Source: a virus. From it: 37,595 bases of DNA. The stretch lies in the IMG/VR virus record IMGVR_UViG_3300028883_000023, positions 1 to 37,595 of that record; one strand, given 5' to 3'. A program made the position numbers and the translations under genes. Shown piece after piece: positions 1 through 37,595 of this stretch. Position 1 is the stretch's first letter; each line of letters starts with the position of its first letter. The notes under the pieces are model-generated. The model did no database searches. It saw only the letters and a program-made list of their open reading frames with translations, and was not told the origin of the DNA.

Positions 1-119
1 GCTGGCATCATTTTGGCAAGGGCAATAATCCAGTACGTCGGTTTTTTGAACTATCTGAGCAGAATATTGACTTTCTCATGAACTCGATTGTAAATGCTTT
101 TAAGAGGCGGGGGTTATGA
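1..119 (+). CDS. 3' end of tail-completion/virion morphogenesis gene (duplicated by contig overlap)
   Basis: This is the C-terminal fragment of the protein encoded in full at 37144-37587, ending in TGA at 117-119. It is not a separate gene. It appears twice only because the circular contig was written with a 127-bp overlap. The stop overlaps the ATG of the next gene (ATGA at 116-119), showing that the late operon runs across the contig join. Confidence 0.9.
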   Translation, partial: WHHFGKGNNPVRRFFELSEQNIDFLMNSIVNAFKRRGL

Positions 120-127
120 CTAATAAG
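1..127. repeat. Terminal direct repeat, copy 1 (circular contig overlap)
   Basis: These 127 bases are identical to bases 37469-37595. An exact repeat of this length at both ends is typical of a circular assembly closed at k=127, so it is more likely an assembly overlap than a physical terminal repeat. The genome is then a closed circle, or a circularly permuted or cohesive-ended phage genome, of 37,468 bp. Bases 1-119 hold the last codons of the tail-completion gene whose full copy is at 37144-37587, and the ATG at 116 overlaps its stop. Confidence 0.93.
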
Positions 128-577
128 CAAATAATAATCCTGCGTAAATTCAGGGAAGTTATCAAGGAGATTGGCAGGTTTAACTTTGTCGGGTTCTATG
201 AAAATTTTGACGACTTCAAAAGGGCAAGCTCAGACCAGAATTCACCGGCTGTTTTGTTGCAGGATTCTGACGAATTGCCGGTTGATGATCAAGAACCTCA
301 ATTAATAAGGAAGTTATACCAGATAAGAGTCTGGTTTTACAGATATATAGGTAAGAATGAAACTCAAACCTTACTTGATGATCAGGCAGCGATTGAAGAT
401 GCTATTATGGACAATTCAACTTTAACTGAATTAGGTGATGATGCTCTTTGCATAAGCTGGGCTGGCTGTCAGAAAGGTGATGAGTTAGATGTTTTTAACT
501 ATCGTAATGTTGGATTTTTAGAAAATTGGCACGCAAGGGTGATAACCTTCAACGTGCTATATAGAACAGAGAGGTAA
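116..577 (+). CDS. Tail terminator / neck-like protein
   Basis: A 153-residue soluble protein with no membrane segment or signal peptide. It lies directly after the gpG/HK97-gp10-like tail-completion gene and two genes before the tail tube, the slot normally held by the tail terminator in siphoviruses. Its size also fits that role, and the function is inferred mainly from position. The ATG overlaps the preceding stop as ATGA and has a GAGGCGGGGG purine tract just upstream, so translation is probably coupled. Confidence 0.5.
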   Translation: MTNKQIIILRKFREVIKEIGRFNFVGFYENFDDFKRASSDQNSPAVLLQDSDELPVDDQEPQLIRKLYQIRVWFYRYIGKNETQTLLDDQAAIEDAIMDNSTLTELGDDALCISWAGCQKGDELDVFNYRNVGFLENWHARVITFNVLYRTER

Positions 578-580
578 ATA

Positions 581-796
581 ATGGATAAAACTCTAATTCC
601 ATTTAAGCTACTTATGAAGCCATGCTCTTGGCGGACAAAAGAGGGTAAGGTTTATAAGCTTGGCAATAAGGATTTACAAAAAACAGGTCTGCCGGAAGAT
701 GTATTTAAGGCAATCAAGAAAACCGGCAGGATAGAAGAATTGAATAAGCCTAAAGTAATTAAGGAGAAAGATAATGGCAACAAGACAAAGGCATAA
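581..796 (+). CDS. Small basic protein between tail terminator and tail tube
   Basis: 71 residues, lysine-rich, with a C-terminal tail of charged residues (KEKDNGNKTKA). It overlaps the tail tube gene by 23 bp. No family is recognised. The position between tail terminator and tube suggests a tail assembly or joining role, but nothing in the sequence shows it. It begins 3 bp after the preceding stop. Confidence 0.6.
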   Translation: MDKTLIPFKLLMKPCSWRTKEGKVYKLGNKDLQKTGLPEDVFKAIKKTGRIEELNKPKVIKEKDNGNKTKA

Positions 797-1700
797 TGCC
801 ATTCTGTTAATGGTAAAAGAAACTGAATACGGGACAGCGGTCACGACCCCGACTGATAAATTCCCTGATCAGTTTGTACCAAATATTGATTACAACAAGA
901 TACAATTACCATATAAGACGCAGACACTTGAGCCACAAGCTGCTTCTGTTGTTCAAGGTCGGCAAATGCACACATTCCAGACAACCGGATATTTAACAGC
1001 TTCACATGGCATATTGTTTGAAGCATTTTTCAGCGCTGCAACCTATGCTCTGCAAACATCAGACGGTGGATATTCTTATACGATTTATTATGCTTATCCG
1101 GCAAGTAGTTCTGACGCAGGTGATGGCTTTAAGTGTACTGGATGCAGATTGCAGGATTTGGTTTTATCAAAAGACGGTGAATTCTGGAGATATACGGCTA
1201 CATGGCGGGCAAAAGAAATTGATCCAGAACAATCTTTAGACGGATTAACATTGACGACAATTACTGATACAACTGCACCTGAAGAACTTCCATGTCTGTT
1301 TCAATACACAACCTGTGATTTATTGGATGATGCTGCTGTTGCTGAAATGCTTGACATGACGGTCGAATTACACAATATATTTGCTTCTGATGATGTCAGT
1401 TTTACCAATAATCAAGACAGACAACGTGATGTTATCTGCGGAGTCAACTGCAAAATATCAGGAAGGGTTTTATATGATACTGTCAAAGATGCAACAGTTT
1501 ATGATAATATCTGGGGTAGTTTAAAAGAAGATAAGATAAATATCCTTGATGGGGATGATGAGGGGTTTAACATAGTAACTTGGGGTAAATACGCTGGTTA
1601 TACATTACCTGATGAAGATATGTGTCTTTATGAGACTCCTTTTGAAAAAGAAATCTATGGTAACTCAAGCAATACAGCCATAACAGTAACTGAGACATAA
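774..1700 (+). CDS. Major tail tube protein
   Basis: A 308-residue protein beginning MATRQRHNAILL, a beta-rich sequence with the profile of siphovirus tail tube proteins: N-terminal statements of the type ETEYGTAV followed by blocks of alternating hydrophobic strands. It sits immediately upstream of the tail assembly chaperone and tape measure, the conserved place for the tube gene. The start is set by AAGGAG 7 bases upstream. It would polymerise into the non-contractile tail tube. No sheath gene follows, which supports a siphovirus. Confidence 0.75.
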   Translation: MATRQRHNAILLMVKETEYGTAVTTPTDKFPDQFVPNIDYNKIQLPYKTQTLEPQAASVVQGRQMHTFQTTGYLTASHGILFEAFFSAATYALQTSDGGYSYTIYYAYPASSSDAGDGFKCTGCRLQDLVLSKDGEFWRYTATWRAKEIDPEQSLDGLTLTTITDTTAPEELPCLFQYTTCDLLDDAAVAEMLDMTVELHNIFASDDVSFTNNQDRQRDVICGVNCKISGRVLYDTVKDATVYDNIWGSLKEDKINILDGDDEGFNIVTWGKYAGYTLPDEDMCLYETPFEKEIYGNSSNTAITVTET

Positions 1701-1701
1701 G

Positions 1702-2154
1702 ATGGATAAGATAAAATCTTGTTTCATGCACGAGCAGCCTGACTTCTATTTTGAGGTTATAGTAGATGACCAGAATATCGGTACAGCCCGGATGTTAAGC
1801 AAATACGATCTTGGCATTATCAACCGTAAATGTGGTATGAAACTTCGGCTTGATGATGATGGTAACCCTAAAACTGTTAAGGTGAAAGATAAGGAATACC
1901 CTGATATGGAATGGGATAACCAAGCCATGATCGACTGGAAAATCCTATTGTCATTTGGCGGGGTAGATGGCGGTATAAACTACCGGGTTGGCGAAGAACA
2001 CTGGAATTTGACAGATAAAGACGGTAAAATTGCTCAGGTCAACATCAGGAATATAAGATTTCTTGATCCTAACCTAAAAGCAAGGATATTTACCAAGATA
2101 ACCAAGAAACAGGCTGAATGGGAAAATAACGGTGAGGCGATAGCAAAAAACTGA
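1702..2154 (+). CDS. Tail assembly chaperone, short form (gpG-like)
   Basis: A 150-residue protein between the tail tube and tape measure genes, which is the position of lambda gpG. The final sense codons are GCA AAA AAC followed by TGA, so the A AAA AAC heptamer at 2145-2151 lies in frame right before the stop. Ribosomes that slip back one base enter a 113-codon open frame ending at 2492. The short form should be the abundant product. Family assignment rests on this gene order and the frameshift arrangement, because the protein itself shows no motif I can name. Confidence 0.75.
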   Translation: MDKIKSCFMHEQPDFYFEVIVDDQNIGTARMLSKYDLGIINRKCGMKLRLDDDGNPKTVKVKDKEYPDMEWDNQAMIDWKILLSFGGVDGGINYRVGEEHWNLTDKDGKIAQVNIRNIRFLDPNLKARIFTKITKKQAEWENNGEAIAKN

Positions 2155-2492
2155 AAAGGGCTGTTCTGCTATTCAGTAATAATACTGCTTCAGCAGAGCA
2201 GCTAATAAACAGTCAAGGTAAGCAGGCAATATGCACTTTTTGTCAAAGGCAGGATAAATGCACAAAGGAATATCAAAAGGTTCTGGATTGCAATTATCGG
2301 GTAATAAACGCCGATTCAGACTTAGCCGACACTGGGAAATATCCGCTTCCGGGCGGATTAGAAAAACAGCCAATGTGGTTTATGCAATTGACAAAAGTAT
2401 TGAGATCAGCACGGGCAGAAGCGAAACGAGCAAAGGATAAAAGGGATGGCAACCAGAAAACTGGACATCATAATAGACCAAAAGGGCGCTAA
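1702..2492 (+). CDS. Tail assembly chaperone, -1 frameshift long form (gpGT-like), join 1702-2151 with 2151-2492
   Basis: Reading -1 from base 2151 gives CTG AAA AGG and stays open to TAA at 2490-2492, adding 113 residues to the 150-residue short form (263 in total). The extension has four cysteines in a CxxC...C...C spacing (CTFCQRQDKC) and a basic, helix-like end (AEAKRAKDKRD). It has no plausible independent start with a ribosome binding site and overlaps the tape-measure start by 47 bp, as T frames do in lambda-like phages. GT-type proteins bridge the tape measure and tail tube subunits during assembly. Confidence 0.8.
2145..2151 (+). promoter_or_regulatory. -1 programmed ribosomal frameshift site A AAA AAC
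   Basis: A canonical X XXY YYZ slippery heptamer in frame with the chaperone gene and one base before its TGA. Slippage allows both tRNAs to re-pair (AAA, AAA). The -1 frame downstream is open for 113 codons. I did not identify a convincing stimulatory pseudoknot by eye. The short distance to the stop may itself favour slippage. Confidence 0.8.
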
Positions 2493-4929
2493 GTTAGCCG
2501 AAGGTGAACAAAAACAGCTTGATAATGCGATAAATAAGACAAAGTCTGATTTACGCAAATATTCAACTGATACAGATAAGGCTAAACTAACCCAGGATAA
2601 GATGACCAAATCAACTGACGGGTTGAAAACATCTGTCAGCTCTTTACGCAGTAGTTATTTACTCGTTGCAGCAGCTATGGCTGCGGTTGGTTATGCTGTT
2701 AACCAGAACCTTGAACTTATCCGGGCTGATAATGTAGAGACAGAAAAGCTTGCTGCGATAATCAAAGCAACTGGTGGATCTGCTGGTGTAACTGCCAATC
2801 AGATGGTTCAGCTTGCAAAAGAAATACAAAACAGTGCAGGCATAAGCAATACAATGACTATGCAAGCAGAAGCCCTTATTCTAACATTTGTTAATATTAG
2901 TGGCAGCGTAATCCCCAGGACAATGAATGCTATTGCTGATATGTCAACTCTGTTTGGCGGTATGCGTGAGGCTGCCGTGCAACTTGGCAAGGCATTGAAT
3001 GACCCGACAATAGGATTAACAGCATTACAGCGAGTTGGAATAACATTTTCAGAAACTCAAAAAGAAATGATTAAGGGATTTCAAGAATCTGGTGACATTT
3101 TAAAGGCACAAGAAGTTATCCTGACTGAGCTTGAAAATGAATTTGGCGGTACAGCACGTGCTATTGCCCTTAATACAAATATTCTTAAAGCTTCTTTCGA
3201 TGACCTTAGAAAAGCTACTGCCGCTGGGCTGGAAGATGCTGTTCAATCTGCTTCTGGTGCTGCAATACCACTAATTCAAGCTGTTACTGATGCGATTAAT
3301 CTTTATCGCCTTGAAGTTGAAATGACATCTGAGGCATATAATGATCTGTCAGAAGATGCAAAGAAATCTCTTGAAGACCAGAAGACAGCTATTCTGGAAA
3401 ATGCCGTGGCTACAGATGGGTTAGCTTTAATATTAAAAGCACTTATTCCTATTGGTATTGATATAAAAGATACCTATATTGATATAAGTAAAATACTTTT
3501 AGGATTACAAGCACCTGGGATTGTTGCAACATTTGGCATTTTAGATAAAGTCCTTGATTCCGTATTAGAAAAGCTTAAAATGACTGGGTCACAAATGGTT
3601 GCCGAAGAACTATTAGAAGGAATGGTTAAGCAATCATCAGAACTTAAAGAAAACTTCGACAACATGACAGTCAAACAGCTTCAATCCGAATTAGCTGACA
3701 CAAAGGCTCAGTTGGAAGGTTTGCAGAAAATAGGTTTAACCGCCGAATTTGAATTAAAGCTGAAAACCAAAATTGTCAATCTGGAAAATGAGATTACACA
3801 AATCCAGAACCAGATAGCTGATGAGTTGGAATTGGCTGAAAGCACGATTAAAGTTAAGCCAACGATTGAAGTTGAAACTGATGACATTTTTGAAAAGATG
3901 ACTGCTGATATAGATGAGTCACTTGCGGGACTGCCTGAGAAAGAAATTCATATTGAAGCTATTGCAGACTTCGATCTTTCAAGCTCAATTGAACCGACTT
4001 CAGTTACGCTTCAGGCTCAGGTAGAATTCTTAAAAGACTATATATCCGAATTAGAAACTTTCAGGAATCTTGGCTTAGATGTCTGGGAACAATTATCCGG
4101 GACTTTAGAATCCTATGCTAATAATGCTGCTGATCTATATGAAATGGATCAGATGAGCTATGAACAATACCTTGCTATTCTGGAAATAAAGAAACAGGCT
4201 GACGAGGAATATCTCGAACATAAAAAGGAGATATTTGAGGAAGAGCACGAATTTGAGTTGGGTCTTGCTTATTCTGCTGTAGACACCTACAAAGAAGCTT
4301 TTTCGGATATATTGGTTGAAGGTAAAAGCTTTTCAGATACAATGTCCAGCTTTTTTGATAATTTAAAGAACAATGCAATAAGCTTTATCCTTGATTATGC
4401 TGCCGAATATGTTAAGCAACAAATAGTAATGCAGGCAGTTTCTAAAGCTGCACAGGCAACTGCAATTGCTTCTGCCACCGCAACTGGGGCAGCAATATCA
4501 TCAGCAATGGCTACCCCTGCCGCATTAACAACATTGGCTTCTTTTGCTGCTAATGTTGCCCCTTCACAGGCTGGGATAGCATCAACAATCGGACTTGCTC
4601 ATTCTTTTAAAGAGCAGGGTTTTGAAGGTTGGGTTGATCAGCCGACCATGTTTGTTGTAGGTGAAAGAAACAAAGGTGCTGTGCCACAAAGGGAATATGT
4701 TTCAATTACCCCCGAAGCTCAATTTAACCCGATGCGTGGTGGTAATGGTAGCATAATAAATGATCAACTATTAACTGAAATGAGGGAAGTAAAGAAAGAG
4801 ATCAAGAAGTGGCAGGAAATAGAGGCTCAGAAGCCAAAATATCTGGTTAGGACAATAGATAAAGTTGAAATGTATGAAAATACAGAACAGGGGCGGATAA
4901 CGTCAGCAGAGGTCAATCTTGGCGGATAA
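2446..4929 (+). CDS. Tape measure protein
   Basis: The longest protein in the genome (827 residues). It has a helical, lysine/glutamate-rich N-terminus, a hydrophobic segment near residue 70 (LLVAAAMAAVGYAV), long alpha-helical and coiled-coil stretches around residues 390-480, and a hydrophobic Ala-rich region near 665-715 (SKAAQATAIASATATGAAIS). This is the usual make-up of siphovirus tape measures, which set tail length and reach the host membrane during DNA entry. At roughly 1.5 angstrom per residue it would predict a tail of the order of 120 nm. The start follows AGGATAAAAGGG and overlaps the frameshifted chaperone. Confidence 0.85.
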   Translation: MATRKLDIIIDQKGAKLAEGEQKQLDNAINKTKSDLRKYSTDTDKAKLTQDKMTKSTDGLKTSVSSLRSSYLLVAAAMAAVGYAVNQNLELIRADNVETEKLAAIIKATGGSAGVTANQMVQLAKEIQNSAGISNTMTMQAEALILTFVNISGSVIPRTMNAIADMSTLFGGMREAAVQLGKALNDPTIGLTALQRVGITFSETQKEMIKGFQESGDILKAQEVILTELENEFGGTARAIALNTNILKASFDDLRKATAAGLEDAVQSASGAAIPLIQAVTDAINLYRLEVEMTSEAYNDLSEDAKKSLEDQKTAILENAVATDGLALILKALIPIGIDIKDTYIDISKILLGLQAPGIVATFGILDKVLDSVLEKLKMTGSQMVAEELLEGMVKQSSELKENFDNMTVKQLQSELADTKAQLEGLQKIGLTAEFELKLKTKIVNLENEITQIQNQIADELELAESTIKVKPTIEVETDDIFEKMTADIDESLAGLPEKEIHIEAIADFDLSSSIEPTSVTLQAQVEFLKDYISELETFRNLGLDVWEQLSGTLESYANNAADLYEMDQMSYEQYLAILEIKKQADEEYLEHKKEIFEEEHEFELGLAYSAVDTYKEAFSDILVEGKSFSDTMSSFFDNLKNNAISFILDYAAEYVKQQIVMQAVSKAAQATAIASATATGAAISSAMATPAALTTLASFAANVAPSQAGIASTIGLAHSFKEQGFEGWVDQPTMFVVGERNKGAVPQREYVSITPEAQFNPMRGGNGSIINDQLLTEMREVKKEIKKWQEIEAQKPKYLVRTIDKVEMYENTEQGRITSAEVNLGG

Positions 4930-6376
4930 AGAATTAAAATTCTATTATGAGGGTAATCTATCATTTACTTTGACAAGTTCCGATTTCTGGAATTTCAAAT
5001 GCTCCGGTAAAAGAATGACTGGCACATCTGATTTTACTCTTGTCCCGCAAAGAATTAGCCTGACTACGCCTTATGATTCGACTATAGCACCAATATTATT
5101 GATTGGTAATGAATATTCCAGAAATATATCAAAATATGTAATTCATTATTATGATAACAATTCAAAGATAGGTGAGTTCTATGTTGATACATCCCAAACA
5201 ACTTATGACAAGAGAAACGGCTTAGTTGATATTAGTGCCTATGATACAATGTGGCTACTAAAGCAATTTTCTGACTTAACTTATAGTGACAGTCTTATAC
5301 AACCAGGCAAAGAATTAGCTACGTTTTTATCTGAATATATAGACGAAATTGAATCTGAAATGAATAATGATATTACCATTAATCCAATTATTGATGCTGA
5401 AAAAAATGCCCGGATTACAGGAAATTACATAAATCTTTTTTATGCTAATCTTGAAGAAAATATGCAGAATGAGGGCATTGAAACATCGGGTGCAGGCATT
5501 TCTTTAACAAAAAATTATGCAGTTATTCCAGATACAAACCCCCTTGATTGGATTAGTTTCTTAGCTTGGGGTGAGGCAACTGAAACATATAACAATGATG
5601 ACGTTTCGATAGATTTTTACATAATTCATTACCGGGTTTATGCCAATATGCAATGGGAAAAGATAAAGAGTGACAAATATCATTTAGATCGAACTCAAGT
5701 AGATTCTGGTGACTATGAATCTTTCTTTAATATGATAGATAATGCAATCTATTATGGTTATACCGGACAATACACGGGTATTGACAGAGATACTTTGATT
5801 TATAATTGGAGTGATAGTAAAAGAGCTTATGCCTATGACACAAATACTAATTATCTGGCTTATTCGGGCGAAATATATCCAGACAGGTTTATAGTAATAG
5901 ATTATAGAGATGAGTTTCCATATTATTCAGCAAGAAATTCCGGGAACAAATATTTTGATGTTATCAAGGCTGGTTTAATATTATATAATTATTATTTGTA
6001 TGCTGACTCAGGTGGGAATATCCATATACAAAATAAAAATGTCAGTAATATTGGCGGGGCTATTCCTTCTGCAATAACTATTTCTGAAGATGATATATTT
6101 AATTTCAAAAGCTATAAAATAACGAAAGAGGAAGTGCCACTAACTAAGCTTAATATTTTGACCGGTGAAACTGATATTTTGAAAGAAGAAGTTGCATCTG
6201 ATTACGCATTATATTTTTCCGATAAAGAAGGTGTTTCCTGTCAGATATATGGCATTGAAACTTATGATCTGGATATTTTGTCGGTGATTAGTTTATATTC
6301 TGTCAGTTACCGGATAATATCAATAAAAAAGGATTATGACCAGAATGAATATGATATAAAGGTAATAAGGATTTAG
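4919..6376 (+). CDS. Tail tip/baseplate hub-like protein (TTG start)
   Basis: 485 residues, Tyr/Asp/Asn-rich and beta-strand-rich (FYYEGNLSFTL, YYDNNSKIGEFYVD). It lies right after the tape measure, where distal-tail or hub proteins are found. The start is TTG at 4919, placed 5 bases after AGAGG and overlapping the tape measure stop, because no ATG lies near. A hub role is inferred from position and length. I cannot see a peptidase or hydrolase motif. Confidence 0.6.
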   Translation: MADKELKFYYEGNLSFTLTSSDFWNFKCSGKRMTGTSDFTLVPQRISLTTPYDSTIAPILLIGNEYSRNISKYVIHYYDNNSKIGEFYVDTSQTTYDKRNGLVDISAYDTMWLLKQFSDLTYSDSLIQPGKELATFLSEYIDEIESEMNNDITINPIIDAEKNARITGNYINLFYANLEENMQNEGIETSGAGISLTKNYAVIPDTNPLDWISFLAWGEATETYNNDDVSIDFYIIHYRVYANMQWEKIKSDKYHLDRTQVDSGDYESFFNMIDNAIYYGYTGQYTGIDRDTLIYNWSDSKRAYAYDTNTNYLAYSGEIYPDRFIVIDYRDEFPYYSARNSGNKYFDVIKAGLILYNYYLYADSGGNIHIQNKNVSNIGGAIPSAITISEDDIFNFKSYKITKEEVPLTKLNILTGETDILKEEVASDYALYFSDKEGVSCQIYGIETYDLDILSVISLYSVSYRIISIKKDYDQNEYDIKVIRI

Positions 6377-6377
6377 A

Positions 6378-6929
6378 ATGGGTAATGCTAAGAACTGGCT
6401 AAATTTCGGATCTGTCAGAATTCAGGATAAAGATGAAGAATATGACATTGAATTTACTGAAGCAAGCGGGCGGATATACTATAAACCGCACTATGCTTAT
6501 AAAAGATATTCTGACAATGGAACCCTTAAATATCGGCTTGACGGCTTTGAAATTTACATTGAAATGGACGAAATGTATAACATAGACTCAAATGACTACA
6601 CAAAATATCAAAACTTAGCACGGGTTCTAAATTCTCTTGTCTATGTTTCAACTGATACTGAAGATCGTTATGCTACCATTACTGCACGATATAATGATGG
6701 TGCAGATGAGAAAAATGTCAAATATGATTGCATTTTAACTTCTGATGTTTCACCCCAGGATATTGCCAGGATTAATACAGGTCAGGTCATGGCTCTTTCT
6801 TGGCAGGCAAATAAAAGATATAACAATATCCCTGATATAGTTGAAGGAATTTCTGATAACTATTTAGTTGATGAAAATGGTGATTTCTTAGTTGATGAAA
6901 ATGGTGATTATTTAACCGATACAGAGTAA
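6378..6929 (+). CDS. Tail/baseplate protein with C-terminal VDENGD repeats
   Basis: A 183-residue acidic protein that starts two bases after the hub-like gene. The last 25 residues carry three tandem copies of an 8-residue unit (LVDENGDF, LVDENGDY, LTDTE partial), encoded by a near-perfect 24-bp direct repeat at 6864-6911. Short (Y/F)LVDENGD units occur at the ends of some phage tail proteins and can act as a docking tail for fibres. That role is an inference. The next genes downstream look like fibre proteins. Confidence 0.55.
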   Translation: MGNAKNWLNFGSVRIQDKDEEYDIEFTEASGRIYYKPHYAYKRYSDNGTLKYRLDGFEIYIEMDEMYNIDSNDYTKYQNLARVLNSLVYVSTDTEDRYATITARYNDGADEKNVKYDCILTSDVSPQDIARINTGQVMALSWQANKRYNNIPDIVEGISDNYLVDENGDFLVDENGDYLTDTE

Positions 6930-6942
6930 GGAGAAAATAAAA

Positions 6943-8022
6943 ATGAAAAAATTAATATTTATAATGCTGTTAGTTATCCCGATAATGTTATCTTCAGGCA
7001 CTTTCAGAATCAATACTCAAGGTGCAGCTACCCCGGCTGATGCCGATGTTTTCCTTCTGGAAGATCAAAACGATTCATGGAATGCTAAAAAAGTAACTGC
7101 TACTAATCTGGCTGCTTATATAGCAGCAGAAATCCAAGGCGTTTCAATGACATTGACAGCAGTTACAATTGATAATGATGCCGGGACAAATGCAATTTCC
7201 AATATCGGTAATGCTGACATAAAAGCTGCTGCCGGTATTGAATTTTCTAAAATGGAAGCATTGACCAATGACCGGGTTTGTGTTACTTCTGGTGATGAAG
7301 TAACCGCCGGTGATGTCACCACAACTGAGCTTGCTATTTTGGATGACCTTCAGCCGACTAAAACTGAGCTTGCTATTTGCGATGGTGCCCAGAATGAATC
7401 TGTTTATGATTTTGGCAATGGGGTTGCGATTAAGTCAAATGGCAGTATTATTGCAAACTTTGACGCAACAATTACAAATAGTGTATATCCAGGCACTGAT
7501 GATACCTATGATTTTGGTACTGTCGGCGTGGAGTGGCAGGATGGATATTTTGATGGCACGGTTTATGCTGATGCTCTTGATTTCAATGGAACAGCAATTA
7601 CTGCAACCGGGGCAGAATTAAATTATACTGATGGTTGTACTGGTGATATAAATGGGAAGGGACAGGGATTGACAAAAAGAACCGGAGTAACTATTACCGG
7701 TGATACAACTCTTGGTGCTTCTGATGAGGGATTTGTCCCTTGTGATACTTCGGGGGGAAATATTGATTTAACATTACCAGCAATCGGATTAAGTAATGCT
7801 GGTGTGGTTTACCTTATTACATTAACAACTGGCGGGAATAATTTAAGAATATTAGATAATGGTGCTGATGCTGGCTTTAGCATGGCAACTGGTGATGACA
7901 CCCAGGCGACCGGGACGTCAATAACATTCTCAACTGCCGGGGATTGTGTTGTCTTACGTTCTCCAGGTTATACTGGCGGAAGATGGATAATTCTTGGCGG
8001 TTATGGTATTGATTTACCTTAA
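6943..8022 (+). CDS. Fibre-like virion protein with N-terminal signal peptide
   Basis: 359 residues. Residues 1-18 (MKKLIFIMLLVIPIMLSS) form a clear Sec signal peptide or membrane anchor. The middle has fibre-type repeats: two 14-residue units beginning TELAI (separated by 42 nt) and an AELNYTDG motif like the ELNYLDG repeats of many tail fibres. The C-terminal 130 residues are Gly/Thr/Asp-rich beta sequence (DNGADAGFSMATGDDTQATG). AAGGAG precedes the ATG. A signal peptide is unexpected for a virion protein, so export to the periplasm or host surface should be considered as well as a fibre role. Confidence 0.6.
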   Translation: MKKLIFIMLLVIPIMLSSGTFRINTQGAATPADADVFLLEDQNDSWNAKKVTATNLAAYIAAEIQGVSMTLTAVTIDNDAGTNAISNIGNADIKAAAGIEFSKMEALTNDRVCVTSGDEVTAGDVTTTELAILDDLQPTKTELAICDGAQNESVYDFGNGVAIKSNGSIIANFDATITNSVYPGTDDTYDFGTVGVEWQDGYFDGTVYADALDFNGTAITATGAELNYTDGCTGDINGKGQGLTKRTGVTITGDTTLGASDEGFVPCDTSGGNIDLTLPAIGLSNAGVVYLITLTTGGNNLRILDNGADAGFSMATGDDTQATGTSITFSTAGDCVVLRSPGYTGGRWIILGGYGIDLP

Positions 8023-8043
8023 ATTAATTGGAGGAAAATAAAA

Positions 8044-8376
8044 ATGGATTTATTACACGGAATTCAGGATTCAGCTACCGGGACAACCACCGGAAGCTAT
8101 GTTAATGCTTTACAGATGGCTATTTCACCGATAAAATCGACTTCCTTTGTAATTAAGAATACTGGCGGTGCAGAATCTATGTATTATAAGGTTCTTATAT
8201 ACAGAAATGCTGACGGCAGTTATTCAGAGGAATATGTAACGGAAACGAGCATTGCAGCGGGCGGACAAGACGAGGTTAATATCAATGATACACCACACAC
8301 AAAGGCAATCGTTCAAGTCAAGAGCAATTCCGGTGCTACTACTTACGGAGTTGAGGGCGTTCAACTAAGGGGATAA
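8044..8376 (+). CDS. Small beta-rich virion protein
   Basis: 110 residues with no signal peptide, Gly/Thr/Ser-rich, with alternating hydrophobic strands (YYKVLIYRNADGSYSEEYV). It has an ideal GGAGGAAAATAAAA leader and sits between two secreted fibre-like genes. The pattern suggests a small decoration or fibre-accessory protein. No named family is recognised. Confidence 0.5.
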   Translation: MDLLHGIQDSATGTTTGSYVNALQMAISPIKSTSFVIKNTGGAESMYYKVLIYRNADGSYSEEYVTETSIAAGGQDEVNINDTPHTKAIVQVKSNSGATTYGVEGVQLRG

Positions 8377-8377
8377 T

Positions 8378-9604
8378 ATGCGAAAGAAAATTATTATAAT
8401 AGGATTTCTATTATTGACAGTTCTCTTATCTGGGTCTGTCACTGATAGGATAAAAGCAAGAATAACATCTCCGGCTGCTAACCAGATTTTGGAATATGAT
8501 GCTACCTACCGGTATTTCAAGAATACATCAACACCGGCATTTACAAGCCTTTCGATTGCTGATATTTACATTGATGAAGATGCAAACACCAACTGGACAA
8601 TCGGTAAAGACGGGTCAAACAATTTCCTGATCAGATACAAATCAGGCGGGTCATGGGCAACTAAGCTCACCCTGGACAGCAATGCTGACCTGACATCGTT
8701 AAGGAATGTAACGGCAACCGGGAGCATCACCGGGGTTGGCGGTTCATTAACAAATCTTTCTGCTTTATCACTTGCCAATAATACTTATATCCAATGGCGT
8801 AATGCTGCTGATAATGCTTGGCTGGACGTGATTAAGCTTAATTCCTCTGACGAACTTGAAATAACACCAGTAACGACCATATCTGATAATGTTAAGTTAG
8901 CACTGACTAAGAATTTCTATCTTGACGGTGGTGGTGATACTTACATTACATCTCCGTCTGCCGATGTATTAGATACCTATATCGGCGGTGTTGAAGTTAC
9001 CTACACAGAAGATACAGACATAACCTTTGATGTTGATGATGTTAATTTCTGGAAAGCAGATGTAACCAATGATGATTTTGATTTGTTGGGTGCTCTAAAT
9101 ATTGGGACTCTTTCTGGTGCTACGGACACTTATCAGACCCTAATTGACATGACCACAACAACAACCCTTAATGATGGCGATGCCATTGGATTTGCTATAA
9201 AAGTCGCCGGAGTATCTGGACTATCAGTAAAAGGGCTTTCTGATGGCACTACTCTTGATGAATTATGGACAGAACACCACAAAGCAACTGTTTACACCCC
9301 TTCTTCTGACCAAACAAGGACTGACGATTCGACAATTCTTGTTGACAATACAATTATAAGGGTTGTCGGTGATGGGGGGGCTGTTACCTTAGATGTGTCA
9401 CCAGCTATTGAAGATGGTGTTTCTGATGGGCAAATGATAATAATTCAAGGTACACACAACACAAATACCGTGACTATTGCTGATGATTGTAATTGTCAAT
9501 TAGATTCTGGTGCTTCTGCTGTTCTTGGACAGGGTGATACAATTCAATTAATATGGGACTCTGGTGATTCGGACTGGTATGAGATTTCCAGAAGTGCCAA
9601 TTAG
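8378..9604 (+). CDS. Second fibre-like protein with signal peptide
   Basis: 408 residues, starting with a strong signal peptide (MRKKIIIIGFLLLTVLLSGS). The mature part is Asp/Thr-rich and strand-turn-strand in pattern (ITSPAANQILEYD, LDSNADLTSLRNVTATGSIT), as in trimeric fibres that trail a phage tail. The C-terminal 120 residues (TRTDDSTILVDNTIIRVVGDGGAVTLDVSPA to DSDWYEISRS) resemble the C-terminal beta domain of the gene at 6943 in composition and ending. The pair could be paralogous or domain-sharing. Confidence 0.55.
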   Translation: MRKKIIIIGFLLLTVLLSGSVTDRIKARITSPAANQILEYDATYRYFKNTSTPAFTSLSIADIYIDEDANTNWTIGKDGSNNFLIRYKSGGSWATKLTLDSNADLTSLRNVTATGSITGVGGSLTNLSALSLANNTYIQWRNAADNAWLDVIKLNSSDELEITPVTTISDNVKLALTKNFYLDGGGDTYITSPSADVLDTYIGGVEVTYTEDTDITFDVDDVNFWKADVTNDDFDLLGALNIGTLSGATDTYQTLIDMTTTTTLNDGDAIGFAIKVAGVSGLSVKGLSDGTTLDELWTEHHKATVYTPSSDQTRTDDSTILVDNTIIRVVGDGGAVTLDVSPAIEDGVSDGQMIIIQGTHNTNTVTIADDCNCQLDSGASAVLGQGDTIQLIWDSGDSDWYEISRSAN

Positions 9605-9614
9605 GGAAAACACC

Positions 9615-11549
9615 ATGAAATACATATTAATACTACTGCTAATCATATCTGGCACATTATGTGCTGACTTGACAACAACCGGCAATGAATATTTTTATTC
9701 AACGCCGAAACAAGATACGGTTGCCGTTAATACGTATAGCAGTCTTGATATGTCGGCAGGATCTGGGTTGACCGGGTCTGATGTATTTGATATGCTAATT
9801 AGGGAAAGACAGACAAGGATAAGACAATATGGTACAGTAAAGCAAATAAAAATGTATGTCCATACAGTTGTCCCAGATTCCTTGTTTGTGAAAATATGGA
9901 GAAAATCAGGCTCTAATTATACGCTTATTGGTTCATCTGAAAACATATCCTCTGAACTCAGCACGTCAACTATAAACACTGTTACGCTTACAAGCCCTAT
10001 TTCTAACGTTCAAGAAGGAGACTATATTGGATTTACGGTATATGCCGATTCTTCTGACATAGAAAATACCGTTCTGTCTATCGGCACAACCGATACAAGC
10101 GAAACAAATAAATCATATTACACAAGTTCGCTTTCTTCTTCCCCTGTTGAATGGGAGTCCGTTGGTACTGGATATGACTATTTTTGCAACATTCAATGTT
10201 TAATGGATGCACCGGATTTTATCTGCATAGGCGGAAGTCTTGCACAGGGTAAAACTGGGAACAATTCATTTATATCAGATGACACCGCAGAAGATTTAGA
10301 CGGAACTGTTGAATATTGGCTGTCTTATTATCTTGGCGGATATACCTACCAGAATATGGGGCATGGTGGAGATACTACAACCGATGTTTTAAATAGAATA
10401 CAGGCTGACTGTATAGATCTTTCTCCAAGATTTTGTCTTATATTTTCCGGCGGAAATGATATTCGCACCGGTGTTCCACAAGAGACTATATTTAATAACT
10501 ATGTAGATATTTTTGATTTATGCCAAACAAATGACATCCCTTGTATTCTAACTAAGGGAGCACCACATAACAATCGAACCAATGAGCAATGGCAAACATA
10601 CGATAGCCTTAACGTAAGAATTGACACTCTTGTTGCTGACTATGATGGGTTTTTATCTGTAGATTTTAAGCCTTATCTGGGTCAATATAGGTCAGGTGGA
10701 GATGATGGCAATCTTTGGGATATAATTGACGTCTATAGTGTAGGAGACGGAGCACACTATACACCTGCCGGATATGCCATTATGGGTGAAGCAATATATG
10801 ATAAAATCAACAGCACAACAATTTCTGTTTCTGGCGGAATAGATATAAATGGACTTCAGAGCTATTGGAGTCTTGATAAATCAGACGTTAAAAGCACAAC
10901 TGTTAAAGATAAATCGGGAAATGGAAATTCTGCCGTCTGTGCAGAAAGTCCGGCATTCTCAACTGATCAGAACGGTGTTGCTAATCAATCTATATACTTT
11001 GACGGCGATCAATCAATTAGAATAACAGACTTTGACCCGACTGGCGATAGTGGAAAATATCTGTCCTGTTTTTCGTGGGTTAATGTGGTAACTTATGGTG
11101 GCAATCAGCCCATATTTGCCCAATATGACCCAGACGTTGACAAAAGAGCAATCATTATGATAATCAAAAATACTGGCGTTTTTTCCACAATACTTTCAGA
11201 CGATGGAACTTTGGATGTTGGTCATGGGAAAAAATATGACGGCACAAGCAATTTGTTTGACACTTGGCATCACGTTGGGTTTACTTGGAATAATGGAACC
11301 CTTAAACTTTATGTAGATGGCGAAGAGATCACACCGGCAAAGGAACAAGATGATGCTATAACTACAATATACAATCCCGACATTGACATAATAATTGGAG
11401 CAAGGTTAAGTAATGGGGATGTAACATTACCACTTCAAGATGGTGGAATGATTAGTGATGTGCTTTTATATAATAGGGTTTTGACGGATGACCAAATATC
11501 TAATATCTATAACGCTGGTCTTAATACCGGAAAGTTTATACTAAATTAA
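9615..11549 (+). CDS. Secreted SGNH/GDSL hydrolase with C-terminal LamG domain
   Basis: 644 residues from the ATG at 9615; the longer frame upstream overlaps the previous gene and hides the signal peptide. Residues 1-16 are a signal peptide (MKYILILLLIISGTLC). About 20-200 is a beta domain. About 200-400 is an SGNH hydrolase: block I GGSL with Ser208, block III GGN 279-281, block V DGAHY with Asp378 and His381. Residues 410-644 form a LamG-type lectin fold (YWSLDKS, IYFDGDQSIRI, WHHVGFTWNNGTLKLYVDG, ISDVLLYNRVLTD). The family deacylates or de-esterifies polysaccharides, so it probably removes acetyl groups from a surface glycan bound by the LamG domain, acting as a tail-borne depolymerase helper. 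The substrate is unknown. Confidence 0.8.
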   Translation: MKYILILLLIISGTLCADLTTTGNEYFYSTPKQDTVAVNTYSSLDMSAGSGLTGSDVFDMLIRERQTRIRQYGTVKQIKMYVHTVVPDSLFVKIWRKSGSNYTLIGSSENISSELSTSTINTVTLTSPISNVQEGDYIGFTVYADSSDIENTVLSIGTTDTSETNKSYYTSSLSSSPVEWESVGTGYDYFCNIQCLMDAPDFICIGGSLAQGKTGNNSFISDDTAEDLDGTVEYWLSYYLGGYTYQNMGHGGDTTTDVLNRIQADCIDLSPRFCLIFSGGNDIRTGVPQETIFNNYVDIFDLCQTNDIPCILTKGAPHNNRTNEQWQTYDSLNVRIDTLVADYDGFLSVDFKPYLGQYRSGGDDGNLWDIIDVYSVGDGAHYTPAGYAIMGEAIYDKINSTTISVSGGIDINGLQSYWSLDKSDVKSTTVKDKSGNGNSAVCAESPAFSTDQNGVANQSIYFDGDQSIRITDFDPTGDSGKYLSCFSWVNVVTYGGNQPIFAQYDPDVDKRAIIMIIKNTGVFSTILSDDGTLDVGHGKKYDGTSNLFDTWHHVGFTWNNGTLKLYVDGEEITPAKEQDDAITTIYNPDIDIIIGARLSNGDVTLPLQDGGMISDVLLYNRVLTDDQISNIYNAGLNTGKFILN

Positions 11550-11610
11550 ACGTTAATTGATTATAAACATAATAAACCTGTGGGGACGGGGTTAAAAAGG
11601 AGCTTTTTTT

Positions 11611-11910
11611 ATGGCTGATTTTAATGCTGAAAAAGAAATTGCTGTTTTGAAAAATACGATTGAGAATATTGTTGAGCAGATTTCTGAATTAAGTAGTAAA
11701 TTAAATGAAAACATTACTAAAATCTATAAGAGGATTGACGGTAATGGTAACCCCGCAGGCTGTTTGACAAAAAGAGTATCTGATCTGGAGGGTGATATGA
11801 AGAGTGTCAAAGATCAAAATAAAATACAAACAAAGCTGATAGTTGCAACTTTGTTTTGCGTATTAGGATTACTGTCGAGTGGCATTTTCGCAATCGTGAG
11901 CTTTTTGTGA
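11611..11910 (+). CDS. XhlA-like coiled-coil protein with C-terminal membrane anchor
   Basis: 99 residues. Residues 1-70 are a charged heptad coiled coil (IAVLKNTIENIVEQISELSSKL) and residues 77-98 a single hydrophobic helix (LIVATLFCVLGLLSSGIFAIV). This layout matches XhlA-type haemolysin/holin-associated proteins, which sit in the cytoplasmic membrane and help holins. It opens a run of five tiny membrane or coiled-coil genes before the late terminator, the usual place for lysis genes. AAAAAGGAGC gives a good ribosome binding site. Confidence 0.65.
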   Translation: MADFNAEKEIAVLKNTIENIVEQISELSSKLNENITKIYKRIDGNGNPAGCLTKRVSDLEGDMKSVKDQNKIQTKLIVATLFCVLGLLSSGIFAIVSFL

Positions 11911-12185
11911 AAAATACCTGGAAACATTTTATTGCAGGTCTGATATTATATATTATATTAGATTTATCCGAAATAAAGCTCAATAAGTTTTGCATTATAG
12001 TGCTTATTCTGGTTCTTTTTGAGCTATATCAGGCTGTAAGGTGGTCTTATTCGACCACTATGCAAAATAATGAATTCTGGCAGGCTTTTAAAATCTATCT
12101 GAGCAATAAGACTATTGACACGATTTGTGATGTTCTGGCTGGAATTTTGGGGGCTGGGACTGCATTTTTTATCACAGGAGGTTGA
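11907..12185 (+). CDS. Small membrane protein, holin candidate (GTG start)
   Basis: 92 residues from the GTG at 11907, which overlaps the previous stop (GTGA). It has three hydrophobic segments: about 6-20 (FIAGLILYIILDL), 25-40 (FCIIVLILVLFELYQ) and 72-90 (DVLAGILGAGTAFFITGG). Size, membrane topology and position after an XhlA-like protein fit a class I/III holin. No specific family is named. Confidence 0.55.
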   Translation: MKNTWKHFIAGLILYIILDLSEIKLNKFCIIVLILVLFELYQAVRWSYSTTMQNNEFWQAFKIYLSNKTIDTICDVLAGILGAGTAFFITGG

Positions 12186-12189
12186 TGTT

Positions 12190-12339
12190 ATGGAAAAGAA
12201 AATTAATGAATTAAAAGACAGGATTGAAAATCTGGAAAAAGAGATTGAGCAGATTAAGTATATGCTTGAACAGCCTGAGCCAGCAAGTCACATCCTGAAA
12301 ACAACTATTCTTGAGCCGGACTGGGTAATATCATGTTGA
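12190..12339 (+). CDS. Short coiled-coil protein
   Basis: 49 residues beginning MEKKINELKDRIENLEKEIE, a canonical heptad coiled coil, with no membrane helix. AGGAGG 8 bases upstream fixes the ATG at 12190; a longer frame in the same phase runs back inside the holin candidate and is not used. It belongs to the lysis/membrane cluster, and its role is unknown. Confidence 0.55.
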   Translation: MEKKINELKDRIENLEKEIEQIKYMLEQPEPASHILKTTILEPDWVISC

Positions 12340-12425
12340 CTTTTATCTTAGGGATTGCTGTTGGTGTTATTTTGACATTACTTGGTCAGTATCTTTGTTT
12401 CAGGTATCTTGGTAAAAATCTATAA
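12333..12425 (+). CDS. 30-residue single-pass membrane peptide
   Basis: ATG at 12333 overlaps the end of the coiled-coil gene by 7 bp. The peptide MLTFILGIAVGVILTLLGQY... is almost entirely one transmembrane helix with a basic tail (FRYLGKNL). Such mini-proteins occur in phage lysis clusters. It is too short for standard gene finders. There is no strong ribosome binding site, so expression would depend on translational coupling. Confidence 0.45.
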   Translation: MLTFILGIAVGVILTLLGQYLCFRYLGKNL

Positions 12426-12434
12426 GGAAGGATA

Positions 12435-12602
12435 ATGAATAAGTTTTTTTCAAGGAAATTCATAATAAACGCTGTCTTGGTTATCATTGCCACCTTTGCA
12501 ATGTTTTTCGATTACTGCGTTTTCAAAGAATGGGCTGTATTTGCCTCTGTTGTATTTGGTTATTATGGATATGTTAATCTAAAAGATAAAAAGCCGGAAT
12601 AA
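12435..12602 (+). CDS. Small two-helix membrane protein
   Basis: 55 residues with two hydrophobic segments (about 9-24, FIINAVLVIIATFAMF, and 29-46, WAVFASVVFGYYGYV), a basic N-terminus and a KDKKPE tail. AAGGAAGGATA precedes the ATG. It is the last gene of the late operon, 85 bp before the terminator. It resembles class II holins in size and layout, giving the phage two holin or holin-antiholin candidates. Confidence 0.5.
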   Translation: MNKFFSRKFIINAVLVIIATFAMFFDYCVFKEWAVFASVVFGYYGYVNLKDKKPE

Positions 12603-12686
12603 AAAGCTTGACAGATTATATTTGATTTGGTCTTTTTGATTCATATTTCCCCAGATCGTGGGGGCTTTCATAATACTCCTTGTTGG

Positions 12687-12711
12687 AAGGGCGGAGAACC
12701 CGCCCTTTTTT
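12687..12711 (+). terminator. Rho-independent terminator of the late operon
   Basis: An 8-bp perfect stem AAGGGCGG / CCGCCCTT with a 5-base loop (AGAAC), followed immediately by a T run to 12711. It lies after the last + strand late gene and before the convergent - strand early operon. A weaker hairpin (CCCC-7-GGGG, 12649-12663) precedes it. On the opposite strand no T run follows, so it should act mainly rightward. Confidence 0.85.
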
Positions 12712-12738
12712 AATTGTATAAGTTTAGTATTGGGATTA

Positions 12739-12843
12739 TCAAGGCTTCCTCACCACCTGAAACTGCATACTACACTCACAAGCAACAATCTTACTCACAT
12801 CTCCAAATAGCCTAACTATCTTCCCGCAATTTTCACAGACCAC
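12739..12843 (-). CDS. Possible 34-residue zinc-ribbon mini-protein
   Basis: A short frame opening with GTG four bases beyond the stop of the metallopeptidase-like gene. It carries CENCGK near the N-terminus and CEC later, a four-cysteine (CxxC...CxC) arrangement typical of tiny zinc ribbons. It is the last frame of the leftward operon. The start is weak, since the purine-rich GGAT abuts the GTG, so it may be non-coding. Confidence 0.35.
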   Translation of the reverse strand: MVCENCGKIVRLFGDVSKIVACECSMQFQVVRKP

Positions 12844-12847
12844 ATCC

Positions 12848-13234
12848 TTATGCTGGTTCTTCTTTATCCTCACGAACTGTGTTTTCTTCTTCTCCAAATA
12901 ACAACTCCTCTACATCTATTGTATCATTATCAACGAACTGCTTTATCCTTTCGATAATATCCTCACCGTTTTCCAACATTAATTGATCAATACAGGTTGC
13001 GAACATATCACATATATTTTCCTTGCTGAAGCTGGTTAGATTGTCAAATCCTGCCCGGTAGATATAATAATGGAATATCTCATGTAAACAGATTAAAAAT
13101 CCATCAGTTGAATTAATGAAATATGCTTTGTTATCTTGTAAGACAGCCCTGCCAGTATAATCCGGGGCAAATTGCAAAGAATTATCCGATACCTTGATTA
13201 GCTCGATTTCACGTGAGAATAGATTTATTTCCAT
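12848..13234 (-). CDS. Small HExxH putative metallopeptidase
   Basis: 128 residues. HEIFH at 51-55 within a helix (CLHEIFHYYIYRAGF) is the zinc-peptidase signature. A downstream acidic helix (ENICDMFATC) could supply the third ligand, as in ImmA/IrrE-type or other compact phage metallopeptidases. The C-terminus is Glu-rich. GGAGG precedes the ATG. The start codon and ribosome binding site lie inside a 45-bp sequence repeated exactly at 14912-14956. Substrate unknown. Confidence 0.55.
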   Translation of the reverse strand: MEINLFSREIELIKVSDNSLQFAPDYTGRAVLQDNKAYFINSTDGFLICLHEIFHYYIYRAGFDNLTSFSKENICDMFATCIDQLMLENGEDIIERIKQFVDNDTIDVEELLFGEEENTVREDKEEPA

Positions 13235-13276
13235 TATTCCTCCAAGTTATATACATTTTCTGCGTGGTACTCACAC
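13232..13276 (-). repeat. 45-bp exact repeat, copy 1 (start codon, RBS and cassette 3' end)
   Basis: Bases 13232-13276 are identical to 14912-14956. On the coding strand the repeat runs from inside the attC-like site of the upstream unit, through GCAGAAAATG and TATAACTTGGAGG, to the ATG of the next gene. The genes on both sides differ between the two copies, so the repeat marks the same type of cassette-to-core junction used twice. Confidence 0.95.
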
Positions 13277-13283
13277 GTTATGT
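13246..13283 (-). other. Composite attC-like site at 3' end of cassette 1
   Basis: On the coding strand: R'' ACATAAC, then GTGTGAGTACCACG shared with the full site at 18620-18665, then GCAGAAAATG and TATAACTTG. It lacks the R' GTTATRY box and a strong L''/L' stem, so it is not a complete linear attC. The same layout occurs at 14926-14963, and related ones at 20806-20843 and 26972-27010. Confidence 0.45.
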
Positions 13284-13502
13284 CGCTTTAATTTTCAATT
13301 TTTTTGCTAATCTGATTAAACAATCAGAGCAACAAAGATCATAAGAATCTGGATGAGTTCCATCTCCATTGTATTCAAAATTTGCAACTTCTAATTCTAT
13401 TTTTGGATATTTTTCGTCTGGAATTATACATTTGCATACATCACAAACTACTGCAAATCTATCATTTTCTATTAATTCTGTACCTATTTTTTTAAAAGCC
13501 AT
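13278..13502 (-). CDS. Small cysteine-rich protein, cassette gene
   Basis: 74 residues from the ATG at 13502, chosen because AAGGAGAAAAC precedes it; the longer frame upstream runs through the attC-like site. Four or five cysteines (CDVCK near 21-24 and CCSDC near 57-61) suggest a treble-clef or zinc-ribbon fold. The stop TAA is inside the R'' box of the 3' site. It is the only gene of cassette 1 and lies between two core genes of the leftward operon. Function unknown. Confidence 0.65.
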   Translation of the reverse strand: MAFKKIGTELIENDRFAVVCDVCKCIIPDEKYPKIELEVANFEYNGDGTHPDSYDLCCSDCLIRLAKKLKIKAT

Positions 13503-13525
13503 GTTTTCTCCTTGATTTTTTCGCA

Positions 13526-13576
13526 ACATAACAAGCGAACCAGTGCTAACCGCACCGCTTTCACCCACCGTTATCA
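13526..13576 (-). other. attC-like recombination site
   Basis: On the coding strand: R'' TGATAAC (its TGA is the stop of the preceding membrane-protein gene), GGTGGGTGA spacer, inner stem GTGC-ggtta-GCAC, AAGCG pairing with CGCTT, and R' GTTATGT. Outer boxes are inverted and 51 bp apart, within attC size range. The R' side belongs to cassette 1. Confidence 0.6.
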
Positions 13577-14215
13577 CCACCTCACCCCAAACCCCAAACC
13601 ATACCAAAACACCAAATCTGAGTCAATGCCAACGGAAGGGGCAAATATTAGTCTCTTATACCTTGCCACAATGGGTGAAATGACACCCAGAATCAACGAT
13701 CTATTTTTCTGAGTATAAAAACACATCTGGGAAGAAAACTGCCAATCTGGCAACGGTATTTCTTTTGTGACAGTTATTTTTGGAATCCCGGTCACGGTTG
13801 TTTCAACGTCAAAACTCTGGGTTAGATAATGGTATTTCAGGTCTTGATAGAACTGCAAGCCCTGATGATCATAATCATATCTGGTTATTGCAACCCGGTT
13901 ATCCTGCTCATCGGGCATTATCTCAGCCACAGTCTTTTCAACTATCTTTTCAGGTTCCTTTGTGATATAGATAATCTTTGGCTTAGGCTGTTCTTGTTCT
14001 TCCCGCTGTTCAACTACTGCCGGGATCCCTGTCACCTTTTCCGTAACTGGATGCGGTATCGGGAAGCTGGCAACTGAGATTGTTTCCTTGATTGACTTCT
14101 GCCCTGCCCGGTATCGGAATTCACCGTAAGCAAATACGGCAATTATAATCAGCAATGTTATGGACAGTTTCTTATGCTTGCCAATAAAATTTATTATCGT
14201 TATTATTGTTTTCAT
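13574..14215 (-). CDS. Membrane-anchored periplasmic protein, possible spanin
   Basis: 213 residues. An N-terminal helix (about 17-32, LSITLLIIIAVFAYGE) follows a basic cap, then a Pro/Glu/Lys-rich extended stretch (EQREEQEQPKPKIIYITKEPEKIVEKTV), and a C-terminal beta-strand region ending in an aromatic residue (VFWYGLGFGVRW), reminiscent of outer-membrane insertion signals. An inner-membrane anchor plus a spanning segment plus an outer-membrane-like end would suit a unimolecular spanin, but this is an inference from layout. The stop overlaps an attC-like R'' box. Confidence 0.45.
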   Translation of the reverse strand: MKTIITIINFIGKHKKLSITLLIIIAVFAYGEFRYRAGQKSIKETISVASFPIPHPVTEKVTGIPAVVEQREEQEQPKPKIIYITKEPEKIVEKTVAEIMPDEQDNRVAITRYDYDHQGLQFYQDLKYHYLTQSFDVETTVTGIPKITVTKEIPLPDWQFSSQMCFYTQKNRSLILGVISPIVARYKRLIFAPSVGIDSDLVFWYGLGFGVRW

Positions 14216-14228
14216 TCGTTCTCCTTAT

Positions 14229-14522
14229 TTATGCTATATATGTATTATGTTTTTTCAGTTTAGTCCCAATACTGAATTTAATATTTTCCAGATATTTTGT
14301 TCTTATGCTAAATTCGATATACATTGGTTCCACACTAACTAACCTAACATATTTTTCAGGATTAATAACTAAGCTTATCAAATCTCCTTTTATATTCAAA
14401 TCGTCTGCTGTTATTTCTATTTCATTGCCAGCATTAATATCATCAAAACAGTCATTCTCTAAAATAATCCATTGCCCGGTATGTTTGCAAAAAAGCTTTC
14501 CATTAATTTTAATCTCTGTCAT
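14229..14522 (-). CDS. Conserved-looking small protein of unknown function
   Basis: 97 residues with no membrane segment or motif. The N-terminus (MTEIKINGKLFCKHTGQWIILEND) is beta-rich. The start overlaps the stop of the DUF551-like gene (TAATGA), so the two are translationally coupled, and GGAGAAATA provides the ribosome binding site. Confidence 0.6.
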   Translation of the reverse strand: MTEIKINGKLFCKHTGQWIILENDCFDDINAGNEIEITADDLNIKGDLISLVINPEKYVRLVSVEPMYIEFSIRTKYLENIKFSIGTKLKKHNTYIA

Positions 14523-14914
14523 TATTTCTCCTTGTCAACGTCAATCAACACAGCCGGTTTATCTGTTCTGAATTCTATATTGCCCCTTGAACCATTGCCC
14601 GTAATAGATATGCTGATATCATAAGAAACAAAACATTCTTTCAGTAGATAATCACCAACAATTATATCAACTTTGGTATTATCTGAAACAGTTTCTTCTA
14701 TAATGAGCTTTTTTCTTTCACTCTCGTTATTGATCGGTGGAAAAGGCATCCAGTGTGTCACACTTTTTGCAAAAGGCTTCAATTTAACATTCCATTTATT
14801 ATTTTCATAAATACCTACATCTCTATATGGAATATCTTCATCCAGTGAATCGGCAAGGATTAAAACTAAAACACCATCATCTGGCACCCTATCTTTTATG
14901 CTTATCCATTTCAT
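14522..14914 (-). CDS. DUF551-like protein
   Basis: 130 residues. The N-terminal 60 residues fit the DUF551 pattern: WISIKDRVPDDGVLVLI near the start and THWMPFPP near 55. DUF551 proteins are common small phage and prophage proteins of unknown function. The C-terminal half is unrelated beta sequence. The start codon and TTGGAGG binding site lie in the 45-bp repeat shared with the gene at 12848-13234. Confidence 0.7.
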   Translation of the reverse strand: MKWISIKDRVPDDGVLVLILADSLDEDIPYRDVGIYENNKWNVKLKPFAKSVTHWMPFPPINNESERKKLIIEETVSDNTKVDIIVGDYLLKECFVSYDISISITGNGSRGNIEFRTDKPAVLIDVDKEK

Positions 14915-14956
14915 TATTCCTCCAAGTTATATACATTTTCTGCGTGGTACTCACAC
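14912..14956 (-). repeat. 45-bp exact repeat, copy 2
   Basis: Identical to 13232-13276. It covers the ATG and ribosome binding site of the DUF551-like gene and most of the composite attC-like site at the end of cassette 2. Just past the repeat the two copies differ at one base (G versus A) and then share TTAT before diverging. Confidence 0.95.
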
Positions 14957-14963
14957 ATTATAC
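14926..14963 (-). other. Composite attC-like site at 3' end of cassette 2
   Basis: Coding strand: R''-like GTATAAT (T in place of the final C), GTGTGAGTACCACG, GCAGAAAATG, TATAACTTG. It is 36-37 bases identical with the site at 13246-13283 and likewise lacks an R' GTT box. Confidence 0.45.
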
Positions 14964-14966
14964 ACA

Positions 14967-15173
14967 CTAATCATCAACACAGTTTGATAATTTATGTCTT
15001 ATCAATTCAACATCTTCTTTTGAGATAGTTAGTTTTCCTTCTTCATTGCGTACCTTAGCTTCTGAAAAAACTATAGTCATAGTTCCGTCATAATTAAATC
15101 TTATTCCATTTCCTTCATTATCTTCGTAATCTTCATAAGCTACATATTCAGTTTTTACTTTTTTGAAACACAT
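14967..15173 (-). CDS. 68-residue acidic protein, cassette gene
   Basis: A 68-residue soluble acidic protein with two beta-like stretches (GIRFNYDGTMTIVFSEA) and a C-terminal helix. No family recognised. It has an AGGAAATAT-type leader and ends in TAG 3 bp before the R''-like box. Sole gene of cassette 2, inserted between the DUF551 gene and the CxxCC protein gene of the core operon. Confidence 0.6.
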   Translation of the reverse strand: MCFKKVKTEYVAYEDYEDNEGNGIRFNYDGTMTIVFSEAKVRNEEGKLTISKEDVELIRHKLSNCVDD

Positions 15174-15192
15174 ATTTCCTCCGAATTAGTAT

Positions 15193-15250
15193 GTATAACA
15201 AGCGTATCTATGTTCCGCAAAGCTGCACATCGCACACACCACCGTTATAC
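15193..15250 (-). other. attC-like recombination site
   Basis: Perfectly inverted outer boxes GTATAAC and GTTATAC, 58 bp end to end. On the coding strand: R'' GTATAAC, GGTGGTGTG, inner pairing ATGT-GCA with GC-ACAT interrupted by a GGA bulge, GATACGCTT, and R' GTTATAC. The R'' side follows the stop of the CxxCC protein gene by 9 bp, and the R' side opens cassette 2. Confidence 0.65.
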
Positions 15251-15259
15251 GAACCATCA

Positions 15260-15448
15260 CTACTCCTCATCTGTCACCCCAAATCCAATCTCAACCTTAT
15301 CAGAATACTCCAATTCAGGATATTCCCGGTTGTCGATCTCCGGCTCAGGCTGACAATTCAAGATAGCAATGGTGCAGGGCTTTTTATAATATCTACACCA
15401 TGCAATTAATCTATAACAACAGCCCTTACAGTTTTTTGGAAAGCTCAT
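15260..15448 (-). CDS. Small cysteine-rich protein (CKGCC)
   Basis: 62 residues starting at the ATG that overlaps the resolvase stop (TAATG). Cysteines at CKGCC, C in WCRYY, C in KKPC and C in LNC give a CxxCC...C...C...C pattern, likely metal-binding. The C-terminal half is acidic. It is coupled to the RuvC-like gene. Function unknown. Confidence 0.55.
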   Translation of the reverse strand: MSFPKNCKGCCYRLIAWCRYYKKPCTIAILNCQPEPEIDNREYPELEYSDKVEIGFGVTDEE

Positions 15449-15915
15449 TATCTTCCCCAAATCAGCATAATCGCATCCCGACCATGCTCATTTGTTCTTT
15501 TCTTCCATTTAGTTACTTTCTCAAATCTTTCAGCATTCAATTTAGTACCCCCTTTAACAGGATGGCACAATTTAAAATCACAGCCCAAATCTGTCAAGAA
15601 ATCTTCCCAAATTTTTGCGTCTCTCTTTACTGATCCAGCACCCTGCATTTTACTATTTGAGTCCCGACCATACCATTTTCTGAGCCGTGCATCTTCAACG
15701 TAAACCTTCAGCCTATCACCAACCTGTGCATAATAGCCCATGACAATCTGCCATGCCCGGTGGATCATCATTGACCCGCAGAAAACGATGACTGATTTAT
15801 TTTTCAGGTTTTCATTGTATTTTGCAATTATCCCAACCCCGGTATTGACCCCTGTATCTATTCCGATTAATAATTCCTTCAGGTATTTATCATCAGCGTA
15901 TGGTGCTTGACACAT
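15448..15915 (-). CDS. RuvC-like Holliday junction resolvase
   Basis: 155 residues with the RNase H-fold resolvase signature: first acidic residue Asp20 in GIDTGVNTGVG, second Glu74 in VYVEDAR, and C-terminal HGRD (His144, Asp147). RuvC-type enzymes cut four-way junctions, and phage versions resolve replication and recombination branches before packaging. It sits between the DnaQ-like exonuclease and a zinc-binding mini-protein, within a recombination block that includes Rad52-like and SSB genes. Confidence 0.8.
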   Translation of the reverse strand: MCQAPYADDKYLKELLIGIDTGVNTGVGIIAKYNENLKNKSVIVFCGSMMIHRAWQIVMGYYAQVGDRLKVYVEDARLRKWYGRDSNSKMQGAGSVKRDAKIWEDFLTDLGCDFKLCHPVKGGTKLNAERFEKVTKWKKRTNEHGRDAIMLIWGR

Positions 15916-15921
15916 GATTAC

Positions 15922-16914
15922 CTACCTTGCCAGTGATCTTATTTCATTGACCTGCATAATTTCTCTTGATTTCATTCTAACAAAAGCACCACAGTTTTTG
16001 CATTGATGGCATTGATATTTTCCGGCAGGCGTAAAATAGGCTTTTCCGGTTGCCTGTAATTTATCCGACCCGCAATGCGAACAGTGATTTTCTTTGCCGT
16101 CCATGTATAGATTGAGGTTGGGATGTGACTTCATGTAAGGTCTTAACTTTAGGTATAACTCTTCCAGGATAGATGTATCATTCCCGCAATATTCGTACAT
16201 GGTTTGTAAGGCTGAGTCAACTATCTTCTTATCATATATGATAGACTCGATTACGTTCTTGTCATTTGTTTTGACTTCAGAGTGGACAGCTTCACCTATA
16301 CAATCCCGCCAGTATTGAAAGCCCATCTCATATTTACCTGGCAATCCAAATTTTCGACACAGCCAATCCAATTTATGGCTTTCCGCTCCGCAGCCGAATA
16401 TTCTTCTTGATTGTTTTAGTGTGTCTATAGTCTGGATAGGTGAATAAGGTGGAAGTCCATGCTTTATAAACATTCTGGCATTAGCTTTTTTAATGTCAAA
16501 ATTTTCTACATTATGACCGATAATAATATCCGCTTCGTCAAGAAACTTCCACAGGTCGTTACAGATATGCTGATCATCTTTTCCAATTGCTTCTTTAGCT
16601 GTCAATCTACCCCCGAAAACTTCATCACCAAATAGCCATTTGCCCCGCCAGCACAGCATAAACCATTCATTGACTATTTGCTGGATATGGATATAATCAT
16701 TACGCTTTAATTGCCAGACATAAACATCAACCGGGGCGGTCTCAATATCCAGTAACCCAATTTTAGCCGTTCTGTTATTAGTCAATCGTCTGTACTCTCT
16801 CTCATATCTATGAACAGACTCAATTTTCATATTTTCCAGCCTTGCCGTTTCTTCAATTCCATACTGGTCAATCAATCCCTGTATGTGAACCAATCTTGGA
16901 AATGCACTTGGCAT
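15922..16914 (-). CDS. DnaQ-like 3'-5' exonuclease with C-terminal zinc ribbon
   Basis: 330 residues. Residues 1-50 look like a helix-turn-helix (ETARLENMKIESVHRYEREYR). The exonuclease motifs are LDIET (Asp56, Glu58), GHNVENFD (133-140) and YCGNDTSIL near 240 (YxxxD). The last 60 residues hold CSHCG and CHQCKNCG, a zinc ribbon. This fits the RNase H-like PolB-exonuclease-related family, a stand-alone nuclease without a polymerase domain. AGGGGGAATT precedes the ATG. A repair or recombination role is likely. Confidence 0.75.
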   Translation of the reverse strand: MPSAFPRLVHIQGLIDQYGIEETARLENMKIESVHRYEREYRRLTNNRTAKIGLLDIETAPVDVYVWQLKRNDYIHIQQIVNEWFMLCWRGKWLFGDEVFGGRLTAKEAIGKDDQHICNDLWKFLDEADIIIGHNVENFDIKKANARMFIKHGLPPYSPIQTIDTLKQSRRIFGCGAESHKLDWLCRKFGLPGKYEMGFQYWRDCIGEAVHSEVKTNDKNVIESIIYDKKIVDSALQTMYEYCGNDTSILEELYLKLRPYMKSHPNLNLYMDGKENHCSHCGSDKLQATGKAYFTPAGKYQCHQCKNCGAFVRMKSREIMQVNEIRSLAR

Positions 16915-16923
16915 AATTCCCCC

Positions 16924-17724
16924 TTATTCAAATTCCAGCCTAAGCTGTTCTCTTTCATTATCAATTCTTTCTTTCGCTATTTCGCAGTATTCTTTCGATA
17001 TTTCACAACCAATCCAACGTCTATTGCTTCGTTCTGCCATCTTTGCTGTAGTTCCGCTTCCCATAAACGGGTCGAAAACAATGTCTCCTTCGTTTGACCA
17101 CGATACGATATGGTCATATGCAAGTTTCTCTGGGAATATTGCAGGATGTTCATAAGCTATTTTATCTTTTGTTACGTGTCTACCACCAACATCATATTTC
17201 CACACATTGCCTCTTGATTTAAGTGTAGATACTTTTTCTTGATATTTTTTCTTACCAGAATCTTTTCTTTGTTTTGGCTTTCTTTTATCCATATAAAGTT
17301 TTTTTTCTTTAAGACAATTAAATGTATTTATAGTTGATTTGGTGAACACGAACATATATTCAAATTCTTGTTGGTATCTTTTACAATTCTGATGCAACCA
17401 TTGTTTCTGATATATCATCGTATCGTGGAGATTAAATCCACATTCCATAAAATACAATGCTTGTCTAAAACTGCTTCCTGTTTCGCTTCCGTTTATGGTT
17501 GCGTCACCAACTACCCATACCACTACACCACCTTGCTTTGTAGTTCGATATAATTCCTTTGCCAGTTCTTCAAAGTTCCATGAATATCCTTTGTAGTCTC
17601 GCAGGTTATCATATGGCGGAGATGTTACTGTTAAATCGAATGTGTTATCATTTACTGTGTTTAGATATATTACATTGTCACAGCAAAATAGCTTTCCAGC
17701 CTCCGTTTCATAGTAGTGCTTCAT
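16924..17724 (-). CDS. DNA methyltransferase (beta-class, N4-cytosine/N6-adenine)
   Basis: 266 residues with motif IV TSPPYDN (SPPY at 35-38) preceding motif I DPFMGSGTT (218-226), the order that defines beta-class amino-methyltransferases. No cognate restriction gene is adjacent, so it is an orphan enzyme that probably shields phage DNA from host restriction or marks DNA for regulation. Start and stop overlap the neighbouring peptidase gene as ATGA. SPPY is found in both N4-C and N6-A enzymes, so the base modified cannot be decided. Confidence 0.85.
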   Translation of the reverse strand: MKHYYETEAGKLFCCDNVIYLNTVNDNTFDLTVTSPPYDNLRDYKGYSWNFEELAKELYRTTKQGGVVVWVVGDATINGSETGSSFRQALYFMECGFNLHDTMIYQKQWLHQNCKRYQQEFEYMFVFTKSTINTFNCLKEKKLYMDKRKPKQRKDSGKKKYQEKVSTLKSRGNVWKYDVGGRHVTKDKIAYEHPAIFPEKLAYDHIVSWSNEGDIVFDPFMGSGTTAKMAERSNRRWIGCEISKEYCEIAKERIDNEREQLRLEFE

Positions 17725-18125
17725 TCAATCACCCTTTCAACAATCCAATTCTCATTATATACCTGTCTCTTTCCTGACTTGGTTTTCCTGTAATCACAAT
17801 GTATGAACCCACTTGCCGGATAGACCCCGAAGCGGGTATAATCTGTGTATTTTATAAGTGCTTCAAGCAAGACCTGAATCTGCACATTGGCAGTCCAGTC
17901 AGTAGCACCAAACTCGCCGGGCAGAAAGCAGTGAGCACCTGTGCCACTCCTGCCTTTTTTCATATCCCACCATGAGGGACGGTAACCTGATTTTTCAGAG
18001 CACCAAATCCTAATCCCAGTCTCAGCCATAGTCCTTTCAATCGGGCGGATATGATATACCAAGATCAAATCAGCTATTCTGAGGCTAATCGGGTCTTGGG
18101 TTATACATAGATCTGATATGTTCAT
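17721..18125 (-). CDS. M15A-type peptidase (endolysin candidate)
   Basis: 134 residues with the signature of zinc D-Ala-D-Ala / L-Ala-D-Glu peptidases of the M15A type: SGYRP at 46-50, GTGAHC (His65), GATDW (Asp76) and GFIHCDYR (His109). The single compact catalytic domain without signal peptide fits a phage endolysin that cleaves peptidoglycan stem peptides. It is unusual in lying in the leftward early-type operon, upstream of a methyltransferase and over 5 kb from the holin candidates. It is the only clear muralytic enzyme seen. AAGGAGATATT precedes the ATG. Confidence 0.7.
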   Translation of the reverse strand: MNISDLCITQDPISLRIADLILVYHIRPIERTMAETGIRIWCSEKSGYRPSWWDMKKGRSGTGAHCFLPGEFGATDWTANVQIQVLLEALIKYTDYTRFGVYPASGFIHCDYRKTKSGKRQVYNENWIVERVIE

Positions 18126-18133
18126 AATATCTC

Positions 18134-18179
18134 CTTATAACGATGTGTCAACAGGGACGTTGGACACTGGCGTTATAAG
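18134..18179 (-). other. attC-like site with clear hairpin and bulged L'' base
   Basis: Coding strand: CTTATAAC / GTTATAAG outer boxes form a perfect 9-bp inverted pair with the flanking G/C. Inside, GTGTCCAAC pairs with GTTGACAC with one unpaired C in the left arm, and a 6-base loop. An extra base in L'' is the hallmark that gives attC its polarity. The gene stop TAA of the cassette lies in the R'' box. 46 bp in total. Confidence 0.7.
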
Positions 18180-18625
18180 CCATAAACATTTCCACCATTA
18201 TCTTGAATAATTTTAGTAAATTCATCTAATTTACAACCTGCCATTATTTTGATATTATCTTTCAAATATTTCGGAGAACATAACCAAGGAACTTCACCTT
18301 TGTTTATGTCTTCAACCGAATATGGTGAATTATAATGTCCTTCCGATGGTTCTTCTAAACATACATTGTCAATCGCAACTTTCTTTATTTCCCATCTTGG
18401 CGTTCCGTCTTCATTCCAATCTTCTGGAAATTTCTTGGCTCGGTCTGGTAAATCTTTTCTTGATGGCTCGTATGGTTCTCCTGCATTATGTTCGTATGGT
18501 CTATCATTCCAATCATCACCCCATTGTTCTGATAATTCTTGTGTTGTAAAGTAACACCAAGGCAGTTCTACATAACATAATTTAAAATTTTTCATATTTT
18601 TCTCCTTTCTATTTACGGCTTATAA
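18141..18625 (-). mobile_element. Integron-like gene cassette 3
   Basis: A 485-bp unit bounded by two complete attC-like sites (18620-18665 and 18134-18179). The coding-strand 5' end GTTATAAGCCGTAAAT and the inverse of its own 3' end GTTATAAGCCATAAAC agree at 14 of 16 positions. It holds one gene, co-oriented with the operon. This is the cleanest of the six units. Confidence 0.65.
18173..18595 (-). CDS. 140-residue phage-type protein of unknown function, cassette gene
   Basis: 140 residues, Trp/Asp/Pro-rich, with ELSEQWGDDWNDRPYEHNAG near 20-39 and NSPYSVEDINKGEVPWL near 88-104. I recognise this pattern as that of a widespread small phage protein without known function. No signal peptide or membrane helix. 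The stop lies inside the R'' box of the 3' attC-like site, as is common for integron cassette genes. The phage-type family suggests that cassettes and phages share this gene pool. Confidence 0.65.
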   Translation of the reverse strand: MKNFKLCYVELPWCYFTTQELSEQWGDDWNDRPYEHNAGEPYEPSRKDLPDRAKKFPEDWNEDGTPRWEIKKVAIDNVCLEEPSEGHYNSPYSVEDINKGEVPWLCSPKYLKDNIKIMAGCKLDEFTKIIQDNGGNVYGL

Positions 18626-18665
18626 CAAGTTGCTCCACGAAACGTGGTAGCTCCACACGTTATGC
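18620..18665 (-). other. attC-like site with clear hairpin
   Basis: Coding strand: R'' GCATAAC, GTGTGGA, left arm GCTACCACG, loop TTT, right arm CGTGGAGC, AACTT, R' GTTATAA. The arms pair except for one extra A in the left (L'') arm, again giving attC-like polarity. It follows the stop of the 18684-18980 gene by 18 bp. 46 bp end to end. Confidence 0.65.
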
Positions 18666-18683
18666 AAATCGGGAATTCAATTC

Positions 18684-18980
18684 CTAATCTGCACAATATT
18701 TTGCAATCTCTTTCTGCAATTGTGTCTTTGAGCCACTGGCATTTTTCAAGAAATAAGCCCAGAGAATCCCCTTCTCTTTATCAAACTTATCGTTTGGACT
18801 TGTCTTGACGACTGTTTTCGTTCCATCATCCCAAAAAACTATTGTTGCCGGTGGAATGAACACAACTCTGTCAATATGGGTTGTGGCATAACAACCATAA
18901 GTGATATATCTAAAAGCGTCATAATCGTCAGTAAAAATTTTTAGCCTTATCTCTGCTTTATTTCCCTTGACTGAAGCCAT
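18684..18980 (-). CDS. Common phage protein with TIVFWDDGTKTVV motif
   Basis: 98 residues from the ATG at 18980, chosen because AGGGGGATTT lies directly upstream; a longer frame overlaps the previous gene. The motif TIVFWDDGTKTVVKTSPNDKFDKEKGILWAY is familiar from many phage proteins of unknown function, where it is linked with a C-terminal helical tail. No catalytic residues are obvious. It precedes an attC-like site. Confidence 0.65.
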   Translation of the reverse strand: MASVKGNKAEIRLKIFTDDYDAFRYITYGCYATTHIDRVVFIPPATIVFWDDGTKTVVKTSPNDKFDKEKGILWAYFLKNASGSKTQLQKEIAKYCAD

Positions 18981-18988
18981 AAATCCCC

Positions 18989-19474
18989 CTAAGCCAAAAT
19001 CTCTATCTGGCTGCGTATTAGACATTTGATAATTGCATCTTCTTCATCATCGAAAACAGACCGTAGAAATTCAGTGTCAGTGATGTTTTCGATTATGTTA
19101 TACTTGGCGTCGTGGTTATCCTCATGTTCGTATTTATCTTTCAGCCAAGCCTGATCATTGATATTGATTACCAATCGTGCCCTGATATTCCCGAATTCTG
19201 GATAGCTCAATCGGTCATACATCTCCTTACACCAATTCTCATCATTGATATTCTTCAGCATAGCCGATTTAGCATTTAGCTTGTGTTCTGAGATAAAGTG
19301 TTCTTTCAGCCAGTCTTGATCAGTTATACGCTTTACAATCCCACAACGCAAATACCAATCTTCCTCTACTTCGTATGCTTGTTTGAGAAACTCCTGGTCT
19401 TTCGTGTGTTCAAGCAGTGGCAGTTTTTCAGATAAGCTTTTACCTGCTCTTTTGTATTTATCAATGTCATTCAT
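18989..19474 (-). CDS. HEAT-like repeat protein
   Basis: 161 residues from the ATG at 19474, with GGAAGG 5 bases upstream; an alternative ATG at 19498 adds eight residues. Four to five repeats of about 28 residues are visible, each with I-x-D-x-x-W/F-L-K (ITDQDWLKEHF, INDENWCKEMY, INDQAWLKDKY, ITDTEFLRSVF) followed by a helix. Such bihelical repeats form protein-binding superhelices. The start overlaps the preceding stop by 8 bp. Partner unknown. Confidence 0.6.
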   Translation of the reverse strand: MNDIDKYKRAGKSLSEKLPLLEHTKDQEFLKQAYEVEEDWYLRCGIVKRITDQDWLKEHFISEHKLNAKSAMLKNINDENWCKEMYDRLSYPEFGNIRARLVININDQAWLKDKYEHEDNHDAKYNIIENITDTEFLRSVFDDEEDAIIKCLIRSQIEILA

Positions 19475-19928
19475 GACAACCTTCCATAACTCTTGCATTT
19501 AACCTGCTACAATGCGGACAGGGGTCGTTGACATGAACATCATCAGTAACAGTTGACTCGAATTCAGTCCCGCAGAAATTACATTCACATTTATGCTTTT
19601 TCTCTGGGTCAAGCCGTGGTTCTTTGTGCAAATAATCTTGACTGATAGCATGATAATCAACACGGCTTGCAAGATCAAAAAGATCATAATCCGGTAGTCT
19701 AAAACGAAATTCGTTCTCATTCCATTCTATCTCTTGCCAATTAACCGATCTGACAACACATTTTTTAGTTTCTTCGTCATCAAACTCATAGTAATATACA
19801 ATGTCACCAGGATTAAATTCAGGTGCGTATTTGCCGAAAAAATCATTAATCCAGCCAGCAGTGTTGTCATCAGGAATAAGATTAATAACATCATTGGGTT
19901 TGAAGTGTGGTTTTAAGCTATCTAACAT
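19467..19928 (-). CDS. Zinc-ribbon protein with N-terminal SH3-like region
   Basis: 153 residues. The N-terminal half has a beta-rich stretch (FNPGDIVYYYEFDDEETKKCVVRSVNW) like small barrel domains. The C-terminus holds CECNFCGTE and CPHCSR, a four-cysteine zinc ribbon. AAGGAGTATAAA precedes the ATG. Overlaps the HEAT-like gene. Function unknown; nucleic-acid binding is plausible. Confidence 0.55.
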   Translation of the reverse strand: MLDSLKPHFKPNDVINLIPDDNTAGWINDFFGKYAPEFNPGDIVYYYEFDDEETKKCVVRSVNWQEIEWNENEFRFRLPDYDLFDLASRVDYHAISQDYLHKEPRLDPEKKHKCECNFCGTEFESTVTDDVHVNDPCPHCSRLNARVMEGCHE

Positions 19929-19950
19929 TTTATACTCCTTGTTTAGTTAT

Positions 19951-20172
19951 TTAATTATTCTCAACATATTCTACAATATGCCAAGTATATCCCGGATAAT
20001 CGGATATTAATGAGTCCCTTTTTATATATGCTTCTTCAAGTGTAAATTTAGCCGATTTCCAAATATCCTCAGCAAAACATAATCCATATCCATCATCTTC
20101 CTTTTCAAAGAAACTAATATCCTGCCAAATGTCATTAGATTCTATTCCCATTAAGATAAATTTCTTTTCCAT
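19951..20172 (-). CDS. Small acidic protein
   Basis: 73 residues, acidic, rich in aromatic residues (DIWQDISFFEKEDDGYGLCF; SDYPGYTWHIVEYV). No family recognised. The ATG lies 2 bp after the stop of the membrane-protein gene upstream, with only a weak GTGAG as ribosome binding site, so translation is probably coupled. Confidence 0.55.
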   Translation of the reverse strand: MEKKFILMGIESNDIWQDISFFEKEDDGYGLCFAEDIWKSAKFTLEEAYIKRDSLISDYPGYTWHIVEYVENN

Positions 20173-20174
20173 GA

Positions 20175-20615
20175 TTAACTCACATTCCAGTTTTCGCCGT
20201 CAAAAACCTTATGATATACCAACCAGAACCAGTAAAGGAACGCCTGCTGATCTTGGGTGAATGCACGACCAGAATAATAAGTATTACAGAATTGTTGGAT
20301 TGTTGTCCAGTCCTGATTATTGGCAAAATCGGTATAATCATCATAGATATTGTACTGACTGTCAATATAAGTAAGATAGAGATTTGATTTCATTGTATCG
20401 GTGATAACTTCATTCGGATAGTTTTTGACCATGAAAATGTCAATATCAACCATGCTTAGATATTTGTCGTTAAACGCAGATGTAAACGCATCTTGGAAAA
20501 AGCCCCTGCTCTTTTCGATATTCTGATCCTGCTTATTAAAATAATAACACCCGCTTGCAATTATGATAAAAGCAAGCATAACACCAATCAATAACGCAAA
20601 TAAATTATTTCTCAT
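20175..20615 (-). CDS. Membrane-anchored protein of unknown function
   Basis: 146 residues from the ATG at 20615 (GGAGGAAAAG upstream); a four-codon longer start exists. A single N-terminal hydrophobic helix (residues 4-22, NLFALLIGVMLAFIIIASGC) ends in SGCYY, which resembles a lipobox (IIASGC), so it may be a lipoprotein instead of a transmembrane protein. The rest is polar and Tyr/Asp/Gln-rich. The ATG overlaps the stop of the 57-residue membrane gene upstream. Confidence 0.6.
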   Translation of the reverse strand: MRNNLFALLIGVMLAFIIIASGCYYFNKQDQNIEKSRGFFQDAFTSAFNDKYLSMVDIDIFMVKNYPNEVITDTMKSNLYLTYIDSQYNIYDDYTDFANNQDWTTIQQFCNTYYSGRAFTQDQQAFLYWFWLVYHKVFDGENWNVS

Positions 20616-20785
20616 CTTTTCCTCCATTCGTCTCTTAGGACATTTTTAAATTTAGTTTCAATCCCTGTCAAGGATTTTGTTGCCCTGACCCAAAGATAGA
20701 CAATTAGAATAACTGCAATTATGATCAGAACAGCCCAGAGAATACCGAGCAGTGATTTGTCTGAAGCTGTGATTATGTTTATCAT
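20612..20785 (-). CDS. 57-residue single-pass membrane protein
   Basis: A short gene starting at 20785 after GGGAGGTTGAA. It has one long hydrophobic helix (about 12-32, LLGILWAVLIIIAVILIVYL) followed by a basic cytoplasmic tail (RATKSLTGIETKFKNVLRDEWRKR). The stop overlaps the next gene (ATGA). Together the two could form a small membrane complex. The gene directly follows the composite attC-like site of cassette 4. Confidence 0.55.
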   Translation of the reverse strand: MINIITASDKSLLGILWAVLIIIAVILIVYLWVRATKSLTGIETKFKNVLRDEWRKR

Positions 20786-20805
20786 TTCAACCTCCCTAAA
20801 TCTCA

Positions 20806-20843
20806 GTTATATACATTTTCTGCGCAGCATTCAATCGTTATAC
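20806..20843 (-). other. Composite attC-like site at 3' end of cassette 4
   Basis: Coding strand: R'' GTATAAC, GATTGAATG, palindrome CTGCGCAG, AAAATG, TATATAACTGAGAT. It shares CTGCGCAGAAAATG and TATAACTGAGAT with the site at 26972-27010. No R' GTT box. TTGAAT and TATAAC are 17 bp apart, so a promoter reading of this copy is also possible. Confidence 0.4.
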
Positions 20844-20846
20844 GCA

Positions 20847-21116
20847 TTAAGCATCGGTTATACTTAATCCGAGTAATCCAATTAAATCTATCATTTCATG
20901 TGATCCCCATTCATTTTCAATGTGAAATCCTGTTTCTGTTTCTGATAATATCTCCTGAATTTCTTTGTCGATAACTTGCACATTCCACCAGTTTCCATCT
21001 GCTCCAATAATTAGTGCGTCTTTGTGGTTCATTAATGTCTGTATTTTGTTTTTGAATGATAACTTGTTAAATTTCTTTGCTGCATCCTGATAATTTTGCA
21101 ATGTTTTTAATTCCAT
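20847..21116 (-). CDS. 89-residue protein, cassette gene
   Basis: 89 residues, soluble, with ALIIGADGNWWNVQVIDKEI in the middle and a C-terminal helix. No family recognised. AAGGATAAAATT precedes the ATG. The stop TAA is 2 bp from the R'' box. Sole gene of cassette 4, placed between SSB and a small membrane gene. Confidence 0.6.
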   Translation of the reverse strand: MELKTLQNYQDAAKKFNKLSFKNKIQTLMNHKDALIIGADGNWWNVQVIDKEIQEILSETETGFHIENEWGSHEMIDLIGLLGLSITDA

Positions 21117-21139
21117 AATTTTATCCTTTTAATTAATGC

Positions 21140-21189
21140 GTATAACAAGGCGTTCAGCGTGTCTACGCTGAACCACCCGACCGTTAAGG
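21140..21189 (-). other. attC-like site with perfect 8-bp hairpin
   Basis: Coding strand: R'' CCTTAAC, GGTCGGGTG, GTTCAGCG-tagaca-CGCTGAAC, GCCTT, R' GTTATAC. The inner stem is perfect over 8 bp. The R'' box is degenerate. It follows the SSB stop by 11 bp; the R' half belongs to cassette 4. A Rho-independent terminator is unlikely because no T run follows. Confidence 0.6.
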
Positions 21190-21202
21190 TGCAATCTCTC
21201 CG

Positions 21203-21613
21203 CTAAAATGGAACATCTTCATCAGTTACGGCTTCTTGCTGCTTGTCCGGCTCTTGCTGGCTAACATCTTCCCCTTTTTCCAGGAAACTAACCTTATTAG
21301 CAACGATCTCAGTTATCTTTCTATTCTGGTTGTTTCTATCCTGATAAGATCTGGTCTGCAAATATCCCTCAACAATGACAGGGCTGCCTTTATAGAGATT
21401 TTCTGCACACTTCCCAGCCCTTTTATCCCAAACAACCACATCGATATAACTGGTTTCCTGTTGCCATTCTCCATCTTTCTGGTAGCTTCGGTCAAAAGCT
21501 AAAGACAGCTTCGCAACCGCTGTCCCGTTGGGTGTATATTTCAATTCAATGTCTCTGGTCAACCGACCGGAGATTATGATACTGTTGATCCGTGGTAATC
21601 TTAATTCACTCAT
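21203..21613 (-). CDS. ssb: Single-stranded DNA-binding protein
   Basis: 136 residues from the ATG at 21613 (AGGAGAGTAAG upstream); a longer frame intrudes on the neighbour and is not used. OB-fold hallmarks: INSIIISGRLTRDIELKYTPNGTAVAKLSLAF near 10-40, SYIDVVVWDKRAGKCAENLYKGSPVIVEGYLQTRSY, and the acidic tip ending DEDVPF that recruits partner proteins. It acts with the adjacent Rad52-like protein in phage recombination and replication. Confidence 0.95.
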   Translation of the reverse strand: MSELRLPRINSIIISGRLTRDIELKYTPNGTAVAKLSLAFDRSYQKDGEWQQETSYIDVVVWDKRAGKCAENLYKGSPVIVEGYLQTRSYQDRNNQNRKITEIVANKVSFLEKGEDVSQQEPDKQQEAVTDEDVPF

Positions 21614-21623
21614 CTTACTCTCC

Positions 21624-21986
21624 TCACATTTGTTTTTGTCTTTCCATTTCAGTTTTACGATATGAAAGTATTGACTGATAGGCATTTACTTTTGCCTTTA
21701 ATGACTCAATTTTGCTGAGTTGGTATTTCAGAATTCCCTCTGCTATTATAAGGTTTTTCTTGAATTCTGCGACAATGCCTTTAGCTGTTTTGTCTATTAT
21801 ACTTATCGGCATATTATCAGCTTTGAGCCGAGCTATTTCCAAGCCCAATTGCTTATCATATATAGCTTGTACTTCAGCAAGTTTATCATACAGATCCGGC
21901 AATCCCTCAACTGCTGTAGAATAATCATTAAAAGCCTTGAAAATCCCGGTCATTGCCTGTTCTGGGGTTATGTCTATCTGGCTCAT
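21624..21986 (-). CDS. Helical protein between Rad52-like and SSB genes
   Basis: 120 residues, almost wholly alpha-helical with heptad character (YDKLAEVQAIYDKQLGLEIARLKAD; LKYQLSKIESLKAKVNAYQ). No family recognised. The start overlaps the stop of the Rad52-like gene (TAATGA), suggesting a functional partner in the recombination block. Confidence 0.6.
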   Translation of the reverse strand: MSQIDITPEQAMTGIFKAFNDYSTAVEGLPDLYDKLAEVQAIYDKQLGLEIARLKADNMPISIIDKTAKGIVAEFKKNLIIAEGILKYQLSKIESLKAKVNAYQSILSYRKTEMERQKQM

Positions 21987-22837
21987 TATTTCAACCCCAT
22001 ATCCCTTGAAATCCGGTCAAATTCTTTTGTTAAACTTTTTGCCTCTTTTATAGTAACTTCAAGGATTTGATTTTTATATGTTTCTTTGAGCTTAGATGTA
22101 AGATGGGGTCTTAATCTAAGGTAGTAGTCAACCAGATCAAGTTTCTTTATGATAAGATTAATATCATCTTTTGAAACGGCTGATTTGGCATCACCATGAA
22201 ATATCCGCCCAGTTTCTTCAGAAATCTTTTCTTTTTCAAGAGCTAAATCAATTTGAGCATGAGCATCATCAATCATTAATTGCAAATCTTCCGGTGACGT
22301 ATATTTTGGTTTTTTGCTGTCAGGTTCTTCACTATACTCATCTTTGTTTTGGTTTTCTGCGTTCATCTTATTGTTTATGTAATCGGTTAAATCTTTTATT
22401 TTCTTACCATGTTTATCAACCGGGATTGCTTTATTATTTATGTTTTCAGCATTAAGCCAGACGCCGGACATTCTGTAAACGTCTCTAAATATACCCCATT
22501 TAACACCAGCCAATTTTAAAGCGTCAGATGCTTCGCCCTTAAGCTTAATATTATCATCATTATTATAATTCTCAACCTCAACACCGGCACCCCATTTCCA
22601 CAACCAGCCATCTTCAATCTTTATGCCGATCCCACAGAACATGGTGTTTTTGACCTGCTTGTAATCATCTTGCCACCCGGTAGGGGTAAGGACATTGTCA
22701 AGCCTATCTTCTAAATCACGGGCATCAAAATAAGGTACGCAAAATACGGATGTTTTAGGTCTATTTGAATTGTTTATCTTCCACTTATATTCTGGTAATG
22801 GTTCTCTGAGTTTACCCCAATCAATATTATTTTCCAT
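21986..22837 (-). CDS. Rad52-like single-strand annealing protein
   Basis: 283 residues from the ATG at 22837, preceded by GGGGGATAAAG. Residues 1-115 match the Rad52/Rad22 family core: DARDLEDRLDNVLTPTGWQDDYK, CGIGIKIEDGWLWKWGAG, and KGEASDALKLAGVKWGIFRDVYRM. The C-terminal half is charged and helical and probably binds partners. Such proteins anneal complementary single strands coated by SSB, and adjacency to SSB and RuvC-like genes supports a recombination-dependent replication or repair role. Confidence 0.75.
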   Translation of the reverse strand: MENNIDWGKLREPLPEYKWKINNSNRPKTSVFCVPYFDARDLEDRLDNVLTPTGWQDDYKQVKNTMFCGIGIKIEDGWLWKWGAGVEVENYNNDDNIKLKGEASDALKLAGVKWGIFRDVYRMSGVWLNAENINNKAIPVDKHGKKIKDLTDYINNKMNAENQNKDEYSEEPDSKKPKYTSPEDLQLMIDDAHAQIDLALEKEKISEETGRIFHGDAKSAVSKDDINLIIKKLDLVDYYLRLRPHLTSKLKETYKNQILEVTIKEAKSLTKEFDRISRDMGLK

Positions 22838-23351
22838 CTTTATCCCCCTTATCATTATCATCGCCATTATCCTTTCTGATAACCTTATATAAACCGTTCT
22901 TATCTGGAACTGGCTCTATTTTGTATGTATTTTCTATTTTGCTTTTAGCATCATCAGCATTTACCTTTTCCCATGTTTCATAAAAAATATCAAGGGAATT
23001 TTCCAGGTTCTTGATGATGTAGTTTTTCACTTCGATTGTTCTTTTCAGCTCAGCCACTATCCTGTCATGGCTGATTTCTACCTGTTTTCTGTTCCCCAAC
23101 AGGCATTCGTTATCAGCCTTCAGTTTGGCATTTTCGGTCAAAATCCTCTCAATTTCTTTACCATCCTTCATGTGGAAATAGTGACTCATTGCCATTTTCG
23201 TAACCATACGGCTGCCGACCTTGTCAAGGATTGCTGCGTTGACGGTTGGTAGGGTTACTTCCAATTCTTTCGCCAGATCAGCCTGGGTCATGTTATACTC
23301 TTTTAGCCGGGCTTTGATTTCTTTACCTGTTAAAATAAAAATTTCTAACAT
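22827..23351 (-). CDS. HTH/coiled-coil DNA-binding protein
   Basis: 174 residues. An N-terminal XRE-like helix-turn-helix spans about 8-45 (IKARLKEYNMTQADLAKELEVTLPTVNAAI), followed by a long coiled coil (60-135) and a charged Asp/Lys-rich tail. It may be an early regulator or a replication-associated protein. The ATG overlaps the previous stop and follows GGAGGAATA. The length and coiled coil are unlike a simple Cro/CI repressor. Confidence 0.6.
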   Translation of the reverse strand: MLEIFILTGKEIKARLKEYNMTQADLAKELEVTLPTVNAAILDKVGSRMVTKMAMSHYFHMKDGKEIERILTENAKLKADNECLLGNRKQVEISHDRIVAELKRTIEVKNYIIKNLENSLDIFYETWEKVNADDAKSKIENTYKIEPVPDKNGLYKVIRKDNGDDNDKGDKDGK

Positions 23352-23605
23352 TATTCCTCCTCACTGTATTTAATTAATTCATTCAGTCTCTTTATGAGAT
23401 ATTTACCACTATACGTCCAACATGGACATGAACTATTTTCAATTATCTTTGGAAATAGTTTTTGGCAAATTGAGCAATCCCCTTCATCTTCATCTTCATT
23501 ACGAAAAGCCCATTTTGGACAACCGGTCATGCTACCCTTTTTTATCAGATCAATCATCTCCTTAACTGCGGGTATTTCTTCGGGCAGTAATTTTATCAAC
23601 TCCAT
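23351..23605 (-). CDS. Cysteine-rich small protein
   Basis: 84 residues from the ATG at 23605 (GAGGAGGAAAAA upstream). Cysteines in TGCPKW, CSICQK and CPCW form a likely metal-binding site (C, CxxC, CxC). It lies between the IVSxxV-type protein and the HTH protein genes. Function unknown. Confidence 0.6.
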   Translation of the reverse strand: MELIKLLPEEIPAVKEMIDLIKKGSMTGCPKWAFRNEDEDEGDCSICQKLFPKIIENSSCPCWTYSGKYLIKRLNELIKYSEEE

Positions 23606-23615
23606 TTTTTCCTCC

Positions 23616-23918
23616 TCATTTAATAAAGCCTGGAACACTAACAATGTGTCCCTTTACATTTCTAACAGTTTCAGGATGTCCCGTTGCCGGAGCAATTAAA
23701 TCACCCCTGTTTGAAGCACTTTTAACCATCCCAGAAACAATAATAAAAACGCCTTCTTCTTCCTCAGGTAATCCTTCAATTTCTCCGAAAACCTGATTGC
23801 AGAAAAGGCGTTCGTCAAATTTTGAGAATGAAGCAGAAACCCTGGCAACACCTTCAGACTCAAAAACCCTACCATCATTCATTGCGATAGGGTGTGGAGT
23901 AAAATTTCTTAATCTCAT
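23616..23918 (-). CDS. Conserved small protein with PHPI...IVSGMV pattern
   Basis: 100 residues. The sequence FTPHPIAMNDGRVFESEGVARV...GLPEEEEGVFIIVSGMVKSASNRGDLIAPATG follows a pattern I know from small phage and actinobacterial proteins (LPxxxxGxxxIVSxxVxxAxxRxDLxxP) of unknown function. The fold is compact alpha/beta. AGGAGGAATT precedes the ATG. Confidence 0.65.
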   Translation of the reverse strand: MRLRNFTPHPIAMNDGRVFESEGVARVSASFSKFDERLFCNQVFGEIEGLPEEEEGVFIIVSGMVKSASNRGDLIAPATGHPETVRNVKGHIVSVPGFIK

Positions 23919-23926
23919 AATTCCTC

Positions 23927-24442
23927 CTATTCAAATGACAAGCTGTCAATCGATTCAAGAAGAGATTTTTTATCACCTTTCTCGATATGCCTAAAATCAG
24001 ATGGATAAAGGACAGTGTTTCTATATCTGTCTTCTACAAAGCCGTCAGAAATCAAATAGTCTTCCGACAATTCCTGATCTTCCCAATACTCTGTTTCAGG
24101 TTCAGGGGATGCTTTAACTGAATGTTTGGGATCAGGGTTGAGAATATCTTCAGCATCTTCTTTGGAAATAATGTGTTCTTCAAATAGAACGCGTTCCTTC
24201 CAATCCCCGATTGCTATTGATACGAACAGACCAAACCCTGTGTCAATGATTTCAGGATTGGAGATTGTCCCAGTGAGGGACTTACCTTCGCGGAATTCAA
24301 AATCTGATTCCTTAAAGGATTCAGACCTGGAGCCTCCAATAGCTCTAATAGAAACCATATCCTCGTAGAAACCTTCGGCTATAAAAACCCCCCTAAGATC
24401 ATAAGGGAGTTTTTCCTGATTAATAAATTTTGCAAATATCAT
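23927..24442 (-). CDS. First gene of leftward operon, unknown
   Basis: 171 residues, strongly acidic, beta-rich N-terminal half (LRGVFIAEGFYEDMVSIRAIGG), charged C-terminus. GAGGAGGAGAA precedes the ATG. It is the promoter-proximal gene of the leftward operon, transcribed from the divergent promoter region at 24.47-24.50 kb. No motif points to a function. Confidence 0.6.
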   Translation of the reverse strand: MIFAKFINQEKLPYDLRGVFIAEGFYEDMVSIRAIGGSRSESFKESDFEFREGKSLTGTISNPEIIDTGFGLFVSIAIGDWKERVLFEEHIISKEDAEDILNPDPKHSVKASPEPETEYWEDQELSEDYLISDGFVEDRYRNTVLYPSDFRHIEKGDKKSLLESIDSLSFE

Positions 24443-24470
24443 TTCTCCTCCTCATTTAATTCACAGGTCA

Positions 24471-24499
24471 AATTTAAATTAGCTTATATTTATTGTCAA
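24471..24499 (-). promoter_or_regulatory. Leftward early promoter (candidate)
   Basis: On the - strand: TTGACA (24494-24499) and TAAATT (24471-24476) with a 17-bp spacer, 29 bp from the first ATG. It faces away from the rightward candidate at 24524-24551. The two -35 boxes stand back to back, 24 bp apart. Confidence 0.55.
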
Positions 24500-24523
24500 A
24501 TTCTTTTTATATTTTTTTTGTCC

Positions 24524-24551
24524 TTGACATTTTTTCGGGGATAATTATTTA
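24524..24551 (+). promoter_or_regulatory. Rightward early promoter (candidate)
   Basis: TTGACA at 24524-24529 and TATTTA at 24546-24551 with a 16-bp spacer, 28 bp upstream of the first + strand ATG. Two such boxes in one 137-bp gap between divergent operons make a shared control region likely. No distinct operator palindrome beyond the back-to-back -35 boxes was seen. Confidence 0.5.
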
Positions 24552-24579
24552 TTGAATCGACACAAAAATGGAGGAGAAA

Positions 24580-24735
24580 ATGAAAGAATTACTTATTGCG
24601 ATTTATACATTATTAATGTTTGCAATTTTAATTTTTATTGATCATTTTTCAATAAAAGTATCTGGACTTTCGTGTGCTTTATTTTTAATTGGGTCAGTAT
24701 TAAATTTTATCGTAGGAATCATCAAAAAAAATTAA
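24580..24735 (+). CDS. 51-residue hydrophobic membrane protein
   Basis: A short gene with GGAGGAGAAA before its ATG. The protein has two hydrophobic helices (about 4-20, LLIAIYTLLMFAILIFI, and 29-47, LSCALFLIGSVLNFIVGII) and a KKN tail. It is the first gene of the rightward early operon. First early genes of phages often encode host-takeover or superinfection-exclusion peptides, but nothing here shows that. Confidence 0.5.
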   Translation: MKELLIAIYTLLMFAILIFIDHFSIKVSGLSCALFLIGSVLNFIVGIIKKN

Positions 24736-24744
24736 GGAGATTTT

Positions 24745-25113
24745 ATGGAAACTATATTGGGTCAAGAATGTTATATCCCAGTATTTGAATTTACTGAGGA
24801 TGAGTTCAAAAAAGAGATCGAGCTGATTGAAAAGAATGTACGGCATATAATTAGTAAGGGGCATCCGATAATATTGTACCGATCAGTCCGCACAGCAGAA
24901 GTATATGATACAACAAAATACTTCGTTGTTCGTGGTTTTGATGCTAAAAATGAAACAGTTGGTAGGTACGATAAAAACAAAAGATTCACCTTCTATCTAA
25001 CAAATAATGAACGAAATTTAAAGCATAAATATCAGGTAATAATTGATATGATCAAAACCGGTGAGATATTATACAAATGGCTTCCTGGTGATGATGTTGA
25101 GATTAGGAGATAA
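24745..25113 (+). CDS. Unknown 122-residue early protein
   Basis: 122 residues, soluble, charged, alpha/beta in character (FFTEDEF-like start, HIISKGHPIILYRSVRTAEVY, RYDKNKRFTFYLTNNER). AAGGAGATTTT precedes the ATG. The TAA stop lies within the R''-like box of the attC-like site at 25108-25188. No family recognised. Confidence 0.6.
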   Translation: METILGQECYIPVFEFTEDEFKKEIELIEKNVRHIISKGHPIILYRSVRTAEVYDTTKYFVVRGFDAKNETVGRYDKNKRFTFYLTNNERNLKHKYQVIIDMIKTGEILYKWLPGDDVEIRR

Positions 25114-25188
25114 TGTCCAACGTGTGCCACGTGAAGATCGCAAAGCGATAAAGCGAGGTGGGCGTAAAAGTGGACACGTATGTTATGT
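25108..25188 (+). other. Long attC-like site
   Basis: Outer boxes GATAATG (25109-25115) and GTTATGT (25182-25188), then a 6-bp inner pair TGTCCA / TGGACA and a structured middle containing CGTG-tgc-CACG and ATCGC-aaa-GCGAT hairpins. It is 81 bp long, so it resembles attC sites with a large variable terminal structure. R'' is degenerate (AAT in place of AAC), as in the next site. Confidence 0.5.
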
Positions 25189-25537
25189 GCAGAAAAATAA
25201 GGAGGAAAAATGAGAATCAACGTATTGAACAAAGAGGGAATGCTGACAGAAGAAGATAGAAAAGCAAAATTGGCTCATGGATGTGATCATTTAACATTTG
25301 AAACTTGTTTGGATTTATCAGAACCAATAAAAATATATAGTTATGGGTCAACCGATAAAGTAAGTTTAACAAATTATTCTAAAGACATTGCAAGCTTTAT
25401 TACTTGGTGGACAATAATAGTATTAACTGACCTTAATGGTTTTTCTGGATTTCATAATGTAAGATTTGAACCAATAGGATTTACTGTTATACAATAGGCA
25501 CATAATGCAAGTATCCAACATCTCAGTTGATACAGCG
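25183..25537 (+). mobile_element. Integron-like gene cassette 5
   Basis: A 355-bp single-gene unit from G^TTATGTGC (25182) to the G at 25537. Its 5' end TTATGTGC is an 8-bp inverse match of its own 3' end GCACATAA. The gene is co-oriented with the rightward early operon. Confidence 0.55.
25210..25497 (+). CDS. 95-residue protein, cassette gene
   Basis: 95 residues, soluble, no motif recognised; a hydrophobic stretch (FITWWTIIVLTDL) near 63-75 is too short for certain membrane insertion. AAGGAGGAAAA precedes the ATG. The stop lies 2 bp before the R'' box. Sole gene of cassette 5. Confidence 0.6.
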   Translation: MRINVLNKEGMLTEEDRKAKLAHGCDHLTFETCLDLSEPIKIYSYGSTDKVSLTNYSKDIASFITWWTIIVLTDLNGFSGFHNVRFEPIGFTVIQ

Positions 25538-25543
25538 TTATAC
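25500..25543 (+). other. attC-like site with bulged L'' base
   Basis: R'' ACATAAT, GCAA, left arm GTATCCAAC, loop ATCTCA, right arm GTTGATAC, AGC, R' GTTATAC. The arms pair perfectly apart from one extra C in the left arm, the same arrangement as at 18134-18179 (GTGTCCAAC / GTTGACAC). 44 bp end to end. One of the two best candidates. Confidence 0.7.
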
Positions 25544-25582
25544 AACGCCAAGTACAATAAATAATACTTACAGGGGGTAAAT

Positions 25583-25630
25583 ATGGACTTATTAATAAAG
25601 ACAAGGATTAATTATGAGCAGATCATATAA
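25583..25630 (+). CDS. Possible 15-residue leader peptide
   Basis: A tiny frame (MDLLIKTRINYEQII) with a strong CAGGGGGTAAAT leader, overlapping the start of the replication-protein gene by 17 bp in another phase. The replication gene itself has only AAGGATTAATT, so the leader may couple or tune its translation. It may equally be chance. Confidence 0.35.
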   Translation: MDLLIKTRINYEQII

Positions 25631-26576
25631 AGAGGACAACAGACCTTCATTTCAATTCTATCCTGATGATTGGATAGGTGAGCCAAGTCTCAGGTTATGC
25701 AGTTTAGCCGCAAAGGGACTATGGGTTGAAATGTTATGTATCATGTTTAAGGCGGAAAAAAGGGGTAATTTATCGGTCAATTCTAAGCAAATCGGAAGCA
25801 AAGAGTTAGCAAAATTAACTGGAACTGATGAACAAACAATAATCAAATTACTAACAGAGCTTGAAACTCTTGAAGTTTTCTCAAAGCATGATGATAACAC
25901 GATTTATAACCGCAGAATGTATAATGAGTCAGAGAGAAAAAGGCAGATTTCCGAAGCAAGAGCCGAAGCTGGAAGGAGGGGCGGACATAAGCAAACTGGA
26001 AGAAAAGAACCAAGCAAAAAAGAAGCAAAACAGCCTTCTTCTTCTACTTCTTCTTCTTCTTCTACTTCTTCTTCTTCTTCTACTCCTACTTCTAAGAAAA
26101 GAACCCCCCAAACCCCCCAAGTATTTCCTGAATATCCTGAGGTGGAAAAATACTTTATTGAGAGAGCCTTTATTGAATTCAAAAAAATAGATATAGAAAA
26201 TGCTAAGGCTCAGGCTAAACTATACTATCAAATCAGATCTGACAATAAATGGGTTAAAGCAAACAAGTCAAAAGTCAAGAACTGGAAAAATGACTGTATC
26301 CAATGGGTATTAAATCACAGGAAAGATATTTACAGCATATCGGGGATTACTTCAAATAAAAAGCTTAAACCAAAAATCAGAGCATGGCAATCTTTCAATA
26401 ATATCCAAGAAATATCGGATTATTTTGCCGATCTGGAGAAAAAAAACATCATACCTGATTATCCAGCAAATGTAATTAAATTAATCAAAGCCTATCTATA
26501 CCGTCCTCAATATTCAAAACATCCTGATTATAAACCACAGGAGTATTGGGATGGTAAATGGGAAGGATTGAGATAA
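25614..26576 (+). CDS. Replication initiator/replisome organizer-like protein
   Basis: 320 residues. The N-terminal 100 residues (FQFYPDDWIGEPSLRLCSLAAKGLWVEMLCIMFKAEKRG ... IGSKELAKLTGTDEQTIIKLLTELETLEVF) match the winged-helix region of DUF1376/replisome-organizer-type phage replication proteins. Then come a basic stretch (RRGGHKQTGRK) and a low-complexity Ser/Thr linker (about residues 140-165) coded by TCT/TTC triplets. The C-terminus is helical and basic. It probably binds the origin and loads the host helicase. The stop overlaps an attC-like R'' box. Confidence 0.6.
   Translation: MSRSYKEDNRPSFQFYPDDWIGEPSLRLCSLAAKGLWVEMLCIMFKAEKRGNLSVNSKQIGSKELAKLTGTDEQTIIKLLTELETLEVFSKHDDNTIYNRRMYNESERKRQISEARAEAGRRGGHKQTGRKEPSKKEAKQPSSSTSSSSSTSSSSSTPTSKKRTPQTPQVFPEYPEVEKYFIERAFIEFKKIDIENAKAQAKLYYQIRSDNKWVKANKSKVKNWKNDCIQWVLNHRKDIYSISGITSNKKLKPKIRAWQSFNNIQEISDYFADLEKKNIIPDYPANVIKLIKAYLYRPQYSKHPDYKPQEYWDGKWEGLR
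26034..26094 (+). repeat. TCT/TTC triplet microsatellite
   Basis: About 60 bp of almost pure pyrimidine triplets (TCT, TTC, with TAC/CCT interruptions) encoding a Ser/Thr-rich linker inside the replication-protein gene. Replication slippage in multiples of three would only change linker length, so this is tolerated variation and not a phase switch. Confidence 0.9.
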
Positions 26577-26617
26577 CGTGGCGGAGCTGCAACGCTTCGG
26601 TGAGCGACTTGTTATAT
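26571..26617 (+). other. attC-like site
   Basis: R'' AGATAAC (contains the TAA stop of the replication gene), GTGGCGGA, left arm GCTGCAACG, loop CTT, right arm CGGTGAGC, GACTT, R' GTTATAT. It aligns well with the site at 18620-18665, including the extra base in the left arm. 47 bp end to end. Confidence 0.6.
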
Positions 26618-26639
26618 CCCGACAGGGAAAGGAGAAGAA

Positions 26640-26969
26640 ATGAGAAATCACGAAGGATGTATAAGAGCGTATATTAGGAGTAGCAAAGCATGGTACTCAA
26701 AGGTAATTGATCGAGAAGAAATAATGATTGGAATGTATCATCCAGAAGGTGGAACAAGTGGTGAATTTAAAATAGAATGGGTTGAAATTGGCAAATCAAT
26801 AACTCCAATCCTGAAATGTTATGATGACGCTTGGTCTGCCTTATGGAACTTTAAAGATTTTCTTGAAGAATTATCTAAAATAGATAGCGAGAATATAGAT
26901 GAATTTGGTGTTGTTCAGATATTGGATAGACTTGGGATAAAAGATATTACTGAATATCGTCAAAAATAA
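26640..26969 (+). CDS. 109-residue conserved phage-type protein, cassette gene
   Basis: 109 residues. The motif MYHPEGGTSGEFKIEWVEIG followed by YDDAWSALWNF and a C-terminal helical LDRLGIKDITEY pattern is familiar from small phage proteins of unknown function. AAAGGAGAAGAA precedes the ATG. Sole gene of cassette 6; its stop is 2 bp from the R'' region. Confidence 0.65.
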   Translation: MRNHEGCIRAYIRSSKAWYSKVIDREEIMIGMYHPEGGTSGEFKIEWVEIGKSITPILKCYDDAWSALWNFKDFLEELSKIDSENIDEFGVVQILDRLGIKDITEYRQK

Positions 26970-26971
26970 GG

Positions 26972-27010
26972 GATATAACGTGCGGGTACTGCGCAGAAAA
27001 TGCGTATAAC
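26972..27010 (+). other. Composite attC-like site at 3' end of cassette 6
   Basis: R'' GATATAAC, GTGCGGGTA, palindrome CTGCGCAG, AAAATG, then a second GTATAAC in direct, not inverted, orientation, followed by TGAGAT. It is close to identical over CTGCGCAGAAAATG and TATAACTGAGAT with 20806-20843. Confidence 0.45.
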
Positions 27011-27103
27011 TGAGATAAATCAAATGTCCAGTTTATTAATGAAGAAAAAAGCCAACGATAGACACTAAACTATAAAAAGTGTCAAATGTTGTGAGGGGGA
27101 TTG

Positions 27104-27283
27104 ATGAAAGTTAGATTATTGGAAGATGCGCATAAAACATTTTTGCCAAAAGGCACAATTGGGACGCTTTATACTGATGAATGTTTCTGTAAAAGATTTA
27201 TTCCAGATCAGCCAATAGATGAAAATTATCCATTTAGACCAGATGGTGCGTATATTGGCTCAAAAAAATATGAGGAGGTATAA
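27104..27283 (+). CDS. Small protein of unknown function
   Basis: 59 residues from the ATG at 27104 (GAGGGGGATTG upstream). A compact beta-rich sequence beginning MKVRLLEDAHKTFLPKGTIGTLYTDE looks like a small barrel domain. An imperfect inverted repeat GACACT...AGTGTC (27061-27083) lies in its leader. No family recognised. Confidence 0.55.
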   Translation: MKVRLLEDAHKTFLPKGTIGTLYTDECFCKRFIPDQPIDENYPFRPDGAYIGSKKYEEV

Positions 27284-27285
27284 TT

Positions 27286-27462
27286 ATGACCGGGATCATC
27301 TATTGTTCAATTATGGCGTTTGTATGTGGATATTTTGCAGTTAAGAAAACAAAAAGACATCACAGGCTTGAGAATATTATACTTTTGGCGATTATATTCA
27401 TTGCAGGAGTTAGTGCGGGATTTTTAATTGACGGGATTATATATCCAAGCCTGCAATATTGA
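27286..27462 (+). CDS. 58-residue two-helix membrane protein
   Basis: AGGAGGTATAATT precedes the ATG. Hydrophobic helices at about 3-18 (GIIYCSIMAFVCGYFA) and 31-52 (IILLAIIFIAGVSAGFLIDGII) are joined by a basic loop (KKTKRHHR), predicting both ends outside. Role unknown; early membrane proteins can act in superinfection exclusion. Confidence 0.5.
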   Translation: MTGIIYCSIMAFVCGYFAVKKTKRHHRLENIILLAIIFIAGVSAGFLIDGIIYPSLQY

Positions 27463-27476
27463 TAAAGGTGGAAATA

Positions 27477-27740
27477 ATGAGTTCAAAAGATATTCCTTTG
27501 TCGATAAAAAGATCTATTGCCTGTAAGGGTATTAAACTTGTACCAGTCACAAGAGATGAACATTGTTGGAACAGGATAAAATTAACGCATGGTGAAGTTG
27601 ATGAATTGACAAAAATGGTTGTACGCGGGGTTATTATCAATAAAGACGAATTTTTGCCATTGGTAGCTGAGAGTATTGACGGCAATGAGTTTTTTATATA
27701 CATTGAGGAAATACTTAAACTGTTAAATGATTATAATTAA
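27477..27740 (+). CDS. 87-residue early protein
   Basis: Starts at the ATG at 27477 after AAGGTGGAAATA; a TTG-started longer frame overlaps the previous gene. Soluble alpha/beta protein (KLTHGEVDELTKMVVRGVIINKDEF). No motif recognised. Last gene of the rightward early operon. Confidence 0.55.
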   Translation: MSSKDIPLSIKRSIACKGIKLVPVTRDEHCWNRIKLTHGEVDELTKMVVRGVIINKDEFLPLVAESIDGNEFFIYIEEILKLLNDYN

Positions 27741-27785
27741 TTCAGAAACAAATTGCCTGATATTACCTGAATAGCAGTGTTATAA
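27731..27785 (+). other. Weak, degenerate attC-like site
   Basis: TTATAAT (27731-27737, overlapping the gene stop) and GTTATAA (27779-27785) are inverted and 55 bp apart, with a 5-bp TTCAG/CTGAA pair inside. Much weaker than the other sites, and no self-matching unit starts upstream. Confidence 0.25.
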
Positions 27786-27935
27786 GACATATTATTCCTG
27801 TTATTGATATGATTATATTTTTTATAGACCATAAATAACAGAGTAATAAACATTTATAGCATACAATCTATATAATAAACAATTACTGGTAAAGTAAAAC
27901 TTGACAAATCTTAATCTGTCATAAATCAGTTACAC
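27786..27935 (+). promoter_or_regulatory. Late-module upstream control region
   Basis: An AT-rich gap before the ParB-domain gene, one of the longest in the genome. TTGACA at 27901-27906 forms an inverted repeat with TGTCA (27902-27906 and 27917-27921, 10-bp spacer), which could be an operator or promoter. No good -10 is placed 16-18 bp downstream. The next gene lacks a Shine-Dalgarno sequence. Confidence 0.35.
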
Positions 27936-28514
27936 ATGAAAATAATAAATAAAAAGATTGATGATTTAATCCCATATCATAACAACCCTCGGATAAATAA
28001 TGATGCAGTAAATTATGTTGCATCAAGTATAAAAGAATTTGGATTTAAAGTACCGATAGTCATTGATGAATTTAATGTCATCATAACCGGGCATACTCGA
28101 TTAAAGGCAGCAATAAAACTTGGATTGACGGAAGTTCCTTGCATATTAGCTGACGATTTGACAGAAACACAAATAAAAGCTTTCAGGATAGCAGACAATA
28201 AAACAAATGAATTTTCTTTCTGGGATTATCATAAATTAGATATTGAACTTGCTGAATTGAAAGATTTGAACTTTGATTATGATTTTGGGTTTATTAATCC
28301 AGATAACTACGGAACAGACTTTACATTACCAGATGGAGATAAAGAGCCATTTCAGCAAATGACATTTACATTAGCAGATGCACAGGCGAAAGTAATTAAA
28401 TCAGCTTTAACATTAGCAAAAGATATTGATATAGAAACATACGGAAATGAGAATAGTAACGGAAACGCATTATTCGGGATAGTTCAGGAATGGGCAGAGC
28501 AAAAGACATCATAG
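27936..28514 (+). CDS. ParB-domain (ParB/Srx-type) protein
   Basis: 192 residues. The N-terminal 95 residues fit the ParB N-terminal domain: IDDLIPYHNNPR (start), IKEFGFKVPIVIDEFNVIITGHTRLKAA with the GHTRLKAA box at 52-59, and an Asp/Lys-rich segment. In phages this domain often precedes methyltransferases or sits beside DNA-modification genes; here it overlaps a Mom-like gene by 25 bp. It may recruit or license the modification enzyme on DNA. No clear ribosome binding site precedes its ATG. Confidence 0.75.
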   Translation: MKIINKKIDDLIPYHNNPRINNDAVNYVASSIKEFGFKVPIVIDEFNVIITGHTRLKAAIKLGLTEVPCILADDLTETQIKAFRIADNKTNEFSFWDYHKLDIELAELKDLNFDYDFGFINPDNYGTDFTLPDGDKEPFQQMTFTLADAQAKVIKSALTLAKDIDIETYGNENSNGNALFGIVQEWAEQKTS

Positions 28515-29296
28515 TTAAGGTTATTCCGGCTAAGATAGGGAATGATTTTGTTCGGAAACATCACTATTCTGGGAAAGTAGATCCGAGAAGCTATGTTCAT
28601 TTTGGATGTTTTATAGATAATACACTACATGGCGTTATGCAGTTATCACCAAGTATTTGTAAGCATAATTCAATTAATGTTGTTAAGGGTACCGGGTGGA
28701 ATGAGTTTGTTGAATTGGCCAGATTAGCATTTGATGACTACCTACCTAAAAATAGTGAAAGCAGATGTCTGTCTATTATGTTCAAGCTATTAAGGAAAAA
28801 CGCTCCCCATATCAAGTGGGTTGTATCTTATGCAGACGGGGCACAGTGCGGAGATGGCACAATATACAGGGCGAGCGGATTTAAGCTAATAGGCATTAAG
28901 AAAAACTCATCTATGTATAGAATGCCTAACGGTGATGTTGTCTGTAATTTAGTATTTGATCCAAGTTTTTCTTCTGATGGTGAAAACCAAAAAAGGATTA
29001 AATATGGTAAGGTTGGTAAATATAAGACTTGGAGTTCAATAAGATTTCTGAAACATATTGGAGCAGAGGCGATACCTGGATTTCAATTAAAATATATATA
29101 CTTCTTAGATAAAGATAAAATAAAAGATTTAACAGTCCCGATACTACCATTTAGCAAAATAGATGAAATGAATGCCGGAATGTATAAAGGCGAAAAGATA
29201 AGTTTAGCAGATAGAAAAAATGCGGCTGCGTTAGAGAACGACTCTGATGACCAATCAGAGAAAGGCGGTGCGAATCCGACCCAGCCGCTCCAATAA
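28490..29296 (+). CDS. Mom-like DNA adenine modification protein
   Basis: 268 residues with a GNAT-like core resembling phage Mu Mom: FVRKHHYSGK near 20-29, VHFGCFIDNTLHGVMQLSP, WNEFVELARLAFDDYLPKNSESRCLSIMFKLLRKNAPHIKWVVSYAD, and GDGTIYRASGFKLIG. Mom adds an N6-carbamoylmethyl group to adenine, protecting phage DNA from many restriction enzymes. The gene begins inside the ParB-domain gene and precedes the terminases, so DNA is probably modified before packaging. The exact chemistry is not certain from sequence. Confidence 0.75.
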   Translation: MGRAKDIIVKVIPAKIGNDFVRKHHYSGKVDPRSYVHFGCFIDNTLHGVMQLSPSICKHNSINVVKGTGWNEFVELARLAFDDYLPKNSESRCLSIMFKLLRKNAPHIKWVVSYADGAQCGDGTIYRASGFKLIGIKKNSSMYRMPNGDVVCNLVFDPSFSSDGENQKRIKYGKVGKYKTWSSIRFLKHIGAEAIPGFQLKYIYFLDKDKIKDLTVPILPFSKIDEMNAGMYKGEKISLADRKNAAALENDSDDQSEKGGANPTQPLQ

Positions 29297-29298
29297 TT

Positions 29299-29649
29299 AT
29301 GGCAAAGCGTGGCAGACCCAAAACAATAATTGACATTGAAGAAGCTGAAAAGCTTGGAATGTTGCAATGTACTTATAAAGAATGTTCTGCATGGCTCGGA
29401 ATAGCTGAAAGTACATTAAAGACACACTCTGAGTTTTCAACTGCATATAAAAAAGGACTTGAAAAGGGCAAATTATCATTGAGGAGATCACAATTTAAAC
29501 TTGCAGAAAAAAATCCAACAATGGCAATTTGGCTTGGAAAACAATATCTTGGTCAAACTGACTTGGTTAATGCAAATGACGAAAGCGACTGGAATAATAA
29601 GCTAAAAGAAATGGCTGATCTCGCCAGAAGTGCCAATAATGCAGAATGA
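29299..29649 (+). CDS. Terminase small subunit
   Basis: 116 residues, with an N-terminal helix-turn-helix (EAEKLGMLQCTYKECSAWLGIAESTLKTH) and the typical KNPTMAIWLGKQYLGQTD segment of small terminases. It recognises phage DNA and recruits the large subunit. It lies between the Mom-like and large terminase genes. No strong ribosome binding site; the stop overlaps the terL start region. Confidence 0.85.
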   Translation: MAKRGRPKTIIDIEEAEKLGMLQCTYKECSAWLGIAESTLKTHSEFSTAYKKGLEKGKLSLRRSQFKLAEKNPTMAIWLGKQYLGQTDLVNANDESDWNNKLKEMADLARSANNAE

Positions 29650-30961
29650 TTTAATACTTCGCAACCTTACCCCTGCAAATAGCCGATACCTGAATGATCA
29701 GCACAGGTTTACGGTTACCGCAGCAGGCAGGCGGTCAAGAAAGACCATTATCGGCGACTGGAAAATACTGATTGACAGAGACAGAGGTGCTTTGTATTGT
29801 CCTAACTTTGCTTATTTCTTAGCCGCTCCGACGCGACCACAAGCTAAGGCGATATTCTGGGAACGGCTTAAACAAACCACAAAATTCATGGGTGTTCAAG
29901 CTGGACGTCCCCTTGAAACAGAAATGAAGGTCTGGCTTAGGAATGGCTCATTTATCCAAGTTGCCGGTCTCGATAAGCCGGAAAGGATTGAGGGTCAAAC
30001 TACCCCGCCAGTGAAGGGAATTCATATTACAGAGATGGGTAATACGAAAAAGGGGCTCTGGGGAAATCATATACGACCTATTCTATCAGACACAAACGGA
30101 TTTGCAATAATCGATGGTGTACCTGAAGGCAGAAACCATTATTATGATCTGGCTCTTTACGCTGCGGGTGGTTCAATCCCGGTTACATTACCAGGGATAG
30201 GAGCTTATGCTGAAAATGGTCTCGACAAAGACTGGTCATTTCATTCTTGGTTTTCTGCTGATGTATTACCTGAATCAGAGATCGAAGCAGCTAAACGACA
30301 GCTTGATGAAAAGACATTTAGGCAGGAATACGAGGGCAGCTTTGAGACTGATGAGGGTCTGGCTTATTATGCTTTCTCTACTGCTAATTATCGGGATTGT
30401 AAATATAAAAAAGGCATGAGCCTTGATATAGGCATGGACTTTAACGTAGATCCGATGTGCTCAGTCGAAGGGCACATAATCAATAACAGTTTTTATCAGC
30501 ATTCTGAGTCAATACTTCGCAATTCTAATACAAGAGAAATGGGCGAATATCTGATTGCAAAATATGAATTAAGAGTCGGCTCTGATGGTTATCTTCCAGC
30601 TACAATATACCCAGATAGTACCGGGGACAGCAGGGAATCGAATGCAACCATGACCGACCTACAAATTCTAAGAAAGCTTAAATTCCGGGTAAAAGCAAGA
30701 AAGAGTAATCCTTCACAGCGGGATAGAATTAACTCAGTCAATTCACTTATGAGACCGATGGTTGGTGAGCCTCGATACTTCGTTAATCCAGACACCTGCC
30801 AAAATACGGTCATGGATTGGAACAGAATTCAAAGAACTGAAGATGGCAGACTGGATAAAACCCAGGAAGAAAAAGGCAAACCATTTGTCCATATATCTGA
30901 TGCAGCCGGATATTTAATAAGCTTTAACTTCCCAATTTATAATTATAACCTCTGGAGCTAA
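29639..30961 (+). CDS. Terminase large subunit
   Basis: 440 residues from the ATG at 29639 (an upstream GTG adds three). Walker A AAGRRSRKT (28-36), Walker B-like GIHITEMG near 130, and a nuclease domain with GMDFNVDP near 265 and DSTGDS near 320. This motor-nuclease cuts and pumps the genome into proheads through the portal. The short GRRSRKT box resembles that of headful-packaging phages, but packaging mode cannot be fixed from this alone. Confidence 0.9.
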   Translation: MQNDLILRNLTPANSRYLNDQHRFTVTAAGRRSRKTIIGDWKILIDRDRGALYCPNFAYFLAAPTRPQAKAIFWERLKQTTKFMGVQAGRPLETEMKVWLRNGSFIQVAGLDKPERIEGQTTPPVKGIHITEMGNTKKGLWGNHIRPILSDTNGFAIIDGVPEGRNHYYDLALYAAGGSIPVTLPGIGAYAENGLDKDWSFHSWFSADVLPESEIEAAKRQLDEKTFRQEYEGSFETDEGLAYYAFSTANYRDCKYKKGMSLDIGMDFNVDPMCSVEGHIINNSFYQHSESILRNSNTREMGEYLIAKYELRVGSDGYLPATIYPDSTGDSRESNATMTDLQILRKLKFRVKARKSNPSQRDRINSVNSLMRPMVGEPRYFVNPDTCQNTVMDWNRIQRTEDGRLDKTQEEKGKPFVHISDAAGYLISFNFPIYNYNLWS

Positions 30962-30962
30962 A

Positions 30963-32384
30963 ATGTTGCTAAAAGAATTGATGACAAAAGCCAAATGGAA
31001 TAATGACATAGAAAGACGACAGCGGGCTGAGATGGCACTTGATTTTTATAATAATAACCACGACCCCCTGACTGTTGATGGCAAGGGCTATGTAACTGCC
31101 ATGATCTATGACAGGATAGATGAAGTTGAGGCAAGGGTTCTTGAAAAATACGTTGAAATGGATAATGTTGTCAAGCGGATAGTTGACGAGTCATCTATTA
31201 TGTTTCGTGTAGCTCCTGAGATTGAATTAGTTAATGGCACAGATAAGCAAAAAGAGAATTTCAAGAACCTGTTAGAAATGGTCAATATGAATGCCTATCT
31301 GCGGGAAATCCAGAAATATGCTAATTTATTTGGGGACGTTGGTGTGTTACCACAGACAAGGACAGATTTATCCGGCAGAAACAGGAAGATGTATATTGAT
31401 TTGATTACCCCTGATATTTCCTTTGTCCAGCAGCGTGACATTGACCCGACCCAGGCAGAAAAGTTCTTTTATCAGATAGGGGTTTTAGAAAACACAGCAA
31501 TCCCAGACAGGATTTTATATATTTATTGGGACATTGACGGTAAACATCAATGCGAAGTAAAACAAAATGGTGAGATTGACATTGACACCATTGAGGACTT
31601 AGAAGCCCCTAATTACAATGGGAATATACCGGTTGTCATGTTCCGAAACTATATCCCGGTCAATACATTCTGGAAACCAGGTGATAATTATCTTGTTCAT
31701 AAGAATCTGCAAATAGATTACCGACTGACTGGTCTTAATATGTTGGAAGATTATAACCTCCCACAAAAAGTCAGGATAGGTGTTGATGAAGATTATGAAA
31801 GTAAGACGGGTTTAACATTTGCAGAAGATATAAAACGCAATACAGATGGGACAGCAGTTGGCAGTATAAGTTATATAAATCCCAATGCCCCGATCAATGA
31901 TGAGAAAGAAGCTATTGACTGGCGTAAATATGACATGGCAAGCAGTTATGGACTTGCTGTTGATACAATGAAAGGAACCACCTTTACCAGCGGATTTCAT
32001 GCATTTATCGCTAAACAAGAGATAATTGAACGGAATAAGATTGAGCAGGATTTATACCGACCCTCGATCAAGGAACTCTGCCGGAATATGTGTATTGCTG
32101 CAATTGATATAGGTATGAGGTTTCCTGAAAATCCTGAATTCGACATTGATTTTGGTGAGATTACCTTTGCTGAAAGTCCGCAGGAAAAAGAGCAGAACCG
32201 GACAGCCAGATTATCAAATAACACAGCAAATCTAATTGACTTTGAGTTGGAAGATAATCCTGATCTGAATGGTGACCGTGAAGAGGCTATGAAAATAATC
32301 AAAATCAGGCAAGAAGAAAATCAGAAACTAAAACCGGCTAATCCCTTTGATCAAGAACTACCACCAGTTGAGTCAGGTGAATAA
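30963..32384 (+). CDS. Portal protein
   Basis: 473 residues with the SPP1-type portal signature: N-terminal ERRQRAEMALDFYNNNHDP, VKRIVDESSIMFRVAPEIE, and a C-terminal helical crown region (FHAFIAKQEIIERNKIEQDLYRPSIKELCRNMC). Twelve copies form the DNA channel at one capsid vertex. It directly follows terL and precedes the Mu-F-like head protein. Confidence 0.85.
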   Translation: MLLKELMTKAKWNNDIERRQRAEMALDFYNNNHDPLTVDGKGYVTAMIYDRIDEVEARVLEKYVEMDNVVKRIVDESSIMFRVAPEIELVNGTDKQKENFKNLLEMVNMNAYLREIQKYANLFGDVGVLPQTRTDLSGRNRKMYIDLITPDISFVQQRDIDPTQAEKFFYQIGVLENTAIPDRILYIYWDIDGKHQCEVKQNGEIDIDTIEDLEAPNYNGNIPVVMFRNYIPVNTFWKPGDNYLVHKNLQIDYRLTGLNMLEDYNLPQKVRIGVDEDYESKTGLTFAEDIKRNTDGTAVGSISYINPNAPINDEKEAIDWRKYDMASSYGLAVDTMKGTTFTSGFHAFIAKQEIIERNKIEQDLYRPSIKELCRNMCIAAIDIGMRFPENPEFDIDFGEITFAESPQEKEQNRTARLSNNTANLIDFELEDNPDLNGDREEAMKIIKIRQEENQKLKPANPFDQELPPVESGE

Positions 32385-33154
32385 TGGACATATTTGAGTA
32401 TATTGATACCCAAATAAATGAATTTAATGTAGAACTCGACAGTGTGATTGATGACATCCTGTTTGAGACAGAAGATTATCTCTCCCGGTTTGTTATCGAG
32501 GAAGGCTCTATAATCCCCCATAAGAACTACTCAAAATTAACAAACTTCAAATCATTCTTCACCAAGACCGTCACGGCTGCCGGGTTCTACACTGTTGGCG
32601 AATCTGTTATTAATGGACATAAACAGCTTTATAATGAAGTTAAGAAAATAACTGCTAAGACTCTTGGTAAGAAAATACCTGATATTAATATAAACATTGT
32701 TCAATCATTACAAAAATTAGATTATTCAAAGTATGGCAATTTAGCTGACGAATTAATTAATGCTATTGACACAGTTGTTAAACAGGACGTACAGAACGGT
32801 CAATTATACAAAACCATGATTGACAACATACGTAAACAGCTTGGCAAATTCCAATTCAGGGCAGAAACTTATGTAAGAACCGTCAAGAAAGACTTTACCC
32901 AGACAATCCAAAACGAGCTGGCACGTAAGATAAAATTCGGCAAAGACGACAACGATCTCTGGGAATATTTCGGAGCACCCCTGCAAAGTAACTCACATGA
33001 CGAGTGTGTATGGGCTTTGCGAACACGACCTAATCCATATTTCACACAAGCAGAGAAAGACGAGTTTTTACGGGGCGGTGGTTATCCACACTCTGAGCCA
33101 CGTTGGAATTGCCAGCATATATTTGTTATGACTGACAAGAAACGGGGGGAATAA
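32384..33154 (+). CDS. Minor head protein (Mu gpF / SPP1 gp7-like)
   Basis: 256 residues. A helical N-terminal region is followed by the conserved C-terminal motif YFGAPLQSNSHDECVWAL...YFTQAEKDEFLRGGGYPHSEPRWNCQHIF, with the Cys/His pattern of phage head morphogenesis proteins. These are ejected or internal proteins tied to the portal. Start overlaps the portal stop (TAATG). Confidence 0.85.
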   Translation: MDIFEYIDTQINEFNVELDSVIDDILFETEDYLSRFVIEEGSIIPHKNYSKLTNFKSFFTKTVTAAGFYTVGESVINGHKQLYNEVKKITAKTLGKKIPDININIVQSLQKLDYSKYGNLADELINAIDTVVKQDVQNGQLYKTMIDNIRKQLGKFQFRAETYVRTVKKDFTQTIQNELARKIKFGKDDNDLWEYFGAPLQSNSHDECVWALRTRPNPYFTQAEKDEFLRGGGYPHSEPRWNCQHIFVMTDKKRGE

Positions 33155-33399
33155 TGCGAAGGATAGAGAAACGGTTTTACGAAAAAATATCTATTCATGG
33201 TATGAGTCTTGATGGTATTGCTGAAGAAATAGACAATATGAGTCATAAAGAAAGATCATTATTTGGGGCTGACGGAACTATGTTCCAGACACCTTATAAC
33301 CAAGCAAGAAAAATTATCAGTACCCTTTTGAAGTATGGATTAATACAAAAAAGGGGGGATAAATATATCGCCACTAAAGGCGCAAAAAAGGAGAGATAA
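33154..33399 (+). CDS. Small winged-helix-like protein
   Basis: 81 residues, basic, with helix-turn-helix character (MSLDGIAEEIDNMSHKE; YNQARKIISTLLKYGLIQKRGDKYIATKG, including a beta-wing-like end). In a head operon it could regulate late expression or bind DNA in the capsid. Start overlaps the previous stop. Confidence 0.55.
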   Translation: MRRIEKRFYEKISIHGMSLDGIAEEIDNMSHKERSLFGADGTMFQTPYNQARKIISTLLKYGLIQKRGDKYIATKGAKKER

Positions 33400-33400
33400 G

Positions 33401-34042
33401 ATGGGTTTGAAAGAACTATTAGCCAAGCATGGCGTTGAAAATGCGACTCTTGAATCAGAAATATCTGCACTGATCACTGCTGCGGAGCAGAATAATACCG
33501 GAATACCAAAAAGCAGATTTGATGCTGTTATTGCTGAACGAAATGAGTTGAGGGCTGATAAAGCCGAACTGGAAAGCAAAATAGCAGAATTGACCGGTAA
33601 TATCGAAACTTTAAAAACCGATAATCAAACTTTAAGGGCTATTGAAAAGGAATACAATGACGTTAAAGCATCACGGCAAAAAGCCGAACTGGAAAAATGG
33701 AATAAACGCAAGGAAATACTTAATATTTCTGAGGCAGACCCGAATTTTGACAAAATCCAGAAAGTGATTGGTAAATTTATCATGGAAGATGATTTAACAC
33801 CTGAACAGGTAAGATCGAATAACAACCTTTTTGAGACTTATGAGGAAATTGATTATTTCGGTAAAGATACAAACACACATCCTGATGGCAAAAAGCCCGG
33901 TTCTGCTGGTAGCCAAAAGCTTAATCCATTTGATATGGTAAACGGTAGAATCAGAGACATGAGGGAAGCCAACAGGATATATAAAACTGACCCTGCTTTA
34001 GCTGAAAAATTAAGAGCTTCAGCGGTTGAGTTTAAGGAGTAA
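33401..34042 (+). CDS. Scaffolding protein
   Basis: 213 residues, mostly coiled coil (AERNELRADKAELESKIAELTGNIETLKTDNQTLR), with a Pro/Gly-rich hinge (HPDGKKPGSAGS) and a basic C-terminal helix. It matches phage minor structural GP20-like scaffolds, which direct capsid assembly and then leave. It lies immediately upstream of the capsid gene. AAGGAGAGATAAG precedes the ATG. Confidence 0.8.
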   Translation: MGLKELLAKHGVENATLESEISALITAAEQNNTGIPKSRFDAVIAERNELRADKAELESKIAELTGNIETLKTDNQTLRAIEKEYNDVKASRQKAELEKWNKRKEILNISEADPNFDKIQKVIGKFIMEDDLTPEQVRSNNNLFETYEEIDYFGKDTNTHPDGKKPGSAGSQKLNPFDMVNGRIRDMREANRIYKTDPALAEKLRASAVEFKE

Positions 34043-34049
34043 AAATACA

Positions 34050-35054
34050 ATGGCTTCAACTTTATATGCAAATGTAGTTGTACCGGAGATTTATCTTCCG
34101 TATGAATACAAAGAAATTATCGAAAAGGCTAAATGGTTCAAATCTGGAATTATAGTGCCAAACCCGATGATATCACAAAAACTTGATGGCGGTGGTGATA
34201 TGTTCAAAGTGCCCTGCCGAATACTTAACACAGATGACCCGACAGCAATTCAGTCTGGGACTACTCTTGCCAGTTCTGCCGGTAGTACGTCACAGACAAA
34301 TGTAAGACGTTTCCTATTTGGTAAAGTATGGGGTGAGGAAGAAATCGCTTCTGCTTATGCCGGATCACGTCCAGAATGGGAAATCCCGGAAATAACAGCC
34401 CAGTATTGGGGTAACTTCTATAACAAAGTTGCAACTTACTGTGCAAAGGGAATATTTGCCGATAATATCGCATCGGATAATTCCGACTTGGTTAATGATA
34501 TAGCCAATGCTGATGGTTCCCTGGCGACTGACGCCGAAAAAATCTCTGCTGATGCAATCATTGATACTGCAATGAAACTGCTTGACAGAGAAGATGCTTT
34601 CGACGGTGGCGGAATTGCAATGCGTTCTGAGGTTTATACCAGATTATTGAAACTGAAATTGATTGACTTTGTTCCAATTTCTGATCAATCGTTTGGGATT
34701 CCTACATATCAGGGCATGACCGTTGTAGTAGATAACAAACTGCCAAGAGTGACTGCCGGAAGTGGCTACGATTACTGGACAATTCTCTTCGAGAAGGGTT
34801 CTGCTGGCTGGGGTGAAGGTGGTTATCAATTTATCACACAACAGGAAATAAACCGTGAAGCACTCGACTCTGAAACTCAGTTAATCCAGAGAAAGCAGTT
34901 CGGTATGAGCTTTAAAGGCTTTAGCTGGGCGACTTCTGAAACAGTTGCAAGTGAAACTCCCTTGCTCACCGAAATTGATGACGCCGTCAACTGGGATAGA
35001 GTACAAGATGACGCCCGTACAAGTGGAATGGCTCTGCTCGTTACAAGCGGTTAG
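34050..35054 (+). CDS. Major capsid protein
   Basis: 334 residues from the ATG at 34050 (AAGGAG upstream); a TTG-started longer frame overlaps the scaffold gene. N-terminal arm MASTLYANVVVPEIYLPYEYKEIIEKAKWFKSGIIVPN, and a beta-rich core (GSAGWGEGGYQFITQQEINREALDSETQLIQRKQFGMSFKGFSW) typical of SPP1 gp13/HK97-fold coat proteins. Position after the scaffold fits. Confidence 0.85.
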   Translation: MASTLYANVVVPEIYLPYEYKEIIEKAKWFKSGIIVPNPMISQKLDGGGDMFKVPCRILNTDDPTAIQSGTTLASSAGSTSQTNVRRFLFGKVWGEEEIASAYAGSRPEWEIPEITAQYWGNFYNKVATYCAKGIFADNIASDNSDLVNDIANADGSLATDAEKISADAIIDTAMKLLDREDAFDGGGIAMRSEVYTRLLKLKLIDFVPISDQSFGIPTYQGMTVVVDNKLPRVTAGSGYDYWTILFEKGSAGWGEGGYQFITQQEINREALDSETQLIQRKQFGMSFKGFSWATSETVASETPLLTEIDDAVNWDRVQDDARTSGMALLVTSG

Positions 35055-35065
35055 TGGGGGTTAGG

Positions 35066-36034
35066 ATGAAAAAGACAATATTAATAATCAGCTTGGTGAT
35101 GCTTGTCACTGTCTTAACAGCCTCACGATTCTTTGATTCGAAGGATATTCCGCTGAGGAGAAGTCTCGAACCATTTTTGGAAAACCATCTTGAAAATTAT
35201 CTGTCACCGCCAGTAATTAATGGAAATTATTGGTTTGTTGATGCCTCCTGTGCTGCCGCAAACACAAACGGCAAAACATGGGATACAGCATTTACTTCGA
35301 TTGGCACTGCTTTAACACAGGCTGTTGATAATGATGTTATTTTGGTAGCCCCAGGAGATTATCTTGTAACTTCAAGCATTGCAGTTACCGAGAATAATCT
35401 GAAAATAATTGGAATGGGTAACATCAATTCAAATGCCGTATTGATTTATAATGCAGCTGATGACGGCGGTGTTGATCTGATGACAATCAATGCGAACAAT
35501 GTTGAAATTGCCGGGATCGGGTTCACAACCATAAATGATAGTTGTTCAGCAATCCTTACATCAACAACTGCCTCAAAATACAAAATCCATATACATGATT
35601 GCCGTTTTGATGGCTATGGTGCTGGGGAATACGCTATCCATACCGGGTCAACTTATGACTCACCCGATATTTTGGTTGAAAATTGCCTGTTCCGTTCGTT
35701 TGCTACCGCTTCAATTTATGCAAATGCCACGCGTGGATTGTATCGAAATAATATCGTTCACGTAGATGCAGGAACTATCGGGATTGAACACGTTCCAAAT
35801 TCTGGCAGCAGACCAGATCAGATTTACCATCAAAATCTTATTCTCGGTGCAAATTCAACTGATACTGGGATAAAAATTACAAACACCCCGAGTGCAGGAA
35901 CTTACATGATTGTCGAAAATAAGATCCTTAACTGTAATACAGCAATCACAAGCAAGGCTACAAATGACGCTGCTTGTGTGTTGAATTATGTTGGTGATGC
36001 TTCTGGTGGTGCTTTAATTAATCCGAGTCCGTAA
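35066..36034 (+). CDS. Secreted right-handed beta-helix protein
   Basis: 322 residues from the ATG at 35066 (GGGGTTAGG upstream). Residues 1-18 form a signal peptide (MKKTILIISLVMLVTVLT). The mature protein has repeated short strands ending in N/G turns (VLIYNAADDGGVDLMTINANNVEIAGIGF, ILVENCLFRSFATASIYANATRGLYRNNIVHV), as in parallel beta-helix proteins that bind or degrade glycans. It stands in the head module, between capsid and connector, where a capsid decoration protein is more usual. No catalytic residues are obvious. Confidence 0.65.
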   Translation: MKKTILIISLVMLVTVLTASRFFDSKDIPLRRSLEPFLENHLENYLSPPVINGNYWFVDASCAAANTNGKTWDTAFTSIGTALTQAVDNDVILVAPGDYLVTSSIAVTENNLKIIGMGNINSNAVLIYNAADDGGVDLMTINANNVEIAGIGFTTINDSCSAILTSTTASKYKIHIHDCRFDGYGAGEYAIHTGSTYDSPDILVENCLFRSFATASIYANATRGLYRNNIVHVDAGTIGIEHVPNSGSRPDQIYHQNLILGANSTDTGIKITNTPSAGTYMIVENKILNCNTAITSKATNDAACVLNYVGDASGGALINPSP

Positions 36035-36044
36035 ATTAATATTA

Positions 36045-36066
36045 GGGGAGGGCTTCGGCTCTCCCC
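36045..36066 (+). promoter_or_regulatory. UUCG-capped RNA hairpin
   Basis: A 9-bp stem (GGGGAGGGC / GCTCTCCCC, one G-T pair) closed by a TTCG tetraloop, in the short gap after the beta-helix gene. No T run follows, so it is more likely an mRNA stabiliser or processing element separating capsid-level from lower-level expression than a terminator. Confidence 0.7.
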
Positions 36067-36080
36067 CGGTTTATGAGGTA

Positions 36081-36323
36081 ATGAAAATGGGAAAGAAACC
36101 AGAAAACAAATATACCTTTAATGAAGCTAATTATATCCAGTGGCTTCACGACATAAAGCCTCACTGGACAGAAGAACAGATTTTATATTCTGCCGGTGAT
36201 CACTACGGAAAAGACTTTTTGTCTGATTATCTGGAAGAGCAGGAAAAGGAAAAGGAAAAGAAAGATAAAAAGCCGAAAAAGGAAAAGCCCGAAGAAAATA
36301 AATCTTCCGGGAAGAAAGGTTGA
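36081..36323 (+). CDS. Small charged head-region protein
   Basis: 80 residues. The N-terminal half is an aromatic helix-rich fold (YTFNEANYIQWLHDIKPHWTEEQILYSAGDHYGKDFL). The C-terminal half is a Lys/Glu tail. A second ATG at 36087 is better spaced from GAGG. It may be a head-tail joining accessory; no family recognised. Confidence 0.55.
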   Translation: MKMGKKPENKYTFNEANYIQWLHDIKPHWTEEQILYSAGDHYGKDFLSDYLEEQEKEKEKKDKKPKKEKPEENKSSGKKG

Positions 36324-36325
36324 TC

Positions 36326-37147
36326 ATGGCATGGTCAAGTGAAACTTTATCGACTCTGACAACTATCAGTAAATGGGAACGTGAGATAATTGAACTTACT
36401 TCCTATGCTGATAATGAATATATGGCAACTGCTGTCAATATAGCTGATGATACAGACCCGATTGCAACACTGGTAGATTCGATTAGTGTCAGTGGTGGTA
36501 AGGGGACGCTGGAAATACTGGGAATTGTCAACACTGCGGTTACGATCGCCGATGGATATTCCTTGACAATCAAGATGTATGATTCTGCCGATAATTCAAC
36601 CTTTGCCGAAATACATAATGGACAAAGGGTTTACTATAAAGCTGCTTCAGGTTCTGACGTTGAGATAGCTGCCGGAACAGAACTATTCCGCTGGGTTGTA
36701 CCTTCAGATTGTGAAGATTATATTAAGCCGGTCATCACTTCAGATGCCAATAATTCGGGAAAGCTTGATATTTATTCTATCAGTAAATGGTCAGATAAAA
36801 TTGATAAAGCTAAGGACATTATAGGCGTTGATATTGAGCTTGAATTACAGAACAGAGGTTATCAGCAATTTGTTGACTATGATATTGGTGAGGTTCTACT
36901 TGATATGGTTAAAAACCCGGCTGAGTTTATCATTGCTTCTGATTTCAAGGCTTTAGAACTTATCTATCTTGATTTATCGGGCGGAAATGAAGAATCTAAC
37001 TATTATCAGAAAGCTGCAATGTACCAGCAGAGATATGACAACGCCTTCAGGAAAGCTTTAAAATTAGTTGATCTTGATACTGATTTTGATGCTGATACAG
37101 ACGAACATCAAGCCAATGTTCACCATGTAGGAAGAACAACTCGATGA
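36326..37147 (+). CDS. Head-tail connector fused to a beta domain
   Basis: 273 residues from the ATG at 36326 (AAGAAAGG upstream); a TTG-started longer frame is also open. Residues 15-150 are a beta-sandwich-like region (TLEILGIVNTAVTIADGYSLTIKMYDSADNSTFAEI). Residues 150-273 are helical (VLLDMVKNPAEFIIASDFKALELIYLDLSGG...YYQKAAMYQQRYDNAFRKALKLVDLDTDFD), like gp6/gp15-type adaptors between portal and tail. Such an N-terminal beta extension is uncommon and may expose a surface-binding domain at the neck. Confidence 0.6.
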   Translation: MAWSSETLSTLTTISKWEREIIELTSYADNEYMATAVNIADDTDPIATLVDSISVSGGKGTLEILGIVNTAVTIADGYSLTIKMYDSADNSTFAEIHNGQRVYYKAASGSDVEIAAGTELFRWVVPSDCEDYIKPVITSDANNSGKLDIYSISKWSDKIDKAKDIIGVDIELELQNRGYQQFVDYDIGEVLLDMVKNPAEFIIASDFKALELIYLDLSGGNEESNYYQKAAMYQQRYDNAFRKALKLVDLDTDFDADTDEHQANVHHVGRTTR

Positions 37148-37587
37148 GTGTAATTATCCGGGATAGTGGACAAAGTCTTTTACTTGATTATGCAAAGGTT
37201 TTAGGCGGCATTGACACAGTTATCTATAAATCAGCTAACCAAGTCAAAAATAAGATTGTCAAAAGGACAAGGTCTGGTGTTGACTCAAATGGTACACCCT
37301 TTGAACCGTATTCAAAGGGATATAAGTCTTATCGGAGAAAGCATAATCGTAAGTCATCCCCAGTTACACTTACATATACCGGCAATATGTTAAATTCAGC
37401 AATTGCTTCAAGGTCTGGCAGTAGAACCAAAATACACTTGCCCCAAGCTTCTGAAAACAAGAAAGCCGGCTGGCATCATTTTGGCAAGGGCAATAATCCA
37501 GTACGTCGGTTTTTTGAACTATCTGAGCAGAATATTGACTTTCTCATGAACTCGATTGTAAATGCTTTTAAGAGGCGGGGGTTATGA
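37144..37587 (+). CDS. Tail completion/virion morphogenesis protein (Mu gpG / HK97 gp10-like)
   Basis: 147 residues with the family pattern: RSGVDSNGTPFEPYSKGYKSYRRKH near 43-67, LTYTGNMLNSAIASRSGS, and AGWHHFGKGNNPVRRFFELSEQNIDFLM near the end. It joins head and tail. The start overlaps the connector stop (ATGA). Its 3' end is repeated at 1-119 because the contig is circular. Confidence 0.8.
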   Translation: MSVIIRDSGQSLLLDYAKVLGGIDTVIYKSANQVKNKIVKRTRSGVDSNGTPFEPYSKGYKSYRRKHNRKSSPVTLTYTGNMLNSAIASRSGSRTKIHLPQASENKKAGWHHFGKGNNPVRRFFELSEQNIDFLMNSIVNAFKRRGL

Positions 37588-37595
37588 CTAATAAG
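37469..37595. repeat. Terminal direct repeat, copy 2
   Basis: Identical to bases 1-127. It includes the end of the tail-completion gene and the first 12 bases of the tail terminator gene at 116-577. See copy 1. Confidence 0.93.

Follow-up and report, generated by a model that had tools for sequence, protein, structure and literature searches.

Inverted attC-like sites and attI-like repeats flank single genes in a phage genome that encodes no recognizable integron integrase

The phage genome and its repeated intergenic sites

The window analyzed here, 37,595 bases long, is a whole IMG/VR virus record. Its two ends carry an exact direct repeat of 127 bp, so the window is probably a complete phage genome. 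Encoded products include a terminase, a portal protein, Erf, SSB, an exonuclease, and a RuvC-like resolvase, as well as a DNA methyltransferase, a replisome organizer, and a ParB-like protein, and a repressor-like open reading frame (ORF) is present at 22827-23351. A PF00589 search across the whole record gave no match to a tyrosine recombinase or integron integrase, and the genome thus lacks the integrase gene of a complete integron. An Rfam scan of the window was likewise without matches. No close relatives were retrieved with the terminase and Erf proteins, and a hunt for the host that used the box pattern and covered about 400 genomes from two phyla stayed at background, with about 0.2 to 0.25 matches per genome.

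Intergenic sequence makes up 6.9% of the genome. Eight attC-like sites had been predicted in the window, and all eight are present, each 86 to 100% intergenic (Table 1). Five were assigned to a class A1 (13526, 15193, 18620, 21140, and 26571) and two to a class A2 (18134 and 25500), while the site at 25108 was kept apart as imperfect. Read opposite to the gene strand, A1 sites start with ATAACAAG, or its equivalent TATAACAAG, and finish with a C-rich stretch followed by CGTTA. The pattern ATAACAAG(N18-44)CGTTA occurs five times in the genome, against 0.02 occurrences expected from dinucleotide shuffles. The attC-like sites are real, and their placement is not a product of chance.

Table 1. Positions and properties of attC-like sites, B elements, and cassette ORFs in the window
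Feature	Coordinates	Strand	R1 (bits)	Fold z	Remarks
B element	13246-13281	+			direct GTTAT boxes 31 bp apart; exact right-half motif repeat; 53-nt repeat ending at TTAT
Cassette ORF	13290-13502	-			zinc-finger-like cysteines; between B 13246 and A1 13526; no PHROG/Pfam family
A1 attC-like site	13526-13576	+	13.2	-2.7	opposite to genes; ATAACAAG..CGTTA
B element	14926-14961	+			second box ATTAT; motif repeat and spacing
Cassette ORF	14967-15173	-			between B 14926 and A1 15193; weak PHROG match alone, E 0.016
A1 attC-like site	15193-15250	+	14.8	-0.08	opposite to genes; boxes only, without stable inner stem
A2 site	18134-18179	+	13.5 (18135-18178)	-5.5	complete R and L stems; one extra base
Cassette ORF	18173-18595	-			between A2 18134 and A1 18620; family adjoins attC in contig L106 too
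A1 attC-like site	18620-18665	+	17.6		top score, E 0.068; boxes opposite to genes
B element	20806-20841	+			motif repeat and spacing
Cassette ORF	20847-21116	-			between B 20806 and A1 21140; no family above cut-off (PHROG, Pfam)
A1 attC-like site	21140-21190	+	11.5	-3.5	after ssb; 9-bp inner stem; opposite to genes
Imperfect attC-like site	25108-25187	.		-2.7	one ATAATG/CATTAT box; no R1 match
Possible cassette ORF	25210-25497	+			between 25108 and 25500; no PHROG/Pfam family
A2 site	25500-25543	+	8.6 (25513-25543, +)		one extra base; one imperfect box; folds
A1 attC-like site	26571-26617	-	14.3	0.31	opposite to genes; without stable inner stem
Cassette ORF	26640-26969	+			between A1 26571 and B 26974; no PHROG/Pfam family
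B element	26974-27010	-			motif repeat and spacing

Inverted outer boxes had been claimed for every site. Outer R boxes of the form RYYYAAC...GTTRRRY were found with small departures at six of them (13526, 15193, 18134, 18620, 21140, with one TTAAC box, and 26571), but 25108 and 25500 each have one imperfect box (ATAATG/CATTAT). The right box of site 13526 contains the stop codon of ORF 13574-14215, and the left end of site 26571, TAACAAGTCGCTCA, is that of a typical attC. The inner hairpin described in the original prediction was clear at 18134, 21140, and 13526; together with 25108, these are the only sites where the fold clearly beats shuffles (z below -2.5), and the folds of 15193 and 26571 are no more stable than those of shuffled sequence. 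A second stem of the L-box type was seen at 18134, 18620, 21140, and 25500 and was absent at 15193 and 26571, and most sites either lack the inner L-box hairpin or have one that departs from the type. Each A2 site folds into a full double-stem hairpin that carries one extra base.

The box motifs of the five A1 sites place them in inverted orientation with respect to the genes. Single ORFs accompany the sites, as in gene cassettes, but at the five A1 sites the ORF lies on the strand opposite to attC rather than on the attC strand. The extra base in the left arm (gene direction), which had been proposed for 18134, 18620, 25500, and probably 26571, was present at the first three and not at the last. 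It contradicts the polarity given by the boxes at 18620 and leaves 18134 ambiguous, where the boxes indicate the plus strand and the extra base the minus strand. Site 25500 looks normally oriented, on the same strand as its gene, and with the extra bases at 18620 and 18134 this suggests that the window may mix polarities.

Four further repeats, termed B elements, carry GTTAT boxes that are direct and not inverted. Neither these attI-like repeats nor the inversion of the A1 sites relative to the genes had been noticed in the original prediction. In the direction of the genes, B elements end in CGCAGAAAATGYRTATAACT; in the attC orientation, the two direct TTAT boxes of each of the four copies are spaced exactly 31 bp, without an obvious inverted L box. 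Each B opens a unit consisting of B, one ORF, and an A1 site, and there are four such units, with B located just upstream of the ribosome-binding site. The closest two copies share 96% identity over 53 nt, a stretch that takes in the ribosome-binding site downstream. Their identity stops directly after the second TTAT, which is what a crossover at G/TT would leave. The B elements stand where an attI would be expected and are candidate attI-like platforms.

Covariance-model support for attC identity

A covariance model of attC (R1) was built from the aligned ends of 31 attC sites with no sequence from the window. Its sources were class 1 plasmid integrons, the integron of Shewanella phage M16-3, Desulfobacterota-type integrons, viral contig L106, and phage TJE1. 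The six best positions in the window on either strand were 18620, 15193, 26571, 18135, 13526, and 21140 (17.6, 14.8, 14.3, 13.5, 13.2, and 11.5 bits, respectively), all belonging to the eight predicted sites. Six of the eight thus rank first, but with low scores and with no match for 25108; attC sites in control loci scored 16.8 to 47.8 bits, many of them being members of the training set. In 847 kb of other DNA, three places reached at least 14.4 bits.

Chance box matches within genes also reach about 14 bits, which indicates that the boxes, rather than the inner stem, produce the R1 score; the identification of the sites as attC is limited chiefly by this. Because the sites had been selected by their boxes and R1 rewards the same boxes, the two lines of evidence are partly dependent. 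With an earlier box-only matrix, 18620 alone beat Markov shuffles, and a final box scan returned mostly coincidences within ORFs. The spacing of the R1 matches would suit a cluster of attC sites lacking an integrase (CALIN; at least two attC sites within a few kb), and intI is absent. Overall, the proposed attC identity is supported for the set, by the R1 ranking, the scarce background, and the sites in other viral contigs described below, but individual sites remain weak candidates, with low scores and gaps in the L boxes.

Orientation of attC sites and platforms in other viral contigs

Dozens of viral contigs with attC sites were recovered by a 20-base pattern for the attC left end. Cassette ORFs of bacterial and plasmid integrons shared the attC strand at 30 of 32 sites and were inverted at 2. 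By codon-aware ORF calls, attC was mostly inverted in 24 of the 37 further viral contigs carrying it and not in the other 13; the 37 include the added contigs L089, L106, and L153, and the orientation in L207 was additionally checked by eye. Calls based on ORF length alone had been noisy for GC-rich contigs and gave way to the codon-aware ones. The main cases of inversion are L209 (7/7), L207 (4/4), L194 (4/4), L168 (3/3), and L219 (3/3), plus L245. Single-site contigs with a small ORF are weak evidence for inversion, L185 and L176, both inverted, are near duplicates, and some IMG/VR records may be bacterial. A recognizable terminase was found in nine inverted contigs, weakly in one of them. 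Among 35 contigs searched, full integron integrases were present solely in two non-inverted contigs, and none of the 24 mostly inverted contigs had a recognizable one. The layout of the window, with attC opposite to cassette genes and no intI, is therefore also found elsewhere.

No exact copy of B was found in scans of the viral_contigs set, and 29 looser matches without a B-like context were read as chance. A different element, GTTAT...TTGGGGTCTA...GTTATG, occupies the canonical array start in both L170 and L209, which belong to the inverted contigs. Searching viral_contigs for TTGGGGTCTAN{5,8}GTTATG returned 35 contigs; beyond L170 and L209, strong attC sites were found in L244 and L245, about 265 bp downstream and on the same strand. 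In L245, the array holds ten attC matches, and every called array ORF is on the opposite strand. The remaining contigs had no strong attC and look like chance matches. That a platform element of other phages predicted attC arrays supports the reading of B as the window's own version.

Some cassette proteins are shared among viruses. The family of ORF 18173-18595 has relatives in 63 viral loci, and the relative in L106 adjoins an inverted attC. The nearest bacterial relative, in L030, lies outside any visible attC array. L194 and L219 have a cassette protein in common (48% identity). These shared proteins would fit a phage cassette pool, which by itself does not prove movement.

Interpretation and comparison with known systems

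We propose, with slightly better than even confidence, that the window carries integrase-less attI-like platforms holding inverted single-gene cassettes, which a host's integron integrase would recombine in trans. The host enzyme would bind the GTTAT boxes and pair the folded attC strand with B. A circular cassette, made up of a single ORF and an A1 site, would then be inserted at CG^TTAT, with the second box of B as the crossover point, and the cassettes may still be mobile. The ORF would face opposite to the attC polarity and hence be read together with the operon of the phage. Reversal of the gene would make its coding strand the recombinogenic one for attC; we infer that this strand is exposed during transcription and that, where genes run co-directionally with replication, it forms the lagging-strand template. 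In Vibrio cholerae, inversion of the chromosomal integron is reported to raise cassette excision sharply (PMC11023631), which is consistent with the proposed mechanism for reversed cassettes. The lack of a known phage family for the cassette ORFs also favors the proposal. Counting against it are the failure to see an intI, a host, or a relative with an empty B, the weak sites, the missing L boxes, and the conflict in polarity.

Alternatively, the sites could be decayed, immobile remnants of attC cassettes that were acquired a single time, perhaps through homologous or illegitimate recombination, and that persist only as spacers and leaders between phage genes. The missing inner stems at 15193 and 26571 and the weak R1 scores agree with decay, as do a genome without an integrase and the lack of any relative with turnover; no relative with an empty or differently filled B was found. 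Decay is harder to reconcile with the near-perfect outer boxes at five sites and with B copies that each retain exactly one unit and an intact 31-bp box spacing, and we regard this explanation as unlikely, if still a serious competitor.

The GTTAT/ATAAC boxes could instead be regulatory, acting as phage operators or leaders, for example, as repressor-bound sequences or as promoter and hairpin modules that aid homologous gene shuffling. Mobile modules combining a promoter and a stem-loop have been described in T4-type phages. Inverted boxes (A) and direct boxes (B) are both present, always between genes, B lies just before a ribosome-binding site, the repressor-like ORF 22827-23351 is at hand, and promoter-like matches are somewhat commoner than in shuffles. 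Terminator-like hairpins, however, are not enriched (8, against 8.0 in shuffles), so a terminator role was rejected, and regulation leaves unexplained the single-ORF units, the TAACAAG and CGTTA ends that match attC, and the layout shared with strong attC sites in other viral contigs. We consider it improbable. Least probable of all is another tyrosine-recombinase system resembling integrons only in its GTTAT boxes: the clash between boxes and extra base at 18620 and 18135, the mostly non-L-box-like inner stems, and the absence of B from other viral records would suit it, but the attC model ranks the sites first, the left end of 26571 is typical of attC, and the phage itself is without a recombinase.

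Beyond this genome, and more tentatively than for the window itself, many tailed phages may keep integrase-less platforms of their own: attI-like sites loaded with reversed-gene cassettes, in which the coding strand would double as the recombinogenic attC strand, with the cassettes constituting a pool of phage genes that is exchanged through host integrases. If so, the accessory genomes of viruses would be reshaped by a bacterial recombinase, with phages not only carrying the cassette pool but also using it. Reversed phage cassettes could be unusually mobile, judging from the V. cholerae work (PMC11023631). Surveys of viral attC sites should score gene orientation.

Integron-type sites had been thought unusual for a phage in the original prediction, but attC sites in phages are not new: integrase-less attC clusters were reported in 17 phages, with IntI1 activity for 5 of 6 attC sites tested, and usual and divergent directions were noted but no general inversion (Qi et al. 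2023, PMC9892861). What looks new is the inverted A1 orientation, found also in other viral contigs, and the attI-like B repeats; the open-access set, which leaves subscription journals and preprints outside, held no report of inverted phage cassettes. The CALINs of the virulent phages TJE1, P12002L, and PH101 share with the window attC-type sites between genes and the lack of an integron integrase (PMC9892861). They form one cluster, in the usual orientation in TJE1 and PH101, whereas the window has single units over a 13-kb early region, five inverted A1 sites, four B repeats, and lower scores. Shewanella phage vB_SspM_M16-3 (MZ568829) likewise contains within its genome an array of attC cassettes that begins at an attI-type site, but it encodes its own intI and has canonical attC sites on the strand of the cassette genes.

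For B, the nearest parallel is attI1 of a class 1 integron (L087), where direct GTTA boxes stand 32 bp apart upstream of the crossover, compared with 31 bp in all four B copies. B differs from that platform in having no intI, no demonstrated promoter, and no clear inverted L box, in its four copies per genome, and in its reversed cassette genes. Treponema chromosomal integrons share an unusual relative orientation and short attC sites (63 to 68 bp), but there the integrase gene is turned and transcribed toward attI, and not the cassettes, so an inversion of that type was rejected as an explanation (PMC3607928). Closest in layout are the IMG/VR contigs L106, L207, L209, L245, and L266, in which attC is opposite to the cassette genes and intI is absent. 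They differ from the window in having strong canonical attC sites in arrays, and the GTTAT..GTTATG platforms at the array starts of L209 and L245 have a core, TTGGGGTCTA, unlike that of B.

Cassette copies in the viral contigs

Two cassettes of the array carried by L245, a viral contig with attC sites, encode small cysteine-rich proteins that are 62% identical to each other, which suggests that duplication occurred inside this array. An inverted cassette, with attC on the strand opposite to its ORF, was common to the viral contigs L185 and L176 from two metagenomes, where the copies are 98.6% identical. At two inverted cassettes of another viral contig, L106, the ORF start apparently lies within attC, and the N-terminus would thus be a translated part of the recombination site.

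Coordinates of the features described in this part
Sequence	Position	Feature
L245	7817-7987; 9216-9386	cysteine-rich proteins
L106	13500-13600; 8780-8870	apparent ORF starts within attC, inverted cassettes
Window	1-127; 37469-37595	direct terminal repeat, 127 bp
Window	26035-26094	TTC/TAC repeat run
Window	28490-29296	Mom-like ORF
G001, contig C39 (L040)	54158-54325	58-aa open frame
P12002L (L154)	30005-30059	attC site, TAACAA..CGTTA

Window ends and other ORFs

Based on the exact repeat at its two ends, the window record is probably a complete genome, either circularly permuted or terminally redundant. An anti-restriction role is possible for one ORF, which, judging its sequence by eye, we take to resemble a Mom-like DNA modification protein; this ORF adjoins a ParB-like ORF. 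Within the replisome organizer ORF, the TTC/TAC repeat run encodes a Ser/Thr-rich stretch.

Integron integrases and a published attC cluster

The phylum to which genome G001 belongs commonly carries integron integrases: 86 of its 247 genomes have one above the family cut-off (whole-genome loci including L055 and L054). In G001 itself, the 58-aa open frame lies where a contig ends; it aligns with the integron integrase family over family positions 259-313 and is perhaps a truncated or broken intI. Among phages with integrase-less attC clusters (Qi et al. 2023, PMC9892861), Polaribacter phage P12002L has one site of its published cluster with polarity opposite to the flanking genes, as in the inverted cassettes.
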